A stretch of 64,000 nt of DNA, from contig NZ_JACHMH010000001.1 in the NCBI RefSeq assembly GCF_014204915.1, forward strand, positions 5,667,501-5,731,500, given 5' to 3'. This document shows, piece by piece, positions 1 through 64,000 of the stretch (position 1 is the stretch's first letter; the number at the start of each line of letters is the position of its first letter). The stretch is from Crossiella cryophila. GTDB lineage: Bacteria > Actinomycetota > Actinomycetes > Mycobacteriales > Pseudonocardiaceae. A model generated the notes under the pieces. The model was not told the DNA's origin, made no database searches, and saw only the letters and a list, made by a program, of their open reading frames with translations. The translations under genes were made by a program, and so were the position numbers.

Positions 1-13
1 ACGCGGGGACGAC
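1..13. repeat. Possible tail of a type I-E-like CRISPR repeat at the window edge
   Basis: The first 13 bases end in CGCGGGGACGAC, the same 12 bases that end the repeat-like element at 8912-8940. The rest of the element would lie left of the window. No second repeat follows at spacer distance, so if this is a repeat it is the last one of an array or another isolated copy. The match is short and could be chance in GC-rich DNA. Confidence 0.35.
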
Positions 14-258
14 GGACAGGCTGGTCGGCATCCTCGCGTTGCCGGCAACACACCGACGTGCTCGGGCGGCTGGAGTCCGGCTGGTGGGTGGTGGAACTCG
101 GCGAGCCGCACTTCCGCAGCGCACGCCACGTCGCCGCGTTCATGGGGAGATCGCACGCCTTCCTCGGGAACACCGTGCTCCCGATCTCCGAGGAGGAGTT
201 CCAGCGGCTGGCAGCACCGCGCCCAGACGAGCCGAGGGCCGGCAACCTCACACGCTGA
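1..258 (+). CDS. C-terminal part of an unrecognised protein
   Basis: A reading frame is open from the first base to a TGA at 256-258, so the start lies outside the window or the gene is a remnant. The last 66 residues (GTG at 58) include a hydrophobic, Trp-rich stretch (ESGWWVVELGEP) and an acidic segment (PISEEEFQRL) that look like real protein. The codons before 58 run through the CRISPR-like tail at 1-13 and give a low-complexity Arg/Ser peptide, so the coding part may begin near 58. I do not recognise a family. No ribosome binding site is evident for the GTG. Confidence 0.4.
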   Translation, partial: TRGRRTGWSASSRCRQHTDVLGRLESGWWVVELGEPHFRSARHVAAFMGRSHAFLGNTVLPISEEEFQRLAAPRPDEPRAGNLTR

Positions 259-361
259 GGCAGCCGTGGCTACGAGCACCGGCTCCGCCGAACGCGCCAC
301 ACCCTTGCTGCTCGGCGATTCCCGGTGCGGCGGCGACCGCTCATGCGCTCGATCCAGCCGT

Positions 362-1201
362 TCACTGGCCGGCCTGCGCGCTGCGGGCCTCCAGCAGGAA
401 CTCGGTCAGCGACGTGGCCTCGGTCGAGCCCGGGTCTGCCGTGAACACCACCGCCCTCAGGTCGCCGTCGGGAATGTGGACGGTGTCGCAGTCCAGTGCG
501 ATCCGCCCCAGATCCTCGTGCCGCAGCAGCATCCGGCTGTCGTGCTGCCCGGCGGTGGGCGTGCTCGCCCAGAGCTGGGCGAACACGGCGCTGGCGCGCT
601 GGAGGTCGGCGGTCAGAGACGCCAGGTCTTCGTCCGCGGGGTAGCGGGTCGAGGCCGCATGCAGTTCGGCCACCAGCAGGCGCCGGAAGCGCGCGTCGTC
701 ACCCGGCGACCGCAGCACCTGGCCGCCCTGACCGACGAACACCCGCCAGGGGATGTTGCCCTCGCGCGGGTGGAGCGAGGGCACCCCGCAGGCCAGCGCT
801 TCCCAAGCCCGGTTCCAGCCGACGACCGTCCAGGTGGCGTCGAGTACGCACACCGGCGTGCTCGCCAGCCGGTCCACGAGCCGGCGCGCGCCATCACTGA
901 GCTGCCGTGGCACCAGCCCTTCCACCGGCGCGTAACCGGCCAGCGCGCACAGGTGCTCGTACTCCGCTCTGCTCACCCGGAGTGCTCGGGCCAGGGCGTT
1001 CAACACACCGGGCGAGGGATGCCGACGACCCTGCTCCATGCGTTTCAGGTGATCCGTCGACACGCCGGCCAATTCGGCGAGCTCTTCCCGGCGCAGGCCG
1101 CCCGTGCGCCTGCGGCCGTGACCGACGACACCCACCTGTTCGGGTCGGGTGCGTTCACGTCGCTCCCGCAACACCGTTCCCAAAGTGCTCGCGTCCGGCA
1201 T
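362..1201 (-). CDS. Helix-turn-helix regulator with MmyB-type ligand-binding domain
   Basis: This 279-residue protein has an N-terminal XRE-like DNA-binding domain (residues about 5-85: LRREELAELAGVSTDHLKRME, with EQGRR beginning the next helix). It is followed by an MmyB-like PAS-type domain (about 105-270; typical VLDATWTVVGWN and NIPWRVF segments). Many actinomycete members of this family sit divergently beside a short-chain dehydrogenase operon and are thought to regulate it in response to a small ligand. Here the divergent neighbours are the SnoaL/SnoaL/NmrA genes at 1376-2975, which fits that pattern. The ligand is unknown. The roughly 170-bp gap between the two start codons should hold both promoters. 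Confidence 0.85.
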   Translation of the reverse strand: MPDASTLGTVLRERRERTRPEQVGVVGHGRRRTGGLRREELAELAGVSTDHLKRMEQGRRHPSPGVLNALARALRVSRAEYEHLCALAGYAPVEGLVPRQLSDGARRLVDRLASTPVCVLDATWTVVGWNRAWEALACGVPSLHPREGNIPWRVFVGQGGQVLRSPGDDARFRRLLVAELHAASTRYPADEDLASLTADLQRASAVFAQLWASTPTAGQHDSRMLLRHEDLGRIALDCDTVHIPDGDLRAVVFTADPGSTEATSLTEFLLEARSAQAGQ

Positions 1202-1375
1202 GGCCGAAGAATATCAGCGGCATCCGACTAGGGGGGACATCCTGGCCCCTGCTACGGCGGCCGAAACCCGGAAGAATGGGTACCGGGAAGGCGGAGACAG
1301 CGCACGTGAATCTGTGTAGACACGCGCTCCGCACTCGACTTTTTTTCCGATCGTGTTCTCGATAAAGGAATTTTC

Positions 1376-1858
1376 ATGACTGATGTCAACCACCTCGCCG
1401 ACCGGGTCGCTGTCGCCGAGACCGTGGCCCGTTTCGCTTGGTCACAGGATCTGAAGGACTGGGACGATCTGCGTGCGATCCTCGCCGATACCGTCACGAT
1501 GGACGTCTCCGAGCACTTGGGCGCGCCGCCACAAGAATTGAGTGCCGATGATTTCGTGGCCGCCTGCCGGACGGCGCTGGAAGGGTTTCAGAGCACTCAC
1601 CACTCGACCTCCAACGTCATCGTCGAGCTTGCGGGCGACCACGCTACCTGCCGGAGTTTCATGGTGGCCTACCACCACGTTCCCACCGACGAGGTGGACT
1701 GGCTCGTCGTGCGTGCTTTCTGGCACGTCGACCTGCGGCGGGTCGACAATGAATGGCGACTGAGGCGCATCCGCGTCGTGCGAAAAGCCCCTTTCGAGGG
1801 CAACCCCGAGCTTTACGCGATCGCCAAGGGGTCTGCGTACAAGGAGGGCGAGAAGTGA
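1376..1858 (+). CDS. SnoaL-like (NTF2-fold) protein 1
   Basis: The 160-residue protein fits the SnoaL_4/NTF2-like fold: an N-terminal helix pair (VAETVARFAWSQDLKDWDDL), then a curved sheet ending in DNEWRLRRIRVV. Such proteins include polyketide cyclases, dehydratases and many small-molecule isomerases, and the fold alone does not give the substrate. The start is supported by AAGGA 7 bases upstream of the ATG at 1376. It is the first gene of an operon, and its stop overlaps the GTG start of a second NTF2-fold gene, which suggests two subunits or two consecutive steps. The helix-turn-helix gene upstream is divergent and a likely regulator. Confidence 0.75.
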   Translation: MTDVNHLADRVAVAETVARFAWSQDLKDWDDLRAILADTVTMDVSEHLGAPPQELSADDFVAACRTALEGFQSTHHSTSNVIVELAGDHATCRSFMVAYHHVPTDEVDWLVVRAFWHVDLRRVDNEWRLRRIRVVRKAPFEGNPELYAIAKGSAYKEGEK

Positions 1859-2265
1859 GTGCGTCTACCGAGGAAGTGCGCGCCGTTCCGTTTCGAATGG
1901 CCGCGGCGATGTCCGAACGTGACGTCGAAAAGCTGGTGGTCAACTACACCGACGACTTCGACTGCGTGATGCCGGTGCACCCTGCTCGCTCCTTCCGCGG
2001 TGCCGACCAGGTTCGCGCGAACTACACGACGATCTTCGCCCGGTATTCGAACGGCCTGGACGCCCGGGTCATCGACTCCGTGGTGGACGGTGACCGGGTG
2101 TGGACGGAGTGGGAGATGATCGGCACGCGGGCCGACGGGGTCGTCGAGACCATCCGCGGCACGGTCATCATCCGGGTCGAGGACGGCCGCGCCGGAGCGG
2201 TCCGCTTCTACCTCGATCCGGTCGATGCCCCGGATGCATCGGCACAGCTGAACATCCTCGACTGA
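1855..2265 (+). CDS. SnoaL-like (NTF2-fold) protein 2
   Basis: This 136-residue SnoaL-like protein begins at a GTG (1855) that overlaps the TGA of the previous gene as GTGA, a usual sign of translational coupling. It shows the family pattern of an N-terminal helix (MSERDVEKLVVNYTDDFDCV), a helix with RANYTTIFARY, and a C-terminal sheet (TVIIRVEDGRAGAVRFYLDP). It differs clearly in sequence from its upstream neighbour, so the pair is not a recent duplication. Reaction and substrate cannot be read from the sequence. The small size and operon position suggest it works with the neighbouring SnoaL and NmrA-like proteins on one metabolite. Confidence 0.75.
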   Translation: MSASTEEVRAVPFRMAAAMSERDVEKLVVNYTDDFDCVMPVHPARSFRGADQVRANYTTIFARYSNGLDARVIDSVVDGDRVWTEWEMIGTRADGVVETIRGTVIIRVEDGRAGAVRFYLDPVDAPDASAQLNILD

Positions 2266-2360
2266 AATCCGACTCGGTAAGCAGGGGACGAACCGGCCCC
2301 CGCGCGGCGGCGCGCGAACTGGAAACATCGTTTGCACTGACCCCCCAGGAGTAGATTTTC

Positions 2361-2975
2361 ATGCACCTCACCGTTCTCGCCGCGTCCGGCCCGACCGGAC
2401 TCTCCCTCACCCGGCAGGCACTCGAACGTGGCCACATCGTCAGGGCCATCGCCCGCGATCCGGACCGGATCACCGTTCCGGACGCCCCGGGGCTGACCAA
2501 GATCGTCGCGGACGTGTTCCACACTGACGAGATTGACTCGGCGCTGGAAGGCAGTGAACTGGTGCTGTCCGGACTGGGTGTGCCCAAGGGGACAAAACCG
2601 GGTGTGCTGACCGCGGGCGCCCGATCGGCGGTGGCCTCGGGCGCCCGCGTCATCTGGCTGGGTGCTTACGGCACGGGCCCCTCGGCCGCGGTGGCAAGCG
2701 CGCTCAACCGGCTGATCCTCAGCGGACTCGGAGCGGAGGTCGCCGACAAGGTCGAGTCGGACGCCGTGGTCACCGAAGCCGGCGGGACGGTTTTCCACGC
2801 CGGGCCCCTGTCGAACAAACCGATCAGCCCGTCCCGGCGCACCGTCGGCCTCGATGCCTCCCCCAAGAGCATCTTCCGCATCATGGTGAGCCGGGACACC
2901 GTTGCCGCCGCGATGCTCGACGAAGCGGAGAACCCGCGGTTCCCCGGCCAGATCGCCGTCCCGCTCACGCGCTGA
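2361..2975 (+). CDS. NmrA-like NAD(P)-binding atypical short-chain dehydrogenase
   Basis: The 204-residue Rossmann-fold protein starts with MHLTVLAASGPTGLSLTRQA, a variant of the TGATG-type nucleotide motif of the NmrA/SDR-a5 group. It continues with ARDPDRI, the usual dinucleotide-selecting arginine region. The catalytic Tyr-x-x-x-Lys of classical SDRs is not obvious, as is common in NmrA-type sensors and quinone or flavin reductases. AGGAG lies about 10 bases before the ATG. It is the third gene of the operon that begins at 1376, and a 95-bp gap with GC-rich inverted sequence separates it from the second. Confidence 0.8.
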   Translation: MHLTVLAASGPTGLSLTRQALERGHIVRAIARDPDRITVPDAPGLTKIVADVFHTDEIDSALEGSELVLSGLGVPKGTKPGVLTAGARSAVASGARVIWLGAYGTGPSAAVASALNRLILSGLGAEVADKVESDAVVTEAGGTVFHAGPLSNKPISPSRRTVGLDASPKSIFRIMVSRDTVAAAMLDEAENPRFPGQIAVPLTR

Positions 2976-3009
2976 CGATCTGCCTGCCGCCGGGGCGCTG
3001 CGCTCATCT

Positions 3010-3022
3010 GTCCATTGTGGAC
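3010..3022. repeat. 13-bp palindrome GTCCATTGTGGAC
   Basis: One of six matches in this window to GTCCAYWRTGGAC. This copy lies in non-coding degenerate DNA, so its preservation is not explained by protein sequence. Confidence 0.7.
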
Positions 3023-3082
3023 GCAGCCGAGCTGGTCCACTTCCAGGCTGCCCGGTTTCGGGGCTCGAATCGACGGCTGGTC

Positions 3083-3130
3083 AGCCGTTCTGGTGCTCGC
3101 TCCACCACTGCCGCCCCGGTCCGGCAGTTC
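3083..3130 (-). pseudogene. Remnant resembling the 3' end of kamA
   Basis: On the minus strand this segment can be read as the end of a gene finishing in WWSEHQNG and a stop. The intact kamA at 10713-12116 ends in WWTEHQND. At the DNA level about 42 of 48 positions match, including CGTTCTGGTGCTC and TCCACCACTGC. The similarity ends abruptly just beyond. I read it as a scrap of a kamA copy or of a gene sharing its 3' end. An alignment of the two segments against other kamA genes would decide. Confidence 0.4.
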
Positions 3131-3267
3131 TCCCGCTGACCTCCACCGGCCAGGCGGCCGCCGCGGCCCGGATCTTCCGAGTCAGCTCGCGTACGCGGGC
3201 CGGTCGAAGCCACCGGGCGGAGGGGATCCCGGGTGGCGGCGGGGGATCCCGTCCTGTGGTGCGCCGG

Positions 3268-3960
3268 TCAGGGACTGTCGCAGCTCAGGGCGCTCCCGGG
3301 TTGGAGATCGCCGGGAGAGTCCAGGACCAGTGCGAAGCTCGTCTGGCCACCGGGTGCCGCACTGCGGTTCCATTCGGTGTTGCGCACGGTCACGGTGCCG
3401 CCCGTGACCGCGTGCGTGCCGTCCCACAGGCTGGCGATGCGCTGGCCCGCCGCCGATGCCGGTGACCTCGCCGTTGCCGCCGTCGAAGACCACGTCCGAG
3501 CAGCCTTAGAAGGTTTCCTTGCTGTCCGAACGCTTCCACACCGAGTAGATGAGGTGGTTGCCGCTCTTGCCCGCAGGCAGCCTGCCCGCCCAGGAGTTGT
3601 AGGACCAGGTGATGGCGGTGCCCGCGGTCAGGCGGGTTCGCGGCCAGTCGTTCCTGGGCTGGTTCCAGCCGGAGAAGGCGGTGTTGCCGCCGCTGCACAG
3701 CTGGCCGTCCGGCACGAAGCCGCGGGTGCGGCCCTCGCCGTCGGAGCACAGCACGCTGAACCAGTTGTACAGCGGATTGGTGCCGCTCTGTGCCACCGCG
3801 GCCGCGCAGGCCGGGTTCTTCGGTGTGATCTCGCCGGTGGGGGTGAGGCCGTCCTTCCAGCAGAAGAAGGTCCGGCTGCCCGGTTGCATCATGGCCCCGT
3901 GTGCCAGGGCAGGGGCCTGGTCGGTGCGGACGAGGACGGTCGAGCAGGTCGCGGCGCCGG
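3268..3960 (-). pseudogene. Broken AA10 lytic polysaccharide monooxygenase with CBM2 tail
   Basis: The minus strand encodes a recognisable AA10 (chitin-binding protein 21-like) enzyme. After a signal-peptide-like ALA the mature N-terminal His is present (HGAMMQPGSRTFFCW, His codon near 3899-3901), followed by NPLYNWFSVL and TRGFVPDGQLCSGGN. AA10 enzymes use this His and a second His to hold the copper that oxidises chitin or cellulose. About 40-50 residues are missing between TWSYNSWA and GRLPAGKSGNHLIY. A TAA at 3506-3508 replaces the Tyr expected between KETF and GCSDVVFDGG. The CBM2 domain that follows (LWDGTHAV, CDSP, stop at 3268) is in another frame. Three independent lesions make this a pseudogene. 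Confidence 0.85.
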
Positions 3961-3999
3961 TGCGCTCGGGCCGCCGGTCACCACGATCAGTCAGGCGGT

Positions 4000-4183
4000 G
4001 GCGCACGTGCGGAACTGGTGGTCCACCTGGAACACGACGTCGGGCGTTGCGATCACCATCGGCTGGCACGCGACGGTGACGCAGAGCGGCTCGACGGTCA
4101 CCGCCGCCGCGGAGAGCTGGAACGGCGACCTCGAGCCCGGTCAGAGCGTGACCGTCGGCTACCAGGCCAACGGGCAGGCCGCG
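4000..4183 (+). pseudogene. Fragment of a CBM2 cellulose/chitin-binding domain
   Basis: The plus strand reads ATVTQSGSTVTAAAESWNGD and then LEPGQSVTVGYQANG, the C-terminal half of a family 2 carbohydrate-binding module. The N-terminal part is scrambled and no enzyme domain is attached. The frame continues without a stop into unrelated nSTAND sequence at about 4184, so the join is a deletion or recombination scar rather than a functional fusion. It lies opposite in orientation to the CBM2 of the AA10 pseudogene, so at least two secreted polysaccharide-degrading genes once stood here. Confidence 0.7.
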
Positions 4184-6252
4184 GCGCTGCTCCCGCTGCT
4201 GGAGCCCGGCCTGTCCGTGACCGGGCAGGGGCTGCACGAGCTGCTGCCGCTGCTGCTGGCGCGGCACGGGGCGCGGCGGTTGCTGGTGGTGCTCGACCAG
4301 TTCGAGGAACTGCTGGAACGGCCGGAGCAGGCGGTGCACGCGCTGGCCCAGGTGCTCCTCGACCCCGGCGTCCCGGATCAGCTGCACGTGCCGGGCACGC
4401 TGCGCGCGGACTTCCTGGAGCCGGTGCTGGCCCACCGCCGGCTCGGCCCGCTGGCTGCCGGACCGGGCCCCCGATCTGGACCAGGGCGAACGCGACTACC
4501 TCGAGCAGGGCCGCGAGCAGCGGCGGAGGCGGCGGCACGCGCGACGACTGGCCCGGTCGGAGCTGGTGGTGCTGGTGGTGGCCGCGGTGCTGCTGGCCGG
4601 GTTGTTCGTCAGCGCCTGGGTGCGCGGGGAGGAGCAGCGCACGCTGGCCGACTCCCGGGCGCCGACCCAGGAGGCGCGCAACCAGCTGATGCGGCAGTAC
4701 CTCGCGCACGAGCCCGCGAGCCGGGACGGCCGGGTGGTGCTGGCGGTGAGCAACCTCGGGCAGGCCACCCTGTTCACCGAGACCAGTGCCGGCCAGGTAC
4801 GCGCCAGGCAGGTGCCACCCTCCTACGTGCGGCACCCGATGGTCTCGGCGGACGGGCGGCGGGCGGCCTTCGTCAACGACGACGGCACCGGTGGCTGGTT
4901 CCCGGTGGATCCGGAGGCCGAGGCGGCGATGGGTGAGATCCGCCAGCTGCCCCGGCTGCCGGGCAGGCTGGTGAAGATGGCGCAGCAGGGCAACGCGGTG
5001 TCCCTGTCGTTGGACGGCAGGCTGCTGTTGGTGCCCACCGAGGACCGGCTGGTCTGGTGGGATCTCGACGCTGGCGCCATCGGCGGGTCAGCGCCCCAGC
5101 CGGCCAGCCGCGGACCGTGGTGGCGCCAGGTCACCGGCAGCGGATCAGGGTCTCCAGCGACCGCACGGCCATGGTGGTCTGCCGCCAGCTGGACCAGGAG
5201 CGGGAAGAGCTGTACCGCCAGCCGATCGCCGAAGGCGCGCCGCCTGGCCCCGCCCACCAGGCGACCGAGCTGGTCTGCGCCAACCTCGCGGTGGACCGGA
5301 CCGGGGAGCGAGCCATGGTGCAGGACAACAGTCTGGCCACCGGCCTGCCCTTCAGCCTGACCCCGGGGATGCCCCTGGCCCACGTGGATCTGCGGCAGGG
5401 CAAGCGGATAGCCGAGGTCGCCATGACCTCCGGCGTGACCGCCCACCGGTTCGACCTGCTGGAGGCAGCCGGGAAACTCCTGCTGGCCAGCAGCACCAAC
5501 AACCGGATCATCTACACCGAGGTGCCCAGCCAGCCGACCGCCTGCTCGCCGAGGTGCCCGCTCCGGCGAACCCATCGGACTTGAAGGAGAACAACCTCAT
5601 CCTCAACCCCGAAGGTTCGCTGTTGGCCTACCGCACCACCAGGAACACGGTGATGGTGCGGGACACCGCGGCGCTGCGGGAGGTCAGCCGGATCACCACG
5701 GCCAGCGGCAGCCCAGAACAGGACCTGGTCTACAACTACGCCTTCGACCACACCGGCAACCTGATCACCACCGTCGACGGGCAGGTGCGGCAGTGGGATC
5801 CGCGCACCGGCGGCCAACTCGCCCACTACGACGCCACCGCCCTGGTGCCCGCCCCGATCCCCGGGGACGCCAGCACCGTCGGGGTGGGCGTGTACCCGGC
5901 GCCGAACCAGGTCACCGTGATCGTGCGCGGCCATTCCCCGGTCTCGGTGGTGGAGCTGACCACCGGCCGGGTCACCGCGACCGTGCCGATCGGGCCGGAC
6001 GTGGTCAGCGCCAAGTTCGACCCCAGCGGCCAGGGCGGCGTGTCCTACGGCTTCATGGGCAGATCCAGGGACAGCAGCATCGTCCTGGTGGCCCGGGTGG
6101 GCGGGCTGGGTGGCCCGCTGCCGCTGGATCCCGGCCACTGGCAGCGGGAGCTGTGCCGGGTCATCGGCAAACGGGCCTTCACCGCCGAGGACCAGGCCGC
6201 CCTGCCGGTGCGACTGCCTGCTCAGCCGGTCTGCCCGGCGACCGGCAGGTAG
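4184..6252 (+). pseudogene. Frameshifted nSTAND NTPase / WD40-type protein
   Basis: This is the decayed relative of the intact gene at 32861-36343. The Walker B region (RRLLVVLDQFEELLERP, near 4260-4325) and the ADFLEPVL segment are read in one frame. The membrane helix (VLVVAAVLLAGLFVSAWV, 4566 on) and first propeller blades are in a second frame, the part after about 5120 in a third, and the final blades and C-terminus (from 5554) in a fourth. The end (WQRELCRVIGKRAFTAED) is typical of actinomycete WD40 proteins of this class. The P-loop and N-terminal helix-turn-helix are missing, replaced by the CBM2 scrap. At least three frameshifts and the lost ATP site mean it is not functional. Confidence 0.8.
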
Positions 6253-6288
6253 CGCCGCCAAGCCGGGCTGTGGCCGGCGCCCAGGGCT

Positions 6289-7458
6289 TCAGCGCAGGTC
6301 GGGCGGGGTGAGCGGTGCGGCGGTGCGGGGTGCCGGGCCGGTGCACAGGGCGGCGGGCAGGACCTGGTTGAGCATGGCCAGCCGCGCGGCGGTCGGTGCG
6401 GTGAGGTCCATGCTCATGCCCGCGCTGATCTGGCGGTCGGCGGTCCTGGTGTGCATGCTCCAGGTGTTGAAGCCCGCGAAGTCGCCGCCGTGGCCCCACC
6501 AGTCCGGGCCGCCGCACGGGCCGGCCACCGTCATCAGGCCGAGGCCGTAACCGAAGGGGCCCAGCGCGCCGGGGCGGGCGGTGGTCATCTCGCGCAGCTG
6601 CGCCGGTGGCAGCAGGTCGCCGGCGAACAGGGCGGCGAAGAAGCGGTTGAGGTCACGGGCCGAGCTGATCATGTTGCCGGAGGCCCAGAGCCGGGACATG
6701 ACGTAGGTCGTCACGTCGGTGGGCGGCTCGTCCGGGTACAGCTGCTCGTAGCCGCGGGCCGCCGGGCGGGGCAGGAATGGCTGGTGCGTGGGGAACTCTG
6801 TGTCCCGCAGGCCGAGTGGCACTGTGATCCGGCGGGCCAGCTCGACCGCGAACGGGCGACCGGTGAGCTTCTCGGCCAGCAGGCCCAGCACCGTGTAGCC
6901 GGTGTTGGAGTAGGAGAATGAGGCGCCGGGAGCGAACAGCAGCGGCTTGCCGGTGGTCGACTCGCGCACGAGTTGCTCGGGGCTGAACCGCTGGAAGCGC
7001 ACGGTGTCCACCTCGGCCGGTGTGGTCCAGTGCACGATGTCGCGGGGCAGTCCGCTGGTGTGGCCGAGCAGCTGGCGCACGGTGATCGGCTCCGGGTACG
7101 GCAGCAGTCCGGGTAGGTGCCGGGCCACCGGGTCGTCCAGGCCCAGCCTGCCCTCGCCCACCAGTTGCAGGACCACGGTGGCGACGAAGGTCTTGGTCAC
7201 GCTGGCCACCCGGAACCGGCCGGTCGGGTTCGGTGCCCGCGACTGGCCCAGCTCCGCGGTGCCTGCCACGCCGCGCTCAGGGCGGCCGCCGGTCACCGCC
7301 TCGGCATAACTGGCGGGCACCCCCGCCGCGACGACCGCGCGCAGTGCGGGGTCCAGACGCGACGGGTCGGCGGTGGCGGTGGGCGTGATCGCGCTGACCG
7401 CCAGGGCGCAGGCGCCGAGCACGGTCAGCGCCCTTCTGCTCACAGCTGATGGGGCCAT
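6289..7458 (-). CDS. Secreted serine beta-lactamase-fold hydrolase (D-Ala-D-Ala carboxypeptidase/esterase type)
   Basis: The 389-residue protein has a signal peptide (MAPSAVSRRALTVLGACALA, cleavage near TATA-DPS). A single beta-lactamase/class C PBP domain follows. All three active-site motifs are present: SVTK (Ser nucleophile and Lys), YSNTGY (Tyr and Asn), and HGG in WWGHGGDF. Members cleave D-Ala-D-Ala peptides or small esters outside the membrane, and the substrate is not predictable. A longer frame reaches 7605, but the extra 49 residues are His/Arg-rich and lack signal-peptide character, so I take the ATG at 7458. It is divergent from the lipoprotein gene at 7674, with promoters for both in the 215-bp gap. 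Confidence 0.85.
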   Translation of the reverse strand: MAPSAVSRRALTVLGACALAVSAITPTATADPSRLDPALRAVVAAGVPASYAEAVTGGRPERGVAGTAELGQSRAPNPTGRFRVASVTKTFVATVVLQLVGEGRLGLDDPVARHLPGLLPYPEPITVRQLLGHTSGLPRDIVHWTTPAEVDTVRFQRFSPEQLVRESTTGKPLLFAPGASFSYSNTGYTVLGLLAEKLTGRPFAVELARRITVPLGLRDTEFPTHQPFLPRPAARGYEQLYPDEPPTDVTTYVMSRLWASGNMISSARDLNRFFAALFAGDLLPPAQLREMTTARPGALGPFGYGLGLMTVAGPCGGPDWWGHGGDFAGFNTWSMHTRTADRQISAGMSMDLTAPTAARLAMLNQVLPAALCTGPAPRTAAPLTPPDLR

Positions 7459-7673
7459 GGGGCCAGGATGTCCGCCAGGGTGGTCATCGCACCAGTGCCG
7501 CCTATCACGGGTGTGCGTGACACCTGTCAGCTGTTCTTCAGCGCGGTGGCCACTGGCCAAGGCCGAGCGCTGCTGCGCCCAGGCGAGGTGGTGTTCTGAG
7601 TACATTTGTCAGTACTGGCTAGGCCGAATGGTCTGTACCTTGACTCGGAGTCGGAGTGAGTCGGGGGAAGCAA

Positions 7674-8627
7674 ATGAGTGTGTTGATTGTCCGGGTCGGT
7701 GCGGTGGTGTGCGCTCTGGTGCTGGTCGCCTCCGCCTGCGGCGGGTCCGCGCAGCCGCCCAAGCCCGCGGCCCCGCCCGAGTTGAGCGCCACGGACTACC
7801 AGCGCAAGCTCGACGACCTGGTGGCGGAGATCCGTCCGCTCACCGAGCAGGTGAACCAGGCCGCCACACTAGAGCAGCTGAACCAGACCCGCCTCCGGCT
7901 CAGCACCCTGTCGGGCAAGCAGCGGATCGCCTTCGACGCCTTCCTCCCGCCGAAAACCGCCGCTGTGCCCCACCGGAAGCTGCTCGAGGACCTGTTCACC
8001 TTCAGGAAGGACCTGAGCACCGCCATCTCCGGCACCGGCAACAACTCCTGCGGTGTGCCTTCGCCAGAAGCACTCAGCCTGCACGAAGCCAAGATCGCCA
8101 CCCGGCAGATCCTGAACACCCCGACCACCGCACCCCTGCCCGAGGCCTTCACCAAGGCAGGCCTCCAGTTCACCGGCTGGCCCCTGCCCCCTGCGCCGGC
8201 CATGCCCGAGCTCGAGACCCGCACCCCTGGCAACGGCGAACTCCTGCAGCGCGGACCCGGCGGCCCCACCACGGTGACCATCAAGAACAACAGCAGGCTG
8301 GACGCCGTGGTCTCCGCCGTGTCCGGTAAGGACGCCGCCCAGCCGCAGGCCAGCGTCTTCGTCCGCCGCGACAGCACGGTGACCCTCACCCGCCTGTCCG
8401 TCCCGTTCGAGCTGTACTACAAGTTCGGCGCGGACTTCGACCCCCAGCGCCGCGGCTTCACCCGGGACTGCGAGTACCGCCAGATCCACGGCGCACTCGA
8501 GGTCCCAGGTCCCTGGTCGGTGGGGATCAGCGTGGACACCATGGGGAAGTCCCTGCTGATGAGGATCACTCCCAACGGCGGGAGCGACCACAAGCAGGTC
8601 AGGATCGCTGAAGCCGCCCCCTACTGA
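7674..8627 (+). CDS. Lipoprotein of unknown function
   Basis: The 317-residue protein has a lipoprotein signal peptide with lipobox LVASAC, so the mature protein should be lipid-anchored at Cys22 or so on the outer face of the membrane. Residues about 35-110 are rich in helix with alternating Lys/Glu (KLDDLVAEIRPLTEQVNQAA), possibly a short coiled coil. The rest is beta-rich (TVTIKNNSRLDAVVSAV, RRDSTVTLTRLSV). I do not recognise a family. A start 18 bases earlier is possible, but GGGGGAAG at 7663-7670 is well spaced for the ATG at 7674. It runs convergently towards the gene fragment at 8653. Confidence 0.75.
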   Translation: MSVLIVRVGAVVCALVLVASACGGSAQPPKPAAPPELSATDYQRKLDDLVAEIRPLTEQVNQAATLEQLNQTRLRLSTLSGKQRIAFDAFLPPKTAAVPHRKLLEDLFTFRKDLSTAISGTGNNSCGVPSPEALSLHEAKIATRQILNTPTTAPLPEAFTKAGLQFTGWPLPPAPAMPELETRTPGNGELLQRGPGGPTTVTIKNNSRLDAVVSAVSGKDAAQPQASVFVRRDSTVTLTRLSVPFELYYKFGADFDPQRRGFTRDCEYRQIHGALEVPGPWSVGISVDTMGKSLLMRITPNGGSDHKQVRIAEAAPY

Positions 8628-8652
8628 GCGCGCCGGCGGTCCAGCGTGGAGG

Positions 8653-9045
8653 TCAGGAGCCGTCACCACGGGATCGGGCCCGCGCCTCCAGCAGTTCCGC
8701 CCTTCGGGCCGCGTCGAGCGCTCCGCCCGAGGCCGAGGCGTTCAGCACCGGGTTGTAGGACCCCAGCAGCGGGTCGATGCCGCTGACCGCGTCGCCGGTC
8801 GGTCGCCAGTACTTGTTGAAGTCGTCGACGATGGTGGACATCGGGTGACCGGTGGCGAACTCGGTCGCGTCCAGCCCCAGGTGGACGAGCAGGACCGGGG
8901 TGCCGAGCGGGGACACCACCCCCGCTCGCGCGGGGACGACAGGTAGCGGGCCAGCGCGGTGCGGTCGATCAGGGGCTCGGGCCACGTGTGCCTGCGGGAC
9001 CGTGGCGGGCAGCAGGAGGGTAGGTCGGGCACGAAGCCGCCTTGG
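8653..9045 (-). pseudogene. Unrecognised gene interrupted by a CRISPR-like repeat
   Basis: On the minus strand a credible C-terminal segment (TPVLLVHLGLDATEFATGHP, continuing to RAELLEARARSRGDGS, stop 8653-8655) is open only up to the repeat-like element at 8912-8940. Upstream of that element another credible segment (WPEPLIDRTALARYL) is in a different frame. The natural reading is that one gene was split by the roughly 29-base element, which shifts the frame. The N-terminal part cannot be followed beyond about 9045. The family is not recognised. The alternative is chance joining of two unrelated scraps. Confidence 0.5.
8912..8940. repeat. Isolated type I-E-like CRISPR repeat inside a broken gene
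   Basis: On the minus strand the 29 bases begin GTCGTCCCCGCGCGAGC and continue with GGGGGTGG, close to the actinomycete type I-E repeat form with its short GC palindrome (CCCCGC..GCGGGG). No other copy occurs at spacer distance on either side. It lies between two segments of what looks like one gene, out of frame. No cas gene is in the window. Confidence 0.6.
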
Positions 9046-9304
9046 CAACTGTGTCGGGTGGCGTCGGTACCCATGCGGGTGCGACAGGTTCGTCCGAGCC
9101 CAGGATGGGACTTGCGGATCGTGCGCAGATTGCCGGAGCCTCGTTCTCTGGGGCTGGAGGAGGAGCCCAGGCAGATCGCAAACTGATCTGGCGGCTCAGA
9201 TGCGGCCGCTTTGCCTGCCTTGTGTCCCTGACTGGGTCGCTGACCGACAACATGTTTGATCTTGCTTGCTGCGGGTGCCTCGGATGGTGTCACGCGAGGC
9301 GTTG
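8941..9304. other. No intact gene; eroded DNA between gene fragment and integrase remnant
   Basis: Apart from the first 100 bases, which may be coding remains of the interrupted gene, I see no convincing reading frame, hairpin or repeat. Base composition is slightly less GC-rich than in the surrounding genes. Confidence 0.5.
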
Positions 9305-10396
9305 TCAGGCTGCTTGGGTTGCGCGGGGCGGGAACATGAGGTTCGCCGCGAGCCTGGCGCGTTGGTGGCTGGACGGCATCAGGTGGACGTAGGTCTTGAG
9401 CGTGAATGCCTCGGAGGTGTGTCCCAGGTAGGCGGCCAGTTCCTTGATGCTGACGCCCTGGGTGAGCATGTAGGAGGCGAACAGGTGGCGCATCTGGTGC
9501 ATGCCGTCTTCGTCGCCGGTGACGAAGTCCAGGCCGGCGTTGGCGAAGGCGGGCTGCCACTGGTCGCTGTTGAACATGGAGCCGATCCAGGCCCAGTCCT
9601 TGTTGTTGGTCAGCAACAGGTTGACCGTCTCGGTCCGCTTTCCGTCGCGGTGGGAAGATCTCGGCGTACTCGTCCAGCCCCTCGAGGATGCCTTCACCGA
9701 TGGGGACCGTGCGCGCCTTGTGGCCTTTGGGCAGCCGGAACGAGCGCAGTCCGCCCTTGTAGTGGATCTGGCGGTTGCAGTGGTAGACCATCTCCTCGCG
9801 GTCGACGTCATCCAGGGTGAAGGCCAGGATCTCGCCTTGGCGCAGTCCGAGTCCGGTGCCGAGTGGGACGCACACCTTTGACCTGTCCGCCAGTCCGGTG
9901 TGGACCTTGTGCAGCTTGGCTATGGGCCATGGGCGGATCGGCCGGGGGCGTGCTTTGGGGGCGGCGATCGACTTGCTGCGGCACGGGTTGAACCTGATCT
10001 TGCCTTCGACAGCTGCGGCGTCGAGCATCGCCGACAGGTGCGCCAGGCTTCTTGCTGGTAGGTCAAGGAGATTCCGCCGCTGGGCCGGTTCATCCATTCG
10101 AGCCAGTCTCGAAGTACGTCGACATCGACGCCGTCGAGGTACTTGTGGCCCATGAAAGCGTAGATCTGGCCCGCGTTCGGCGAGCGGTAGGTTTTTCCAT
10201 GAGGTCGTTCTCGGCCTTGGTCTTGAAGTCCCTCGCCAGTTCCATCTGTTTGTCCGGAAAGGACTGGGACTTCTCGTGGCCGTCAAGGTCGGTGTAGCGG
10301 ACGCGGTGGCGGTCACCGGTGCCGGACCGATTGAGCACCGGCTCGCCGGTGACCGGGTCCTTCTTGTCGCGAAACCAGCGGTTCCAAGCTCACTTC
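9305..10396 (-). pseudogene. Frameshifted tyrosine site-specific integrase
   Basis: Read on the minus strand, the parts of a phage or plasmid-type tyrosine recombinase appear in order but in four frames. The N-terminal part (RVRYTDLDGHEKSQSFPDKQ) breaks near 10195. The core-binding part (MGHKYLDGVDVDVLRDWLEW) breaks near 10040. The first catalytic Arg region (GLGLRQGEILAF, and LPKGHKARTVPIG) breaks near 9650. The C-terminal catalytic part has His-x-x-Arg (HQMRHLFASYML), LGHTSEAF and the Tyr nucleophile in LKTYVHLMP, ending at 9305. All catalytic residues survive, so inactivation is probably recent. No attachment-site duplication or other element genes are seen. Confidence 0.85.
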
Positions 10397-10408
10397 GGCC
10401 TCAGTGCT

Positions 10409-10437
10409 GAGACCCGCCCCGCGTGCGTGGGGACGAC
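10409..10437. repeat. Second isolated CRISPR-like repeat, diverged
   Basis: The 29 bases match the element at 8912-8940 in 23 positions, including the whole GGGGACGAC end. The short palindrome is kept with changes (CCCCGCGTGCGTGGGG). It lies just upstream of the integrase remnant. As a single diverged copy it may be a chance look-alike, but the shared end and same orientation argue for common origin. Confidence 0.45.
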
Positions 10438-10663
10438 ACTTCCTGAACAACAACGATTCCGTGCCGGTAGCCAACTCAGCATCAGGTCTGTTCCGGGGAA
10501 GCTCGTGCGAAAGCTGGCCCGCTTCGTGCTTCTGGCGCCCGGACCAGGTGACCTTGCGGCCCTGTCGGCGAGCGGGAGCCGGTGTCGTGCACGGAGTTGC
10601 TCCGGCCGTGTCGGGTATTGTCAGGCTTCAGATGGGCTCGATCAGCTCGTCCCGAACATGACG
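10438..10663. other. Gene-free stretch between integrase remnant and kamA terminator
   Basis: No reading frame with protein-like content is seen on either strand. Beyond the repeat-like element to its left and the hairpin to its right I see no structure. Confidence 0.5.
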
Positions 10664-10708
10664 AATGGACGGTGCGGAGCCCGGAAGTCGGGCTCCGCAC
10701 CGTCCATT
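10664..10708 (-). terminator. Perfect 20-bp hairpin after kamA
   Basis: A perfect 20-bp stem (10664-10683 with 10689-10708) with a 5-base loop begins 5 bases beyond the kamA stop. There is no long T run, as is usual in high-GC actinomycetes. It should stop kamA transcription and could also block read-through from the left. Confidence 0.85.
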
Positions 10709-10712
10709 GTGG

Positions 10713-12116
10713 TTAGTCGTTCTGGTGCTCGGTCCACCACTGCTTGCCGGTCTCCGGCAGCGAGGTGATCGGGTCGTAGTACGGGTACCGCCGGTCCAGT
10801 GCCGCGTCGTCCTGCAGCTCGATCCCGGTCCGGTAGTTCTTTGTCCAGTAGGAGATCCCGCGCTCCCGGTCGTACTCCGAGATCTGGTGCACCCACCGCT
10901 TCCCCACATACGGCACGTCACACACGATCCGCGGCGTCGCGTACCCCGGCAGGTACCCCATGATCGCGTGCTGGAGTTCCATCGCCTCCCACACCGCGAC
11001 CCGCCAGTGCTCGGCGTTCGGGATCATGTCGCACATGTAGAAGTAGTACGGCAGGATGTTCGCCTCGCCCTGCAACGCGAAACACAGGTCCAGCAACGCA
11101 TCCGGGGTCGCGTTCACTCCGCGCATCAGCACGCCCTGGTTGCGGACGTCGCGGACGCCTACCTCCATCGCGGTGCGGGCGGCCTCGGCGACCAGTGGGG
11201 TCACCGACTGGGCGTGGTTGACGTGGGTGTGGATGGCGAGGTTGACGCCGCGGCGGCGGGCGGTGCGGGCGACGCGCTCCAGGCCTTCGACGACCTTGGG
11301 CTGGAGCCAGTGCTGGGGGAGGCCGGCCAGGGCCTTGGTGGCCAGGCGGATGTCGCGGACGGTGGGGATGTCCAGCAGGCGCATCAGGAAGGATTCCAGT
11401 TGCGGCCAGGGGACGTTGGCGACGTCGCCGCCGGAGACGACCACGTCTCGGACGCCGGGGGTGCGTTTGAGGTAGTCGATCATCTGATCTTGCCGGTCCA
11501 CCGGTTTGAGGGACAGTTTGTGCTTGTCCACCAACGGGGTTGAGTTGCCGACCAGGTCCATCCGGGTGCAGTGACCGCAGTACTGCGGGCAGGTGGAGAG
11601 CATCTCCGCCAGCACCTTGGTCGGATAGCGGTGGGTCAGGCCCTCGACGACCCACATCTCCGCCTCGTGCAGGGAGTCGCGGCTGCTGTGCGGGTGGCTG
11701 GTCCACTCGCGCAGGCGGTCGCTGGCCACCGGCATCATGTAGTTGCGCACCGGGTCGGCCAGGAACGCCTTGGTGAACGCCTCGCCAGGGGACGCGCCCT
11801 CGGGGACCATGGTGTTGATCATCTGCGGTGGGATCAGCATCGACATGGTGGCCATGCGCTGCTGGTCGGCGTCGAGGTCCTCGTAGAAGTCCTCGGCGAG
11901 CAGATCGCCCATCACCTTGCGCAGCTGCTTGGCGTTCTTCACGCAGTTCACCCGTTGCCACTGCGCGTCGCGCCACTGCGCCTCGGTCACCGCACGCCAT
12001 CCTGGGAAGCGTCGCCAGTCGGGTTCGACCAGCTCCTTCCGGACATAGGTGTACGGCTGCCGAGCAGCGTGTTCGAGCGCCTCAGTCACCGACGCGACCT
12101 CGTGAACCGCAGTCAT
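10713..12116 (-). CDS. kamA: Lysine 2,3-aminomutase (radical SAM)
   Basis: KamA moves the alpha-amino group of L-lysine to the beta carbon, giving L-beta-lysine, using a [4Fe-4S] cluster, SAM and PLP. This 467-residue protein has the radical SAM motif C176-x3-C180-x2-C183 (TCPQYCGHC). It also has the SGGD SAM-binding segment (VVVSGGDVANVPW) and a late PGYATPRIVCDVPYVGK region where the PLP lysine of the family lies. The start ATG is followed by a 78-bp gap to the divergent kdd gene, and the next four genes encode later steps of the same pathway. Together these favour true lysine aminomutase over the EpmB or glutamate-mutase branches. The iron-sulphur cluster is oxygen-sensitive, notable in an aerobic-type actinomycete. 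Confidence 0.9.
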   Translation of the reverse strand: MTAVHEVASVTEALEHAARQPYTYVRKELVEPDWRRFPGWRAVTEAQWRDAQWQRVNCVKNAKQLRKVMGDLLAEDFYEDLDADQQRMATMSMLIPPQMINTMVPEGASPGEAFTKAFLADPVRNYMMPVASDRLREWTSHPHSSRDSLHEAEMWVVEGLTHRYPTKVLAEMLSTCPQYCGHCTRMDLVGNSTPLVDKHKLSLKPVDRQDQMIDYLKRTPGVRDVVVSGGDVANVPWPQLESFLMRLLDIPTVRDIRLATKALAGLPQHWLQPKVVEGLERVARTARRRGVNLAIHTHVNHAQSVTPLVAEAARTAMEVGVRDVRNQGVLMRGVNATPDALLDLCFALQGEANILPYYFYMCDMIPNAEHWRVAVWEAMELQHAIMGYLPGYATPRIVCDVPYVGKRWVHQISEYDRERGISYWTKNYRTGIELQDDAALDRRYPYYDPITSLPETGKQWWTEHQND

Positions 12117-12194
12117 AAGTACTCCTCGCCCTCAGGAAGACGTAAAGATATGCTGCCAGAGCGCAAGGCTGACGTAAATCTTCCGGAGGTGACT
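12117..12194. promoter_or_regulatory. Divergent promoter region kamA / kdd operon
   Basis: The 78 bases between the two divergent starts are less GC-rich than their surroundings and must carry the promoters of both kamA and the five-gene rightward operon, allowing joint control. No clear operator palindrome is visible. GGAGG at 12185-12189 serves the GTG of kdd at 12195. An ATG at 12150 in the same frame lacks such a site. Confidence 0.6.
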
Positions 12195-13250
12195 GTGACG
12201 GAGCGTGTTGATTCGTCCCCGTACGGTTTGCACCGCGTGATCGAGCCCGCCGGGGTGCTGCCCCAGCAGGCGTGGCGGTTGGACCCCGATCCGACGCCGG
12301 GTCCGGCCGAGGTCGTGATCGACGTGGAGCGGCTCAACCTGGACGCGGCCTCCTATCGCCAGCTCCGTGAAGCCCATCCGGACGCCGCTGACCTGCGGGC
12401 CGCCGTGCTGGGCATCGTGGCCGAGCGCGGCAAGATGCAGAACCCGGTGACCGGGTCCGGCGGCATGCTGATGGGCACCGTGCGCGCGGTCGGCCCGGAC
12501 TCGCCGCTGGGGCTCAAGCCCGGGGATCGGGTGGCCACGCTGGTCTCGCTGAGCCTGACGCCGCTGGTCATCACCGACGGGCTGGCCGGCTGGGACGGGG
12601 CGGGGGAGCAGGTGCCCTGCCGGGGGACCGCGGTGCTGTTCGGCCGTTCGATCGCCGCCGTTTTGCCCGCTGACCTGCCGGAATCGCTGGCGCTGTCCGT
12701 GCTGGACGTGTGCGGCGCGCCCGCGCTGACCGACCGGATCGTGCGCCGCAAGAACGTCGAACGCGGCCGCCCGGCCACCGTGTGCGTACTCGGTGGCGGC
12801 GGCAAGTCCGGCTCGTTGTCCCTGGTCGCGGCACGCCGGGCCGGGGCGGGGCGGCTGGTGGCGCTGGTGCCGACCGAGGCCGAGGCCGCCTCGGTGCGGG
12901 CCGCGGGGATCGCCGATGAGGTGGTGCTCGCCGACGCCCGGAACCCGGTCGCGGTCGGCGCGGCCGTCGGTGAGCAGGTCGACGTCACCGTGGTGTGCGT
13001 GGACGTGCCGGGCTGCGAGCACGGGGCGGTGCTGGCCACCGCGGACGGCGGCACGGTGATCTTCTTCTCGATGGCGACCTCCTTCAGCGCCGCCGCACTG
13101 GGTGCGGAGGGGCTGGCCGCCGATGTGGAGATGCTGGTCGGTAACGGCTACGTGCCCGGACACGCCGACTTCGCGCTGGACCTGCTGCGCGCCGAGCCGG
13201 GGGTCCGGATGATGTTCGAGGCCCGCGAACGGCAGACTTCGCCGGTGTGA
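12195..13250 (+). CDS. kdd: L-erythro-3,5-diaminohexanoate dehydrogenase
   Basis: Kdd oxidatively deaminates 3,5-diaminohexanoate, the product of lysine 5,6-aminomutase, to 5-amino-3-oxohexanoate with NAD(P)+. The 351-residue protein has a characteristic beginning (YGLHRVIEPAGVLPQQAWRL) and a Rossmann motif CVLGGGGKSGSLS in its second half, as expected for this family of about 340-350 residues. I chose the GTG at 12195 because GGAGG lies 5 bases upstream. It leads an operon whose next genes overlap it (amidohydrolase start at 13247). Assignment rests on family features plus the exact company of kamA, kamD, kamE and kal. Confidence 0.88.
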   Translation: MTERVDSSPYGLHRVIEPAGVLPQQAWRLDPDPTPGPAEVVIDVERLNLDAASYRQLREAHPDAADLRAAVLGIVAERGKMQNPVTGSGGMLMGTVRAVGPDSPLGLKPGDRVATLVSLSLTPLVITDGLAGWDGAGEQVPCRGTAVLFGRSIAAVLPADLPESLALSVLDVCGAPALTDRIVRRKNVERGRPATVCVLGGGGKSGSLSLVAARRAGAGRLVALVPTEAEAASVRAAGIADEVVLADARNPVAVGAAVGEQVDVTVVCVDVPGCEHGAVLATADGGTVIFFSMATSFSAAALGAEGLAADVEMLVGNGYVPGHADFALDLLRAEPGVRMMFEARERQTSPV

Positions 13251-14881
13251 CCACCATGAGCCTCCCGAACCCCGCCACCACGACGCTGCTGCTGGGCGGC
13301 CGCGTGCACTCGCCCGCCGCGCCCGATGCCACCGCCATGGCCGTCGCCGACGGCACCGTGGTCTGGGTCGGGCAGGACTCGGTCGGCCGCGCCCTGCACC
13401 CGGACGCCGAGGTCATCGACCTGGACGGCGCGTTCGTCGCGCCCGCCTTCGTGGACGCGCACGTGCACGCCACCTCCGCCGGGCTGCTCTACAGCGGTCT
13501 GGACCTCACCGGCTGCCGCACCCTCGGCCAGTGCCTGGACCTGGTCCGCGCCTACGCCGCCGAGCACCCCGGCGTGCTGATCTGGGGGCACGGCTGGGAG
13601 GAGGTCAACTGGGCCGAGGGCCGGCCGCCGACCCGCGCCGAACTGGACGAGGCCGCCGGGGGCGCGCCGGTCTACCTGTCCCGGATCGACGTGCACTCCG
13701 CCCTGGTCACCACCGCTCTGCTGCACCGCGCCCCGGGGGCCAGGGACGCCGACGGCTGGTCCGAGCAGGGCCCGCTGGCCCGCGCGGCGCACCACCACGT
13801 GCGCCGGGCGGCCAAGGAATCGCTGACCACCGCCCAGCGGCAGCAGGCCCAGCGGCTCTTCCTCAAGCACGCGGCGAGTCTCGGGGTGGCCGCGGTGCAC
13901 GAGTGCGCCGGACCGGACATCTCCAGCCCCGAGGACCTCACCGACCTGCTGCGACTGTCCGCGGCCGGGGACGTGCCGCAGGTCTTCGGCTACTGGGGCG
14001 AGGCGGGCGGGCTGGCCGTGGCCAAGGAACTCGGCGCCACCGGGGTGGCCGGGGACCTGTTCGTGGACGGCGCGCTCGGCTCGCGCACCGCCGCGCTGTG
14101 CGAGCCCTACACCGACGACCCGAGTACCTCCGGCGCGCTCTACCTGGACGCCGACGCGGTCGCCGAGCACCTCATCGCCTGCACCAGGGCCGGGGTGCAG
14201 GGCGGGTTCCACGTCATCGGCGACCGGGCGGTTGCCCAGGTCGTGGCGGGCTTCGCCAAGGCGGAGAACGTGGTCGGCGCGGCCGCACTGGCCGCCAGGC
14301 ACCACCGCCTGGAGCACCTGGAGATGGTCACCGCCGAACAGGCCGCGCGGCTGGCCGGGTGGGGCGTGATCGCCTCCATGCAGCCGCTGTTCGACGACGC
14401 CTGGGGCGGCACCGACCGCGCCTACGCCCAGCGCCTGGGCCTGCCCCGCGGCGCCCAGCTCAACCCCTTCGCCACCGTCGCCGCGGCAGGCATGGTGCTC
14501 GCCTTCGGCTCGGACGTGCCGGTCACCCCGGTGGACCCGTGGGCGACCGTGCGCGCCGCCGTGTACCACCGCACCGAGGGCCTGGGCATCTCGCCGAGGG
14601 CCGCCTTCACCGCGCACACCCGCGGCGGCTGGCGGGCCGCAGGCATCCAGGACGGCATCAGCGGCACCCTGCAGCCCGGCGCACCCGCCACCTACGCGGT
14701 GTGGTCGGCGGGGGAGCTGGTGGTGGCCGCGCCCGATGAGAAGGTGCAGCGCTGGTCCACCGACCCGCGCTCCCGGGTGCCCGCCCTGCCCCGGCTGGAC
14801 GCCGACGCCGAACTGCCGCGCTGCCTGCGCACCGTGTTGCGCGGGCGCACCATCCACCACATCGAGGAGGACCGCCGGTGA
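13247..14881 (+). CDS. Amidohydrolase family 3 (YtcJ-like) metal-dependent hydrolase
   Basis: The 544-residue protein is a metal-dependent TIM-barrel amidohydrolase. It shows the HxH pair (VDAHVHA, about residue 68), a later His in GGFHVIGDRA, another in RLEHLEMV, and the catalytic Asp in FGSDVPVTP. Members hydrolyse N-acyl, formamide, lactam or related C-N bonds. It starts four bases inside kdd (GTGA overlap) and its end overlaps kamD, so it is made together with the lysine-degrading enzymes. No amidohydrolase is a standard part of the clostridial lysine fermentation. It could open a cyclised or acylated intermediate, or free lysine from a precursor, but that is inference. Substrate unknown. 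Confidence 0.8.
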   Translation: MTTMSLPNPATTTLLLGGRVHSPAAPDATAMAVADGTVVWVGQDSVGRALHPDAEVIDLDGAFVAPAFVDAHVHATSAGLLYSGLDLTGCRTLGQCLDLVRAYAAEHPGVLIWGHGWEEVNWAEGRPPTRAELDEAAGGAPVYLSRIDVHSALVTTALLHRAPGARDADGWSEQGPLARAAHHHVRRAAKESLTTAQRQQAQRLFLKHAASLGVAAVHECAGPDISSPEDLTDLLRLSAAGDVPQVFGYWGEAGGLAVAKELGATGVAGDLFVDGALGSRTAALCEPYTDDPSTSGALYLDADAVAEHLIACTRAGVQGGFHVIGDRAVAQVVAGFAKAENVVGAAALAARHHRLEHLEMVTAEQAARLAGWGVIASMQPLFDDAWGGTDRAYAQRLGLPRGAQLNPFATVAAAGMVLAFGSDVPVTPVDPWATVRAAVYHRTEGLGISPRAAFTAHTRGGWRAAGIQDGISGTLQPGAPATYAVWSAGELVVAAPDEKVQRWSTDPRSRVPALPRLDADAELPRCLRTVLRGRTIHHIEEDRR

Positions 14882-16461
14882 GCCGCGAGACAATGCTCGA
14901 CCTCGACGCGGAGGTCGTCGCACGGGCCAGGCGGCTGGCGGCCGAGGCCGCCCTGCCGGTGGTCACCCTGGCCAAGGCGCACACCACGGTCGCGGTGGAA
15001 CGCGCCACCCTGCGCCTGGCCGGGATCACCGGCGCGGACACCACCCATCGCGCTGGCGATGTGCCCTGGGTGAACCGGGTGGTGGACACCGTGCGCGAGC
15101 ACTGCGGCCTGGAGCACGGATCGGTGCTGCCGGTCTTCCACGCCTTGCGGGAACACGGTTTCGGCGATCTGACCGAGCTGGCCGAGGCCACCGCGGCCGG
15201 TCAGGTCACCTTCACCGTGCCCACCGGGAAAGCCGCCGAGCGGGCGGCCAAGACCGCGCGGGTGGCCATCGCCAAGGGCATGCGGCGGATCGACCGCAAC
15301 CGCGCCCAGCGGGCCAAACTCGTCGACCGCATCGGCGATCCGGCGCAGCGGCCGTGGATCTACCTGATCGTGGCCACCGGCGACATCGACGAGGACGTGG
15401 TGCAGGCCTGCAACGCCGCCCGCGCCGGAGCCGATGTGATCGCGGTGATCCGCTCCACCGGACAGTCCCTTTTGGACTATGTGCCGGAAGGCGCCACGCA
15501 CCACGGGTTCGCAGGGACCTATGCGACACAGGAGAATTTCCGCATCATGCGGGCCGCGCTGGACGAGGTGAGCAAGGAGGTCGGCCGGTATGTGCGGCTG
15601 ACCAACTACGCCTCCGGCCTGTGCATGCCCGAGATCGCGGTGCTCGGCGGGCTGGAACGCCTGGACATGATGCTCAACGACTGCATGTACGGCATCCTGT
15701 TCCGCGATATCAACCCGATCAGAACCTTTGTGGACCAACGCTTCTCCCGCCAGGTGCACGCCCGCGCCGGGATCATCATCAACACCGGCGAGGACAACTA
15801 CCTCACCACCGCGGACGCGGTCGAGGCCGCGCACACCGTCACGGTCTCCCAGCTGCTCAACGAGCACTTCGCGCACGAGGCCGGGCTGCCGGACGAGCTG
15901 CTCGGCCTCGGCCACGCCTTCGAGATCAACCCGGAGCTGCCGGACTCCTTCCGGATGGAACTCGCGCACGCGCTGCTGGCCCGCGAGCTGTTCCCGGACG
16001 CGCCGCTGAAGTGGATGCCGCCGACCAAGCACATGACCGGCGACGTTTTCCGCGGCCACCTCCTCGACGGCTTCTTCAACCTGGCGGGGGTGCTCACTGG
16101 GCAGAGCATCCTGTTGGTGGGCATGATGACCGAGGCCGTGGTGACCCCGTGGCTCTCCGACCGCGACCTGGCCCTGGCCAACGTGCGCTACGTGCTCAAC
16201 GCCGCCGGACGGCTGGCCGAGGACTTCCGGCCGGCCCCGGACGGCTTCATCGTCAAGCGCGCCAACCAGGTCCTCGGCGAGGCGGTCGACCTGCTGGAGC
16301 GAGTGGTCGACGACGGGCTGCTCACCGCGATCGCGCAGGGCACCTTCGGGTTGATGAAACGCCCGCCGGACGGCGGCAAGGGCGCGGACGGCGTGATCGT
16401 CAAGGCGGACGGGTACGTCAACCCGGCCAGTGACCTGCTGGATGAGGGGAGCGACCGATGA
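14878..16461 (+). CDS. kamD: Lysine 5,6-aminomutase alpha subunit
   Basis: KamD forms the TIM-barrel subunit of the adenosylcobalamin- and PLP-dependent 5,6-aminomutase, which moves the terminal amino group of L-beta-lysine (or D-lysine) to carbon 5. The 527-residue length is close to the usual 515-520. Long conserved stretches such as NRAQRAKLVDRIGDPAQRPW and GLCMPEIAVLGGLERLDMML are intact, and no frameshift is seen. The GTG start overlaps the end of the amidohydrolase gene, and the end overlaps kamE, as expected for subunits made in equal amounts. Confidence 0.92.
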   Translation: MSRETMLDLDAEVVARARRLAAEAALPVVTLAKAHTTVAVERATLRLAGITGADTTHRAGDVPWVNRVVDTVREHCGLEHGSVLPVFHALREHGFGDLTELAEATAAGQVTFTVPTGKAAERAAKTARVAIAKGMRRIDRNRAQRAKLVDRIGDPAQRPWIYLIVATGDIDEDVVQACNAARAGADVIAVIRSTGQSLLDYVPEGATHHGFAGTYATQENFRIMRAALDEVSKEVGRYVRLTNYASGLCMPEIAVLGGLERLDMMLNDCMYGILFRDINPIRTFVDQRFSRQVHARAGIIINTGEDNYLTTADAVEAAHTVTVSQLLNEHFAHEAGLPDELLGLGHAFEINPELPDSFRMELAHALLARELFPDAPLKWMPPTKHMTGDVFRGHLLDGFFNLAGVLTGQSILLVGMMTEAVVTPWLSDRDLALANVRYVLNAAGRLAEDFRPAPDGFIVKRANQVLGEAVDLLERVVDDGLLTAIAQGTFGLMKRPPDGGKGADGVIVKADGYVNPASDLLDEGSDR

Positions 16462-17204
16462 GCGAGAAGCGGCACGTCCGCCCGTACGGGGACACCACCG
16501 GCGACGGCATGGTGCAGATGTCCTTCACCCTGCCCGTCCCGCACGGCCCGCGCGCCGAGGGCGCCGCCCAGCAGCTGGCCAACAAGATGGGCATGGACCC
16601 GGCCATGGTGGTGCACTCCAACCCCATCGGCGCCGACTTCACCTTCGTGGTGGTCTACGGCTCGGTGCAGCACATCATCGACCTGGACGCCGTGCAGGTG
16701 GTCGAACGCGAGTACCCGCTGCTGACCCCCTCCGACATCAACGCCACGGTGAAGAAGCGGTTGCGCCGCAAGATGACCGTGGTCGGCGCCTGCATCGGCA
16801 CCGACGCGCACACCGTGGGCATCGACGCCATCCTCAACATCAAGGGCTTCGCGGGCGAGAAGGGCCTGGAGTACTACCGGGAACTGCGCGTGATCAACCT
16901 GGGCGCCCAGGTCACCGTGCCCGAGCTGGTCAAGCGGGCCCGCGCGGAGAAGGCCGACGCGGTGCTGATCTCCCAGGTGGTCACCCAGCGGGACGCGCAC
17001 ATCCACAACACCCAGGAGATGTCCGCGGCCTTCCGCGAGGCCATGGGCGAACGCCGCCCACTGCTGGTGGCGGGCGGGCCCAGGTTCGACCCGCTGATGG
17101 CGGGCGAACTCGGCGTGGACCGGGTCTTCGGCCGCGGCACCACCCCGGGTGAGGTGGCCAGTTTCCTGGTCCACGCGATGAACGAGCGGAAGGTGGCGGT
17201 GTGA
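16458..17204 (+). CDS. kamE: Lysine 5,6-aminomutase beta subunit (cobalamin- and PLP-binding)
   Basis: The 248-residue beta subunit carries the base-off cobalamin motif D116-A-H118-T-V-G121; His118 should ligate cobalt. Lys129 (in NIKGF), eleven residues after that His, corresponds in spacing to the lysine that holds PLP in characterised KamE proteins. The N-terminal dimerisation part (residues 1-100) and the Rossmann-like B12 domain (105-248) are complete. The ATG overlaps the kamD stop, and the stop overlaps the kal start. No cobalamin riboswitch fits between these genes, so any B12 control would act at the promoter before kdd. Confidence 0.93.
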
Positions 17205-17599
17205 GCGCGGCACTGGTCGAAGGGTTCTCGGTCACGCACAGCCGGTATGTGCCGTACGCGCACGCCCATTACGGCGGCAACCTGGTCGACGGCGCCTACA
17301 GCCTGGGCCTGTTCGGCGATGTGGCCACCGAGCTGTGCATCCGGACCGACGGCGACGAGGGCCTCTTCGCCGGATACTCGGGCGTGGAGTTCCTGGCGCC
17401 GCTGCACGCCGGGGACGTGGTCGAGGTGACCGCCACGCTGACCCGGATCGGCAACCGGTCCCGGTCGGTGGCCTTCGAGGCGCGGGTGACCTGCCGGGCC
17501 AACCCGGACCGGGGCCCGTCCTCGGCGGATGTGCTGGCCGAGCCGCTGGTGATCACCAGGGCGACCGGCACGGTGGTGGTGCCGCTGCCAGGGGGCTGA
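17201..17599 (+). CDS. kal: 3-aminobutyryl-CoA ammonia-lyase (hotdog fold)
   Basis: Kal removes ammonia from L-3-aminobutyryl-CoA to give crotonyl-CoA. The 132-residue hotdog protein shows the family's opening ([20 protein letters not shown]) with its conserved His/Gly/Asp and the central [17 protein letters not shown] strand. It is the last gene of the kdd operon and overlaps kamE by four bases. Its substrate is normally made by Kce from 5-amino-3-oxohexanoate and acetyl-CoA. No kce gene is within reach, so the cluster is incomplete or kce lies elsewhere. Hotdog proteins are diverse and the specific name depends on context. Confidence 0.82.
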
Positions 17600-17669
17600 G
17601 CGCCTGCTGTGACCCAGCCATGACATAACGCGGATATCACGCGGACATGGCGGGGCCAGGTTGGCGAGC

Positions 17670-19187
17670 ATGCGACTACAGACCACAGCCCTGGCCGCCA
17701 CCCTCGCCGTGGTGGCCACGATGGCCGGCGCCCTCCCGGCGCTGGCCATCAAGGGCGGCAAACAGTCACCGCAGCCCTACTCGTTCATGGGGTCGTTGCA
17801 GCGTCCCGACTCGCCGCGAGCGGACGGCCATGTCTGCGGGGTCACGCTGATCGCGCCGCAGTGGGCGATCACCGCCAGCCACTGCGTGCGCAACCCCAAC
17901 CTGGCCCAGGTCGGCACGCCGCGGGACTGGAAGGTCCGCTTCGGCGCGCTGAGCACCAAAACCGGCGGCGAACTCACCGAGGTGGACAAGTTCTACCGCT
18001 ACTCCAACTTCGTGCACGAGGGCGATTTCGCCCTGCTGCACCTGAAAACCCCGGTCCGCGCCGAACCGGCCAAGATGCCGTCGGCCACGCCCGCCGATCA
18101 CACCCCGGCCCGCATCATCGGCTGGGGCATGACGTGTGATGACCGGAAACCGGAGTGCTACCCGGAATTCCTGCGCGAGGCGGACACGAAGGTGCAGCCG
18201 GACGAGCTGTGCAAACCCGCGGGCATCCACGAGGAGCGGGAGATCTGCGTGGGCGCGGAGGACGGCAGCGTGGCCCCGACCAACATGGACTCCGGCGGCC
18301 CCGCGCTGATCCGCGAGGGCGACCGCTGGGTGGTGGTCGGCGCGGTCAGCGGCGGCAACTCCACCCAGCCCATCGTCTACACCGACGTGCACTGGTACAC
18401 CGCCTGGATCAACGGCATCACCAGCGGCACGGCGGTCCCGCCGGACAGCCCCCGGCCGAACCTGGAGGGCGCGGTCGACCTGGGCATGTGCGCGGCCTCG
18501 GTGGTCCGCACCCCGGAGTCCCGCCCGCAGGACCCGGCGCTGCTGCTGACGAATGGGCACTGCGTGCGGCCGGAACCGCCCAAGCCCGGCTCGGCGCTGG
18601 TGGATCTGCCCGCGGATGAGGTGGTGCGGATCGGTGATCGGGATGGTTACGCCGAGGCCACGGCCAAGGCGAACCGGCTGCTGTACGCGACCATGACGGG
18701 GACGGACATCGCGCTGTACCGGCTGGATCGGACCTACGCCGAGCTGGCGGCTGACGGGGCGAAGATCTTCCAGCTCGCGGCCAGTCCGGCGCGGGCGGGG
18801 GAGAAGATCGACGTCCTCTCGGGCGGGCAGGGCAACCGGTTCAGCTGTGTCGTCGAGGCCGAGGTGCCGCATCTGCGGGAGGACGGGTATCAGCAGGACG
18901 GCGCGCTGCGGTACGCGGCCGGGTGCGGGGCTTCGCACGGGTCCTCGGGGTCGCCGTTGGTGGCGGCGGACGGGGTGAGCGTGGTGGGGGTGCACAACAC
19001 CGGGAACGACGACGGGGAGCAGTGCACGCGGAACAACCCGTGCGAGGTGGCCGCGGATGGGACGGTGACGGTGAAGAAGGGGCATCGGTACGGGCAGCGG
19101 GTCAGCATGATCCCGGCTTGCGTGGGGGCCGGGTCGGTGCTGGATCTGGGTCGGCCGGGGTGCACGCTGAACCGCCCGGCGGCTTGA
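17670..19187 (+). CDS. Secreted tandem-domain S1 (trypsin-like) protease
   Basis: The 505-residue exported protein has a signal peptide ending LPALA directly before IKGGKQ, so signal cleavage alone gives the chymotrypsin-type N-terminus (I-x-G-G). Domain 1 (about 27-255) has the triad His (TASHC, about residue 70), Asp (EGDFALLHL) and Ser (NMDSGGPAL); the usual Gly before the active-site Asp-Ser is Met. Domain 2 (about 265-505) is a second S1-like fold with NGHC, TGTDIALYRL and GSSGSPL, closer to glutamyl-endopeptidase-like families. Two apparently active domains in one chain are unusual. A TTG start nine bases earlier is possible. The gene is convergent with nat and followed by a hairpin and repeat array. 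Confidence 0.85.
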   Translation: MRLQTTALAATLAVVATMAGALPALAIKGGKQSPQPYSFMGSLQRPDSPRADGHVCGVTLIAPQWAITASHCVRNPNLAQVGTPRDWKVRFGALSTKTGGELTEVDKFYRYSNFVHEGDFALLHLKTPVRAEPAKMPSATPADHTPARIIGWGMTCDDRKPECYPEFLREADTKVQPDELCKPAGIHEEREICVGAEDGSVAPTNMDSGGPALIREGDRWVVVGAVSGGNSTQPIVYTDVHWYTAWINGITSGTAVPPDSPRPNLEGAVDLGMCAASVVRTPESRPQDPALLLTNGHCVRPEPPKPGSALVDLPADEVVRIGDRDGYAEATAKANRLLYATMTGTDIALYRLDRTYAELAADGAKIFQLAASPARAGEKIDVLSGGQGNRFSCVVEAEVPHLREDGYQQDGALRYAAGCGASHGSSGSPLVAADGVSVVGVHNTGNDDGEQCTRNNPCEVAADGTVTVKKGHRYGQRVSMIPACVGAGSVLDLGRPGCTLNRPAA

Positions 19188-19192
19188 TCAAC

Positions 19193-19228
19193 CGGGCCGG
19201 GTCCCGCCTCGCCGCGGGCCCCGGCCCG
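19193..19228 (+). terminator. GC-rich hairpin after the tandem protease gene
   Basis: A 15-bp stem with one mismatch (19193-19207 with 19214-19228) and a 6-base loop lies just beyond the stop codon. It is a good rho-independent-type terminator without a T tract. Confidence 0.7.
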
Positions 19229-19255
19229 CTTCCACAACCACTCACCGCCCCACAA

Positions 19256-19390
19256 CGGCCAACACCCCGTCCCAGAACGGCCAACACGGCGTACGACAAC
19301 GGCCAACACGCGCGGGGAGGTTGACCTGCTCTCGGCGTGTTGGCCGGTTTCGTACGGTGTGTTGGCCGGAGTGGGACGGGGTGTTGGCCG
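19256..19390. repeat. 22-bp periodic opposed repeat array, copy A
   Basis: Three cores CGGCCAACAC at 19256, 19278 and 19300 (exactly 22 bp apart) are followed by three cores in inverse orientation, GTGTTGGCCG, at 19337, 19359 and 19381 (again 22 bp apart). The 12-base linkers vary around CCGTACGAGAA. The array lies between two convergent genes. In RNA the left and right arms can pair into long stems, so it may act as a bidirectional terminator. The exact 22-bp phase (two helical turns) also suits a protein binding one DNA face. Confidence 0.9.
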
Positions 19391-19401
19391 TTGGGGGTGG
19401 G

Positions 19402-20223
19402 TCAGGGGTAGGTGGGGAGGTGGGGGAGGGTGATGCCGAACCACTGGTGGTAGGTCGCGAGCAGGTCGGACTCGGGGATGTGGTCCTCGTGGCGGTGCGG
19501 GCCCTCGGTGCGGATGAGGGTGTGGCCGGAGAGGGTCACCCGGTCCGCGCCGTGTTCCAGGGGGAGGGAGATCATCACGTTGCGGGTGAAGTGGGACTTG
19601 GGGGAGGTCTGGTGCCACCAGCACATCGGGGTGAAGTCGGGCAGGGGTAGCGGGCGGGGGTCGACCCGGTAGGCGCCGGTGTCGCCGTGCCAGACCTCCA
19701 CCTCGGCGCCCGCGTCGACCAGGCGGAAGGTGCCGCCCGCGTCCGCCTGGGGCTCGCGGGAGTCCCAGCGCAGCGGGCTCAGGGCGAAGCGGCCGAAGCC
19801 GACGTCGGAGAGCCAGACCACGCCCTCCTGGTCGGTCACCAGCAGGGTCAGGTGGTCCTGGGGCGGGCCGAGGCCGGAGCCGTGGAAGACCCGGGCGCCG
19901 GCCAGGGTGACCTCGAAGCCGACGGCGCGCAGCAACTCGGCGAACAGGCCGTTGAGTTCGAAGCAGAAGCCGCCCCGGCGGTTGGTGATGATCTTCTCCG
20001 CCAGGTCGGCCGGGTCGAGGCTCAACTGGCCGGGCAGGTGGATGCCCAGGTTCTCGAACGGGACCGTGCGCAGATGGCGTCGTTGCAGGTCAGCCAGTGC
20101 TTCGGCGGTCGGGGCGGCCGGCAGTTCGGCGCCGATGCGGGCGAGGTAGGCAGCGCGGGTCGTGGTGTCCACGGGGGGAGTCTGCAACCTCGCGCACGCT
20201 GGAGGTCCAGCGTTCTTCGTCAC
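19402..20223 (-). CDS. nat: Arylamine N-acetyltransferase
   Basis: NAT transfers an acetyl (or other acyl) group from CoA to arylamines and hydrazines, and related enzymes release or amidate polyketide chains. The full Cys-His-Asp triad is visible: Cys in RGGFCFELN, His in PQDHLTLLV, Asp in WLSDVGFG. The length of 273 residues is normal for actinomycete NATs. The annotated start at 20223 is a GTG with no strong ribosome site. A GTG at 20172 (starting DTTTRAAYLARIG) is an alternative that removes a low-complexity leader. The gene is convergent with the tandem protease across repeat array A and divergent from the mannosyltransferase gene. Confidence 0.88.
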   Translation of the reverse strand: MTKNAGPPACARLQTPPVDTTTRAAYLARIGAELPAAPTAEALADLQRRHLRTVPFENLGIHLPGQLSLDPADLAEKIITNRRGGFCFELNGLFAELLRAVGFEVTLAGARVFHGSGLGPPQDHLTLLVTDQEGVVWLSDVGFGRFALSPLRWDSREPQADAGGTFRLVDAGAEVEVWHGDTGAYRVDPRPLPLPDFTPMCWWHQTSPKSHFTRNVMISLPLEHGADRVTLSGHTLIRTEGPHRHEDHIPESDLLATYHQWFGITLPHLPTYP

Positions 20224-20420
20224 CCGGAAGACTCACTTGTGCCGGTCCGAGCACCCGCTGACCCCGGCTCCGCTACCGTCAGCGACTACGCTTGCCGGGT
20301 GAGTCGGCCGATGGCCCGAATGGATCACGGCCCTGCGACACCGGCGCGCCCTGACGACAAAGACGAACACCGACCGGCGGAGGCGATGGCGCCGTCCACC
20401 GCCGGCGAGGAGGACACGGA

Positions 20421-21215
20421 ATGGCCGACCAGCGCGACAGCCACGCGGAGAACCCGAGCCCCAGCGGGCCGCCCAGCCCGGTGCTGGTGGTGATCCCGAC
20501 CTACAACGAGCGGGAGAACATCCAGCTCATCGTGGGCAGGCTGCACGCGACATTGCCGGAGGCCAACGTGCTGGTCGTCGACGACGGCAGCCCGGACGGC
20601 ACCGGCGAGGTCGCCGACGAGATGGCCGCCAGCGACAAGCGCGGCCGCATCCACGTGATGCACCGGACGGAGAAGGCCGGCCTCGGCGCGGCCTACATCG
20701 CCGGGTTCAAATGGGCACTGGAGCGCAACTACGCGGCCATCGTGGAGATGGACGCCGACGGCTCGCACGCCCCGGAGGACCTGCCCCGGCTGCTCAACGC
20801 CCTGATCGACTCCGACCTGGTGATCGGCTCCCGCTATGTCACCGGCGGCAAGGTGGTCAACTGGCCGAAGCGGCGCGAGATCCTCTCCCGCAGTGCCAAC
20901 ATCTACGCCCAGGTGGCCATCGGCGTCCGGATCAAGGACATCACCGCGGGCTACCGGGCCTACCGCCGCGAGGCCCTCGACAAGATCATCCAGGATGGCG
21001 TGACCTCGATCGGCTACTGCTTCCAGATCGACCTGGCCTGGCGCACCGTGCAGGCCGGGTTCCGGGTGGTCGAGGTGCCCATCACCTTCACCGAGCGCGA
21101 GATCGGTGTGTCGAAGATGAGCGGCAACATCATCAGCGAGGCACTGCTGCTGGTCGGCAAGTGGGGCGTCAAGCACCGGGCCGGTCAGCTCAAGAAGCTG
21201 TTCAGCAGGCGCTGA
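20421..21215 (+). CDS. Polyprenol-phosphate mannosyltransferase (DPM1/Ppm1 type)
   Basis: The 264-residue GT2 enzyme should transfer mannose from GDP-mannose to polyprenyl phosphate on the cytoplasmic face of the membrane, feeding protein mannosylation and lipoglycan synthesis. The family hallmarks are intact: [12 protein letters not shown] at the start, DDGSPDGT, the metal-binding DAD in [12 protein letters not shown], and the GSRYVTGG segment. It is the soluble catalytic domain alone, without the membrane acyltransferase domain fused in some mycobacterial Ppm1 proteins. GAGGAGG sits upstream of the ATG. The first 15-20 residues are polar and Pro-rich. A strong terminator follows. Confidence 0.88.
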
Positions 21216-21231
21216 GTCGCCCGTAGACGCA

Positions 21232-21268
21232 CGAAGGCCGCTCGGGCGGGAGAACCGAGCGGCCTTCG
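21232..21268 (+). terminator. Strong hairpin-plus-T terminator
   Basis: A perfect 14-bp stem (21232-21245 with 21255-21268), 9-base loop and six T residues directly after form a classical rho-independent terminator. It ends the mannosyltransferase transcript and also faces the end of rbpA. Confidence 0.95.
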
Positions 21269-21331
21269 TTTTTTCCTGGTTGCGCGGGAGGTGCGGTGGT
21301 GCGTTCTAGTCCGGGTCGATCCAGGTGCGGA

Positions 21332-21679
21332 TCAGGCGGAGGTGGCGCTCCGGCGTCCCCGAAGCTCCTCAAGCCGCTCGGTGAGCAGCTCCTCAAGCTC
21401 GGGGATGGAGCGACGCTCGAGCAGCATGTCCCAGTGGGTGCGCGGGGGCTTGACCTTCTTCGCCTCCGGCTGGCTGCCGTCGATCATCTCCGACTCGGTC
21501 CCGTGCAGACGACATTCCCAGGTGGAGGGAAGTTCCGCGTCGTCGGCGAACGGGACGTCGAACTCGTGCCCCTTCGGGCAGGCGTACCGCACCGACCGGC
21601 GCGGTGCGAGGTCGTGGTTACGGTCGGTCTCGTAGCTGACAGCTCCGAGCCGGCTGCCACGCAGAACGCGGTCGGCCAT
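21332..21679 (-). CDS. rbpA: RNA polymerase-binding protein RbpA
   Basis: RbpA is an actinobacterial factor that binds the housekeeping sigma factor and RNA polymerase and stabilises the open promoter complex. The 115-residue protein has the N-terminal tail (MADRVLRGSRLGAVSYETDR), the central zinc-region core (YACPKGHEFDVPFADDAELP, WECRLHG) and the C-terminal sigma-interacting helix (HWDMLLERRSIPELEELL). It lies head-to-tail against the mannosyltransferase terminator and has its own upstream region of about 250 bp with a SigR-like promoter. Confidence 0.95.
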   Translation of the reverse strand: MADRVLRGSRLGAVSYETDRNHDLAPRRSVRYACPKGHEFDVPFADDAELPSTWECRLHGTESEMIDGSQPEAKKVKPPRTHWDMLLERRSIPELEELLTERLEELRGRRSATSA

Positions 21680-21746
21680 GACGGTGTCCTTTCGCTCGGC
21701 TGAAGACCGCCCGCCTTCAGCTCACGGCGTACTGCTTACAGAGTGC

Positions 21747-21772
21747 AACAACGAGGGCGTCGTTGTCGTTCC
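21747..21772 (-). promoter_or_regulatory. Candidate SigR-type promoter of rbpA
   Basis: On the minus strand GGAAC (21772-21768) and GTT (21749-21747) are separated by exactly 18 bases, matching the GGAAY-N18-GTT pattern of the thiol-stress sigma factor SigR. In Streptomyces coelicolor rbpA is a known SigR target. The distance to the rbpA start is about 70 bases. Confidence 0.45.
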
Positions 21773-21928
21773 CGGTTTGGCCTAGTTGGTCGCCCTCGGT
21801 GATCTATTTCACCTATCAACGAGGACTTCCTCCATAGGGATGTCATCGCCGCAGAGTCATGACGCGTTATCAGCGCATGCTACGGGTAGTTCACCCAGTT
21901 GGGGGTAGGTATTGAGGGCTGGTGCAGA

Positions 21929-22738
21929 TCAAGCCAGGCTGAGCTGGCCAACCGGTGTCGAGGTGGGACCAAGCTCACCTAGACGAAAGTGCCGACGGCA
22001 CAGCACTTGGTAACGGACCGTAGCTCCTGCGTCGCTCTCCTGCTGGGCACGGTCCGTATCCGGTACTGGCTGGTCCGTATCGGTCACCGTGTCCGCGACG
22101 AAAACCGTGTCACCCGCTCGGACTATCTGGTTACCCAGGATCCGCGCGTTGAACCGCCCCTGCAAGCCACACCAGCACAGCACCTCCACCTGCACCGCCT
22201 GCAGCTCGTCAGCCAGCTCGAACAGCCGCCGAGAGCCTGGGAACAGCTCACTGCGGAAGTCCGTGGCGATGCCGAAGCAGTAGACGTCGACCTGCACCTC
22301 ATCGGCCAGCTCGGCGAGCTGTTCGACCTGGGCGGCGCTGAGGAACTGCGCCTCGTCGACGATCACGTAGTCGACCCGGCGCCCCTCGGCCCAGCACTGC
22401 CGGACCAGTAACACCAGGTCGGTGTCCTCGTGCACCTCCACCGCGTGCCGGGTCACCCCGATCCGGCTGGAGATCTGCGGCTTCCCGGACCGGTCGTGCC
22501 GCACGAGCAGCAGGCCGCCCCGGCCCTGGCGGGCCAGGTTGTGGTCGATCTGCAACGCGAGGGTGGACTTGCCGCAGTCCATCGGTCCGTAGAAGAACCG
22601 CAGCCGGCCCGAGACGGGCAGCGCCCGCCGCGCTCCGGCCGCGGGCACCGCGGACAGGGCGTCGGTGGGATCCGGTTGGTTGGGTACCGCAAGTACGTCC
22701 ACGGGCCGTGACCCTAACGTGAGGCCGTTGTTGATCAC
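21929..22738 (-). CDS. tdk: Thymidine kinase (type II, TK1-like)
   Basis: This enzyme phosphorylates thymidine to dTMP in the salvage pathway. The P-loop (FFYGPMDCGKST), the DEAQF Walker B-type motif (YVIVDEAQFLSAAQVEQL) and the zinc/lasso region (CWCGLQGRFNARI, and VLCRRHF near the end) are present, although the second Cys pair is reduced to C-x-x-H. The start is a GTG at 22738 overlapping the TGA of the MFS gene upstream, or a GTG about 35 bases later. The first roughly 45 residues are a non-conserved extension typical of some actinomycetes. It is co-transcribed with and downstream of the MFS transporter. Confidence 0.85.
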   Translation of the reverse strand: MINNGLTLGSRPVDVLAVPNQPDPTDALSAVPAAGARRALPVSGRLRFFYGPMDCGKSTLALQIDHNLARQGRGGLLLVRHDRSGKPQISSRIGVTRHAVEVHEDTDLVLLVRQCWAEGRRVDYVIVDEAQFLSAAQVEQLAELADEVQVDVYCFGIATDFRSELFPGSRRLFELADELQAVQVEVLCWCGLQGRFNARILGNQIVRAGDTVFVADTVTDTDQPVPDTDRAQQESDAGATVRYQVLCRRHFRLGELGPTSTPVGQLSLA

Positions 22739-24147
22739 AGCACCGCCGGTTCGGAGTTGCCGACCGCGCGGATCGCGCGGCGGACCGGAACCAGCCAAAC
22801 CAGGATGAATCCGACGATGAAAAAGATCATCATGCTCAGGATCGCCAGCCGGAACGAGCCGGTGGCCTGCCCGATCCCGGCGTAGACCAGCGGGCCCAGC
22901 CAGGAGGTCGAGCGCTCGCCGATCTCGTACACCGCGAAGTACTGGCCCTCCTTGCCCGCCGGGACCATCTGGCTGAACAGGGACCTGGCCAGCGCGTTGG
23001 TGCCGCCGAGCACCAGGCCGATGCCCGCGGCGATGCCGAAGAACTGCAACTGCTCCCCGGCCTGCACGAGGTAGGCCAGCGCGAGCATGATGATCCACAC
23101 CACCAGGCTGCCCAGGATGGTCTTCTTGGCGCCGATCCGCTTGGCCACCAGGCCGTGCGCGATGCCGCCGATGAAGGCCACGAACTGGGTCATCAGGATG
23201 GCCGTGATCAGCGTGGACTGCGGAAGTTTCAGTTCAAGGCTGCCGTACTGGCCCGCCACGTTGGCCACCGTGGAGATGCCGTCGGTGAAGATCAGGTAGG
23301 AGCCGAGGAAGGCCAGCGTCAGCGGGAACTTCCTGGCATAGCGCATGGTGTCGCCGAGTTCGCGGAAGCCGCCGCCGATCTTGCCGCCGCCCAGGTCGGC
23401 CCGCTCGGGCTTGGGCCGGTCGCGCAGCACCCGCAGCGGCACCAGGGTGAAGGCGGCCCACCAGATCCCGGTGAGGATGAAGCAGGCCCGCACCGCCTCG
23501 CTCTGCGCCAGCCCGAACAGCTCGTGGCCCTGGAACAGCCCCAGCTGCAGCGCCAGGCACACCCCGCCGCCGAGGTAGCCGAAGGCCCAGCCCCGTGAGG
23601 AGAGCGCGTCGCGTTCGTCCGCGGTGGAGATCTCCGGGATGAAGGCGTAGTAGACCACCACCGAGGTGCCCCAGCAGATGTTGCCGATGGTGAACAGCAA
23701 CACCCCGATCTGCCAGTTCTGCCCCTCCACCAGCGCGAGCAGGCAGGTGGCCACCGCACCGGTGAAGGCGAACCCGGCCAGCATCCGCCGCTTGTTCTGG
23801 CTGCGGTCCGCGATCGCCCCGGCCACCGGCAGCACCAGCACCTGGATCACGGTGGCGAAGGAGAGCAGGTACCCCCACAGCGACCCGGCCGGGAACACCA
23901 GGCCCAGGATGCTGACATCGCACTGCACCAGGGTGTTGTCGTTGGCACAGGGGGTCGGCCCGTTGCGCGCGGTGTCCGCCTCGGCCGCGGCGCGCGCGAT
24001 CGAGGTCAGGTACAGCGACAGGAAAACGGTGACGACCGAGGTCGGGAAAACCGAGTTCGCCCAGTCATACCAACACCATCCGCGTTGGGTCCGGCGCCGG
24101 TCCTCCGGCGTGCCGAGCGCGGTGCCCGCAGTGTCCAACCCACTCAT
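22735..24147 (-). CDS. MFS transporter of the UMF1/Atg22 family
   Basis: The 470-residue membrane protein has about 12 predicted helices and the family's N-terminal signature (WCWYDWANSVFPTSVVTVFL), with the conserved loop DRSQNKRRML. Related bacterial proteins are poorly characterised permeases; the yeast relative exports amino acids from the vacuole. I selected the ATG at 24147 because GGGAGG lies just upstream; the frame extends to 24282 but without membrane-protein character. The last codons overlap the thymidine kinase start. Two unusual cysteines (CANDNTLVQC) lie in the first external loop. Confidence 0.85.
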   Translation of the reverse strand: MSGLDTAGTALGTPEDRRRTQRGWCWYDWANSVFPTSVVTVFLSLYLTSIARAAAEADTARNGPTPCANDNTLVQCDVSILGLVFPAGSLWGYLLSFATVIQVLVLPVAGAIADRSQNKRRMLAGFAFTGAVATCLLALVEGQNWQIGVLLFTIGNICWGTSVVVYYAFIPEISTADERDALSSRGWAFGYLGGGVCLALQLGLFQGHELFGLAQSEAVRACFILTGIWWAAFTLVPLRVLRDRPKPERADLGGGKIGGGFRELGDTMRYARKFPLTLAFLGSYLIFTDGISTVANVAGQYGSLELKLPQSTLITAILMTQFVAFIGGIAHGLVAKRIGAKKTILGSLVVWIIMLALAYLVQAGEQLQFFGIAAGIGLVLGGTNALARSLFSQMVPAGKEGQYFAVYEIGERSTSWLGPLVYAGIGQATGSFRLAILSMMIFFIVGFILVWLVPVRRAIRAVGNSEPAVL

Positions 24148-24250
24148 CCCCGACCTCCCGGCGCGGTGTGACGTGCCCGCGCAGTGGGGGGACTGTACTG
24201 GCCGTGGATGACGAACCGAGCCGCCCGCAAGCGAGTCGTGATTAATCCGG

Positions 24251-24305
24251 GTATTTACCCCCAATTCGTCACGGTGGATCACCTCAGACCGTGATGTGCG
24301 ACCCC
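24251..24305. repeat. Left direct repeat flanking the TnpB element
   Basis: These 55 bases recur at 25614-25668 with only two differences near the left end; the last 43 bases are identical. The right half of this copy is the 3' end of the MBL-fold gene (GSHITV plus stop on the minus strand), so here it is an orphan duplicate. Confidence 0.95.
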
Positions 24306-25613
24306 AGGTCCGGCGTGGCGCGTGATGATCGACAGTGGGGTTCGGGACAATGATCGTCGTGCAGGTCAGGTACCGCTATCGCGTCGAGCCGACACCGGTT
24401 CAGCGACAGTTGCTGGCGCGCACGTTCGGCTGTGCCCGGGTGGTGTTCAACGACGCCCTTCGCTGCCGGGAGGCGGCGTACCGGGCTGGTGAGAAGATCA
24501 CCCCGGCCGAGGTGCAACGCAGGGTGATCACGCAAGCCAAGTCCAGGCTCGAACGAGCCTGGCTGTCCGAGGTCCCCAGCGTGGCGTTGGTGCAGTCGGT
24601 GCAGGATGCCCATCGGGCGTTCGCGAACTTCTTCGACTCGATCAAGGGCAGGCGGACCGGCCGCAAGGTCGGCCACCCTCGTCTGAAGGCCCGCAAGGAC
24701 AACCGTCAGTCGGCACGATTCACCCGCAACGGGTTCAGCCTGCGGCCGAATGGCAGGCTCTACGTCGCCAAGGTCGGGGAGGTGCGGGTCCGGTGGTCTC
24801 GCGACCTGCCCTCGAAGCCGTCCTCGGTCACGATCATCCGGGAACCGGACGGCCACCACTACGCCTCGTTCGTGGTCGACGTCCAGCCGCGACCGCTGCT
24901 GGTGATCGAGCAGGAAGCCGGGATCGACCTCGGTATCGCCCGGCTGGCGACAGTCGCGGACACCCGTGGAAACCGACGTGACATCGGCAATCCGAGACAC
25001 CTGTCCCGGCGGCAACGCAAGATCGCCCGACTGGAACGGGAGAAGTCGCGTCGCCTGAAGGGCGGAGCGAATCGGGCGAAGTCTCGTCGCAAGGTCGCTG
25101 TTCAGCACAGCAAGACGGCACGAGCCCGGCGGGACTACCACCACAAGCAGGCCCTCACCGTTGTCCGCGAGAACCAAGCGGTCTACGTGGAGGATCTCAA
25201 CATCGTGGGGATGGTCCGCAACCGTCGGCTGGCCCGAGCACTGCACGACGTGGGTTGGGGGCAGTTCCTCCGGCTGCTGGCGGAGAAGGCTGTGCGCTTC
25301 GGCCGGACGGTGCACAGGGTCAACCGGTGGCTGCCTTCGACCAAGACGTGCTCGGGCTGTGGGCATGTCTTGGCGGATCTGCCGCTGAGTGTCCGCACCT
25401 GGCGCTGCCCTGTCTGCTCGGCTGTGCACGATCGAGATCACAACGCCGCGATCAACATCCTCGCCGCCGGGCGGGCGGAGAGGCGAAACGCCTGTGGAGC
25501 CGGTGTAAGACCTCCTCTTGGGGAGGCGCTCGGTGACGAAGCAGGAAGCACCTGGGCAGCCTGGCCGCCGGGGAATCCGGGCGGCCAAGCCGAGGAGCAC
25601 GTCAAGAATTCAG
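24306..25613 (+). mobile_element. Solo TnpB (IS605/IS1341-like) element
   Basis: The interval between the long direct repeats holds only tnpB and its presumed guide RNA; no TnpA transposase is present, so it could move only with help from another element. The exact ends are not certain. GTCAA at 25601-25605, close after a GC-rich hairpin, resembles the right cleavage site used by IS608-like elements. IS200/IS605 transposition does not normally make target duplications, so the flanking 55-bp repeat needs another explanation. Confidence 0.7.
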
Positions 25614-25657
25614 GTATTTCCCCTCAATTCGTCACGGTGGATCACCTCAGACCGTGA
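24350..25657 (+). CDS. tnpB: TnpB RNA-guided nuclease
   Basis: TnpB proteins are RuvC-type, omegaRNA-guided DNA nucleases of IS200/IS605 elements and ancestors of Cas12. The three RuvC acidic residues are present: Asp in GIDLGIARLA, Glu in YVEDLNIVGM, Asp in DRDHNAAINIL. The zinc knuckle CSGCG..CPVC is also intact, so the nuclease should be active. The N-terminal domain is typical (VEPTPVQRQLLARTFGCARV). Of 435 residues, the last 55-60 (after ILAAGRAERRN) are probably translated guide-RNA and right-flank sequence. The ATG at 24350 fits the family; an upstream start at 24335 is possible. Confidence 0.9.
   Translation: MIVVQVRYRYRVEPTPVQRQLLARTFGCARVVFNDALRCREAAYRAGEKITPAEVQRRVITQAKSRLERAWLSEVPSVALVQSVQDAHRAFANFFDSIKGRRTGRKVGHPRLKARKDNRQSARFTRNGFSLRPNGRLYVAKVGEVRVRWSRDLPSKPSSVTIIREPDGHHYASFVVDVQPRPLLVIEQEAGIDLGIARLATVADTRGNRRDIGNPRHLSRRQRKIARLEREKSRRLKGGANRAKSRRKVAVQHSKTARARRDYHHKQALTVVRENQAVYVEDLNIVGMVRNRRLARALHDVGWGQFLRLLAEKAVRFGRTVHRVNRWLPSTKTCSGCGHVLADLPLSVRTWRCPVCSAVHDRDHNAAINILAAGRAERRNACGAGVRPPLGEALGDEAGSTWAAWPPGNPGGQAEEHVKNSGISPQFVTVDHLRP
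25440..25613 (+). ncRNA. Predicted omegaRNA overlapping the 3' end of tnpB
   Basis: In IS605-type elements the guide RNA scaffold overlaps the end of tnpB and runs into the right flank. Here the stretch from AACGCCTGTGGAGCCGGTG onward contains a small hairpin (CCTCC..GGAGG, 25511-25526) and a larger one (25562-25571 with 25577-25587), ending near GTCAAGAATTC. The guide would be the first roughly 16-20 bases right of the element end, that is sequence entering the right direct repeat. Ends are inferred. Confidence 0.55.
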
Positions 25658-25668
25658 TGTGCGACCCC
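25614..25668. repeat. Right direct repeat flanking the TnpB element
   Basis: Partner of 24251-24305. This copy contains the genuine 3' end of the MBL-fold gene (stop codon at 25647-25649) and the last bases of the tnpB frame. Confidence 0.95.
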
Positions 25669-26429
25669 GGTTCGGCGAACTCCACCGGCCCGGCGAACCG
25701 CGCCGCCGCCCGGGTCACCGCGTCGTCAGGGGAGACCGACCGGCCGAGATGGGTCAGCAGCAGCCGACGGGCACCGGCGGCCTGTGCGGTCTCTCCGGCG
25801 TCCTCCGGGGTGTGGTGCACCGGGGGCTCGTCGGCTGGGCGCTGGTCGCTCTCGGCCTCGCACAGCAGCAGGTCGCAGCCGCTGGCCAGTTCGGTCAGCG
25901 CGGGGCAGGCGGCGGTGTCGCCGGAGAAGACCAGGGAGGCTTCCGGGGACTCGACGCGGACGCCGAAGGCCGGGATGCCGTGGTCGACCGCGCGGCTGGT
26001 CAGGGTCAGCTCGCCGAGCTGGACCTGGTGGCCGTCGTGCAGTTCGTGGATGGCGAAGGCGGACTCCACCGGGCTGCGCTCGGGGCCGTTGGTGAGGAAG
26101 TTCGCCAGGCGGTCGGCCAGGCCGGGCGGGCAGTACAGCGGCAGCGGGTCGCGGTCGATGTCGGCGTAGCGCAGCGCGTAGTAGGCGGTGAGCAGGTCGG
26201 CGGTGTGGTCGGCGTGCGCGTGCGAGATCCAGATCGCGGTCAGCTCGGCCAGGCCGGTGTGGTGCTGCAGCGGGCCCAGGGTGCCGGTGCCGGCGTCCAT
26301 CCAGACGCGGGTGTCGCCGTTGGTCACCAGGTAGCCGGAGCAGGGGTTGTCCCGGGTGGGGTAGGGCGTGGCGTTGCCCAGGACGGTCAGGGTCAGTTCG
26401 TTCACCCGGACAGAGTAGTTCGTGACCAT
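25647..26429 (-). CDS. MBL-fold metal-dependent hydrolase (RNase Z-like branch)
   Basis: The protein has the metallo-beta-lactamase motif HAHADHT (about residue 70), further metal ligands in FSGDTAACP and LLLTHLGRSV, and a typical N-terminal LTLTVLGNATPYPTRDNPCSGYLV. This branch includes RNase Z-like and cyclic-nucleotide or phosphodiester hydrolases; the substrate is unknown. The start is uncertain: ATG at 26429 (260 residues) or the GTG at 26405 just before ELTLTVLG. Upstream extension to 26639 overlaps the divergent Rpf-like gene and is not protein-like. Its 3' end lies in the direct repeat next to the TnpB element, and the last residues (GSHITV) are duplicated on the far side. Confidence 0.82.
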   Translation of the reverse strand: MVTNYSVRVNELTLTVLGNATPYPTRDNPCSGYLVTNGDTRVWMDAGTGTLGPLQHHTGLAELTAIWISHAHADHTADLLTAYYALRYADIDRDPLPLYCPPGLADRLANFLTNGPERSPVESAFAIHELHDGHQVQLGELTLTSRAVDHGIPAFGVRVESPEASLVFSGDTAACPALTELASGCDLLLCEAESDQRPADEPPVHHTPEDAGETAQAAGARRLLLTHLGRSVSPDDAVTRAAARFAGPVEFAEPGSHITV

Positions 26430-26477
26430 CTCGGTACTCGTGCCGCGGTTGTGACCGGTGTGATCAAGTCCTACGGT

Positions 26478-26490
26478 GTCCACTATGGAC
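26478..26490. repeat. 13-bp palindrome GTCCACTATGGAC at a start codon
   Basis: A match to GTCCAYWRTGGAC that contains the ATG (26485) of the Rpf-like gene, about 50 bp from the divergent MBL gene start. A second copy lies 99 bp downstream in the same gene. Confidence 0.7.
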
Positions 26491-27111
26491 AGACCGGGTC
26501 CGCTCCGACTGGTTGCCGTGCTGCTCGCCGCGGGGGCGGGGCTGTTCGCCTTCGATGGCACCGCGGCCGCTGATCCGTCCACAGTGGACTGGCAACGGTT
26601 ACGGATGTGCGAGTCCACCGATCGGTACCACGTGGACACCGGCAGCGGCTACTACGGCGCCTACCAGTTCGACCTGCCCACCTGGCGCAGTGTCGGCGGC
26701 TCCGGCCTGCCGCACCAGGCCAGTCCGGCCGAGCAGGACTTCCGGGCGCTCTACCTGTACCGGATGCGGGGCTGGCAGCCCTGGGAGTGCGCGGGCAAGC
26801 TCGGCCTGCGCGATGACCGGGACGCGCGCAGCAAGCGGGTGCCCGACTACGGCGAGGCCAGTTACATCAGCGGCGCGAAGTCGCCGGTGTGGCCGGGCCG
26901 GGTGTTCGGGCCGGGGGACTGCCATCCGGCGCTGCGCACCTGGCAGCTGCGGATGAACGCCTATGGCTACGGCTTCACCGGCACCGGCTGCTACCAGGAC
27001 AAGACCAAGGCCGCGGTGCTGGACCTGCAACGCGCCAACGGCATCAAGGACTCCGGCCTGCTCGGCCCCAGAACCTGGTCCGCCGCCTGGACCGGCAAAC
27101 CCCCGAGATAA
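26485..27111 (+). CDS. Secreted Rpf-like transglycosylase with peptidoglycan-binding domain
   Basis: The 208-residue exported protein has a signal peptide (LRLVAVLLAAGAGLFAF, cleavage near TAAA-DPS). A resuscitation-promoting-factor/lysozyme-like domain follows (WQRLRMCESTDRYHVDTGSG; Glu of CES the likely acid; GAYQFDLPTWRSVGG). A C-terminal peptidoglycan-binding helical domain runs from about 140 (LRTWQLRMNAYGYGFTGTGC, LDLQRANGI). It probably cleaves peptidoglycan glycan strands during growth or germination. The start codon sits inside one palindrome and another lies at codons 32-35. An alternative GTG is nine bases upstream. The gene converges with GDPD across repeat array B. Confidence 0.85.
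   Translation: MDRPGPLRLVAVLLAAGAGLFAFDGTAAADPSTVDWQRLRMCESTDRYHVDTGSGYYGAYQFDLPTWRSVGGSGLPHQASPAEQDFRALYLYRMRGWQPWECAGKLGLRDDRDARSKRVPDYGEASYISGAKSPVWPGRVFGPGDCHPALRTWQLRMNAYGYGFTGTGCYQDKTKAAVLDLQRANGIKDSGLLGPRTWSAAWTGKPPR
26577..26589. repeat. 13-bp palindrome GTCCACAGTGGAC within the Rpf-like gene
   Basis: A match to GTCCAYWRTGGAC. It encodes S-T-V-D using the codon ACA, very rare in this GC-rich DNA, so the DNA sequence rather than the protein may be under selection. Confidence 0.7.
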
Positions 27112-27123
27112 CCCCACCCGCGA

Positions 27124-27234
27124 GTGTTGGCCGTTGTCGTACACCTTGTTGGCCGTTGTGGGCGGTCGGGCGTACCGGAACGGCCAACACCCCGTACGAG
27201 AACGGCCAAGACTCCGTACGAGAACGGCCAACAC
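27124..27234. repeat. 22-bp periodic opposed repeat array, copy B
   Basis: Two cores of the GTGTTGGCCG type (27124 exact; 27146 with one change) are 22 bp apart. They are followed by three cores of the CGGCCAACAC type at 27181, 27203 (one change) and 27225, again every 22 bp. Arms are arranged GTGTTGG first, the reverse of array A. The array fills the gap between two convergent genes, and no other terminator is seen there. Confidence 0.9.
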
Positions 27235-27253
27235 TCGGGTGGGGTGGGGTGGG

Positions 27254-28048
27254 TTAGTGGGGCCAGAGGGTGCGGGAGCGGAGGACTTCGCGGAGTAGGT
27301 CGGGGCGGTCGGTGACCAGGCCGTCGACGCCGACGTCGAGCAGGGCGGTCATCTCCTCGGTGGTGTCGATGGTCCACACGTGCACCTCGATGCCCAGCCG
27401 GTGCGCGGCGGCCACGAATCGGTGGTCGACCACCTTCAGCTTGCCCGCACTGGCCGGGACCTGCGCCAGCCTGCCCTTGACCAGCGACTTCACCGCCAGC
27501 GGCCGGAACCGGCCGCCCGCCCAGAGCACCCCGGCCGAACGCGGTCCGAGCGCGGTCATCAGCCGCGGGCCTGCCAGCCTGCGCAGCCTCGCCAGCCGCC
27601 GTTCGGAGAAGGAGGCCAGGCAGACCCGGTCCCAGGCGCCCAGTCGTTGCAGCAGGCGCAACACCGGGGCGACCGCGGAGTCGGACTTGACGTCGACGTT
27701 GAGGTAGGCCTCCGGCAGCTCCTCCAGCAGGTCCTCCAGCCGCGCGATCGGCTCGACGCCACCGACCTTGGCCTGTTTGACCGAGGCCCACAGCTGGTCG
27801 GCGACCGCGCCGACACCGTCGGTGGTGCGGTCCAGCAGGTCGTCGTGGTGCACCACGACCACGCCGTCGCTGGTCGCGTGCACGTCGGTCTCCAGGTAAC
27901 TGAACCCTTCTTTCACGGCCCGTCGGAAGCCGCTCAGCGAGTTCTCCATGCCGGCCAGCTCGTCCAGGTGCCAGCCCCGGTGGGCGAAGGCACGCGGGTA
28001 GGGGCCGTCCAGGTACGGGTGCGCGGGGAGCGGGAGGTGAGGCAGCAC
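27254..28048 (-). CDS. Glycerophosphodiester phosphodiesterase
   Basis: GDPD enzymes hydrolyse glycerophosphodiesters from lipid turnover to glycerol-3-phosphate and an alcohol. The family motifs are present: FAHRGW, ENSLSGFRRAV, the metal-binding ETDVHATSDG, and VVHHDDLLDRTTDG. The C-terminal half has VWTIDTTEEMTALLDVGVDGLVTDRPD, the usual barrel closing strands. No signal peptide is seen, so it should be cytoplasmic. The start is uncertain: GTG at 28048 gives 264 residues; an ATG at 28117, almost touching the ATG of the divergent gene, would add 23 polar residues. Neither has a clear ribosome site. Confidence 0.85.
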   Translation of the reverse strand: MLPHLPLPAHPYLDGPYPRAFAHRGWHLDELAGMENSLSGFRRAVKEGFSYLETDVHATSDGVVVVHHDDLLDRTTDGVGAVADQLWASVKQAKVGGVEPIARLEDLLEELPEAYLNVDVKSDSAVAPVLRLLQRLGAWDRVCLASFSERRLARLRRLAGPRLMTALGPRSAGVLWAGGRFRPLAVKSLVKGRLAQVPASAGKLKVVDHRFVAAAHRLGIEVHVWTIDTTEEMTALLDVGVDGLVTDRPDLLREVLRSRTLWPH

Positions 28049-28115
28049 CCTCTGAGTGTGCACCGGCGGCGTGGCGTGTGAGTGAGCAGGCCGGGTCCGA
28101 CTAGCGTCTTCACCC

Positions 28116-28472
28116 ATGGAGGTGGTCTCCGGGGTGCCGCTCACGCGTAGGCACGAAGTGCGGCATTGCGCGTGGTGCGGGCGTCCGTTACCCGGTTCCG
28201 GCCGCATCGGCCGACCCCGTCGCTACTGCGGTCAGGCCTGCCGGCAACGGGCCTACGAACGGCGCACCCAGGTGCAGCGCGGTGGACTGCCCGAGGACGC
28301 GGTGGTGCTCTCCGCGGCCGAACTCGCCGATCTCCAGGACCGGTTGTTCCAGCTACGCTGCGCGGCCGAGGACGTCATGACCGCGGCTGAGGACGGCGTG
28401 GAGCTTGCCGAGTTGCAACGAATGGCGGCGGGTCTGGTTGACTCTGCCCGAGGTCTGGAGCGGCTGCGATAG
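28116..28472 (+). CDS. Small zinc-ribbon protein
   Basis: The 118-residue protein has an N-terminal treble-clef-like zinc site (HCAWCGRPLPGSG, then RRYCGQACRQRAYERR) followed by a helical region (DLQDRLFQLRCAAEDVMTAA) that may form a coiled coil. Small proteins of this type are common in actinomycetes, and I know no established function. TAGCGT about 10 bases before the ATG is a plausible -10 box and suggests a leaderless transcript. It precedes the GGDEF-EAL gene by about 60 bp in the same direction. Confidence 0.75.
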   Translation: MEVVSGVPLTRRHEVRHCAWCGRPLPGSGRIGRPRRYCGQACRQRAYERRTQVQRGGLPEDAVVLSAAELADLQDRLFQLRCAAEDVMTAAEDGVELAELQRMAAGLVDSARGLERLR

Positions 28473-28534
28473 TCGGCAACGGATCTCAGAGCCCGACGGA
28501 GGGCTCTTGCCCGCGTGTGCACAGGGAGATGACG

Positions 28535-30607
28535 ATGGCGCCCGGCGGTAAGGAGGCGCAGGTGACGGACCAGGTCGGTGCGGAGGCGGTGCTGCGCACC
28601 GTCGACTTCGGCGTGGCGGTCACCGACCTCGGCGGCAGGCTGCGCTGGCTCAACCCGGCCTTCGCGAAACTGCTGCGGATCCCCGAGGAGCAGGCGGTGG
28701 GCCGATCGCTGCCCGCGCTGCTGCCCGGCGTGCCCGACGGCCCCTCCAAGGGTGAGCCGGTACTGGCCCCCAACTCCACCGGCGAGCCGCCGACCTGGCT
28801 GGAGATCACCTGCACCGCGCTGGAGTCCGGCCACGAGCTGCTCTACCGGGCCGCGGACATCACCCAGTGGCGCGACCGCGAACTACAGGCCGTGCACCAG
28901 GCCCAGGCACTGCACCGGGCCCAGGTGCTCGGGCAGATGGGCAACTGGGAGTGGTTCGTCAACGACGACCGGGTGCTCTGGTCGGAGGCGCTGCTGGAGA
29001 TGCTCGGCTACGAGCCGGGCGCGGCACTGACCTACGCCGGCTACCTGGCGCTGGTGCCGCCGGAGGACCGGCCGCTGGTGGACCGGGCCATCCAGCAGTC
29101 CCTGGACACCGGCGAGAAGTTCTCCTACACGCACCGGATCTGCCGTGCGGACAACGGTGATCAGCGGATCTTCGAGTGCTTCGGCGAGGTCATCTGCGAC
29201 GCCGCCGGCGCCCCGGAGCGGATGCTGGGCACCGCGCGCGATGTCACCCAGTCCCGGCAGCTGCACAGCGAACTGCTGCGGATGGCCGATGAGGACCCGT
29301 TGACCGGGCTGCCCAACCGGCGCGCGCTGACCAGGGAGCTGGAGCGGCAACTGGCCTCCGGCGCGGACGGCACGCTGCTGTTGCTGGACCTGGACAACTT
29401 CAAGGACGTGAACGACCTGCGCGGGCACGCCGTCGGCGACCGCGTGATGCGCACCCTCGGCGCGGCGCTGCGGGAGAAGCTGCGGCCCGGTCAGCTGCTC
29501 GGCCGGCTCGGCGGCGACGAGTTCGCCGTGGTGCTGCCCGGGATCGCGACCGAGGAGGCGGTGGAGATCGCCGAGCGGCTGGGCGCCGCGGTCGCCGCGC
29601 TGTCGGTGGTCGCCGGTGGCGCGGCCACCCGGATGACCGCCAGCACCGGCGTCGCCCGCTTCGACCGGGCCGGTGGCTGGGAAGCGGTGCTGGCCAACGC
29701 CGACCTGGCGCTGTACGCCTCCAAGGGCAACGGCCGCAACCGGGTCACCGTCTACGATCCGGCGCACTACGCCGACACCGCCAAGCGGGTCTCGGTGCTG
29801 GACCGGCTGCGCCGCGCGCTGGAACGTGGCGGGTTCGCCCTGCACGCCATGCCGATGGTGAACCTGCGGACCTCGCGCACGGTCGGCTACGAACTGCTGC
29901 TGCGGCTGGAGGACGGCCACTCGCCGACCCCTGGCCCCGCCGAGTTCCTGCCCGCGGCCGAGCGCAGCAACCTGGTGCACGACATCGACCGCTGGGTGCT
30001 CGGCGAGGCCATCGACCAGCTGGTGCAGAACCCGGACCCGATGCTGCGCTTCAACGTCAACGTCTCCGGGCGCACCCTGGAGGACGAGGACTTCGCCGCG
30101 TTCGTGCTGGACCGGCTGGCCAGCGCCGGGGTCGCCCCGGGCAGGCTGGGCCTGGAGATCACCGAGACGGCCGCGGTGACCAACCTGGACGCCGCCCGCC
30201 ACCTGGCCGAACAGCTGCGCGCCATCGGCTGCCGGATCACCCTGGACGACTTCGGCTCCGGCTTCGGGTCGTTCGTGCACCTCAAGCATTTGCCGATCAC
30301 CGGGCTGAAGATCGACGGCGAGTTCGTCCGCGGCATCGACACCGGCAGCAGGGACGGCGTGCTGGTCACCGGCATCATGGAGATCGCCCGCGGCCTCGGC
30401 CTGTCCGCGGTGGCCGAGTGGGTCGAGCGGCCCACGCAGGTCGAAGCGCTCACCCGGCTCGGCGTGCGGGTCGCGCAGGGCTTCCACCTGGGACGGCCGC
30501 GGCCGTTGCCGGTGGTGCTGGCCGAGCGCAAGGAACAGCAGAACGGCATCCGGCGCGCGTTGCCGATGCCGTCGGAGACCCCGGAACAGCCCGCGGTCCA
30601 GCCCTAG
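28535..30607 (+). CDS. Cyclic-di-GMP enzyme: PAS-PAS-GGDEF-EAL
   Basis: The 690-residue cytoplasmic protein has two PAS-like sensor domains (about 10-110 and 125-245; second with GNWEWFVNDDRVLWSEALLE and MLGTARDVTQ). A GGDEF domain follows (about 255-415; DPLTGLPNRRAL, LDLDNFKDVND, intact LGGDEF). An EAL domain comes last (about 425-675; YELLLRLEDG in place of EALLR, NVNVSGRTLED, ITLDDFGSGF, AVAEWVE). The cyclase signature is complete. The EAL signature reads ELL, also found in active enzymes, and the DDFGSG and second Glu are present, so phosphodiesterase activity is likely. GGGAG lies six bases before the ATG at 28535. No membrane segment. Confidence 0.9.
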   Translation: MAPGGKEAQVTDQVGAEAVLRTVDFGVAVTDLGGRLRWLNPAFAKLLRIPEEQAVGRSLPALLPGVPDGPSKGEPVLAPNSTGEPPTWLEITCTALESGHELLYRAADITQWRDRELQAVHQAQALHRAQVLGQMGNWEWFVNDDRVLWSEALLEMLGYEPGAALTYAGYLALVPPEDRPLVDRAIQQSLDTGEKFSYTHRICRADNGDQRIFECFGEVICDAAGAPERMLGTARDVTQSRQLHSELLRMADEDPLTGLPNRRALTRELERQLASGADGTLLLLDLDNFKDVNDLRGHAVGDRVMRTLGAALREKLRPGQLLGRLGGDEFAVVLPGIATEEAVEIAERLGAAVAALSVVAGGAATRMTASTGVARFDRAGGWEAVLANADLALYASKGNGRNRVTVYDPAHYADTAKRVSVLDRLRRALERGGFALHAMPMVNLRTSRTVGYELLLRLEDGHSPTPGPAEFLPAAERSNLVHDIDRWVLGEAIDQLVQNPDPMLRFNVNVSGRTLEDEDFAAFVLDRLASAGVAPGRLGLEITETAAVTNLDAARHLAEQLRAIGCRITLDDFGSGFGSFVHLKHLPITGLKIDGEFVRGIDTGSRDGVLVTGIMEIARGLGLSAVAEWVERPTQVEALTRLGVRVAQGFHLGRPRPLPVVLAERKEQQNGIRRALPMPSETPEQPAVQP

Positions 30608-30619
30608 AACGGCTTGTGA

Positions 30620-30666
30620 AACGGCGGTGTACCGGACGCCCCCTGCGTGTCCGGTACACCGCCGTT
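30620..30666. terminator. Bidirectional 18-bp hairpin terminator
   Basis: A perfect 18-bp stem (30620-30637 with 30649-30666) with an 11-base loop lies between the convergent stops of the GGDEF-EAL gene and the small secreted protein gene. It probably serves both. Confidence 0.9.
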
Positions 30667-30674
30667 GTGCTGCG

Positions 30675-31076
30675 TCAGGACGAGGTCATGAACCACTTGG
30701 TGCAGGTGTCCGGCGGGGTGTCGTCGTTGCACAGCTTGATGAACAGGTAGGCGCCGGCCGGCCTGAGCTGGTGGTAGCCGCTGTAGCCGGAGTTGGCCTG
30801 GGCGTTGCGGTAGCGCAGCTTGGGCGAGGGCTCGCAGGCGTCGTTCACCGTGCCGCAGGGCTCGCTGCGGTAGCCGACGTCGATGTAGAGGTGGTCGTTG
30901 TCCTTGCCGTCGGTGATGCGCACCAGATTCTTCGCGGCGTTGTAATAGAACTCGCCGTTGTACACCCCGTCGTGGACCAGCGAGCGGGAGATGTCGGCCT
31001 GGGCGACTCCCGGAATGAGAATCGCGAGAGCGCCGACGAAGAAGGCGGCGATTGCGGTACGCGCTGTCGTGCGCAT
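30675..31076 (-). CDS. Small secreted protein of unknown function
   Basis: The 133-residue protein has a clear signal peptide (MRTTARTAIAAFFVGALAIL, cleavage after VAQA), leaving about 100 residues rich in Tyr, Asn and Asp (VYNGEFYYNAAKNLVRITDG). Four cysteines (EPCGTVNDACE, KLCNDDTPPDTC) could form two disulphides. GGGGAG lies four bases before the ATG at 31076, which is why I reject the longer frame to 31133. I do not recognise a family. It resembles small extracellular inhibitors or binding proteins only in general character. It is divergent from the membrane HTH gene. Confidence 0.75.
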   Translation of the reverse strand: MRTTARTAIAAFFVGALAILIPGVAQADISRSLVHDGVYNGEFYYNAAKNLVRITDGKDNDHLYIDVGYRSEPCGTVNDACEPSPKLRYRNAQANSGYSGYHQLRPAGAYLFIKLCNDDTPPDTCTKWFMTSS

Positions 31077-31278
31077 TGATCTCCCCATGAAAAGTGCGGA
31101 GGTGGAATGTCGAACGAGGACGAACTGTGTCAACGGACTGACCGGTCGGCAAGGGGATTGGGGCAGGTGGTCGTCCCGGGATGCTGTCAGGCCGTTGAGC
31201 TGCTGTTTTTCGCGGTGTTCGGGATGTCTGGAGAGATGGGGTAGCCTCTCGTCGCCGGCTGGGGAGCGGGGAGGGACA

Positions 31279-32859
31279 GTGACGGGGGCAACACCTCGTG
31301 CTCAGGAGTTGGCGGCGCTGCTCGCGGAACTCAAGAAACGCAGCGGACTGAGTTACGCCGAACTGGGCAGGCGTATACATTCCAGTAGTTCGACCGTGCA
31401 TCGCTATTGCACTGGGGACTCGGTTCCGGCGACCTATCAGATCGTCGCGGCCATTGCCGGAGAATGCGGAGCGACCGATGCCGAGTTGAATTCGGCGTTG
31501 CGGGCCTGGCGGGTGGCCAGCGGTCTCGCGGAGGAACCGGAGCCGGTCCGGACCCCGCCCCGCCGACGGTGGTGGCGGTGGCCGGTGGGAGTGGCCGCGC
31601 TGACCGCGGTGGTGGTGCTGGTGGTGGTCTTCGCCGTGCCAGGGGAGGCACCCGCGCCCGCCGCGACGCCGCAGCGGATCGACGGGCCAGCCTGGGAGTT
31701 CGACCGCCCGGTGGCCCCCGAACTGTTCGGCGTGACGCTGTCCTCGGCCACCGGTGAGATGCCCGGGTTCCGGGTCGGCAGCCTGCGGTTCTGGGACAGC
31801 CGCACCCGCTGGGCCACCCTGCAACCCCGTCCAGGCGAGTACGACTGGAGCGTGCTGGACCGCCTGGTGGACAGCGCCCGCCGGGCCGGGTTGCCCGCGC
31901 TGATGGTCTTCGGCGGCACCCCGGAATGGGCCGCGCCGCAGGGGCCGAAGGCGCCCTACGACGACGGTTCCCGGGCCGCGCCGCCGGATGACCTGGCGCG
32001 CTGGGAGGAGTTCGTGCGTGCGGTCGGCCAGCGGTACCGCGGTCGGCTGGAGGCATACGAGTTGTGGGTGAGCGCCAACGACCACCGCTACTTCGCCGGG
32101 TCGGTGGAGACGCTGGTGGAGATGACCCGGCGGGCCAAGCGGATCCTCGACGAGGTGGACCCGGCCGCGGTGCTGGTCTGCCCGCCGATGGGCCGGTTGT
32201 GGGAGGAGGAGGGCCGCGCGGTGCTGCGCCGGTTCGCCCAGCTCGGCGGCTACGACCACTGCGATGTGGCCGGGGTCAAACTGCATCAGCGGCACGCCTC
32301 GGATCCGCCGGAGACCATGCTCGCCCTGGTCCGCCAGACCTGGTCGGCGCTGCACGAGGCCGGGGTGCACCCGAGGGTGTGGAACACCAGCACGACGTAT
32401 GAACTGCCCTCCCAGGGCGCGCTGGACGAGCGGCGCGCGAGTGACTACGCGATGCGCTTCTACCTGGCCGGGATCTACGGCACCAGCCTGAGCCTGGAAC
32501 GGATGTACTTCTACAACTGGGGCAGCACCAACCTGCCGATCGTGTTGCAGCCCAAGGGCGGCCGCCCGACCAAGGCCGCGCTGGCGGTGGAGGAGCTGCA
32601 ACGCTGGCTGCACCGGACCCGCACCCGGTCGTGTGGTCATGGGGCGGAGGCCGGGTTGCCGGAGACGGTGTGGCAGTGCGTGCTCGCGGCCGAGGACGGG
32701 CGGGTGCTGACGGTGCGGTGGACGCACACCGGGACGGCCTCGACCACGGCACCGGCCGGGACTGAGCTGGTTCGGCTGGCTGACGGGTCGAGCCGGGCGG
32801 CGCGGGCGGGGGACGCGGTGGCGGTGTCGGAGACGCCGGTGCTGGTGGAGGGGCGGTAG
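31279..32859 (+). CDS. Transmembrane HTH protein with extracellular pseudo-glycosidase domain
   Basis: The 526-residue protein has an XRE-like helix-turn-helix (about 5-75; LAELKKRSGLSYAELGRRIH, SSSTVHRYCTG). One membrane helix follows (about 101-121; WPVGVAALTAVVVLVVVFAV), then a TIM-barrel domain like GH39/clan A glycosidases (about 145-500; TRWATLQPRPGEYDWSVLDR, GLPALMVFGGTPEWAA, EAYELW). Active relatives have NEA or NEP after ELW; here it is VSAN, so the catalytic acid Glu is missing (about residue 262). This points to a sugar- or wall-binding sensor that signals to DNA through the membrane, although binding of DNA by the N-terminus is inferred. GGGAGG precedes the GTG start. Confidence 0.8.
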   Translation: MTGATPRAQELAALLAELKKRSGLSYAELGRRIHSSSSTVHRYCTGDSVPATYQIVAAIAGECGATDAELNSALRAWRVASGLAEEPEPVRTPPRRRWWRWPVGVAALTAVVVLVVVFAVPGEAPAPAATPQRIDGPAWEFDRPVAPELFGVTLSSATGEMPGFRVGSLRFWDSRTRWATLQPRPGEYDWSVLDRLVDSARRAGLPALMVFGGTPEWAAPQGPKAPYDDGSRAAPPDDLARWEEFVRAVGQRYRGRLEAYELWVSANDHRYFAGSVETLVEMTRRAKRILDEVDPAAVLVCPPMGRLWEEEGRAVLRRFAQLGGYDHCDVAGVKLHQRHASDPPETMLALVRQTWSALHEAGVHPRVWNTSTTYELPSQGALDERRASDYAMRFYLAGIYGTSLSLERMYFYNWGSTNLPIVLQPKGGRPTKAALAVEELQRWLHRTRTRSCGHGAEAGLPETVWQCVLAAEDGRVLTVRWTHTGTASTTAPAGTELVRLADGSSRAARAGDAVAVSETPVLVEGR

Positions 32860-32860
32860 G

Positions 32861-35800
32861 TCAGCGGGTGCAGATCGCGGGGCTGGGCTGGTCCGGGTCG
32901 CGGAAGTCGCGGTCGAGGGACTCGCAGAGCGCGGTGATCGCGTTGGGGACGGAGATCCGCCAGAGGGTGATGGTGGTGTCGGAGCCGGTGATGGTGAGGG
33001 TGCTGCCGTCGGGGTGCCAGGACAGGGCGCGGACTTCCGGCTGATCGCTGTCCAGGGCGGCGAGATTGTCGCCGGTGGGCAGATCCCACAGGTCGACGGT
33101 GCGGTTGCCGCTCGGCATGGCCAGTTTTTGGCCGTCGGGGCTGAGGGCGAACCGGTAGTCGAGTTTGGGCGGCGCGGGTATTTCCGCGGTGCGGGTGCCG
33201 GTGCGCAGGTCCCACACGACGATGGTGCGGTCCGTGGTGGTGATCGCGAGGTGGTGGCCGCCGATGGAGAAGGTGGGGGATGACGCGCGTAGTGCGTCGA
33301 GGTGGCGGGTTTCGCCGGTGAGCAGATCGTGGACCTGGGGCGGAGTGTTGGTCCGGGTCAGGACCAGGTAACGGTTGTCAGGGGTGAAGCCGACGGAGTC
33401 GGCCGAGGTGGCCGGGAGGCCGGTGGCCACCAGAGTCTGATCCGCGACCCGGCGCACGGTGGTGGCACTGGCCGAGGCCGGAACCGCGACCTCGGCGACC
33501 AGCGTGCCGTCCGGGCTGAGCACCTGGCCAGGGCCGAGGCGGAGCGGCGACGCGGTGCCCAGCAGTGGGGTGCTGGTCGGCGGATCCAGGCGGCCGAGCT
33601 GCCAGGTGAGCTGATCGGTGCGTGTTCTCGCCCGCAGGGACTGACCGGTGCGCTCGAAGACCGGAGGCCACTGCCAGTCCAGGTTGTTGTTGGCGTACAA
33701 CGGAAGCCGGGTGCGGTCCCACAGCGACACCCCCGTGGCGGAGCTGGCCGCGAGCATCCGGCCCACCGGGTCGAAGGTGACCCGCTCGAAGTTGTCGTGC
33801 TGCCCGCCGATGGCGAGTCCGGTGGGCCGGTAGGGGCTGCGCAGGGTGAGTCGGCCGTCGTTGGCGATCACCGCCACGGTGTGCGGTTGTGCGGCGAAGG
33901 CGATGCCGCGGGGGAATCCGGGTGAGCCGGGGAGTTCGGCGATCAGTTCGCCGGTGTGCACCTGGTGGATCCGTACGGTGCCGTCCCGGGTCGCGGTCGC
34001 CAGGTACCGGCCGTCGCGGTGGAAGGCGACGGTGCTGACTGGGCCGAGATCGGGCAGGGCGTGCTGGATCGGCGCCGAGGTCAGTGCGTCCCACAGGGCC
34101 AGTTCGCCGTTCTCGGTGATGGTGGCCAGCCGGGTCCGGTCCGGGCTCAGGAGCAGGTCTTTGCTCCGCACCGGCAACGTGCTCACGTCCCTGCCGGTGT
34201 CGAGATCGTTGCGGATCGGTGCTCCACCAGGGGTGTGCAGCCACACCTGCCTGCCGTCCGCGGCGAGCGCGATTCCCTCGGTCTGGTACTGCCACGGGCG
34301 GTCCAACCCGGCGGATTTCCTGATCACCGGGTTCCATCGGCTGACCCAGGAACCTCGCCGGACCAGCAGGTCGCCGCCCGAGGGGAAGTAGTCGAGCACC
34401 AGGAGTTCGGGGTCGTTGTCCTCGATCATGCGGCGGCTGGCGGTGTCCCAGCGGACGTTGTCGGTCAGCACCTGGTCGCCTGTGGGACTGAAGGCGATCC
34501 TCCTGGTCTGTCGCAAGTTGAGGCGGGCGTGTTCCGGTGGGGTGTTGGCGAGTTTGAGCAGCAGGCCGCGGGATTGTTCGGTTTCGGCGGCGTCGTGGGC
34601 GGCCAGGGCGAGGCGGATGGCTTGGCCGGTGTCGGAGTTCAGGCGGAGTTGGGCTTCGGCGGTGAGTTGGCGGGAGGTGGCCAGGCGTTCCTGGTCGTAG
34701 GCCACGCTGGCGATGCCGGTGGCGGCGATCAGCAGCACGGCCAGGGCAGCGGCGAGTAGGCGGAGTTGCCTGGTGTGGCGGCGGGTTCGGCGTTGGTCGG
34801 CGTGTTCGGCGGACTGGCTCGCGGTCAGGAAGTCCTGTTCCCTGGTGCTGAGCAACGGGTTCTCCCGGGTGGTCCAGGACCGGGCCAGGGACAGGCGGGT
34901 GCCGCGGTAGAGGGTGCTGGGGTCGCGGGCGAGGCGATGCCATTCGGTGGCGGCCTCGCTGAGGGCGCGGTGCAGGCGCAGGCCCTCGCGGTCCTCGGTG
35001 AGCCAGGTGTGCAGGCGGGGCCAGGCCTGGAGCAGGGCCTCGTGGGTGATTTCCAGGCCGTGTTCGTCGGTGACCAGCAGGCGGGCCGTGGCGAAGTGTT
35101 CGACCACGGTGGCCAGGGTGGCGGCCTCGCCGTCGAGTTCGGTGTGCGGGATGCGGCGTTTGGTGTCCTCGGTGCCCTCGCCGGGGGCGGTGAGGCGGCG
35201 GAACAGCTGGCGGGTGGCCTGTCGCTGGGGTTCGGTGAGGGTGGTGAAGATGGCCTCGGCGGTGTTGGCCAGGGCATGGTCCAGGCCGCCGGTGGACTCG
35301 AAACCGGCCAGGGTCAGGGTGTTGCCGCGGCGGCGGCGCCAGGTTTCCAGCAGGGCGTGCGAGAGCAGTGGCAGGGCGCCGGGGCCGGTGGTGGCGACCA
35401 GGTGGGTGAGCAGGGCGCTCTCCACCGCGCAACCGGCGTGCCGGGCGGGGCCGGTGATGGCCCGGCGGAGTTCCTCCGGGGTCATCGGGCCGACGGTGAA
35501 CACGTTGTCGCGCAGCAGGTCGGCCAGTTGCGGGGTGCCCGCGCAGTGCGGGTAGAAGTCGGCGCGGATGCCCAGGATGACCCGGCACTGGCTGCGCTCG
35601 GACTCGGCGGTGGCGCACAGGGTGGCGATGAACCCGGCGCGCTCGGACTCCTCCAGGCCGCTGGTGAAGAGTTCCTCGAACTGGTCCACGATCAGCACCA
35701 CCTCGCCCTCGCCCGCGACCTGGCGGGTCAGGCGGTACAGCGCGCGGGGGTCGGTGCGGAGTTCGTCCCGGATCGAGCCGGGGGACAGGCCGAGCGGGGT

Positions 35801-36343
35801 GGCCAGGGCCAGCGCGCATTCCTCCCACGGGTCCGCGCCCGGGGTGAACAGGATCGGGCGGGCGGACAGGCGGGGGAGCAGGCCGGCGCGCAGCAGGGAG
35901 GACTTGCCAGCGCCGGAGGCGCCGAACACGGCGAGCAGGCGGTGGTCGGCCAGCCGGGCGCACAGGTCGGTGATGAGGCGGTCGCGGCCGAAGAACCGGT
36001 CGGCGTCGGCCACACCGAAGGCGGCCAGGCCCACGTAGGGGGCGGTGGCCTCGGTCTCGGGTTCGGGTGGCGGGCCGGCGAGCTGGGCGGTGAGGCGGCG
36101 CCAGCGGGGTTCCCAGTCGGCGGGGGTGCCGCCGCAGGCCCGGACGTAGGCCAGGGTGACCGCGAGGCTGGGCAGCTTCGCGCCGCTGGCCGCGTCGGCC
36201 AGGGTGGTGGCGGAGTAGTGCGCCGTCCCGGCCAGTGCGCGGTAGGACGGGCTGCCCGCGGCCGCGCGCAGCCGCCGCAGTGCCAGGGCGAACTCGACCA
36301 GGGGCGAGCCGTTGGCTTCGAGGGGTTTCTCCGCACGGGGCAT
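32861..36343 (-). CDS. HTH-nSTAND NTPase-WD40 regulator
   Basis: The 1160-residue protein begins with an XRE-like domain (about 15-75; LALRRLRAAAGSPSYRALAG). The nSTAND NTPase follows, with P-loop GASGAGKSS (about 137) and Walker B VLIVDQFEEL (about 214). A winged-helix-like region (ALPLLSHALLETWRRR, ITHEALLQAWPRL), one membrane-type helix (LRLLAAALAVLLIAATGIAS, about 527) and a WD40 propeller to the end (VSTVAFHRDGRYLATATRDG, LSWHPDGSTLTI) complete it. STAND proteins switch by ATP-driven oligomerisation; their ligands and outputs in actinomycetes are mostly unknown. Start taken at ATG 36343; GTG 36391 is possible. Its 3' end almost touches that of the HTH/pseudo-glycosidase gene. An inverted repeat lies just upstream. 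Confidence 0.85.
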   Translation of the reverse strand: MPRAEKPLEANGSPLVEFALALRRLRAAAGSPSYRALAGTAHYSATTLADAASGAKLPSLAVTLAYVRACGGTPADWEPRWRRLTAQLAGPPPEPETEATAPYVGLAAFGVADADRFFGRDRLITDLCARLADHRLLAVFGASGAGKSSLLRAGLLPRLSARPILFTPGADPWEECALALATPLGLSPGSIRDELRTDPRALYRLTRQVAGEGEVVLIVDQFEELFTSGLEESERAGFIATLCATAESERSQCRVILGIRADFYPHCAGTPQLADLLRDNVFTVGPMTPEELRRAITGPARHAGCAVESALLTHLVATTGPGALPLLSHALLETWRRRRGNTLTLAGFESTGGLDHALANTAEAIFTTLTEPQRQATRQLFRRLTAPGEGTEDTKRRIPHTELDGEAATLATVVEHFATARLLVTDEHGLEITHEALLQAWPRLHTWLTEDREGLRLHRALSEAATEWHRLARDPSTLYRGTRLSLARSWTTRENPLLSTREQDFLTASQSAEHADQRRTRRHTRQLRLLAAALAVLLIAATGIASVAYDQERLATSRQLTAEAQLRLNSDTGQAIRLALAAHDAAETEQSRGLLLKLANTPPEHARLNLRQTRRIAFSPTGDQVLTDNVRWDTASRRMIEDNDPELLVLDYFPSGGDLLVRRGSWVSRWNPVIRKSAGLDRPWQYQTEGIALAADGRQVWLHTPGGAPIRNDLDTGRDVSTLPVRSKDLLLSPDRTRLATITENGELALWDALTSAPIQHALPDLGPVSTVAFHRDGRYLATATRDGTVRIHQVHTGELIAELPGSPGFPRGIAFAAQPHTVAVIANDGRLTLRSPYRPTGLAIGGQHDNFERVTFDPVGRMLAASSATGVSLWDRTRLPLYANNNLDWQWPPVFERTGQSLRARTRTDQLTWQLGRLDPPTSTPLLGTASPLRLGPGQVLSPDGTLVAEVAVPASASATTVRRVADQTLVATGLPATSADSVGFTPDNRYLVLTRTNTPPQVHDLLTGETRHLDALRASSPTFSIGGHHLAITTTDRTIVVWDLRTGTRTAEIPAPPKLDYRFALSPDGQKLAMPSGNRTVDLWDLPTGDNLAALDSDQPEVRALSWHPDGSTLTITGSDTTITLWRISVPNAITALCESLDRDFRDPDQPSPAICTR

Positions 36344-36363
36344 GTCACCGGATTGTCCGGAGC

Positions 36364-36402
36364 CGGGTTGTCCGGCGCCGAGGAACCGCACCGGACAACC
36401 CG
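36364..36402. promoter_or_regulatory. 12-bp inverted repeat upstream of the nSTAND-WD40 gene
   Basis: CGGGTTGTCCGG (36364-36375) and its exact complement CCGGACAACCCG (36391-36402) are 15 bases apart; a further half site ATTGTCCGG lies at 36352-36360. Placed 20-60 bases before the start at 36343, the sites look like an operator, perhaps for the gene's own HTH. They could instead form a weak terminator for the NmrA-like gene. Confidence 0.6.
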
Positions 36403-36411
36403 AATTCCGTA

Positions 36412-37275
36412 CTACAGCACCGTGCGCAGGAACTCCGCGAGGGTGGTGCTGGGGCGGCCGGTCAGCCGAGGGACGTGGTGGGTGAACACGTCGGCCCAGC
36501 CCTCGACCGTGCTCTGCCAGAACAGCTCGCCCGCGCGCAGGGCGTCCGGGTTGTCCCTGGCGGGCGCGGGCAGGCGGGCGGCGAAGGACTCCAGGGGCTC
36601 GTCGACGGTCGGGTCGTGGCGGACCGGGCGGCCGGTGGCCTCGGCCAGGGCGGCGGCGATGCCCGCGTGGTCCAGGGGTTGCGGGCCGGTGAGGTCGAGG
36701 ATCTGGCCGTCGTGGCCGCCCTTGGCCAGCACGGCGGCGCCGGCGGCGGCCAGGTCGTCGCGGGTGACGTAGGCGGCGTGGCCGGAGCCCAGGGTGCCGG
36801 GCAGGACGCCGGTCTTGGCGGCCTCGCGCAGCGGCAGCAGGAGCTGGAGCATGTCCATGTAGATGCCGTTGCGCAGCAGGGTGAACGGCAGGCCGGAGTC
36901 GAGCAGCAGCCGTTCGGTCTCGCGGTGCTCGAACAGGATCGGGCTGGCGTTGCCCGGCTCGCCCGCGCGGATCATCGAGGTGTACAGGAAACCGCCGACC
37001 CCGGCCTGCTTGGCGGCGGTGATCGCGTTGGCGTGCTGGGCGGTGCGGCGGCCGACCGCGTCGGTGGCGATGACCAGCACCCGCTCGGCGCCCGCGAAGT
37101 GCGGCAGCAGGGATACCGGCTGGTCCAGGTCGCCGTAGCGGGCCTGGACACCCAGGTCGGCGAGCTTGTCCGGGGTGCGGGACAAGGCGATGATCTTGCC
37201 AGCGTCCACGTGCTCGCGCAGGTGGGTGACGATGCGGCGGCCGAGCTGGCCGGAGGCGCCGGTGACGACGTGCAT
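36412..37275 (-). CDS. NmrA-like NAD(P)-binding reductase
   Basis: The 287-residue Rossmann protein begins MHVVTGASGQLGRRIVTHL, with TGASGQLG as the nucleotide-binding loop. It shows SRTPDKLADL for cofactor recognition and VIATDAVGRRTAQHANAITA, typical of the QorB/NmrA-type group of quinone reductases and redox sensors. No classical YxxxK pair is seen. The ATG at 37275 is preceded by AGGGAA, which lies in one arm of a strong inverted repeat, so translation may be controlled by RNA folding or the site may be an operator. It lies between the FAD oxidoreductase and the nSTAND-WD40 gene, same strand. Confidence 0.85.
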   Translation of the reverse strand: MHVVTGASGQLGRRIVTHLREHVDAGKIIALSRTPDKLADLGVQARYGDLDQPVSLLPHFAGAERVLVIATDAVGRRTAQHANAITAAKQAGVGGFLYTSMIRAGEPGNASPILFEHRETERLLLDSGLPFTLLRNGIYMDMLQLLLPLREAAKTGVLPGTLGSGHAAYVTRDDLAAAGAAVLAKGGHDGQILDLTGPQPLDHAGIAAALAEATGRPVRHDPTVDEPLESFAARLPAPARDNPDALRAGELFWQSTVEGWADVFTHHVPRLTGRPSTTLAEFLRTVL

Positions 37276-37276
37276 G

Positions 37277-37323
37277 GCTGGTTCCCTCTCGCTGATGTGC
37301 TGATCAATCGAGAGGGAACCAGC
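37277..37323 (-). promoter_or_regulatory. 15-bp inverted repeat covering the ribosome site of the NmrA-like gene
   Basis: 37277-37291 and 37309-37323 are perfect complements over 15 bp with a 17-base spacer. The arm next to the ATG includes the AGGGA ribosome site. It is either an operator for a repressor or an mRNA hairpin that masks translation. Confidence 0.75.
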
Positions 37324-37367
37324 GTTGCGGTCAGCCGGTAAGAAGGCACATTGATGTGCCTGCCTCG

Positions 37368-40043
37368 CTAGGCGTTGAGCCTGCGGGACACCAGCTGCCC
37401 GTCGCCGCGGCGGATGCCGGCCACCAGCACGCCGTCGGTGCCCGCACTGGCGGCCACCGGGCCGGTCAGCGCGCCACCCAGGTCCTGCCAGGCCGTCCAG
37501 CTGCCGCCGTCGAGGTGGCTGCCGAACAGGCGGCCGTCGCGGTCCAGGCCGAGCAGCCAGGAACCGGCGCCGGTCAGGCCGACGGTCGGGTCCAGGCGCG
37601 GGCCGGTGGGCAGGGCGCGCCAGGGCTGCCAGCGCACCGCCAGTTCGCCGGTCAGCTCGATCGCCTCGAAGGCCCGGCCCGCCGGGTCCAGCACCAGTGC
37701 CCTGACCACGCCGTGCGGATCGCGGAAGGCCAGCGGGTGACTGCCGGGCTGGGCGCCCAGGTCCTGCCAGGCCGTCCAGCCGCTGGCGCCGCCGGGGCCG
37801 GTCTGCGCGCTCCACCGCACGTACCCGGTGAGCCCGGTGGCGAGCACCACGAGCTGGTCGCTGCCGTGGAAACTGCGTCCGCACACACTCGGCGGACCGC
37901 CCAGCCGACCCGACCCCACCTGCATCAGTCCGGCCCACGGGCCGCCCGGCCAGTGCGCCCAGGCCTGCATCAGCTTGCGCTGGCGCTGGAAATCCCCGCG
38001 GGCGAACAACTCCAGCCTGCCGTCGGTGTGCGCCGCGCCCACCGGATCGCCGTCGATCCCTTCCCCGCCAAGGTGTTCCCAGCGGGGGAAGCCGCCGTCG
38101 GCCTCCTGGCGGCTGCGCAGCACCCGGCCGGTGGCGTCGGCGGCCAGGATCTCCAGCCGCCGCGCCCCGGCGAGTACCACCACCCTGGCCTGGGCGCCGA
38201 TCGGCTCCGGCCGGACCGGCCGCCAGCCGCCGCCGATGGTGTTGGTGCTGTGCAGGATCCGGCGTTCGTCGGCGACGAAGACCTGGTTGCCGGCCAGCGC
38301 GGGTGGGCCGCCCGCGCGGATGCCGCCGTCCGTCCACTGTGTCCAGTCGACAGGGCGGTCGATCTCCAGGCCGCGGCGGCGGGTGAAGGCGGTGCTGAAG
38401 GTGGTGGACTCGCCCTCGGCGGTGGCGAGTTCGCGCCGCCAGCCGGTCAGCGCGCCGCCGAACAGCTGGGTGACGGCCGCGCTGTCGAGTTCGTTGAGCT
38501 GGCCCCAGTGCAGCCGTCCGCCGTGCCGGATCGCGAGTTCGTGCAACAGGGTCAGCGCCATCCGGTTGCCGCGCAGCCCGCGCAGCATGGCCACCTCGAT
38601 CGCGCAGGACCGCTCGAACGGGGCCGGGGCCAGTAGCGAGGTGCTGCCACGCAGGAACCGCAGCGAGACGTACCCGCCGAGCGCGATCCCGTGCGCCCGC
38701 AGGGTTTCGAACACACCCAGCACCCCGTCCACCCGGGCGGTCAGGTCGGCGTCGGCGGGGAAGAAGAGTTCGGCGAAGTCCATCCGGAAGCAGTCGGAGT
38801 CGTAGTCGAAGAAGTCGCCGACCTCCCACCGGGTGCCGTGCACCAGCCAGGGCTGGTTGTCCGAGGGCCGCCGGGACGGTTTGAGCGCGTCGGTCACCGC
38901 CGAGGTGGCCACCTCCACCAGCTGCGGCAGGCCGAGGGTGGTGGTCAGGTTCAGCAGATCGGAGAGCACATCGCCCAGGCGGCGGTCGGTGGGCAGGCCG
39001 AGGAGTTTGGCCACATCGGCCAGCAGCGGCGGCAACTCCCTGGCGCACAAGGCCTGCCCGATCTCCGGCGGCAGCGGCGAGCGGGAACGTTCGTCGAGCA
39101 CCGGGGTGCTGGCCTGATCGCCCAGCCCGAAGGCGCGGCCTGCCACCGGGAGTTCGGTGCGTGGCAGTGATTTCCGTTGGCTCACCAGGCATTTGCGGTC
39201 GCCGTCGGCCTGGGTGACCGGGTTGATCAGGACCTCCAGGAACTCGTCCCCGGCCACCGCCTGCTCGATCCGCGCGCCCAGCCCGGGGGCCAGTCCCCGC
39301 CAGGTGGTCGGCCACCGGTGCTCGACCAGTGCCACCTCGGTCTCGTCGTGCACGGCCAGCACCGCGGTGTGCACGATGCCGAAGCGGCCCAGCGACAGCA
39401 CCGCCGCGTCCAGGGCCGCGTCACCGCGGAGTTCCCGCACGGTGGCGCCCGGCGGCAGCTCACCCTCGGCGATCAGGTTGTCCCGCAACAGGTTGACCTC
39501 CACCACGGCGGTGCGCTGCACCAGCGTGAGCTGCCCGCCGGAGCCGACCAGCAGCAGTGCGTGCAGGTAGTCGCCGATGGCCGGGCGGGCCGCGTCCCCG
39601 CCGTGTGTGCCGGTGCCCACCGCCCCGGCCAGGCTCTGCCCGCCCGAACCACCCAGCGTCGGCATGGTCCACCGCCTGCCGCGGGACAACCCCGCCGGCA
39701 GGCCGGGCCTGCCGTCCGGACGGGGTATGCCGTCCAGGGCCAGGCACAGGTTGCGGATGGTGATGCCCCCGCCCACCGCCACCAGCAGCCGATCCGCCGG
39801 TCCCGGCTGGGTGATGGCGGCCTGCACCGCCGCTGGGAACCCGGACAGCGCCTCGGTGCGCACCATCACCCCCTCGCAGTGCGCGGGCGCGGAATAGGCC
39901 CAGGCCGAGCCGACCGCGTGCACCGGCAACCCGGCCGCCTCCGCCTCCCGCACCACCTGGCACAGCTCGGCCAGGCTCTTCGGCGTGGCGAACTCGGCCA
40001 CCGGGGCCTCGATGTTCTGGGTCCAGTTCTGGAACGTGTCCAT
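37368..40043 (-). CDS. FAD-linked oxidoreductase (aldonolactone oxidase-like) fused to a propeller-like domain
   Basis: The 891-residue protein has a VAO/PCMH-type FAD domain (about 1-210; ATPKSLAELCQVVREAEAAG, GGGITIRNL, TLGGSGGQSLAGAVGTGTHG). A substrate domain like that of D-arabinono/L-gulono-1,4-lactone oxidases follows (about 210-520; FFPADADLTARVDGVLGVFE, HWGQLNELD). The last 350 residues are repeats rich in Trp (WTAWQDLGGALTGPVAAS, GWTAWQDLGAQPGSHPLA), like PLL/DUF346 seven-bladed lectin-type propellers. Ordinary aldonolactone oxidases are about 420-450 residues, so the propeller is an added sugar- or surface-binding part. No signal peptide is seen. GGGGGA precedes the ATG at 40043. 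Confidence 0.85.
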   Translation of the reverse strand: MDTFQNWTQNIEAPVAEFATPKSLAELCQVVREAEAAGLPVHAVGSAWAYSAPAHCEGVMVRTEALSGFPAAVQAAITQPGPADRLLVAVGGGITIRNLCLALDGIPRPDGRPGLPAGLSRGRRWTMPTLGGSGGQSLAGAVGTGTHGGDAARPAIGDYLHALLLVGSGGQLTLVQRTAVVEVNLLRDNLIAEGELPPGATVRELRGDAALDAAVLSLGRFGIVHTAVLAVHDETEVALVEHRWPTTWRGLAPGLGARIEQAVAGDEFLEVLINPVTQADGDRKCLVSQRKSLPRTELPVAGRAFGLGDQASTPVLDERSRSPLPPEIGQALCARELPPLLADVAKLLGLPTDRRLGDVLSDLLNLTTTLGLPQLVEVATSAVTDALKPSRRPSDNQPWLVHGTRWEVGDFFDYDSDCFRMDFAELFFPADADLTARVDGVLGVFETLRAHGIALGGYVSLRFLRGSTSLLAPAPFERSCAIEVAMLRGLRGNRMALTLLHELAIRHGGRLHWGQLNELDSAAVTQLFGGALTGWRRELATAEGESTTFSTAFTRRRGLEIDRPVDWTQWTDGGIRAGGPPALAGNQVFVADERRILHSTNTIGGGWRPVRPEPIGAQARVVVLAGARRLEILAADATGRVLRSRQEADGGFPRWEHLGGEGIDGDPVGAAHTDGRLELFARGDFQRQRKLMQAWAHWPGGPWAGLMQVGSGRLGGPPSVCGRSFHGSDQLVVLATGLTGYVRWSAQTGPGGASGWTAWQDLGAQPGSHPLAFRDPHGVVRALVLDPAGRAFEAIELTGELAVRWQPWRALPTGPRLDPTVGLTGAGSWLLGLDRDGRLFGSHLDGGSWTAWQDLGGALTGPVAASAGTDGVLVAGIRRGDGQLVSRRLNA

Positions 40044-40215
40044 ACAGACGATCCCCCTCGTCAGTCCTCCCCGCGTGCACCCTTTCGAGGCGCATGCGAG
40101 CTGACAAGTCCCTTCCGGGCAGACCTGGGGGCACCCTCGTGCTGCCACCCGCCCGCCGGGGGCCACGGGGCAGGGCCTACCTTGTCATGATCGTGTGAAG
40201 CTGGAGGGTGGCCCG

Positions 40216-40686
40216 ATGGGGGACAACGAGTTCGGCGCGCTGTGGGAGCGCTCAACAGGCGAGCAGATGCTGGTGGCCATGGCCGATGGCCGGGCCCCGC
40301 TGCCCAGGCACGCGGTGCCGATCGGGCTGAGCCTGCGCGAGGTGGTGCGCGGCCGGGTCACGCTGCGCTGGAAGCCGACCGAGGACGCCTGCAACTCCGC
40401 CGGTCAGGTGCACGGCGGCTACCTGGCCATGGTCCTGGACGACGCGGGCGCGATGTCCTGCGTGACGCTGACCGACCGGTACCGGCCGATGCTGACCATG
40501 AGCCTGCACATCGACTACCTGCGGCCGGTGCTGGCCGGGGTGGAGTACGTGGCCACCGGCGTGGTCGTGCACCCGGGCAAGCGGCGGATGCTGGCCGACG
40601 CGGAGATCACCGACGCCCAGGGCCGCCGGGTCGCGCGCGCCAGCGGCAGCTTCACCCCAAACCTGAGCTACAACGGCAACGCCTAA
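40216..40686 (+). CDS. PaaI-type hotdog thioesterase
   Basis: The 156-residue hotdog protein resembles PaaI/YbgC-type acyl-CoA thioesterases. It has the conserved N-S-A-G-Q-V-H-G-G segment (ACNSAGQVHGGYLAMVLDD) with its catalytic Asn/His/Gly and Asp, then MSLHIDYLRPVLAGVEYVAT. It probably hydrolyses acyl- or aroyl-CoA, exact substrate unknown. I chose the ATG at 40216 with GGAGG in place. A GTG at 40195 could be used on a leaderless transcript, since TACCTT lies about 10 bases before it. The gene converges with the small catalase gene across repeat array C. Confidence 0.85.
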   Translation: MGDNEFGALWERSTGEQMLVAMADGRAPLPRHAVPIGLSLREVVRGRVTLRWKPTEDACNSAGQVHGGYLAMVLDDAGAMSCVTLTDRYRPMLTMSLHIDYLRPVLAGVEYVATGVVVHPGKRRMLADAEITDAQGRRVARASGSFTPNLSYNGNA

Positions 40687-40698
40687 CCACCCCACACC

Positions 40699-40841
40699 GT
40701 GTTGGCCGTTCTCGTACGGTGTGTTGGCCGAACTGGACGGTGTGTTGGCCGTTGTGGTCGGTGTGTTGGCCGGAGGGTGTACCAGTTCGGCCAACACCGG
40801 GTACGAGAACGGCCAAGACTGGGTACGAGAACGGCCAACAC
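40699..40841. repeat. 21-22-bp periodic opposed repeat array, copy C
   Basis: Four cores GTGTTGGCCG at 40699, 40721, 40742 and 40763 (steps 22, 21, 21) are followed by three of the inverse core at 40788, 40810 (one change) and 40832 (steps 22, 22). Linkers again carry GTACGAGAA. Like arrays A and B it fills a convergent intergenic gap and is the only structure there that could stop transcription. Confidence 0.9.
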
Positions 40842-40899
40842 GCGGGTTGGGGATGGACGCCGCGCGGCGGCCCCTGCGCCACCGCGCGGCGTCCTGGTC

Positions 40900-41838
40900 T
40901 CAGCCGCCGTGGCTGCGGCGGGCGAAGGATTCGGCGTAGGCCCGGGTGCGGAAGGCCAGCACCGGGTCGTCGGACAGGTCGATGCCGGGGGTCACGCGGG
41001 TGGGGTCGAAGACCTGGCCCGCCCAGTGCTCCTGGTCGGCGGAGGTCGCGGTGATGTCCAGGTGTCCCACCGCGATCTCGGTCCGCTCGGCCGGCCAGGC
41101 CTTGGTGCAGTCGTTGGTCGGGTCGCCGTCCTCACCGAGCTGCACGTGCAGGGTGAACCGGACCGGGCCGTCCAGCAGGCGCTGGGTCAGCTCGTCGGTC
41201 AGGTACTCCGGGGTCTGGTGGCCCGCGTCCTCGGGGGACAGCTCCTGCAGGCCCGCGGCCGGCTCCCAGCGGTAGCGCACGTACCGGGACTCGCCTGCGG
41301 CGTTGGTCCAGCGGAAGGCGTGGATGGCCCAGTACTTCGCGGTGCCGTAGCTGACCGGGATGGGCATCGCGCCGGCCGCGGTGAAGCCGGGGATCGCCTC
41401 CGGGTTGTCCTTGATGTAGGCGCCCAGCAGCGCCGGGTCGTTCTGCCCGGTGTGCGGGTCCTTCTTCAGCGCGCCCAGCAGCTTGACGAAGTGCTCCGGG
41501 GTGGAGACCACGAACACCGGCAGGTTCACCGCGACCAGGTCGGTGTCCACGCCGTGCCCGAGGTGGAACTTCACCGCGATGCCGCGGCCGGAGCGACGGC
41601 CGTCCGGGCTGTGCGGGTTGCCCTCGGAGTTGGAGAAGCGAACGGTGGCCGGGACCGGCTCCTGCTGCAGGTGGGCTGCGGTGGTCAGTTCGGCGGCGGC
41701 GCCGGTGGGGGTGAAGGTGGCGTCGAAGCAGACCCCGCGGGCGTGCGCCCTGCGGTACCCGGGGTGGGTGCCGGAGACCTGTTCCATGCCGTCAACGGCG
41801 TCGACAGCAAGGTCGTGCGTGGTGGGAGAGCTGGTCAT
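40900..41838 (-). CDS. Small heme catalase (SrpA-like)
   Basis: The 312-residue protein belongs to the short catalase-related family. The distal His lies in RRAHARGVCF, the Asn in VRFSNSEGNP, and the proximal heme-ligand Tyr in the C-terminal RTRAYAESFARR. It is much shorter than true catalases (about 480 residues). Relatives act as catalases or peroxidases, sometimes in secondary metabolism. I place the start at the ATG 41838; an in-frame ATG at 41862 has no better ribosome site. The 5' end is divergent from the tetR gene, with about 130 bp between starts containing the double operator, so TetR might affect it too. Confidence 0.82.
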   Translation of the reverse strand: MTSSPTTHDLAVDAVDGMEQVSGTHPGYRRAHARGVCFDATFTPTGAAAELTTAAHLQQEPVPATVRFSNSEGNPHSPDGRRSGRGIAVKFHLGHGVDTDLVAVNLPVFVVSTPEHFVKLLGALKKDPHTGQNDPALLGAYIKDNPEAIPGFTAAGAMPIPVSYGTAKYWAIHAFRWTNAAGESRYVRYRWEPAAGLQELSPEDAGHQTPEYLTDELTQRLLDGPVRFTLHVQLGEDGDPTNDCTKAWPAERTEIAVGHLDITATSADQEHWAGQVFDPTRVTPGIDLSDDPVLAFRTRAYAESFARRSHGG

Positions 41839-41930
41839 AGTCGCAGCGTAAGCGCTTTCCAACCGGGGGATGTCCTACAAAACGCCGAGCTGGGTTCAGC
41901 ATCCTGGAAGACATCGTGGGCTTGCTCACG

Positions 41931-41965
41931 ACGAACGTGTTCGTAACGAACATGTTCGTTATAGT
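41931..41965 (+). promoter_or_regulatory. Double TetR operator and -10 box
   Basis: AACGAACATGTTCGTT (41945-41960) is a perfect 16-bp palindrome. Directly before it ACGAACGTGTTCGT (41931-41944) is a near-perfect copy, so two sites lie side by side in the form GAACNTGTTCG. TATAGT (41960-41965) follows as a -10 box, 7 bases before the tetR ATG at 41972, predicting a leaderless transcript repressed when the operators are filled. Confidence 0.88.
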
Positions 41966-41971
41966 GGTGCC

Positions 41972-42646
41972 ATGTCGCCCACCAGTGATCAACCGCGCAG
42001 CCGCCGTGAGCGCCCGGCCAAGCCCGCGCTGAGTCGTGAGTCGATCATCGGCGCCGCGCTGGAACTGGTGCGTGCCGAGGGTTTGCAGCGGGTCACCATG
42101 CGCCGCCTGGCCCAGGAACTCGACACCGGCGCGGCCTCGCTCTACGTCTACGTGCGCAACACCGCCGAACTGCACGCCGCGGTGCTGGACGAGCTGCTCG
42201 CCACGGTCGACCGGGGCACGCGCGGGGACTGGCGGACCCGCCTGGAACGGCTGCTCACCTCCTACACCAAGGTGCTCTTCACCCACCCCGGCCTGGCCCA
42301 GTCCGCGCTGCTCGCCCGGCCGTCCGGACCGCACTACCTGAACCTGCTCGAGACCATGCTCGCGCTGCTGGCCGAGGGCGGGATCCCGCCCGGCGCGGCG
42401 GCCTGGGGCGTGGACCTGCTGCTCCAGCACGCCACCGCGACCGCGGCCGAACACAGCGAGGCGGCCCAGGATCCGGCTGACTGGGCAGCGTTGTCCTCGG
42501 CAATCCAGCGCGTCCCGCCGGAGACCCACCCGCGGATCGCCGCGGCCGGGCAGGACCTGCTCTCCGGCACCCCGGAACAGCGGCTGTCCTGGGGTTTCCA
42601 GCTACTGATCAACGGGCTCGCGCACACCCCGCGCCCCACCGACTGA
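41972..42646 (+). CDS. TetR-family repressor
   Basis: The 224-residue regulator has the TetR DNA-binding domain (about 25-75; SRESIIGAALELVRAEGLQR, VTMRRLAQELDTGAASLYVYV) and a C-terminal ligand domain of the TetR_C type (LERLLTSYTKVLFTHPGLAQ). A double palindromic operator overlaps its own promoter, so it should repress itself and the monooxygenase gene that starts 10 bases after its stop. The ligand is probably the substrate of that monooxygenase. The transcript appears leaderless, starting at or just before the ATG. Confidence 0.88.
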   Translation: MSPTSDQPRSRRERPAKPALSRESIIGAALELVRAEGLQRVTMRRLAQELDTGAASLYVYVRNTAELHAAVLDELLATVDRGTRGDWRTRLERLLTSYTKVLFTHPGLAQSALLARPSGPHYLNLLETMLALLAEGGIPPGAAAWGVDLLLQHATATAAEHSEAAQDPADWAALSSAIQRVPPETHPRIAAAGQDLLSGTPEQRLSWGFQLLINGLAHTPRPTD

Positions 42647-42656
42647 GGAGTCCACC

Positions 42657-43763
42657 ATGACCCACCACCCCATCGTGATCATCGGCGCCGGCCTCGGCGG
42701 CCTCACCCTGGCCAGGGTGCTGCACCAGCACGGCTTCGAGTGTGCGATCTTCGAGCTGGACACCGGACCCGGTGCCCGATCCCAGGGCGGGCTGCTCGAC
42801 CTGCACGAGGACACCGGCCAGGAAGCGTTGCGCGCCGCCGGGCTCCACGAGCGGTTCCTGGCCGCGGTGCACCCCGGCGGCCAGGCCTTCCGCGTGCTGG
42901 ACAGCAAGGCCGTGGTTCACCTGGACGAGCCGGACACGGACGGCGGCCGCCCGGAGATCCCGCGCGCGGCACTGCGCGACCTGCTGCTGGACTCGCTGCA
43001 CCCGCGCCTGATCCACTGGGGCGCCAAGGCAACCGGCGTGCGAGCCCTGGGCGACGGACGGCACGAGGTCGCCTTCGCCGACGGCACCGTGGTGACCACC
43101 GACCTGCTCATCGGCGCGGACGGCGCCTGGTCCAAGGTCCGCCCGCTGGTCTCGGCGGCCCGGCCCACCTACACCGGCGTGTCCTTTGTGGACCTCTACC
43201 TGCACAACGCGGACGAACGCCATCCGGCGGCCGCGGCGGCGGTCGGCGGCGGGATGATGTTCGCCCTCGGCGAGGGCCGCGGCTTCCTGGCCCACCGCGA
43301 ACCCGGCGGCACCCTGCACGTCTACTGCGCACTCGCCGCCGAACCCGAAACCATCGAGGCGAGCAAACCCGCGCTGCTGGCCGAGTTCGCCGACTGGCAC
43401 GAGCAGCTCCGCGGGTTCATCCAAGGAGCCGAGAACCCCCTGGCCATCCGCCCCGTGCACGCCCTGCCCATCGGCCACCGGTGGGAACGCACGCCCGGCG
43501 TGACCCTGCTCGGTGACGCCGCGCACCTGATGTCCCCCTTCGCCGGGGAGGGCGCCAACCTGGCCCTGATCGACGCCGCCGAACTCGGCATGGCGCTGGT
43601 GCACAACCCCGGCGACCCGGAGGCCGCGCTGGCCGGGTACGAGCAGGCGATGTTCCCGCGCAGCGAGGCCGCGGCCGCGATGTCCGCGGACGGCCTGGTG
43701 CTGTGTTTCCGCCCTGACGCCCCGCGCGGCCTGGTCGGGCAGATGGCCCAGTTCCGCGCCTGA
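42657..43763 (+). CDS. FAD-dependent monooxygenase (Tet(X)-like group)
   Basis: The 368-residue class A flavin monooxygenase has the three fingerprints of the family: IIGAGLGGLTLARVL at the N-terminus, the DG segment TDLLIGADGAWSKVR (about 160), and GVTLLGDAAHLMSPFAGEGA with NLAL (about 285). Sequence features such as ARSQGGLLDLHEDTGQEALR are shared with Tet(X)-type enzymes and related aromatic hydroxylases. Coupling to a TetR repressor suggests induction by, and hydroxylation of, a polycyclic or aromatic compound, possibly an antibiotic. Resistance is not shown by sequence. AGGAG precedes the ATG. It forms a two-gene operon with tetR. Confidence 0.87.
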   Translation: MTHHPIVIIGAGLGGLTLARVLHQHGFECAIFELDTGPGARSQGGLLDLHEDTGQEALRAAGLHERFLAAVHPGGQAFRVLDSKAVVHLDEPDTDGGRPEIPRAALRDLLLDSLHPRLIHWGAKATGVRALGDGRHEVAFADGTVVTTDLLIGADGAWSKVRPLVSAARPTYTGVSFVDLYLHNADERHPAAAAAVGGGMMFALGEGRGFLAHREPGGTLHVYCALAAEPETIEASKPALLAEFADWHEQLRGFIQGAENPLAIRPVHALPIGHRWERTPGVTLLGDAAHLMSPFAGEGANLALIDAAELGMALVHNPGDPEAALAGYEQAMFPRSEAAAAMSADGLVLCFRPDAPRGLVGQMAQFRA

Positions 43764-43908
43764 GTAGCCGTCGTACCTGGTCAGCCGGTGTATTCCGGCG
43801 CCCGGGTGAAAGAGGATACGGCGCACCCCTGTCGCCACGCCGGAACGCGGCCAACACTCTGCACGCCGATGGCCGCCCGGCCCGGCCGGCAGACAGGGGA
43901 GATCAGCG
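43764..43908. promoter_or_regulatory. Leader region of the large secreted protein gene
   Basis: The 145-base gap should hold the promoter of the next gene. It has one isolated CGGCCAACAC core (43848-43857) like those of the repeat arrays, without neighbours at 22 bp. GGGGAG serves the ATG at 43909. Confidence 0.5.
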
Positions 43909-46900
43909 ATGTCCAGACCCCGCACGCCCAGGTTCGGCGGCGCCCTGCGCGCGGCCGCCTGCCTGGCGCTGGTGGTGCTGACCACCGCCACCGGACTCAG
44001 CGCGCCACCCGCCGCCGCGGCGGCCCCGGCGGCCGTGCCCTCGGTCGCGCCACCCACCCGGTGCGCCTTCCCGGTCACCGGCAAGATCGCCCAGCGCTGG
44101 ACCGCGCTGCGTGGCGAACACGGCGGCCTGGGCTGCCCCACCGCGGCCGAGGGCGGCATCCCCGGCCGCAACGGGCGCAAGCAGGTCTTCGAACGCGGGG
44201 AGATCGCCACCTCGCCCGATCACGGCCCGGACATGGTCGTGGCCGCCTACCTGCGCGGGGCCGAGGTGGTCATCGACTGGGGCGTGATGGACGGCCCCGA
44301 GCACCGCAGCTGGCGGCTGAACTGGACGCACAACGGCGCCTTCGCGGGCAACGACGGCTTCCTCTTCCGCGACCCGCGCTCGGGCACCTTCAGCACCGTG
44401 CTCGGCCAGGGCCACGGCCGCTACGAGTTCACCGTGGAGGGCTTCGACAGCGAAACCCACTCCGACCGCGGCCGCAGCGTGCCGGTCGGGGTGAACCTGG
44501 CCGACCTGCGCGCGCAGGCCGACTGCGGCGCGGTCCAGGTGGTCAACGGAACCCACGCGCAGCGCTGGCAGGAACTCGGCGGCAAGGACGGCATCTTCGC
44601 CTGCCCCAAGAACAACGCGCTGCCCACCGACGTCTTCGGCAAGCCGGAGGGCTCGCGCCAGTCTTTCGACCACGGCACGATCAGCACCTGGTACCGCCAG
44701 GTCGACGGCAAGCCCTGGATGGCCACCGCCTCGGCCGCGAACTACCTGAGCTGGGTGCACCTGCGCTGGCACTCGCCGGACTTCTACAACCGGTTCGTCA
44801 TCCAGGTCAAGGGCGAGCACCCGGCCACCTACTACAGCAGGCCGCCCGGCTTCGACGACGGTTTCCTGGGCGTGCAGCGGGCCGACGGCCAGGTGTCCTT
44901 CCGGATGGGGGGCAACGCGGAGGTCACCATCCACGGCTGCCGGCCTGACCCGTTGGGCGGCCCGGTGAACTGCAGCTACCCGGTCATGCAGGCCTTCCTG
45001 TCCGCCGATCCGCCGCGGTCGATGGACCTGCCCGGCCTGACCACCTCCGACCCGGCGCAGGCCATGGCCAAGCTCGGCGCGCGACAGGCCGAGTCGGTGC
45101 GCTACTACGCCTGCTACCGGATTCCCGAGCCCAACGGGGCCGACCCGGTGGTGCTGTGGCCGGAGGAGCGACCCGGTGACGACCAGGGCGTGCACCTGGC
45201 CGCGATGCTGGAGAGCGTCCGGCTGTTCGGCCCGGACTTCGCCTGCCCAGGCCAGCGTCCGGCGATCGACCTGGCCAACGAGGTGCTGCGCAACATGCGG
45301 CCGCACGGCACCGGCACCTCGCACCCGGGGTTCTCGGCCGGGCCGGTCGCCTGCTCCCGCCGGGTCGGCGACTACGACACCTTCCTCAAGTCGCTGATGA
45401 TCATCGTCTACCGGCACTGGGACCTGCTGCGGGCCGAGACCCGGCAGCACATCACCGGGCAGCTGATGACCGAGACCGGTGGGCACTCCCAGGACGATGA
45501 GAAGATCCGGCTGTGCGGGCTGGTCGACCTGCCCGAGTCGGAGAACCACCGGCTGATGATCGAGGCGTCCAAGTACCTGTCCAACCAGGTGCTGCTGGAC
45601 CAGACCGGCAAGGCCGAGTTCCACAACACCGGCAACGGCATGCGCGACGAGCTGCTGAAGATGCTGCACCGCTTCGCCAAGTTCGACCTGCTGGAGTTCA
45701 ACTCCCGCAACTACACCCGCTACTCGATGCAGGCCCTGTTCATCCTGCACGACTTCGCCCGCGACGAGGAGATCCGCACCGCGGCCAGGGTCGTGCTGGA
45801 CTACCTGACCACCAAGTTCTCCGTCAGCAGCAACGGGATGCGCCGGGCGGGCCCGTTCCGCCGGGTCACCCCGAACATGGACGCGAAGAACAAGGTCTAC
45901 TTCTCCGGCGGCTCCGACCCGCAGACGCCGTTCTTCATGCTGTGGACCGGTTTCCGGCCGGTGGACAATTCCGGCGAGCAGGACATGTGGTTCATCGCGC
46001 CGAATGAGACCTTCCCCGGCTGGAAGGGCCGGGACGTGATCCCGGAGTGGTTCGCGCACGAGGCCGCGATCGCCTCGATGACCTGGTACCTGCCGCCGAA
46101 CTCGGCCATCCGCACCTCGATGGCCCGGCCGGATCAGCCCTACCAGGTGGCCTACTACCACGGTGAGCGGCCGCGGCTGAGCTTCGCCAACGAGAACGCC
46201 GCGGGCGGGGTGGAGATCTACGCCCAGTCCAAGTCCTTCACCGTCACCGCAGGCGGTATGTGGCTGCCCAGCGGGTACGGGCTGGACGAGTGGTTCAACC
46301 GGTTCGCCGACAACGAGAACTACGCCTGGGCCCAGGCCACCACGCTGATGCCGGTGCGCAACCACAAGAGCGCGCCGACGATGTGGGAGAACCTGATCCG
46401 CTTCAACGGCCGCGGTGACCTCAAGTCGAACGGGAGCGGCGGCTGGTACTACACCGAGCGCGGCGTGGTGAACACCTGCGTGCAGGGCGGCTTCGCCTGC
46501 GGGCTGAACCTGGTGGTGCCCAAGGTGTGGCAGGACTGCGCGGTCCGCGATGTGAGCAAGCCGAACTGGGAGTTCCTCGACCTCAACACCGAGGCCTGCG
46601 GCAAGCTCGGCATCTCGGTGGCCATCCGGTCCACTGTGGACAGTGAGATGGCCGGCAAGGGCATGCGCGGCAACGGCGGGTTCTTCTACGCCGCGGAGTC
46701 AACGGCCCTGCCCTTCGCCCAGTTCGTGGACAAGACCCACACCGCGAACAAGGCGTTGCCCGAGGTGCTGGAGGTGGGCAAGGAGCACCCGTTCGTCGCG
46801 CCCGACGGCAAGCGGCTGACCTTCTTCCTGCGCACCCCGGACAACAGCTACCACGCCCCGCAGGTGGCCTCGGTGGACGGTGTGGCCAAGCCGAACTGGT

Positions 46901-48210
46901 CCACCACCCCGCTGGCCCAGGGCGAGGCGCTCAGCGCCACCGGGCACGACGGCCTGCTCACCCTGACCGACAAGGCCTGTGGCAGCCGGACCGAACTGGA
47001 CTTCCGCACCGAGCTGAAGCCGGTGGTCCGGGCCAACCACGGCACCTGCGGCCTCACCCAGGCCGAGGCGGCCCTGCACGAGGCAACCAGGCTGTGGGGG
47101 CAGGGCAAGCGACCCGAGGCCGCGGCCAAGGGGCAGGAATCGCTGGGGCTGCTGCGGCAGGTGTCCAGGGACGACCGCCGGGCGACCGTCCTGTTCGGAC
47201 AGTGGGCGCGCTCGCCGATCGCGCAGTACCTCGGTGACGCCGAGGCGATCTCGGCGCTGCGCGAGGCGGTGAACGGCTATCGGATGCTCAAGCTGCGCGA
47301 GCCCGACCAGCGTGAGCACCAGGCGTATGAGGCGACCCTGGAACTCGACCTGGGCATCCGGCTGTACAACGCCGGTGACCGGTGGCAGGGCGCCGCGCAC
47401 ACCCGGACCGCGCTGAACCTGGTCCGCGATCTGGCCGCGGTGGACCGCAAGTACGCCGAAACCCTGGCCACCTGGGGCAACTGGCCGGTGAGCCCGTACC
47501 TGGCGGCCACCGGGCAGGGTCCGGAGTCCCTTGCCGTGCAACGGGAGTCCAGGGAGACCTACAAGCGCCTGGTCGCCGAACAGCCCGGCAACAAGGAGTT
47601 GCGCAGCCGGGAGCAGCAGGCGCTGATCGGCCTCGGCACCCGGCTCTGGGAGGGGGGCGACCGGCCCAACGGCCTGGCCGCGGTGCTGGAAGGCGTTGAC
47701 CTGGCCCGGAAACTGGCCACCGAGGACCTCGCCTACGCCACCGTGTTCGGTGAGTGGCTGATGAACCCGGCCAGCGGCTACCTGGCCGAGTCGGGACGGC
47801 AGGCCGAGTCGGTGACCCTGCTGCGCGAGGCGGTGGACACCTACCAGCGCCTGATCACCGCCCAGCCGCAGAATCCGGTGCACCGCTACAACAAGAGCCG
47901 GGCCTTCATCTCGCTCGGACATCGGTTGTGGCAGAACGGGACCAAGGACGAGGCCACTGCCAGGGTGCTCGACGGCATCACCCTGGTCCGGCAACTGGCC
48001 ACCGCCGACCCGTCCTACCGGCCGACCCTGGCCGAATGGCTGATCAGCCCGGCCAGCCACTACCTGGACGGCACCGGCAAGCGTCCGCAGGCGGTGGAGG
48101 GAGTCAAGGAGGCGATCAACCTCTACACCGCGCTCAACGCCACCGATCCGGGCACCTACGGGCCGAAACTGGCGGCGGCGAAACGTCGGCTAACGGAACT
48201 GGGTGGCTGA
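43909..48210 (+). CDS. Large secreted protein: LGFP repeats, unknown central domain, four C-terminal repeats
   Basis: The 1433-residue exported protein has a signal peptide (residues 1-38, ending AAAA). Two LGFP-like wall-associated repeats follow (about 50-105 and 205-265; IAQRWTALRGEHGGLGCPTA, QSFDHGTIST). The central part (about 340-1060) is unrecognised, with helical sections (KMLHRFAKFDLLEFNSRNYT) and a beta-rich second half; a polysaccharide-lyase-like shape is possible but not shown. The C-terminus (about 1065-1433) has four tandem repeats of about 93-95 residues with a W..SP..YL hallmark (WARSPIAQYL, WPVSPYLAATG, WLMNPASGYL, WLISPASHYL), TPR-like in pattern (RLWEGGDRPNGLAAVLEGVD). TPRs are normally cytoplasmic. 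It lies directly before the lanthipeptide genes. Confidence 0.75.
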   Translation: MSRPRTPRFGGALRAAACLALVVLTTATGLSAPPAAAAAPAAVPSVAPPTRCAFPVTGKIAQRWTALRGEHGGLGCPTAAEGGIPGRNGRKQVFERGEIATSPDHGPDMVVAAYLRGAEVVIDWGVMDGPEHRSWRLNWTHNGAFAGNDGFLFRDPRSGTFSTVLGQGHGRYEFTVEGFDSETHSDRGRSVPVGVNLADLRAQADCGAVQVVNGTHAQRWQELGGKDGIFACPKNNALPTDVFGKPEGSRQSFDHGTISTWYRQVDGKPWMATASAANYLSWVHLRWHSPDFYNRFVIQVKGEHPATYYSRPPGFDDGFLGVQRADGQVSFRMGGNAEVTIHGCRPDPLGGPVNCSYPVMQAFLSADPPRSMDLPGLTTSDPAQAMAKLGARQAESVRYYACYRIPEPNGADPVVLWPEERPGDDQGVHLAAMLESVRLFGPDFACPGQRPAIDLANEVLRNMRPHGTGTSHPGFSAGPVACSRRVGDYDTFLKSLMIIVYRHWDLLRAETRQHITGQLMTETGGHSQDDEKIRLCGLVDLPESENHRLMIEASKYLSNQVLLDQTGKAEFHNTGNGMRDELLKMLHRFAKFDLLEFNSRNYTRYSMQALFILHDFARDEEIRTAARVVLDYLTTKFSVSSNGMRRAGPFRRVTPNMDAKNKVYFSGGSDPQTPFFMLWTGFRPVDNSGEQDMWFIAPNETFPGWKGRDVIPEWFAHEAAIASMTWYLPPNSAIRTSMARPDQPYQVAYYHGERPRLSFANENAAGGVEIYAQSKSFTVTAGGMWLPSGYGLDEWFNRFADNENYAWAQATTLMPVRNHKSAPTMWENLIRFNGRGDLKSNGSGGWYYTERGVVNTCVQGGFACGLNLVVPKVWQDCAVRDVSKPNWEFLDLNTEACGKLGISVAIRSTVDSEMAGKGMRGNGGFFYAAESTALPFAQFVDKTHTANKALPEVLEVGKEHPFVAPDGKRLTFFLRTPDNSYHAPQVASVDGVAKPNWSTTPLAQGEALSATGHDGLLTLTDKACGSRTELDFRTELKPVVRANHGTCGLTQAEAALHEATRLWGQGKRPEAAAKGQESLGLLRQVSRDDRRATVLFGQWARSPIAQYLGDAEAISALREAVNGYRMLKLREPDQREHQAYEATLELDLGIRLYNAGDRWQGAAHTRTALNLVRDLAAVDRKYAETLATWGNWPVSPYLAATGQGPESLAVQRESRETYKRLVAEQPGNKELRSREQQALIGLGTRLWEGGDRPNGLAAVLEGVDLARKLATEDLAYATVFGEWLMNPASGYLAESGRQAESVTLLREAVDTYQRLITAQPQNPVHRYNKSRAFISLGHRLWQNGTKDEATARVLDGITLVRQLATADPSYRPTLAEWLISPASHYLDGTGKRPQAVEGVKEAINLYTALNATDPGTYGPKLAAAKRRLTELGG
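46629..46641. repeat. 13-bp palindrome GTCCACTGTGGAC
   Basis: A match to GTCCAYWRTGGAC inside the 1433-residue protein gene, encoding S-T-V-D with the rare codon ACT. Confidence 0.7.
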
Positions 48211-48323
48211 TTGTCCGAATCGCGGAAAAGAGTGTGGGAAACTGAAGTTCTTCTCGGCGTACGTTCTTGGTGTCAGCCGCAAATGGCTGACGAGAAATCC
48301 AAGACAAATCCCGAGGAGTACTC
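48211..48323 (+). promoter_or_regulatory. Promoter/leader region of lanA
   Basis: The 113 bases before lanA are much less GC-rich than the genes around them, as expected for a promoter. GGAG lies 6-9 bases before the ATG. A small stem (AGCCGCAAATGGCT) sits at about 48276-48289. No clear binding site for the neighbouring LuxR-type regulators is visible. Confidence 0.5.
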
Positions 48324-48548
48324 ATGGACATCGTGCGGGTTTGGAAGGACGCGGAATACCGTCGGTCGATGGGCGTCGTGGCGCACCCGGCCGGTGAGGT
48401 CGACCTGTCCGACGCGACGCTGGCCACCGTGGCCGGTGGAGCCGGCAAGACCTGGGTCTGCCCCAGCAAGTTCATCTGCCAGACGACCCAGCTGACCACG
48501 ACCACCACCACCGCGCAGACCGCCAAGAGCGTCTGCGTCTGCCCGTAA
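48324..48548 (+). CDS. lanA: Class II lanthipeptide precursor (mersacidin-type leader)
   Basis: The 74-residue precursor starts MDIVRVWKDAEYRRSM, the leader form of mersacidin/lichenicidin-family lantibiotics, and continues AHPAGEVDLSDATLATVAGG to a double-Gly site. The core (about 33-35 residues after GG or GGAG) has four cysteines (WVC, FIC and a terminal VCVCP), two Ser and ten Thr, six of them in one run. LanM should dehydrate Ser/Thr and join some to the cysteines as lanthionine rings; with four Cys, up to four rings. A terminal C-x-C is reminiscent of mersacidin-like peptides. LanT next door would remove the leader during export. A terminator-like hairpin follows. Confidence 0.93.
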   Translation: MDIVRVWKDAEYRRSMGVVAHPAGEVDLSDATLATVAGGAGKTWVCPSKFICQTTQLTTTTTTAQTAKSVCVCP

Positions 48549-48555
48549 GGGTCCC

Positions 48556-48590
48556 GCCGGGGCCGTGCCTGAAGAAGGCGCGGTCCCGGC
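48556..48590 (+). terminator. Attenuator-type hairpin between lanA and lanM
   Basis: A 14-bp stem with two mismatches (48556-48569 with 48577-48590) is followed by GTTTT. In lantibiotic operons a leaky terminator here makes far more precursor than enzyme mRNA; this is the likely role. Confidence 0.75.
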
Positions 48591-48640
48591 GTTTTCATTT
48601 CCCGCCGACCGTTCCGAAAATTCCGAGGAGGGCAGGACCC

Positions 48641-51600
48641 ATGTCCGTGCCGACCCACGCCATTCCGGCCGTTCCGAGCACGGCCGTCGACCTGCCCTGG
48701 GAACTCGCCGCCACCATTGCCGAACGCCTGCGCGGAATTGGCCCGGCGCCACTGTCCACCGCCGAATCGGCCATTGGCGAGCGCCGGCTGCGACTCTGGC
48801 GGGAACTCTCGCCGTTCCAGACCGAGGACCTGGACCGGGCCTTCGCGCCACTGGGTGCCGACGCCGCGGAACTCGCCGACCTGCTCGGCGAGCCAGCGGA
48901 ACGACTGCGGGAACGCCTGGGTGACGAACCGGCCTGGGTACGGCAGTTCACCGCCGCGCTGACCAACCGGAAACCACTGCCGCCCGAGGTGGACGTGCTG
49001 CCCGAGCACCTCGGCTTCGCCGAACTGGTGCGCCCGCAGCTCCGCCTGGCGCTGGGCTGGCTGGCCGCCGCCCTGGACTGGACCGGGTTGCCGCCGGGCC
49101 TGCTTTCCGTGCTGGCCAACGGGATCCCGATCGTGCCACTGGCCCAGGCCGTGCAACGCACGCTCACCCTGGAGCTGAACGTGGCCAGGGTGCAGGGCAG
49201 GCTGACCGGCGACACCCCGGAGGACCGGTTCCACAGCTTCACCCAGGCCCTGCGCGACCCCGAGACCGCGCTGACCCTCTGGCGCGAGTACCCGGTGCTG
49301 GCCCGGCACGTGCAGGGCGTGCTGTGCCGCTGGTTCAGCACCAGGGTCGAGTTCGCCCAGCACCTGGCCGCGGACCGGGCCGACCTGGTCGACACCCTGC
49401 TGGGTGGCGCGGATCCGGGCCGGGTGACCGAGGTGGGTTTCGGCTCCGGCGACACCCACCGCGGTGGCCGCACCGTGGCCATCCTGCGCTTCGAGCACGC
49501 CACCGTGGTCTACAAACCCCGCTCCCTGGCCGTCGACCTGGTGTTCAACCGCTACCTCGACTGGTTCAACCGCCGGGATCCCCAGCACCCACTGCGGGTG
49601 TTGCGGGTGCTGGACCGTGGTGAGCACGGCTGGGTCGAGTTCGCCCAGACCGGCCCGTGCGCAGGGACCGAGGAGCTACGCGCGTTCTACTGGCGCACCG
49701 GCGCCCTGCTCGGCCTGCTGCACTCCTTGCGCGCCACCGACATCCACATCGAGAACATCATCGCCGCCGGGGCCGATCCACTGCTGGTCGACCTGGAAGC
49801 CCTGTTCCACACCAACCCGTGGGAGGGAGACGGCTCTGAACTGTCGCCGCCGCAACGCGCCTACGCCGAATCGGTGCTGCTGGTCGGTCTGCTGCCGCAA
49901 CCGGTGGTGGTGCGCGATCCGGAGGGCCGCAGCTTCACCGCGGACCTGTCCGGGGTGGCCGGGCGCGGCGGGCAGAGCCTGGAGGCGGTGCCGGTGCTGG
50001 AGGCCATGGGCACCGACGAGATGCGGGTGGTCAACCGGCACGTGGACACCGAGGGCTCCGGCAACCTGCCCAGCCCGGCCGACGGCGCCGAGGTGCGGGT
50101 GCAGGAGTACGCCGGTGACGTGCGGGCCGGATTCTCCTTCTGCTACCGGCAGATCCTGGCCGACCGCGAACACCTGCTGGCCCCCGGCGGCCTGGTCGGC
50201 GAGTTCGCCGGAGTCACCCTGCGGCTGATCCTGCGGGCGACCAGGTTCTACGGCCGGGTGATGGAGGAGAGCCTGCACCCGGACTTCCTGCGCGATGCCA
50301 CCGACCGGCAACGCGCGCTGTCCCGGCTCTGCGAGGCCCCCGAGGACCTCGGCCAGGCCACCGGGGTGCTGGCCGCCGAACTGCGCGCGATGTGGCTGGG
50401 TGACATCCCGTTCTTCGAGTTCACCCCCGGCGCCCGCGACCTGCTCCTTGACGACGGCCGGGTGCTGCCCGCGGTGCTGGACCGGGCGCCCCTCGATCTG
50501 GTGCGAGAGCGGATCGGCCGGATGAGCGAGCCCGACCTGCGCCGCCAGCTCGGCCTGATCCGGGACTCCTTCCTGCTGCTGGAAGCCGGTCCCGAGGCAG
50601 GCGCCGTCCGCGCCATCCCACCGCGATCCGCCCCCGGCGCCCTCGCCGCCGAGGTCGAGCCGCTGGGCCGGGACGAACTGCTCGCGATCGCCGAATCGGT
50701 GGGGGAGAGCCTGCTCGCCAGCGCACTGGCCGAGGGCAACCGGATCGGCTGGCTGGGTATCGACCTGGCCGACGAACGGCACTGGCAGATCGCCCCCGGC
50801 ACCCAGGACCTCTACGGCGGCCTGGCCGGGATCGGCCTGTTCCTGGCCTACCTGGCCAAGCACACCGGCCGGGACCGCTGGCACACCACGGCCGGGCTGG
50901 TCGCCGACGAGGTGGCCCGGCTGACCACCCGCCGCGCCAGGGAATGGGCCAAGCTGCCGCACAGTCAGCGCACCAGCCTGGTCCGCGACCTGCCCTGGGA
51001 CGTCGGCGGCTTCGGCGACCTCTCCGGCGGTATCTACTACCTCGCGCACGCCGCCGCCGTGCTGGACCGGCCCGGCCACCTCGACCACGCGGCCGAGGCG
51101 CTGCCACTGCTGCGCGCGGTGCTGCACCGGGACGAGGCATACGACGTGCTCGGCGGCTCGGCAGGCGCCATCCTCGGCCTGCTCGCCCTGGCCGACAGTC
51201 CACATCGGACAGAAGCGCTCCGGCTGGCCGAGCTGGCCGCCGATCACCTGCTGACCCACCGCCTGGACACCGAATCCGGCTACGGCTGGATCGCCACCGG
51301 CGCCACCCAGCCGCTGACCGGCCTCTCCCACGGCGGCGCCGGCATCGCGATGGCCCTGGCCCGCTTGCACGCGCGCACCCCGCACCCGGACTACCTGCGC
51401 ACCGTCACCGGCACCCTCACCCACGAGAACAGCCACTTCGTGCCCGGCGCGGCGAACTGGCTGGACCTGCGCGAGTACACCCCCGAGGGCGGCGCCAGCC
51501 ACGCCTGGTGCCACGGCGCGCCCGGTATCGCACTGGCCCGCCAGGACCTGCTGCGGCACGACTTCCTGGCCGGGCAGGCCGATCAGCTGCGCGCCGACCT

Positions 51601-51925
51601 GGCCGCCGCCATGCACACCACCGCTGTGGTGCAACGGGTTTCGGCGGACTGGGGCGGGCTGGGCAACCACAGCCTGTGCCACGGCGAACTCGGCAACCTG
51701 GACGTCCTGCTCAGCACCGGCGCCCTGCCCGGACCCGAACTCGACCTGCTGCTCGCCGCCCAGCTCGCCGACGCCGGGCGGACCGGCTGGCGCTGCGCGG
51801 TGCCCGAGGGCACCAGCACCCCCGGCCTGATGCTCGGCCTGGCCGGGATCGGCTACGGCCTGCTGCGCTTCGCCGAACCCCAGGCCACTCCGTCCGTGCT
51901 GCTCCTGGAAGCACCGGCCCGATGA
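48641..51925 (+). CDS. lanM: Class II lanthionine synthetase
   Basis: LanM first phosphorylates and dehydrates Ser/Thr of the precursor, then cyclises cysteines onto them. The 1094-residue protein has the DUF4135 kinase-like dehydratase domain (about 130-480; VVYKPRSLAVDLVFNRYLDW, DIHIENIIAAGADPLLVDLE). A C-terminal LanC-like cyclase follows (about 690-1090; DVGGFGDLSGGIYYLAHAAA, LSHGGAGIAM). The zinc Cys and Cys-His are present in WCHGAPGIAL (about 957) and SLCHGELGNLD (about 1012). All key parts are intact. It lies 92 bp after lanA and overlaps the next gene by four bases (ATGA). A purine-rich ribosome site (GAGGAGGG) precedes the ATG. Confidence 0.95.
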   Translation: MSVPTHAIPAVPSTAVDLPWELAATIAERLRGIGPAPLSTAESAIGERRLRLWRELSPFQTEDLDRAFAPLGADAAELADLLGEPAERLRERLGDEPAWVRQFTAALTNRKPLPPEVDVLPEHLGFAELVRPQLRLALGWLAAALDWTGLPPGLLSVLANGIPIVPLAQAVQRTLTLELNVARVQGRLTGDTPEDRFHSFTQALRDPETALTLWREYPVLARHVQGVLCRWFSTRVEFAQHLAADRADLVDTLLGGADPGRVTEVGFGSGDTHRGGRTVAILRFEHATVVYKPRSLAVDLVFNRYLDWFNRRDPQHPLRVLRVLDRGEHGWVEFAQTGPCAGTEELRAFYWRTGALLGLLHSLRATDIHIENIIAAGADPLLVDLEALFHTNPWEGDGSELSPPQRAYAESVLLVGLLPQPVVVRDPEGRSFTADLSGVAGRGGQSLEAVPVLEAMGTDEMRVVNRHVDTEGSGNLPSPADGAEVRVQEYAGDVRAGFSFCYRQILADREHLLAPGGLVGEFAGVTLRLILRATRFYGRVMEESLHPDFLRDATDRQRALSRLCEAPEDLGQATGVLAAELRAMWLGDIPFFEFTPGARDLLLDDGRVLPAVLDRAPLDLVRERIGRMSEPDLRRQLGLIRDSFLLLEAGPEAGAVRAIPPRSAPGALAAEVEPLGRDELLAIAESVGESLLASALAEGNRIGWLGIDLADERHWQIAPGTQDLYGGLAGIGLFLAYLAKHTGRDRWHTTAGLVADEVARLTTRRAREWAKLPHSQRTSLVRDLPWDVGGFGDLSGGIYYLAHAAAVLDRPGHLDHAAEALPLLRAVLHRDEAYDVLGGSAGAILGLLALADSPHRTEALRLAELAADHLLTHRLDTESGYGWIATGATQPLTGLSHGGAGIAMALARLHARTPHPDYLRTVTGTLTHENSHFVPGAANWLDLREYTPEGGASHAWCHGAPGIALARQDLLRHDFLAGQADQLRADLAAAMHTTAVVQRVSADWGGLGNHSLCHGELGNLDVLLSTGALPGPELDLLLAAQLADAGRTGWRCAVPEGTSTPGLMLGLAGIGYGLLRFAEPQATPSVLLLEAPAR

Positions 51926-52338
51926 CCGAGCTGTACCGCCCCGCGGCCGTGCGCGCGCACCAGGCCGCCCCGCGCGGCGGCGAACCCGAGGACCCGAAGG
52001 CCCGCCCGATCCGGCCGCGCTGGTGGCCCGCGGTGGCCGCGATCAGCATGCTGGCCGCCGCGGTGGCCACCTGCCTGCTGGTCCGGGTGCCGGTCACCGC
52101 CCGCGCCACCCCGACCGGGGTGGACGGCGAAACCGTCACAGCCGTGGTGGTCAACGGGAAACAGCCCGGCCTCGGCGCTCTCGCCCAGGTGACGACCGGC
52201 GGCGGCACGCTGTCCGGTGAGGTAGTGGCGGGCGCACCCGAGTTGCGGATCCGGGTGCCGGGGCTGGCCGCGGACCGGGTCACCGCCATCGCGATCAACC
52301 TCGGCAGCCGCCCGTTGCTGCTCGACCTGCTGGACTGA
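51922..52338 (+). CDS. Small single-pass membrane protein of the lanthipeptide operon
   Basis: The 138-residue protein starts at an ATG overlapping the lanM stop. It has a cytoplasmic tail rich in Pro/Arg (EDPKARPIRPRWWP), one membrane helix (about 36-57; AVAAISMLAAAVATCLLVRV) and about 80 external residues rich in Val, Gly and Thr (VTAVVVNGKQPGLGALAQVT, LRIRVPGLAADRVTAIAINL). The arrangement recalls a shortened HlyD-type membrane fusion protein, which would assist LanT in export, but similarity is too weak to name it. An immunity role is another possibility. It is transcribed between lanM and lanT. Confidence 0.8.
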   Translation: MTELYRPAAVRAHQAAPRGGEPEDPKARPIRPRWWPAVAAISMLAAAVATCLLVRVPVTARATPTGVDGETVTAVVVNGKQPGLGALAQVTTGGGTLSGEVVAGAPELRIRVPGLAADRVTAIAINLGSRPLLLDLLD

Positions 52339-52351
52339 AGGGGGAAACACC

Positions 52352-54493
52352 GTGCGCACGCGTCGAATCCGGGTCGAACTGCAGAACACCAACGCCGAAT
52401 GCGGCCTGGTCTGCCTGGCCATGATCCTCTCCAGCCACGGCTGCGAGATCTCCTCCCAGGAACTGCGCGACCGGCTCGGCACCGGCCGGGACGGCACCAG
52501 CGCCCTGGAACTCCTGCGGGTGGCCAGGGAATGGGGCCTGCGCGCCGAAGCCAGGCGGGTCGAACCAGCCGATCTGTCCACAATGGACACGCCGTTGATC
52601 CTGCACTGGAACTTCAGCCACTTCGTGGTGCTGGAACGTTTCGCCGCCGACCGGATCACCATCGTCGACCCGGCCTCGGGCCGCCGGGTGGTCTCGGCCG
52701 AGGAGTTCGACCGCAGCTTCACCGGCGTCGCCCTGGTGCTCACCCCGACCCCGGCCATGCCCCGCCGCAAACGGCAGACCCTGCGCGCGCTGATCGCCTT
52801 TGTCCGCACCGTGTTCCCGCGGGCCAGGGCGGTGGTCGCGCTGGTGGTGCTGTGCTCGGTGCTGCTGGTGCTGCTCGGCCTGCTGCCCGCCCTGCTCACC
52901 CGCTACCTGGTCGACGAACTCGTGCCCGGCGGCCAGCCGGGCGCGCTCACCGCACTCGGCCTCGGCCTGATCGCCTTCGTCGCCGGGCAGGCCATGACCG
53001 GCTACGCGCGGGCGGAACTGTTGGTGTACCTGCAAACCCGGACCAGCCGGAACCTGTCCACCCGGTTCCTGCGGCGACTGCTGGATCTGCCCTACTCCTA
53101 CTTCCAGCTGCGCACCGGCGGCGATCTGCTCAGCCGGTTCGGCAGCAGCGAGGTGATCAGGGACCTGGTCACCGCCCAGTTCCTGGCCGTGCTGCTGGAC
53201 GGCGCGCTGGTACTGCTCTACCTCGGCGTGCTCTTCGCCGGTTCGGTGCCCTTCGCGCTGGTGGTGGCGGGCACCGGGGTGCTCAACCTGGTGGTGCTGT
53301 GGGTCTTCGCCCGGCGCGCGCACGAGCTGACCGAGGTGCAGCTCAACCGGATGGCCAGCACCCAGAGCTACCTCCTCGAGACCGTGGTCGGAGTGGAGAC
53401 GATCAAGGCATCCGGCGCCGAGGACCGGGCCTACCAGCGCTGGTCCCGGATGTTCGACCGGCAGCTGCGGGTCAGCATGGACCGGCAGTCCCTGGACAAC
53501 CACCTGGAGCTGTGGCTGACCGTGCTCCGGGTCGGCATGCCGTTGGGACTGCTGTGGTTCGGCGCGTACCTGGTGCTCGGCGGGCAGCTCGGACTGGGGG
53601 AGTTGCTGGCGATGAACACCCTGGCCGGCTCGGTGTTCGCGCCGCTGACCTCCCTTGCCATGACCGGCAAGTCCTTCCAGACCGTTGGCGTGCACCTGGG
53701 CCGGATCCAGGACGTGCTGCGTGAAGAACCCGAGCAGCCGGACCGGGACCGGGTGATCAGCCCGCGGATCAGCGGCGAGATCGAGCTGCACCAGGTGAGT
53801 TTCGGCTACGGCCCGGAGGCCGAACCCGCGGTGCGCGAGGTCTCGGTGCACTGCCCGGCGGGTGCGAAGATCGCCATCGTCGGCCGTACCGGCTCCGGCA
53901 AGAGCACCCTGGCCCGGTTGCTGCTCGGCCTGCACCGCCCGAGTTCGGGCACGGTCAGCTTCGACGGCATCCCGATGGGCCTGCTGGACCTGACCGCGCT
54001 GCGCGGCCAGTGCGGGGTGGTCATGCAGACCCCGCACGTCTACAGCGGCTCCATCCTGGACAACCTCACCCTCAAGGCCCCCGACGCCACCTTCGACGAG
54101 GTGGTGCGCGCGGCGACCGTGGCCGAGGTGCACGAGGACCTGATGCGGATGCCGCTGAACTACCACACCGTGCTCTCCGAGGGCGGCGCCGGACTCTCCG
54201 GCGGCCAGCTGCAACGCCTCGCGATCGCGCGGGCGGTGCTGGGGGAGCCCAGGATCCTGCTCTTCGACGAGGCCACCAGCCACTTGGACGCGGCCACCGA
54301 GGCGGCGGTGCAACGGAACCTGGACGAGCTGGGCTGCACCAGGATCGTGATCGCGCACCGGCTGAGCACGGTCCGCAACGCCGATCTGATCATCGTGATG
54401 GGCGAGGGCGCGATCACCGAACTCGGCTCGCACGAGGAACTGCTGCGCAGCGGCGGGCCCTACAGCACGCTGGTGGAATCCCAGCTGATCTAA
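52352..54493 (+). CDS. lanT: Lanthipeptide ABC exporter with C39 leader protease
   Basis: LanT exports the modified peptide and cuts its leader after the double-Gly site. The 713-residue protein has an N-terminal C39 protease (Cys in QNTNAECGLVCLAMI, His in NFSHFVVLE, Asp in IVDPASG). Six membrane helices follow (about 150-430), then the ABC domain with Walker A GRTGSGKST (about 510), signature LSGGQLQRLAIARA and Walker B ILLFDEATSHLD. All catalytic residues are present, so no separate protease is required. The GTG at 52352 has GGGGGA upstream. Its stop overlaps the stop of the convergent small LuxR gene by a few bases. One 13-bp palindrome lies at codons 75-79. Confidence 0.95.
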   Translation: MRTRRIRVELQNTNAECGLVCLAMILSSHGCEISSQELRDRLGTGRDGTSALELLRVAREWGLRAEARRVEPADLSTMDTPLILHWNFSHFVVLERFAADRITIVDPASGRRVVSAEEFDRSFTGVALVLTPTPAMPRRKRQTLRALIAFVRTVFPRARAVVALVVLCSVLLVLLGLLPALLTRYLVDELVPGGQPGALTALGLGLIAFVAGQAMTGYARAELLVYLQTRTSRNLSTRFLRRLLDLPYSYFQLRTGGDLLSRFGSSEVIRDLVTAQFLAVLLDGALVLLYLGVLFAGSVPFALVVAGTGVLNLVVLWVFARRAHELTEVQLNRMASTQSYLLETVVGVETIKASGAEDRAYQRWSRMFDRQLRVSMDRQSLDNHLELWLTVLRVGMPLGLLWFGAYLVLGGQLGLGELLAMNTLAGSVFAPLTSLAMTGKSFQTVGVHLGRIQDVLREEPEQPDRDRVISPRISGEIELHQVSFGYGPEAEPAVREVSVHCPAGAKIAIVGRTGSGKSTLARLLLGLHRPSSGTVSFDGIPMGLLDLTALRGQCGVVMQTPHVYSGSILDNLTLKAPDATFDEVVRAATVAEVHEDLMRMPLNYHTVLSEGGAGLSGGQLQRLAIARAVLGEPRILLFDEATSHLDAATEAAVQRNLDELGCTRIVIAHRLSTVRNADLIIVMGEGAITELGSHEELLRSGGPYSTLVESQLI
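52576..52588. repeat. 13-bp palindrome GTCCACAATGGAC in lanT
   Basis: A match to GTCCAYWRTGGAC encoding S-T-M-D with the rare codon ACA. Confidence 0.7.
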
Positions 54494-54795
54494 CTCGCCT
54501 CCGGCTCGGCGACCTCCTCGGCCACCCGCGGCGGCCAGGACCCCGCGACCAGCACCCCGGCCGCGTAGGCCCTGGCCACCAGGGTGACCCGGTTGGAGGC
54601 GGCGAAGGCCCGCTGCATGGCGGCCAGGTGGTACTCGACCCCGCGCACGCTCAGGTGTAACCGGGCGGCGAGGCGCTGGGAGGTGGCACCGGCGGCGATG
54701 CCCTCCAGGATGCGAGCGCGGGTGGCGCTCAGGGCGGGAGTCCTGTCGTGCGCTGTCACCAGTTGATGATCTCGCCGGGACACCCGCGAAGGCAC
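54490..54795 (-). CDS. Stand-alone LuxR-type DNA-binding protein
   Basis: The roughly 100-residue protein is essentially only a LuxR (GerE-like) helix-turn-helix (LSATRARILEGIAAGATSQR, then LAARLHLSVRGVEYHLAAM), with short tails and no sensor domain. Such minimal regulators often control adjacent antibiotic clusters. The start may be the GTG at 54795 or a GTG at 54759 (TAHDRTPALS). Its stop codon overlaps that of lanT (54490-54493), so the two genes are exactly convergent with no terminator between them; read-through antisense RNA is possible. It lies downstream of, and on the same strand as, the LAL regulator genes. Confidence 0.8.
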   Translation of the reverse strand: MPSRVSRRDHQLVTAHDRTPALSATRARILEGIAAGATSQRLAARLHLSVRGVEYHLAAMQRAFAASNRVTLVARAYAAGVLVAGSWPPRVAEEVAEPEAS

Positions 54796-54823
54796 CGTGG
54801 AACCACCACGAGAATAAGGCGGC

Positions 54824-57475
54824 TCAGGCCCGTAAACCGGCTCGTCCGGTGATGCCGAGCTTGCGGTAGGTGGCGCTGAGATGGCCCTCCACGGTCCGTT
54901 CGGTCAGGCCCAGTCGTGCGGCGATGTCCCGGTTCGTGTAGCCGTTGGCGGCCAGCGCGGCCACCCGGGACTCGCGGTCGGTGAGTGCGCCGGGTCCGGT
55001 GGCCGGACGGGGTGTGGCCGAGGTCCCGAGTCGCCGCCGGGCCGAGGCGGCCAGTCCGCAGGCGCCGCAGGCGAAGGCCACCGCCCGCGCCTCGGCGAGG
55101 GCCTCGCGGGCCAGGCGGCACTGTCCGGCGGCCTGGCGGGCCTTGCCCAGGTCCAGGAGGGTGCGGGCCAGGTCGAGGCGGGCGGTGGTCGGGCGGAGCA
55201 GGGCCGCGGAGTCCTGGAGCAGGTCCAGGCCGCGGCTGCCGCCGGTGACCAGGCCGAGGGTGCGGTGCGCGATGCCGAGGGCCTGGCCGGAACCCCATTC
55301 CACGGCCAGTTCGTAGGCGTGTTCGGCGAGTTCGCGGGCTAGGTGCGGTTGCTCGCGGCGCAGGTGGGCGCGGGCGGCCCAGGACCGCCAGTCTGGGGCG
55401 GCCGGGTTGCGGTGACCCAGCCGGGACTGACGTTCGCCGCAGCTCAACAGGTCGGCCAGGCCGCCGTCGAGATCACCACCGGCCAGCCGGGCGCGGCCGC
55501 GGGCGAGCAGGAAGGAGTTCCACAGGTAGGAGGACTCCAGGGCCGGGGTGCTGACCACGGTGTCCAGCAGCCGCAGTGCCTGCGCCGGGCGGTCCCGGTC
55601 CACCAGGGCCTCGGCGAGCAGGCCCAGCGGCACCAGGTGCGGGAACCCGGAGACCTCGGCGGGCAGCAGGTCGAAGGTGGCCCGCGCGGTGCGGATGGTC
55701 TCGCGCAGTTCACCGTCGGCGGCGGAATGGGCTGCGCGCAGGGACAGCATGATGGCCTGGTCGAACACCGAACCCGACTGCTCGGCGCGGCTGATGGCGG
55801 CGTCGATGTGCTTGCGGGCCAAGGCGTTCTGACCCGACCACAGCAGCACCCACACCGGCGCGGCCGCGGCCACCCCGGCCAGCGGACGCGCGCTCGCGGC
55901 CAGGGCGAGCCGGGCCAGGGTGGCCGCCGGGGTGGCTGGGCCGCCGAAGAGGGCGGTGGCGAAGGCCAGTGCGCCGAGCAGGGTGCGCTCACCCTCGCTG
56001 TCGCCGAGGGTGTTGTGCCGCAACCGGTTCGCCTCGGCCCCGGCCTCGGCGGCGGTGCTCTCGTCCAGCACGCCCCAGGTCAGCCGCCGGGCGTCCAGGG
56101 CCAGCGCGGCCTCCCGGTCGTGCGGGCGCAGCCGGTCCGCGGTGTGGGCCAGCACCCGGACCGCCTCGTCCAGGCGGGATTCGCGCACCAGGTCATCGCC
56201 GAGCACCTCGGCCACCGCACGCTGCCGGGCCGGGTCGGTGAGCTGCTCCAGGGCTTCCGCGAGGTGCCGGGCACCGGCCGCGGGCTGGGCCACCGACTCC
56301 GCGAAACCCAGTGCCACCAACAGTTCCATACGATCCGCGGCCGAGGGTGGTTCGGCCAGCGCGCGCCGCAGGTAGTGCGCGGCGGCCTCCGGTGCGCCGC
56401 GCTGGGTGGCCTCGTCGGCGGCGGCCCGCAGGATCCACACCGGCCAGTCCTGACCCGCGGGCGGCAGCCGGAGCAGGTGTGCGGCGACCTGCGCCACCGG
56501 CGCGCCCACCGCGGTGAGCAGCCGGGCGGCCGCGCCGTGCAACTCCTGCCGTCGCGGCCCGCACACCCCGGCGTAGACGGCCTCGCGCAGCAACGGGTGC
56601 GACCAGCTCAGCGTGTCGTCGGCCAGCAGCCCGGTGGCCCGCAGTTCCGCCGCGCACCGACCGGCCTGCTTGATGTCCATTGTGGACAGTGCGGCGGGCA
56701 GGCCGGGATCGGTGGTCTCGCCGAGCACCGCGAGGGCCTCGGCGAACCGCCAGACCTCCGGCCGGAAGCGGGCGAGCCAGTCCAGCAGCGAGCGCCCGAA
56801 GACCTGGCCGCCGAACCCGCTCAGCCGCCGGGCCGGATCCCGGGCCAGTGCCCGGCGCAACAACCCGGCCAGCAACGGGTTGCCGCCGGTGAGCCGGTGG
56901 CAGGTGGCCGGTTCGGTGCCGGTCAGGGTGGCGATCGCGGACTCGCTCAGCGGACCCAGCGGCAGGTGCGCACAGCCGGATTCCGGCCCACCCGGCCGCA
57001 GCAGCAGTTGCAGCAGCCGCAGGCGTGGGTGACGGCCGCGAAGGTGCGCCAGCCAGCGCAGCGATGCCTCGTCGGCGAACTGGGCGTCGTCGACCACCAG
57101 CACCGCCGCCCGCGCCCGCCCCAGCACCGCGCGGGTGCACGCGCACAGCCCGTGCGCCACCGCGAACGGATCCCGCCCGCCGCCGGTCAGCGCCGACCGG
57201 GCCGGGCCACGGCACAGCTCGGCCTCGGCGAGCACCGGTTCGAGGAGTTGCCTGGCCACCCCGTAGCCGAACTCCCGCTCCAGCTCGTCGCAGTGCGCGC
57301 GCAGCACCGGCACCCCGGCGGGCAGCCGTGCGGTGAAGGCCCGCACCAGGCTGGTCTTGCCGATCCCGGCCGGGCCGGTCACCAGCACGGTGCGCGACTG
57401 TCCGGCGCACACCCTGGCCAGTTCCGCGTCGAGCCGGGCCAGTTCGGCCTCCCGCTCCAGCAGTTCGCAGTTCAT
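54824..57475 (-). CDS. LAL-family (large ATP-binding LuxR) regulator 1
   Basis: The 883-residue protein has an N-terminal AAA/STAND ATPase with Walker A GPAGIGKTS (about 34) and Walker B AAVLVVDDAQFADEASLRWL. A long helical TPR-like region (about 330-800) and a C-terminal LuxR helix-turn-helix follow (LTDRESRVAALAANGYTNRD, then LGLTERTVEGHLSATYRKLG). LAL proteins are often pathway-specific activators of secondary-metabolite clusters, here probably the lanthipeptide. The ATG overlaps the stop of the second LAL gene as ATGA, so the pair is co-translated. One 13-bp palindrome lies in the coding region. Confidence 0.9.
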   Translation of the reverse strand: MNCELLEREAELARLDAELARVCAGQSRTVLVTGPAGIGKTSLVRAFTARLPAGVPVLRAHCDELEREFGYGVARQLLEPVLAEAELCRGPARSALTGGGRDPFAVAHGLCACTRAVLGRARAAVLVVDDAQFADEASLRWLAHLRGRHPRLRLLQLLLRPGGPESGCAHLPLGPLSESAIATLTGTEPATCHRLTGGNPLLAGLLRRALARDPARRLSGFGGQVFGRSLLDWLARFRPEVWRFAEALAVLGETTDPGLPAALSTMDIKQAGRCAAELRATGLLADDTLSWSHPLLREAVYAGVCGPRRQELHGAAARLLTAVGAPVAQVAAHLLRLPPAGQDWPVWILRAAADEATQRGAPEAAAHYLRRALAEPPSAADRMELLVALGFAESVAQPAAGARHLAEALEQLTDPARQRAVAEVLGDDLVRESRLDEAVRVLAHTADRLRPHDREAALALDARRLTWGVLDESTAAEAGAEANRLRHNTLGDSEGERTLLGALAFATALFGGPATPAATLARLALAASARPLAGVAAAAPVWVLLWSGQNALARKHIDAAISRAEQSGSVFDQAIMLSLRAAHSAADGELRETIRTARATFDLLPAEVSGFPHLVPLGLLAEALVDRDRPAQALRLLDTVVSTPALESSYLWNSFLLARGRARLAGGDLDGGLADLLSCGERQSRLGHRNPAAPDWRSWAARAHLRREQPHLARELAEHAYELAVEWGSGQALGIAHRTLGLVTGGSRGLDLLQDSAALLRPTTARLDLARTLLDLGKARQAAGQCRLAREALAEARAVAFACGACGLAASARRRLGTSATPRPATGPGALTDRESRVAALAANGYTNRDIAARLGLTERTVEGHLSATYRKLGITGRAGLRA
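56675..56687. repeat. 13-bp palindrome GTCCATTGTGGAC in LAL gene 1
   Basis: A match to GTCCAYWRTGGAC. On the coding (minus) strand it encodes S-T-M-D with the rare codon ACA, the same peptide and nearly the same DNA as the copy in lanT although the proteins are unrelated. Confidence 0.7.
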
Positions 57476-60231
57476 CCGGCCTGGCCAGGAAGTTCGGCCC
57501 GGGAGCGGATGCCCAGCTTGCGATAGCTGGTGCTCAGGTGGGTTTCCACGGTGCGCAGGGTGAGGTGCAGTTCGGCGGCGATCCGCCGGTTCGTGTAGCC
57601 GCCGGCCGCCAGCTCCACCACGCGCCGCTCGCTCTGGGACAGCGCGGGCAGCCCGGCCGCCGGGCGGGTCGGGAACCGTCCGCCCGCGGCGGCCAGCCGG
57701 TCCCGCGCGGCCGCGGCCAGGCCACCGGCCCCGCACCGGTCCGCGGTCTCCAGGGCCCGGCGCAGCGCGGTCCGGGCGGCGGGCAGGTCCCCGCGCTCGG
57801 CCAGCAGCGCGCCGGTGTCCAGGAGTGCCCTGGTCAGCTCCACCGGAGCCCCGGCGAGCTGGCCGGTGGCCTCGGCGAGCAGCGCCAGGTCGCCGGTGGC
57901 CAGTCCCAGCAGGCCCAGTGCGGTGCCGATGGCCCGCGCGGTTCCCCACTGCCGGGCCAGTTCCAGGGACTCCTCGGCCAGCCGCACCGCCTCGGCCTGC
58001 TCGTTCAGGGTGAGCAGGGCGCGCACCGCCCAGGCCCGCCAGGGCACCGCGACCGGGTTGTCGTGCCCTGCCGTCCGCATCACCTCGCCCACCGCCAGCA
58101 ACTCGGTCAGCCCGGCCCGCACCTCGCCGCGTTCGATCCGGATCCGGGCCAGCACCGCCTGGTGGAACTCGGCCCCGATCACCGTCCTGGTCACCGGCAC
58201 CGCGAGGCTGTGCAACAACTCCTCGGCCTCGGCCGCCCGGCCCTGGTCCAGCAGCACCGAACCGTGCACGCCGAGCTGGATGAACCGCATGAACCCGGCC
58301 AGCTCCTCCGGCACCAGCTCATCGGCCTGTCCCGCGAACAGCTCGGCCTCGGCCAGTTTCCCGGCGAACAACGACACCTGGGCACGCAGGGCCAGGTGCA
58401 GGCCCAGGCCGGGGATGGAGTGGGTGCGCCGGGCCCCGGCAATGGCCTGATCCGAGTAGTGCGCGGCGAGGTCCAGTTCGTCGGCCCAGGTCAGCGCGGC
58501 GACGCTGGAGGTGTGCAGCGGGTTGGCCAGCTCGGCCACCGGGGTGGCCCGCAACGCCCGCGCGGCCAGCGCCGCGGTTTCCCTGGCCGGGGCGTTGTAC
58601 AGCGCTTTCCCGTGCGCCAGCGCGACCAGTCCGACCCGCTCGCCAGGGGTGGCGCAGGGGAGGGCGGCGCCGTCGGTGGCCAGGACCTCGGCCCGGTGCG
58701 CGGCCGAGTGGTCCACGCTCATCATCAGCCAGCGCCCACGCAGGATCCGGGCCACATCCGGTTCGGACCCGGCCAGCTCGTCCGCGGCCCGGCCGAGCAC
58801 CTCGATCGCCTCCGGCTCCCGGCCCTGCCCGGTCAGCGTTTCCGAGAGCGCCACCGCGACCCGCAGCCGGGTGGGCGGATCGGCGATCTCCGGCAGCACC
58901 CCGAGTAGGTGCTCGATGCTGTCGGCCGGACTGACGAAGGCCGCGGCCAGGCCGTGCCGCACCACCACCTCCACCCGCTCGGCGGCCGGGGGTGGTTCGG
59001 CCAGCGCGCGGGCCAGGTAGTCCGCGGCCACATCCGGCGCGCCCCGGCCGATCGCCTGGGTGGCCGCGCCGCAGAGCAGGCTCACCGTCCACGGATCCGC
59101 GGCCGGCGCGGCCTGCCGCAGGTGCGCGCACACCTGCTCCAGCGGCGCGCCGTCATCGTGCAGCAGGGTGGCGGCGCGGCGATGCCAGTCATCCCGTTGC
59201 CGCGGGCCGAGCTGCTCGTAGACCACCTCGCGCAGCAGCGGATGACTCCAGCGCAGTGGCAGTCCCGGCCGCAGCAATCCCAGCTGCCACAGGTGGTCCC
59301 CGGCCCGGCGGCAGTCGGCCAGGTCCAGCCCGGTCAGCCGGGCGAGCAGGCCGGGATCCGCGCACTCGCCCAGCACGGCGAGGGCTCCGGCGAAGGCCCG
59401 GCCCGCCTCGGTGAACCCGGCCAGCCAGCCGCGCACGGTGTCGGCGAAACGCAGGCTGGTGAACCGGGACAGCTCGCGCGGACCGGCCGGGTCCATGGCC
59501 AGTGAGCGGGCCAGCAGCGGGTTGCCGCCGGTGGCCTGGTGACAGGCCCGCACCAGCTCCGGCGTCGGCGGCTCGGCCAGCGCGTTGGTCAGCAACCGGC
59601 CAAGGCCGGCCTCGCTGAGCAGGCCGGGCCGGATCAGCCCGCAGCGCGGATCAGTGGCCAGCCAGGCCAGTGGGTCCGGTGGCGCGTCCCGGTCGCTGGT
59701 CCGCCTGGTGAGCAGGAACAGCACCGGGTAGCCGCGCAGCCGCCGCCCGGCATAGCGCAGCCAGCGCAGTGAGGGCGCGTCCGCCAGGTGCGCGTCGTCC
59801 ACCACCAGTACCAGCGGTCCGCGGCGGGCGGCGTTGGCGCACAACCAGTACAGCCCGTGCAGCACCGCGAACGGGGCGTCCGCGGGCGGCTCGGCGGCGG
59901 CGTCCTCGGTCAGCACCAGTGCGGCGGGCCCGGCCGGTCCGGAGAGCAGGTCGTCCCGGGCCACCCCGGCCAGCAGTGGCCGGAAAAGCTGCCGGACCAT
60001 GCCGAATGCCGGGGCCCGTTCCCATTCCCCGCACCAGGCCCGCAGCACGGTGGCGGTATCCGCGACGGCGCCGTTGGTGAAATGTTGAACCAAACTGGTT
60101 TTGCCTATTCCGGCCGGGCCTTCCACCAGTACCACCCGGGCCGACCCGGCCGCGGACAGGGCGGCCTCCTCGGTCAGCCTGGCCAGCTCGTCCTCGCGGT
60201 CCAGCAGCTCAGGGGTGGTGCGTGCGCCCAC
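57472..60231 (-). CDS. LAL-family (large ATP-binding LuxR) regulator 2
   Basis: The 919-residue protein has the same layout as regulator 1: ATPase with GPAGIGKTS (about 40) and LVLVVDDAHLADAPSLRWLR, a helical middle, and a C-terminal LuxR domain (LSQSERRVVELAAGGYTNRR, ELHLTLRTVETHLSTSYRKL). The two are diverged paralogues and may form mixed complexes. I prefer the GTG at 60231 because GGGAGG lies seven bases before it; the ATG at 60237 is almost on top of the ribosome site. It is the first gene of a leftward operon (this gene, regulator 1, perhaps the small LuxR gene). Confidence 0.9.
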   Translation of the reverse strand: MGARTTPELLDREDELARLTEEAALSAAGSARVVLVEGPAGIGKTSLVQHFTNGAVADTATVLRAWCGEWERAPAFGMVRQLFRPLLAGVARDDLLSGPAGPAALVLTEDAAAEPPADAPFAVLHGLYWLCANAARRGPLVLVVDDAHLADAPSLRWLRYAGRRLRGYPVLFLLTRRTSDRDAPPDPLAWLATDPRCGLIRPGLLSEAGLGRLLTNALAEPPTPELVRACHQATGGNPLLARSLAMDPAGPRELSRFTSLRFADTVRGWLAGFTEAGRAFAGALAVLGECADPGLLARLTGLDLADCRRAGDHLWQLGLLRPGLPLRWSHPLLREVVYEQLGPRQRDDWHRRAATLLHDDGAPLEQVCAHLRQAAPAADPWTVSLLCGAATQAIGRGAPDVAADYLARALAEPPPAAERVEVVVRHGLAAAFVSPADSIEHLLGVLPEIADPPTRLRVAVALSETLTGQGREPEAIEVLGRAADELAGSEPDVARILRGRWLMMSVDHSAAHRAEVLATDGAALPCATPGERVGLVALAHGKALYNAPARETAALAARALRATPVAELANPLHTSSVAALTWADELDLAAHYSDQAIAGARRTHSIPGLGLHLALRAQVSLFAGKLAEAELFAGQADELVPEELAGFMRFIQLGVHGSVLLDQGRAAEAEELLHSLAVPVTRTVIGAEFHQAVLARIRIERGEVRAGLTELLAVGEVMRTAGHDNPVAVPWRAWAVRALLTLNEQAEAVRLAEESLELARQWGTARAIGTALGLLGLATGDLALLAEATGQLAGAPVELTRALLDTGALLAERGDLPAARTALRRALETADRCGAGGLAAAARDRLAAAGGRFPTRPAAGLPALSQSERRVVELAAGGYTNRRIAAELHLTLRTVETHLSTSYRKLGIRSRAELPGQAG

Positions 60232-60535
60232 GAGCATCCCTCCCGATCTGGCGGCATCGGATTTCTCCAGTCAGGTTAACCCCGGTTTATCCCAGGAATG
60301 TCACGCTCACCCGACGAAGGGATCGAATTGTCTGATCGCCATTCTCGCCGCTGTTGTCGAAATAGGTAAACAAAGGGTAATCGGCGACCCGATAACCGTT
60401 GACCGTTCCGCCCGGCCAGCGGGGCGGCCCGGCACGCCGTGTGCGATCCTGGCGGACCCGGGCGTTTCCCCTCCGCGGAGCGGGTCCGCCCGTCATGCTG
60501 TTGGCCCACCGTTGCCCCGGAGCGAGGAGCGAGAA
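60232..60535. promoter_or_regulatory. Divergent promoter region between LAL operon and type VII-like cassette
   Basis: The 304 bases contain the AT-richest part of this end of the window (60260-60400; for example GGTTAACC at 60274 and AATAGGTAAACAAAGGGTAA near 60361). Both flanking operons must start here. I see no other gene and no clear operator repeats. Confidence 0.6.
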
Positions 60536-61042
60536 GTGTCCGCCGACTTGGAGCGGCTTGCCGCCGAGTTCGAGAAGTTCCAGGCCAAGATCAAGCAGGC
60601 CGAGGTGAAGTTCGCCGGCGTCGGGGAGATGCAGGAACGCCTCGGCCAGCTCGAAGCCTCGGTGACCTCCCGGGACCGCACCGTGACGGTGACCGCGGCC
60701 GCCGGTGGCACGGTGACCGGCATCCAGCTCAGCCCGGACGCGGTGCGCCAGCCCGCCCCCGCGCTGGCCGCCACCATCATGTCCACCCTCAACGCCGCGG
60801 TCGCCGAGGCCGTGCGCCGCCAGGCAGGCATCGTGGACGAGACCGTCGGCGCGGCCTTCGGCCTCAGCGCCACCGAACAGGTCCGCCAGGCCCAGGAGCA
60901 GAACCTGGGAACCGCGGTCGAGGAACTCACGTCACACCACGGCAAGGCGCAGGCCCAGCCGAAGGCCCGCCCGGTCAAACGGGACGACGACGAGTACTTC
61001 GGCGAGTACAGCGTTTACGGCGACGAAGAACCCCGGCACTGA
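60536..61042 (+). CDS. YbaB/EbfC-like protein of a type VII-like locus
   Basis: The 168-residue protein has an N-terminal coiled-coil helix (LERLAAEFEKFQAKIKQAEV), a central small sheet (RTVTVTAAAGGTVTGIQLSP) and a C-terminal helix, the pattern of YbaB/EbfC nucleoid-associated proteins. It has a charged Gln/Asp-rich tail. In actinomycetes such YbaB-like proteins often precede WXG100-like genes in ESX-linked loci. They may bind DNA or act as a structural partner; the role is not established. The GTG at 60536 has GAGGAG seven bases upstream. The next gene starts 11 bases after its stop. Confidence 0.8.
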   Translation: MSADLERLAAEFEKFQAKIKQAEVKFAGVGEMQERLGQLEASVTSRDRTVTVTAAAGGTVTGIQLSPDAVRQPAPALAATIMSTLNAAVAEAVRRQAGIVDETVGAAFGLSATEQVRQAQEQNLGTAVEELTSHHGKAQAQPKARPVKRDDDEYFGEYSVYGDEEPRH

Positions 61043-61053
61043 GGACGGCACCG

Positions 61054-61404
61054 ATGACAGGCCCCGGCAAGGTGAAAGTCAACGTTCCCGCGCTGACGAA
61101 CTACGCCAAGCAGCTGGAGTACTACAGCTCCGAGGCGGACAAGTTCGGCCGCCTGGTCGACCAGGCCGATGTGACCAACGAGGCATGGGGTGTCATGGGC
61201 GCCTTCGCCAAGGGCGCCTACACCGACCGGCTCGGCGAGCTGCGCGAGCTGCTGGCGGCGATGAAGGAGGGCGTCGCGGACCTCTCCGGCAAGCTCCTGG
61301 ACACCGCCGCGATCTACAAGGGCGCCGAGGACGACGCGGTGATCAAGTTCGGCAAGCACGAGGCCAGGATCGACGGCCCGCGCGGGGGGAAGAAGAAGCC
61401 ATGA
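61054..61404 (+). CDS. Small WXG100/EspC-like helical protein
   Basis: The 116-residue protein is almost entirely helical (LTNYAKQLEYYSSEADKFGR, LGELRELLAAMKEGVADLSG) with W-G-V-M between two helices, like the WXG hairpin of ESX substrates (NEAWGVMGAF). It fits the EspC/DUF2580-like group of type VII secretion-associated proteins, although those families are defined loosely. It lies between a YbaB-like gene and a large helical gene, overlapping the latter by four bases (ATGA), which suggests a complex of the two products. No ESX ATPase or membrane channel gene is in the window. Confidence 0.75.
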   Translation: MTGPGKVKVNVPALTNYAKQLEYYSSEADKFGRLVDQADVTNEAWGVMGAFAKGAYTDRLGELRELLAAMKEGVADLSGKLLDTAAIYKGAEDDAVIKFGKHEARIDGPRGGKKKP

Positions 61405-62537
61405 CCGAGCCACGGCAGAGCATCGCGGACGGCCTCAACGTCTCCCAGTACGACGAGAGCTTCGCCGCCAACGCCGATCGGGCGGCCACCAAGACGCCGA
61501 TCATCGGCGACGCCTACAAGGCGGGCAAGTCCATCGCCGCGCACGCCCAGGAAATGGGCCAGGCCCAGGACGCGGGCGACCTGGCCTCCTCCGCCGGGAA
61601 GCTGGCCGGGGACGGCGCGGCCTTCGTCGGCGGGGCCGCCGCGGACGTCACCACCTTCATGATGGACCCGATCGGCTGGCTGGTCAGCAACGGGCTCAAC
61701 ATCCTGCTCGAACTCGTGCAGCCGCTGCAGGACGCACTGCACCAGGTCTCCGGCGACGGCCCGGCCATCGGGCACGCCTCGGACAACTTCGTCACCATGG
61801 CCCAGGGTTTCGTCGCACTGGCCGAGGACTTCGAGAAGACCGGCGACAACTCGCTCAAGGACTGGGTGGACGAGGCGGGCGACGAGGCACGCAAGGCCCT
61901 CGCCGACTTCTCCACCGGCATCCGCGGCGTCGGCTCCTGCGCGGGCTCGGTGGCCGAGGTGCTGCAGATGTGGTCCATGGTGATGGTGGTCATCGAGGAG
62001 GTGATCAAGGCGATCATCTCCGAGCTGATCTCCTGGCTGATCACCATCTGGCTGCCCGCGCTGGCCACCTCGATCATCTCCTTCGGCAGCTCGGTGGCCG
62101 CGGCCATGACCGCCTCCATCGCCAAGGCCGCCGCGGTGTTCAAGAAGGTCATGGGCTACCTCGGCAAGTTCGGCAAGCTGCTCAACATGTTCATGGAGTT
62201 CCTGGCCAAGTACGCCACCAAGGTCATCGAGTTCACCGGCAAGCTGCGGGTGGGCAAGGTGGTGGAGAAGGGCGACCGGGCCATCCCGCTGATCGGCAAG
62301 GTGGCCGACCGCACCGTGTTCCAGCCCAGCCGCCGGGTGATCACCACCGGCTTCGGCACGCACACCGGGGTCGGCCCGCTGGCCACCGGCGTGGGCATCA
62401 AGGCCGGGGCCGGCGCGGGCAAGGGCGTGTACAAGGAAGGCAACGAGGAACGCAAGGAAGACGGCCCGATCTTCAACAAGAGCGGCATCGGCGGCGATCA
62501 CACCGTTGAGGAAACCCGCGGCAACCTGGACATGTAG
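61401..62537 (+). CDS. Large helical type VII-like protein with central hydrophobic region
   Basis: The 378-residue protein overlaps the previous gene (ATGA). Residues about 1-190 are helical with features of WXG/PPE-like proteins (FMMDPIGWLVSNGLNILLEL, FVALAEDFEKTGDNSLKDWV). The middle (about 190-275) is strongly hydrophobic and helical (VMVVIEEVIKAIISELISWL, ITIWLPALATSIISFGSSVA), able to insert in a membrane. The tail is Gly/Lys-rich (GVGIKAGAGAGKGVYKEGNE). No toxin motif is recognised. Proteins of this layout recur in Pseudonocardiales type VII loci with unknown function; export is inferred from context. Confidence 0.7.
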   Translation: MTEPRQSIADGLNVSQYDESFAANADRAATKTPIIGDAYKAGKSIAAHAQEMGQAQDAGDLASSAGKLAGDGAAFVGGAAADVTTFMMDPIGWLVSNGLNILLELVQPLQDALHQVSGDGPAIGHASDNFVTMAQGFVALAEDFEKTGDNSLKDWVDEAGDEARKALADFSTGIRGVGSCAGSVAEVLQMWSMVMVVIEEVIKAIISELISWLITIWLPALATSIISFGSSVAAAMTASIAKAAAVFKKVMGYLGKFGKLLNMFMEFLAKYATKVIEFTGKLRVGKVVEKGDRAIPLIGKVADRTVFQPSRRVITTGFGTHTGVGPLATGVGIKAGAGAGKGVYKEGNEERKEDGPIFNKSGIGGDHTVEETRGNLDM

Positions 62538-62546
62538 CGTCGCGCC

Positions 62547-63095
62547 ATGGCTGTCCCGAATCCCGAGTTCCGGCCGCGGGTCCGCGCCCTGGTCGAAGGC
62601 CAGTGGCGCGAACCCGTTGTCGTGCTGCACCTGGGCGATGTCGGCCCCGACTTCTTCGTGCCCGGCAGGCGCAAGGACGGCACGATCAAGGGCAAGCGCC
62701 TGATCCGCCGGTTCTTCTGGAACCTGATCCGGATCCCGGTCGGCACGGTGGTCAGCGTGGTGCTCTCGGTCATGGGCGGCGGCGCGGCCAGCATCTTCGG
62801 TGGCAAGGGCGCGGTGCGCGGACCGGAGCACGCCCAGGCCCTCGGCCTGGTCGACGCGGCCAAGGCGGCGGAGAACCCCTGGCTGGTCTACTCGCCCTCG
62901 CACATCGGCGTGGTGGACACCGGCTACTCCGACGATCCCGCGACCAACGAACCGGCGAAGCTGGTGTGGCACGAGACCGCCCCGCACGCGCCGAGGATGT
63001 GGCCGCGCAAGCAGACACTGGTCTGGCCGGACAAGTCGGAGTTCCGCTTCGACCTGACCCACGAGGAACTGGGCGTGCTCAAGCAGTCGTCCTGA
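62547..63095 (+). CDS. Unknown protein of the type VII-like cassette
   Basis: The 182-residue protein starts 10 bases after the previous stop. It has a basic stretch (PGRRKDGTIKGKRLIRRFFW) before a hydrophobic segment (NLIRIPVGTVVSVVLSVMGG) that could be one membrane helix or peripheral. A compact C-terminal domain with several Trp follows (LVWHETAPHAPRMWPRKQTL, LVWPDKSEFRFDL). I do not recognise a family. Its gene position makes it a partner, chaperone or immunity-like protein of the cassette. Its last 17 bases overlap the end of the convergent MFS gene. Confidence 0.7.
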   Translation: MAVPNPEFRPRVRALVEGQWREPVVVLHLGDVGPDFFVPGRRKDGTIKGKRLIRRFFWNLIRIPVGTVVSVVLSVMGGGAASIFGGKGAVRGPEHAQALGLVDAAKAAENPWLVYSPSHIGVVDTGYSDDPATNEPAKLVWHETAPHAPRMWPRKQTLVWPDKSEFRFDLTHEELGVLKQSS

Positions 63096-64000
63096 CCCGC
63101 AGCGCGCGGTCGCGCAGTTCGGCAACGCCCAGCGCCAGCGCGATCATGGTCAGCAGGGCCGCGCAGACCATGGAAACGGTCAGCGACAACGGATAGTCCT
63201 CGCCGGTGGCGCTGATCGCGGTGTGGAAGACGGTGGCCAGCACCGCGGTGCCGACCGCGGTGCCCAGCCGCTGTCCGGTCTGCAACGCGCCCCCGGCCAC
63301 CCCGGCCATCGCGGTGGGCACCCGTTCCAGGGTGAGCGTGGTGTTCGGCGAGATGATCATGCCGCTGCCGATCCCGCCCACCAGTAGCGGCACCAGCATG
63401 GCCCAGCCCAGTGCGGCGGCCGGGACGAGCAGCGCGAGCCCGGCGATGGCCAGCAGGCTGAGGGTGACCAGGCTCAGCCCGGTGACGGTGAGGCGGCGGC
63501 CCCAGCGCTCGATCAGCCGCCCGGCGATGATCGCCGAGACCGCCGAGCCGACCGCGAACGGCGTCACCGCCAGCCCGGACTCCAGTGGCGTGAAACCCAG
63601 GCCCTGCTGGAAAAAGACCGCGAAGACGAGCCAGATGCCGGTGAACGCGCAGAAGTACACCGTGCCCAGGGTGGCCCCGCTGGCGAAGCCCGGCACCGTG
63701 CTGAACAACCGCGGGTCCAGCAGCGGCGGCCGACCCAGCCGGACCAGGCGGCGTTCCCACCACACGAAGGCCACGCCCAGCACGACGGCGAGTGGGAGCA
63801 GCCACCACACCTGACCCAGGTTGCCCTGTTCGATCTCCAGGATCGGGAACAGCACGCCCACCACGGCCAGTCCCAGCAGCAGCGCGCCGAGGAAGTCCAG
63901 TTCGCGGGCCACCCCGCGCAACCGGGCCGTGGACTTCGGCAGCAGCCGGGCGGCCAGCACCAGGGCCAGCGCGCCGATCGGGATGTTGACCAGGAACACC
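63079..64000 (-). CDS. DHA2-type MFS multidrug exporter, C-terminal part
   Basis: The window holds the last 306 residues; the N-terminal helices lie beyond the right edge. The opening FLVNIPIGALALVLAARLLP is the helix 6 signature of 14-helix EmrB/QacA drug:proton antiporters, and eight further hydrophobic helices follow. Members expel drugs or the cell's own metabolites. The stop at 63079 lies inside the end of the convergent gene. Whether it belongs with the lanthipeptide locus as exporter or immunity factor cannot be told. Confidence 0.88.
   Translation of the reverse strand, partial: VFLVNIPIGALALVLAARLLPKSTARLRGVARELDFLGALLLGLAVVGVLFPILEIEQGNLGQVWWLLPLAVVLGVAFVWWERRLVRLGRPPLLDPRLFSTVPGFASGATLGTVYFCAFTGIWLVFAVFFQQGLGFTPLESGLAVTPFAVGSAVSAIIAGRLIERWGRRLTVTGLSLVTLSLLAIAGLALLVPAAALGWAMLVPLLVGGIGSGMIISPNTTLTLERVPTAMAGVAGGALQTGQRLGTAVGTAVLATVFHTAISATGEDYPLSLTVSMVCAALLTMIALALGVAELRDRALRVRTTA

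Follow-up and report, generated by a model that had tools for sequence, protein, structure and literature searches.

What keeps two genes that are transcribed towards each other apart in a bacterium in which classical terminators are scarce? The high-G+C actinobacteria are such bacteria, and the separation of their convergent genes is poorly understood. The question is raised by three intergenic gaps in a stretch of 64,000 nucleotides of Crossiella cryophila DNA (contig NZ_JACHMH010000001.1), the whole of which we call the window. An array of a 10-bp core, repeated about every 22 bp in one block of each orientation, occupies each gap, and an earlier note had offered two explanations: a protein that reads one face of the DNA, or RNA that folds into alternative long stems.

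Three opposed arrays in the window

The blocks of arrays A, B and C, the genes on either side of them (called with a dicodon model made for this analysis and not a curated annotation) and one isolated core are located as follows.

17670..19187, plus strand: trypsin-like peptidase gene, left of array A, convergent (Pfam)
19256..19309, minus strand: array A minus block, three GTGTTGGCCG cores in 22-bp phase
19337..19390, plus strand: array A plus block, three cores in 22-bp phase
19402..20172, minus strand: Acetyltransf_2 family gene, right of array A, convergent (Pfam, on a longer reading frame to 20223)
26518..27111, plus strand: transglycosylase-like / PG-binding gene, left of array B, convergent (Pfam, on a longer reading frame from 26476)
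27124..27155, plus strand: array B plus block, two cores, the second with one mismatch
27181..27234, minus strand: array B minus block, three cores, the middle one GTCTTGGCCG
27254..28063, minus strand: GDPD gene, right of array B, convergent (Pfam, on a longer reading frame to 28207)
40216..40686, plus strand: 4HBT thioesterase gene, left of array C, convergent (Pfam, on a longer reading frame from 40195)
40699..40772, plus strand: array C plus block, four cores spaced 22, 21 and 21 bp
40788..40841, minus strand: array C minus block, three cores in 22-bp phase, the middle one GTCTTGGCCG
40900..41787, minus strand: catalase family gene, right of array C, convergent (Pfam, on a longer reading frame to 41862)
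43848..43857, minus strand: isolated exact core, no phased companions

The core coordinates given in the earlier note are all correct and its observation is confirmed exactly. Array A has three minus and three plus cores, every one of them exact; array B has two plus and three minus cores, with a single mismatch in one core of each block; array C has four plus and three minus cores, one of them mismatched. The 22-bp step within blocks holds in all three arrays, a step of 21 bp occurring twice and both times in C, and each array fills the gap between convergent genes, all six of whose products have Pfam matches. In array A the blocks are 27 bp apart and the GGCC motifs lie 41 bp from centre to centre. 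When up to one mismatch is allowed the core is matched 32 times in the window, compared with 10.8 on average and at most 19 in 100 shuffles. The isolated core at 43848 is exact, but it lacks phased companions and is not counted with the arrays; it is probably a chance occurrence outside the system. Isolated cores make up 7 of the 57 in the even genome sample described below, which is near chance expectation. Between array C and the catalase family gene a G+C-rich inverted repeat, separate from the array, can be made out by eye. Rfam 15 gave no match in the window at gathering score.

The 22-bp unit and its place at gene ends

The 22-bp unit repeats every 21-22 bp and is conserved in two places, at GTGTTGGCCG and at a G(T/G)AC some 10 bp beyond it. 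Its consensus in C. cryophila, from 236 units, is GTGTTGGCCGTTNTNGTACGGN; across the four genomes conservation at positions 16, 18 and 19 (G, A and C) is 93-100%. The 22-bp phase extends to the whole C. cryophila genome, with 452 exact core-N12-core pairs (237 + 215) at that spacing against none in a reversed control. An even sample of the genome, 40 evenly spaced pieces of 20 kb that total 800 kb, holds 57 exact cores where 6.2 are expected. Fifty of these are found within 12 arrays, a density that extrapolates to about 150 arrays in the genome, and only four are contained in called genes; cores on the same strand are spaced by 22 bp in 26 cases and by 21 bp in nine. Blocks usually have two to four units, the number of blocks and the spacer vary between arrays, and both block orders are found, minus-then-plus being the commoner in C. 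cryophila. A de novo scan returned 22 bp as the commonest lag of non-coding tandem periodicities in the C. cryophila, G001, G002 and G003 sets, in which many loci had been picked because of their arrays. Many matches at lags of 21 or 22 bp inside coding sequence resemble ordinary codon periodicity and were left uncounted. An apparent strand bias of the arrays beyond 2.4 Mb was rejected as an artefact of truncation. A looser scan labelled one C. cryophila array as in-coding.

The earlier note would have been refuted by genome-wide copies that showed no preference for convergent junctions or no 22-bp phase, and it survived this check; exclusive placement at convergent ends would, though, be too strong a description. 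Among 180 arrays from four species, counted in loci of 3.5 kb or longer and leaving out shorter ones (including L001-L030 and the 1-kb stretches), 102 lie in convergent gaps, 58 in co-directional gaps, 11 in gaps called as divergent and nine at edges. The divergent-called gaps are 0.8-2.9 kb long and one may contain a missed gene. Of the convergent gaps in the even sample that measure 100 bp or more, 5 of 21 have an array, and 0 of 86 divergent gaps do; 99 of 105 convergent gaps are without one. A stop codon often lies no more than 20 bp from an array, the median distance to the nearest being 16 bp for the convergent arrays of C. cryophila.

Of the C. cryophila array junctions, 14 were mapped in Crossiella sp. 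S99.2, and each has an array in that species as well, compared with 2 of 129 junctions that are array-free in C. cryophila (Fisher p ~1e-17). At eight of the 14 shared junctions S99.2 has a different word family alone, and the A word, GTTGGCCCAANTNGTACG, is found 229 times in S99.2, against a single time in C. cryophila and none in G002-G004. The arrays are concentrated in one genus, with looser 21-22-bp arrays in two other genera. Two loci of G229, a genome from outside the genus, contain none, viral contigs gave no match to the strict array pattern, and array A had no match among plasmids.

Helical spacing, RNA folding and mobility

In the plus-then-minus layout the spacers between opposed blocks cluster at 20-23, 30-32, 39-43, 50-53 and 62 bp, a period of about 10.5 bp that matches the helical repeat of B-DNA. 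The spacer sequences themselves differ, being less than 75% identical at equal length; spacers below 75-80% identity were counted as different, kinship was removed at equal length only, and loci shorter than 3.5 kb (L001-L030, the 1-kb stretches) were included. Before degenerate units were absorbed the best period was 10.65 bp (bootstrap 10.45-10.9; nR2 29.6), with 49 of 53 spacers deviating by at most 2.2 bp from a multiple of 10.6 where 25 were expected, and after absorption it was 10.4 bp (nR2 25.4; 54 spacers of up to 100 bp; maximum under a jitter null 11.75 in 2000 trials). Like the other statistics on the arrays, these figures are optimistic because the arrays are related by descent. 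The bins 24-29, 33-38, 44-49 and 57-61, picked after the data had been viewed, are empty; regularity declines beyond 54 bp (55, 56, 65, 70, 74, 81, 83, 88, 94 and 106 bp). At locus L114, read by eye, an A-type unit adjoins a T-type unit and keeps the phase, at 21 bp. This quantisation suggests that duplex DNA is read from a single face. The protein proposed in the earlier note gains support from it, and a folding RNA would not require quantised spacers; in the minus-then-plus layout a 10.5-bp period is not separable from others.

Our tentative preference, held with a little less than even confidence, is that an array is a set of sites for a putative sequence-specific DNA-binding protein and acts as a transcription-unit boundary. 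All of the sites would face the same side of the duplex, the bound protein may form a cooperative patch or filament, and such a patch could be a roadblock to transcription from both sides that keeps convergent genes from reading into each other. The arrays would grow and become homogenised through recombination or the copying of units. The core word would evolve jointly with its putative reader, and such co-evolution would explain the different word at many junctions of the sister species. Long RNA stems and weak covariation at the apex of the minus-then-plus layout, the latter not needed by a pure duplex-DNA model, count against it, as do the lack of a distinct period in that layout, the less regular long spacers, the many convergent gaps without an array and the arrays in co-directional or large divergent-called gaps. 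A broader proposal is that Crossiella marks its gene ends throughout the genome by means of a putative protein that reads a helix-phased 22-bp address at about 150 places, mostly 3' ends, and insulates genes there, the word having been swapped in the sister species; we consider this doubtful. The swap in S99.2 from GTGTTGGCCG to GAGTTGGCCCAA at many conserved junctions would belong to that proposal and would imply rapid co-evolution of reader and sites. If the arrays are boundaries that a protein reads, S99.2 would offer a natural experiment on the joint change of a DNA-binding protein and its many sites.

A rival explanation, which takes up the RNA stems of the earlier note, would make each array a bidirectional terminator or 3'-end stabiliser at the RNA level, the transcript of either strand forming a long hairpin of paired cores. 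The folds are very stable: array A forms a single stem with about 60 base pairs (-121.9 kcal/mol, z -15.2; other strand z -13.9), and arrays B and C have z values of -6.1 to -7.8 on both strands. One trait of intrinsic terminators, a stable G+C-rich hairpin just past the stop, is present at A, B and C on both strands, and the nearness of arrays to stop codons in general favours this reading too. Covariation at the apex of minus-then-plus arrays is weak (218 paired cells against 192.6 +/- 8.2, maximum 220 in 1000 shuffles); the first apex pair alternates between G-C and T-A (paired in 31 of 40 cases, where shuffles averaged 21 and reached at most 30). Similarity of mirrored linkers was rejected as proof of RNA stems, those of C. 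cryophila being no more alike (0.659, n=33) than non-mirrored linkers (0.679, n=40) or linkers across arrays (0.707); G002 leans the opposite way (0.729 against 0.690 and 0.656, eight pairs). Terminator calling in 19000-28000 gave no T-tract site at A or B, and the flanks of array C, read by eye, have no T-rich tract; terminators in high-G+C actinobacteria may lack one. At junction B2|85, where arrays are present in two congeners, C. cryophila has instead an ordinary G+C-rich hairpin, a point for the RNA reading; array C and junction B1|73 each have such a hairpin besides the array, a point against it. Helical quantisation would also be unexpected. RNA-level termination is not favoured, and we regard it as possible but unlikely.

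A REP-like or miniature mobile repeat with no host function, whose copies persist where they are harmless, at 3' ends and not at promoters, appears rather improbable. It would account for the multiplicity of the arrays, their concentration in one genus and their presence or absence among congeners other than S99.2, which are mostly empty at the C. cryophila array junctions, with a gap of just 4-110 bp at nine of the 11 convergent sites that are empty. Mobility is also favoured by a second repeat, non-coding and about 690-800 bp long, which has arrays on either side, as plus-block, element and minus-block, in the seven copies read; three loci with this element had no match in Rfam 15. According to the available text of PMC3733652 and PMC2817692, REPs are high-copy extragenic repeats of convergent and unidirectional gaps, near stops, in alternating orientations and species-specific families, and the Crossiella arrays resemble them in being high-copy, extragenic, mainly in convergent or unidirectional gaps and near 3' ends. 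The same part of PMC3733652 defines REP/BIMEs by a GTAG/CGTC tag and a palindromic unit. A cognate RAYT transposase gene, flanked by the repeats in the GTAG type, is a further defining trait. The Crossiella core is non-palindromic, the unit consensus has neither GTAG nor CGTC, and the units follow one another head-to-tail every 21-22 bp within opposed blocks whose plus-then-minus spacers are helix-quantised, which neutral spread does not predict. The RAYT family (PF01797) has one match in C. cryophila (G000), with an internal TGA and no intact copy, three in G001 and none in G002, G003 or G004; a RAYT-driven REP was rejected, PF01797 being absent from G002 despite its 203 array pairs. In tag, palindromic unit and RAYT gene alike, the arrays fall outside the REP/BIME class. 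Sister species, moreover, share positions at 14 of 14 junctions though the sequences often differ, and no clear target-site duplication was discerned by eye at empty sites. Even a selfish REP-like origin would give the phylum a class of helix-phased repeats, and that phylum goes unnamed in the survey of PMC3733652, the available main text of which has no instance of 'actinobacteria'. End arrays of the transposase type, like those of Mu and Tn7, left behind by a miniature element, would share the asymmetric 22-bp sites, usually two to four per block, inverted and helically phased, and would fit the many orthologous sites that are empty in relatives; both block orders occur, however, block number and spacer vary, and reading by eye showed no clear target duplication; we consider this origin highly improbable.

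Comparison with other repeated sites

Titles and the openings of abstracts, among the matches listed in our literature search, contained nothing about these arrays, which by that measure may be unpublished. DNA uptake sequences in Neisseria and the Pasteurellaceae are words of about 10 bp, as is the Crossiella core, and often form inverted pairs downstream of genes, where they can terminate transcription. They are dispersed genome-wide as single words and pairs, including within coding sequence, whereas in the even sample 50 of 57 Crossiella cores are in phased arrays and 4 of 57 in called genes; we know of no uptake sequences in 22-bp phased arrays. Iterons and the end sites of Mu and Tn7 are phased sites of about 22 bp that lie on one DNA face and are bound cooperatively, but they occur in one or a few copies at origins or transposon ends, unlike arrays found at many gene 3' ends. 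Reb1 and TTF-I bind repeated terminator boxes at the 3' ends of eukaryotic rDNA. Polymerase-blocking protein sites at 3' ends would be a likeness of function, with no homology claimed, and the eukaryotic boxes belong to a single type of locus; should the arrays indeed be boundaries read by a protein, such protein-bound terminator arrays would have a counterpart in bacteria. The MPTR of Mycobacterium tuberculosis has a 10-bp word, GCCGGTGTTG, which is a rotation of the Crossiella core. That word recurs every 15 bp inside coding sequence, whereas overlap with a called gene does not exceed 40 bp in any of the 180 arrays and the Crossiella period is 21-22 bp.

Phased arrays in Crossiella genomes

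The opposed arrays of 10-bp cores are real, genome-wide, genus-centred and helix-phased. All three arrays that the earlier note had described in the window (A, B and C) were borne out, and its 21-22-bp phase holds throughout the Crossiella cryophila genome (10,058,141 bases, one contig): a whole-genome pattern search found 237 + 215 exact core-N12-core pairs, and 363 + 352 with up to two mismatches, against no match to a reversed control pattern. Forty 20-kb stretches evenly spaced along this genome held 57 exact cores where a second-order Markov model predicts 6.2; 50 of the 57 fell within 12 arrays, and same-strand cores were spaced by 22 bp (26 times) or 21 bp (nine times). The consensus of 236 units is GTGTTGGCCG-TTNTN-G(T/G)AC-GGN, in which conservation of the core is not independent, being the search condition. 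The second block is GTAC in 202 units and GGAC in 33, and lies about one helical turn from the first. Independent of the core search is the 93-100% conservation, in each of the four genomes, of unit positions 16, 18 and 19. Arrays seem unevenly spread over the chromosome: between about 0.40 and 1.74 Mb of G000:C1 (1.3 Mb) there is no exact pair among the matches listed, and the five even samples there have no array, with arrays present on either side. Downstream of the isolated core, positions 43909-48210 of the window encode a protein of 1433 aa that matches the LGFP repeat.

A strict exact scan of a named genome collection, which may lack C. cryophila itself and its close relatives, returned 27 stretches, all from the sister species Crossiella sp. 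S99.2. Among 100 genomes, C. cryophila included, exact pairs were confined to the five congeneric ones (table) and absent from the others; one of the five, G001, we take to be S99.2.

Array patterns and second-repeat BLAST matches in five Crossiella genomes
Genome; exact pairs; looser 7-bp pattern; second-repeat matches
C. cryophila (G000); 452; 618; 85
Crossiella sp. S99.2 (G001); 44; 289; 33
G002; 203; 249; 57
G003; 92; 166; 1 (weak)
G004; 2; 5; 47

Of 385 further genomes of the family, none had the looser pattern more than five times and 51 had it at all; most of these matches are chance, because scattered genomes also match the reversed control. Across the phylum, in 296 genomes that included no Crossiella congener, C. 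cryophila alone was matched. Set beside related genera, high copy number combined with opposed blocks belonged to Crossiella only, among the genomes examined, while phasing as such is wider: in the best outside cases inspected, two other Pseudonocardiaceae genera have their own looser 21-22-bp arrays of related words. One (G351) has GAGTTNGCCGCT-like units at a 22-bp period in long single-orientation runs (loci L176, L177 and L178); the other (G234 and G239) has a 21-bp period (L179, L180 and L183). Two loci examined in a further genome, G229, held no array.

Placement and history of array junctions

The earlier note had placed the arrays at convergent gene ends, and this stands as a preference over divergent gaps rather than as a rule. 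Of the 12 even-sample arrays, seven were convergent, four plus-plus, one minus-minus and none divergent. For gaps of at least 100 bp, arrays were present in 5/21 convergent against 0/86 divergent cases (Fisher p 0.0002) and in 4/121 co-directional ones; for gaps of any length the figures were 6/105 against 0/101 (p 0.03), so most convergent gaps are without an array. Loci of at least 3.5 kb from four genomes, many of which had been picked for holding arrays, contained 180 arrays (95 from C. cryophila, 48 from G001, 25 from G002, 12 from G003). Of these, 102 were convergent and 58 co-directional, while 11 lay in divergent-called gaps and nine at edges. The 11 occupy seven gaps of 0.8-2.9 kb; a lower-threshold gene re-scan suggests that a gene may have been missed in one of these gaps and gave no convincing call in the other six. 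In convergent gaps the nearest stop codon lies at a median of 9-16 bp across the four genomes.

Orthologous gaps of C. cryophila were mapped in four congeners. S99.2, with 94-96% DNA identity in the longest matches, has an array at all 14 comparable array gaps (10 convergent, four co-directional) and at 2/129 array-free gaps, the other 127 being 14 convergent, 83 co-directional and 30 divergent. Position is shared, but the word often is not: at eight of the 14 junctions (seven convergent, one co-directional) C. cryophila has the T word (GTGTTGGCCG) and S99.2 the A word only (GAGTTGGCCCAACTGGTACGCC). At one more, S99.2 has A and the C. cryophila array falls below the T threshold; at the remaining five, S99.2 has T (three) or both words (two). 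S99.2 has 229 copies of the A word, counted as GTTGGCCCAANTNGTACG, against one in C. cryophila and none in G002-G004. Arrays were present in G002 at 3/11 of the C. cryophila array gaps and in G003 and G004 at 0/4 each; conversely, one gap that is array-free in C. cryophila holds a T array in G002. In nine of the 11 empty convergent comparisons the gap measures 4-110 bp; the remaining two belong to G002 and measure 414 and 2564 bp. The array B junction carries an A array in S99.2 and is empty in G002, G003 and G004 (4, 24 and 4 bp left); that of array C carries an A array in S99.2 and is empty in G003 (55 bp), with none seen by eye in G002 and G004. Since C. cryophila and G002 both have T at junction B2|74, where S99.2 has A, the change of word there most likely occurred in S99.2. 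Array-array recombination and a co-evolving reader are candidates for such exchange at conserved positions. At junction B2|85 the S99.2 (A) and G002 (T) arrays share a layout, and C. cryophila has an ordinary G+C-rich hairpin followed by TTT, as if hairpin and array were interchangeable.

A second repeat between opposed blocks

A non-coding repeat of about 690-800 bp with internal nested inverted repeats was flanked by arrays on both sides, in the order plus-block, element, minus-block, in all seven copies inspected:
L032:10789-11572, second-repeat copy
L043:4561-5298, second-repeat copy
L035, L036, L038, L041 and L048, further copies

A 661-base query gave the BLAST matches in the table and none in 16 other genomes. 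In C. cryophila 27 near-full-length copies were found among the matches listed (83-100% identical, the query being one; 83-97% for the other 26), and the true number of copies may be higher in every genome, since scoring stopped at 27 first-look candidates for each. Rfam gave no match in three loci. The two repeats are separable, because G004 has the second with almost no arrays.

Duplex DNA, RNA or selfish repeat

The arrays are most likely DNA at gene ends read by a putative protein, a reading that we hold tentatively. The main evidence for reading on duplex DNA, as we take it, is the spacing between GGCC centres on either side of the change of orientation, because an RNA hairpin would not need whole-turn spacers. 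Plus-then-minus turns of 15-80 bp (n=53, non-redundant at 80%) fall at 20-23, 31-32, 40-44, 51-54, 61-65, 72, 74, 75, 77 and 78, with a best period of 10.65 (bootstrap 10.45-10.9); 49 of the 53 deviate from a multiple of 10.6 by 2.2 bp at most, where 25 were expected. Some spacers could conceal units, so the test was repeated with degenerate in-phase units absorbed. Of the resulting 55 non-redundant turns, 41 lie at 20-23, 30-32, 39-43 or 50-53 and four at 62, the other ten being 55, 56, 65, 70, 74, 81, 83, 88, 94 and 106; bins 24-29, 33-38, 44-49 and 57-61, picked post hoc, are empty. Restricted to 100 bp and below, 54 values give a best period of 10.4 (nR2 25.4), and the 38 from 26 bp upwards, taken by themselves, give nR2 15.9; the corresponding maxima in jittered nulls of 2000 trials were 11.75 and 10.95. 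Because arrays share descent, the spacing statistics as a whole are optimistic. The spacer sequences are mostly dissimilar to one another. Minus-then-plus turns cluster near 28-31, 37-43 and 45-51, values that do not resolve a period.

That the arrays act instead as RNA terminators is a serious rival, if an unlikely one. Array A folds to -121.9 kcal/mol (z -15.2) and arrays B and C fold with z of -6.1 to -7.8, and the cores pair in these folds necessarily, because they are inverted. Linkers at mirrored places show no excess likeness in C. cryophila (0.659, n=33, against 0.679, n=40, for non-mirrored and 0.707 across arrays); G003 behaves likewise (0.615, n=8, compared with 0.641 and 0.658), the tendency in G002 is the opposite (0.729, n=8, compared with 0.690 and 0.656), and G001 offers two pairs only. 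At the apex beside the inner cores there is a slight excess of pairing (218 against 192.6 +/- 8.2 in 1000 shuffles, maximum 220), and T-tract terminator calling at arrays A and B called none. A REP-like selfish repeat, the other serious rival, we consider quite unlikely. The arrays resemble BIME/REP elements in location but fail their defining tests, and we place them among extragenic repeat arrays as a new form. The sole match in C. cryophila to PF01797, the Y1-type transposase family, is at G000:C1:6800204-6800452 and has an internal TGA stop.
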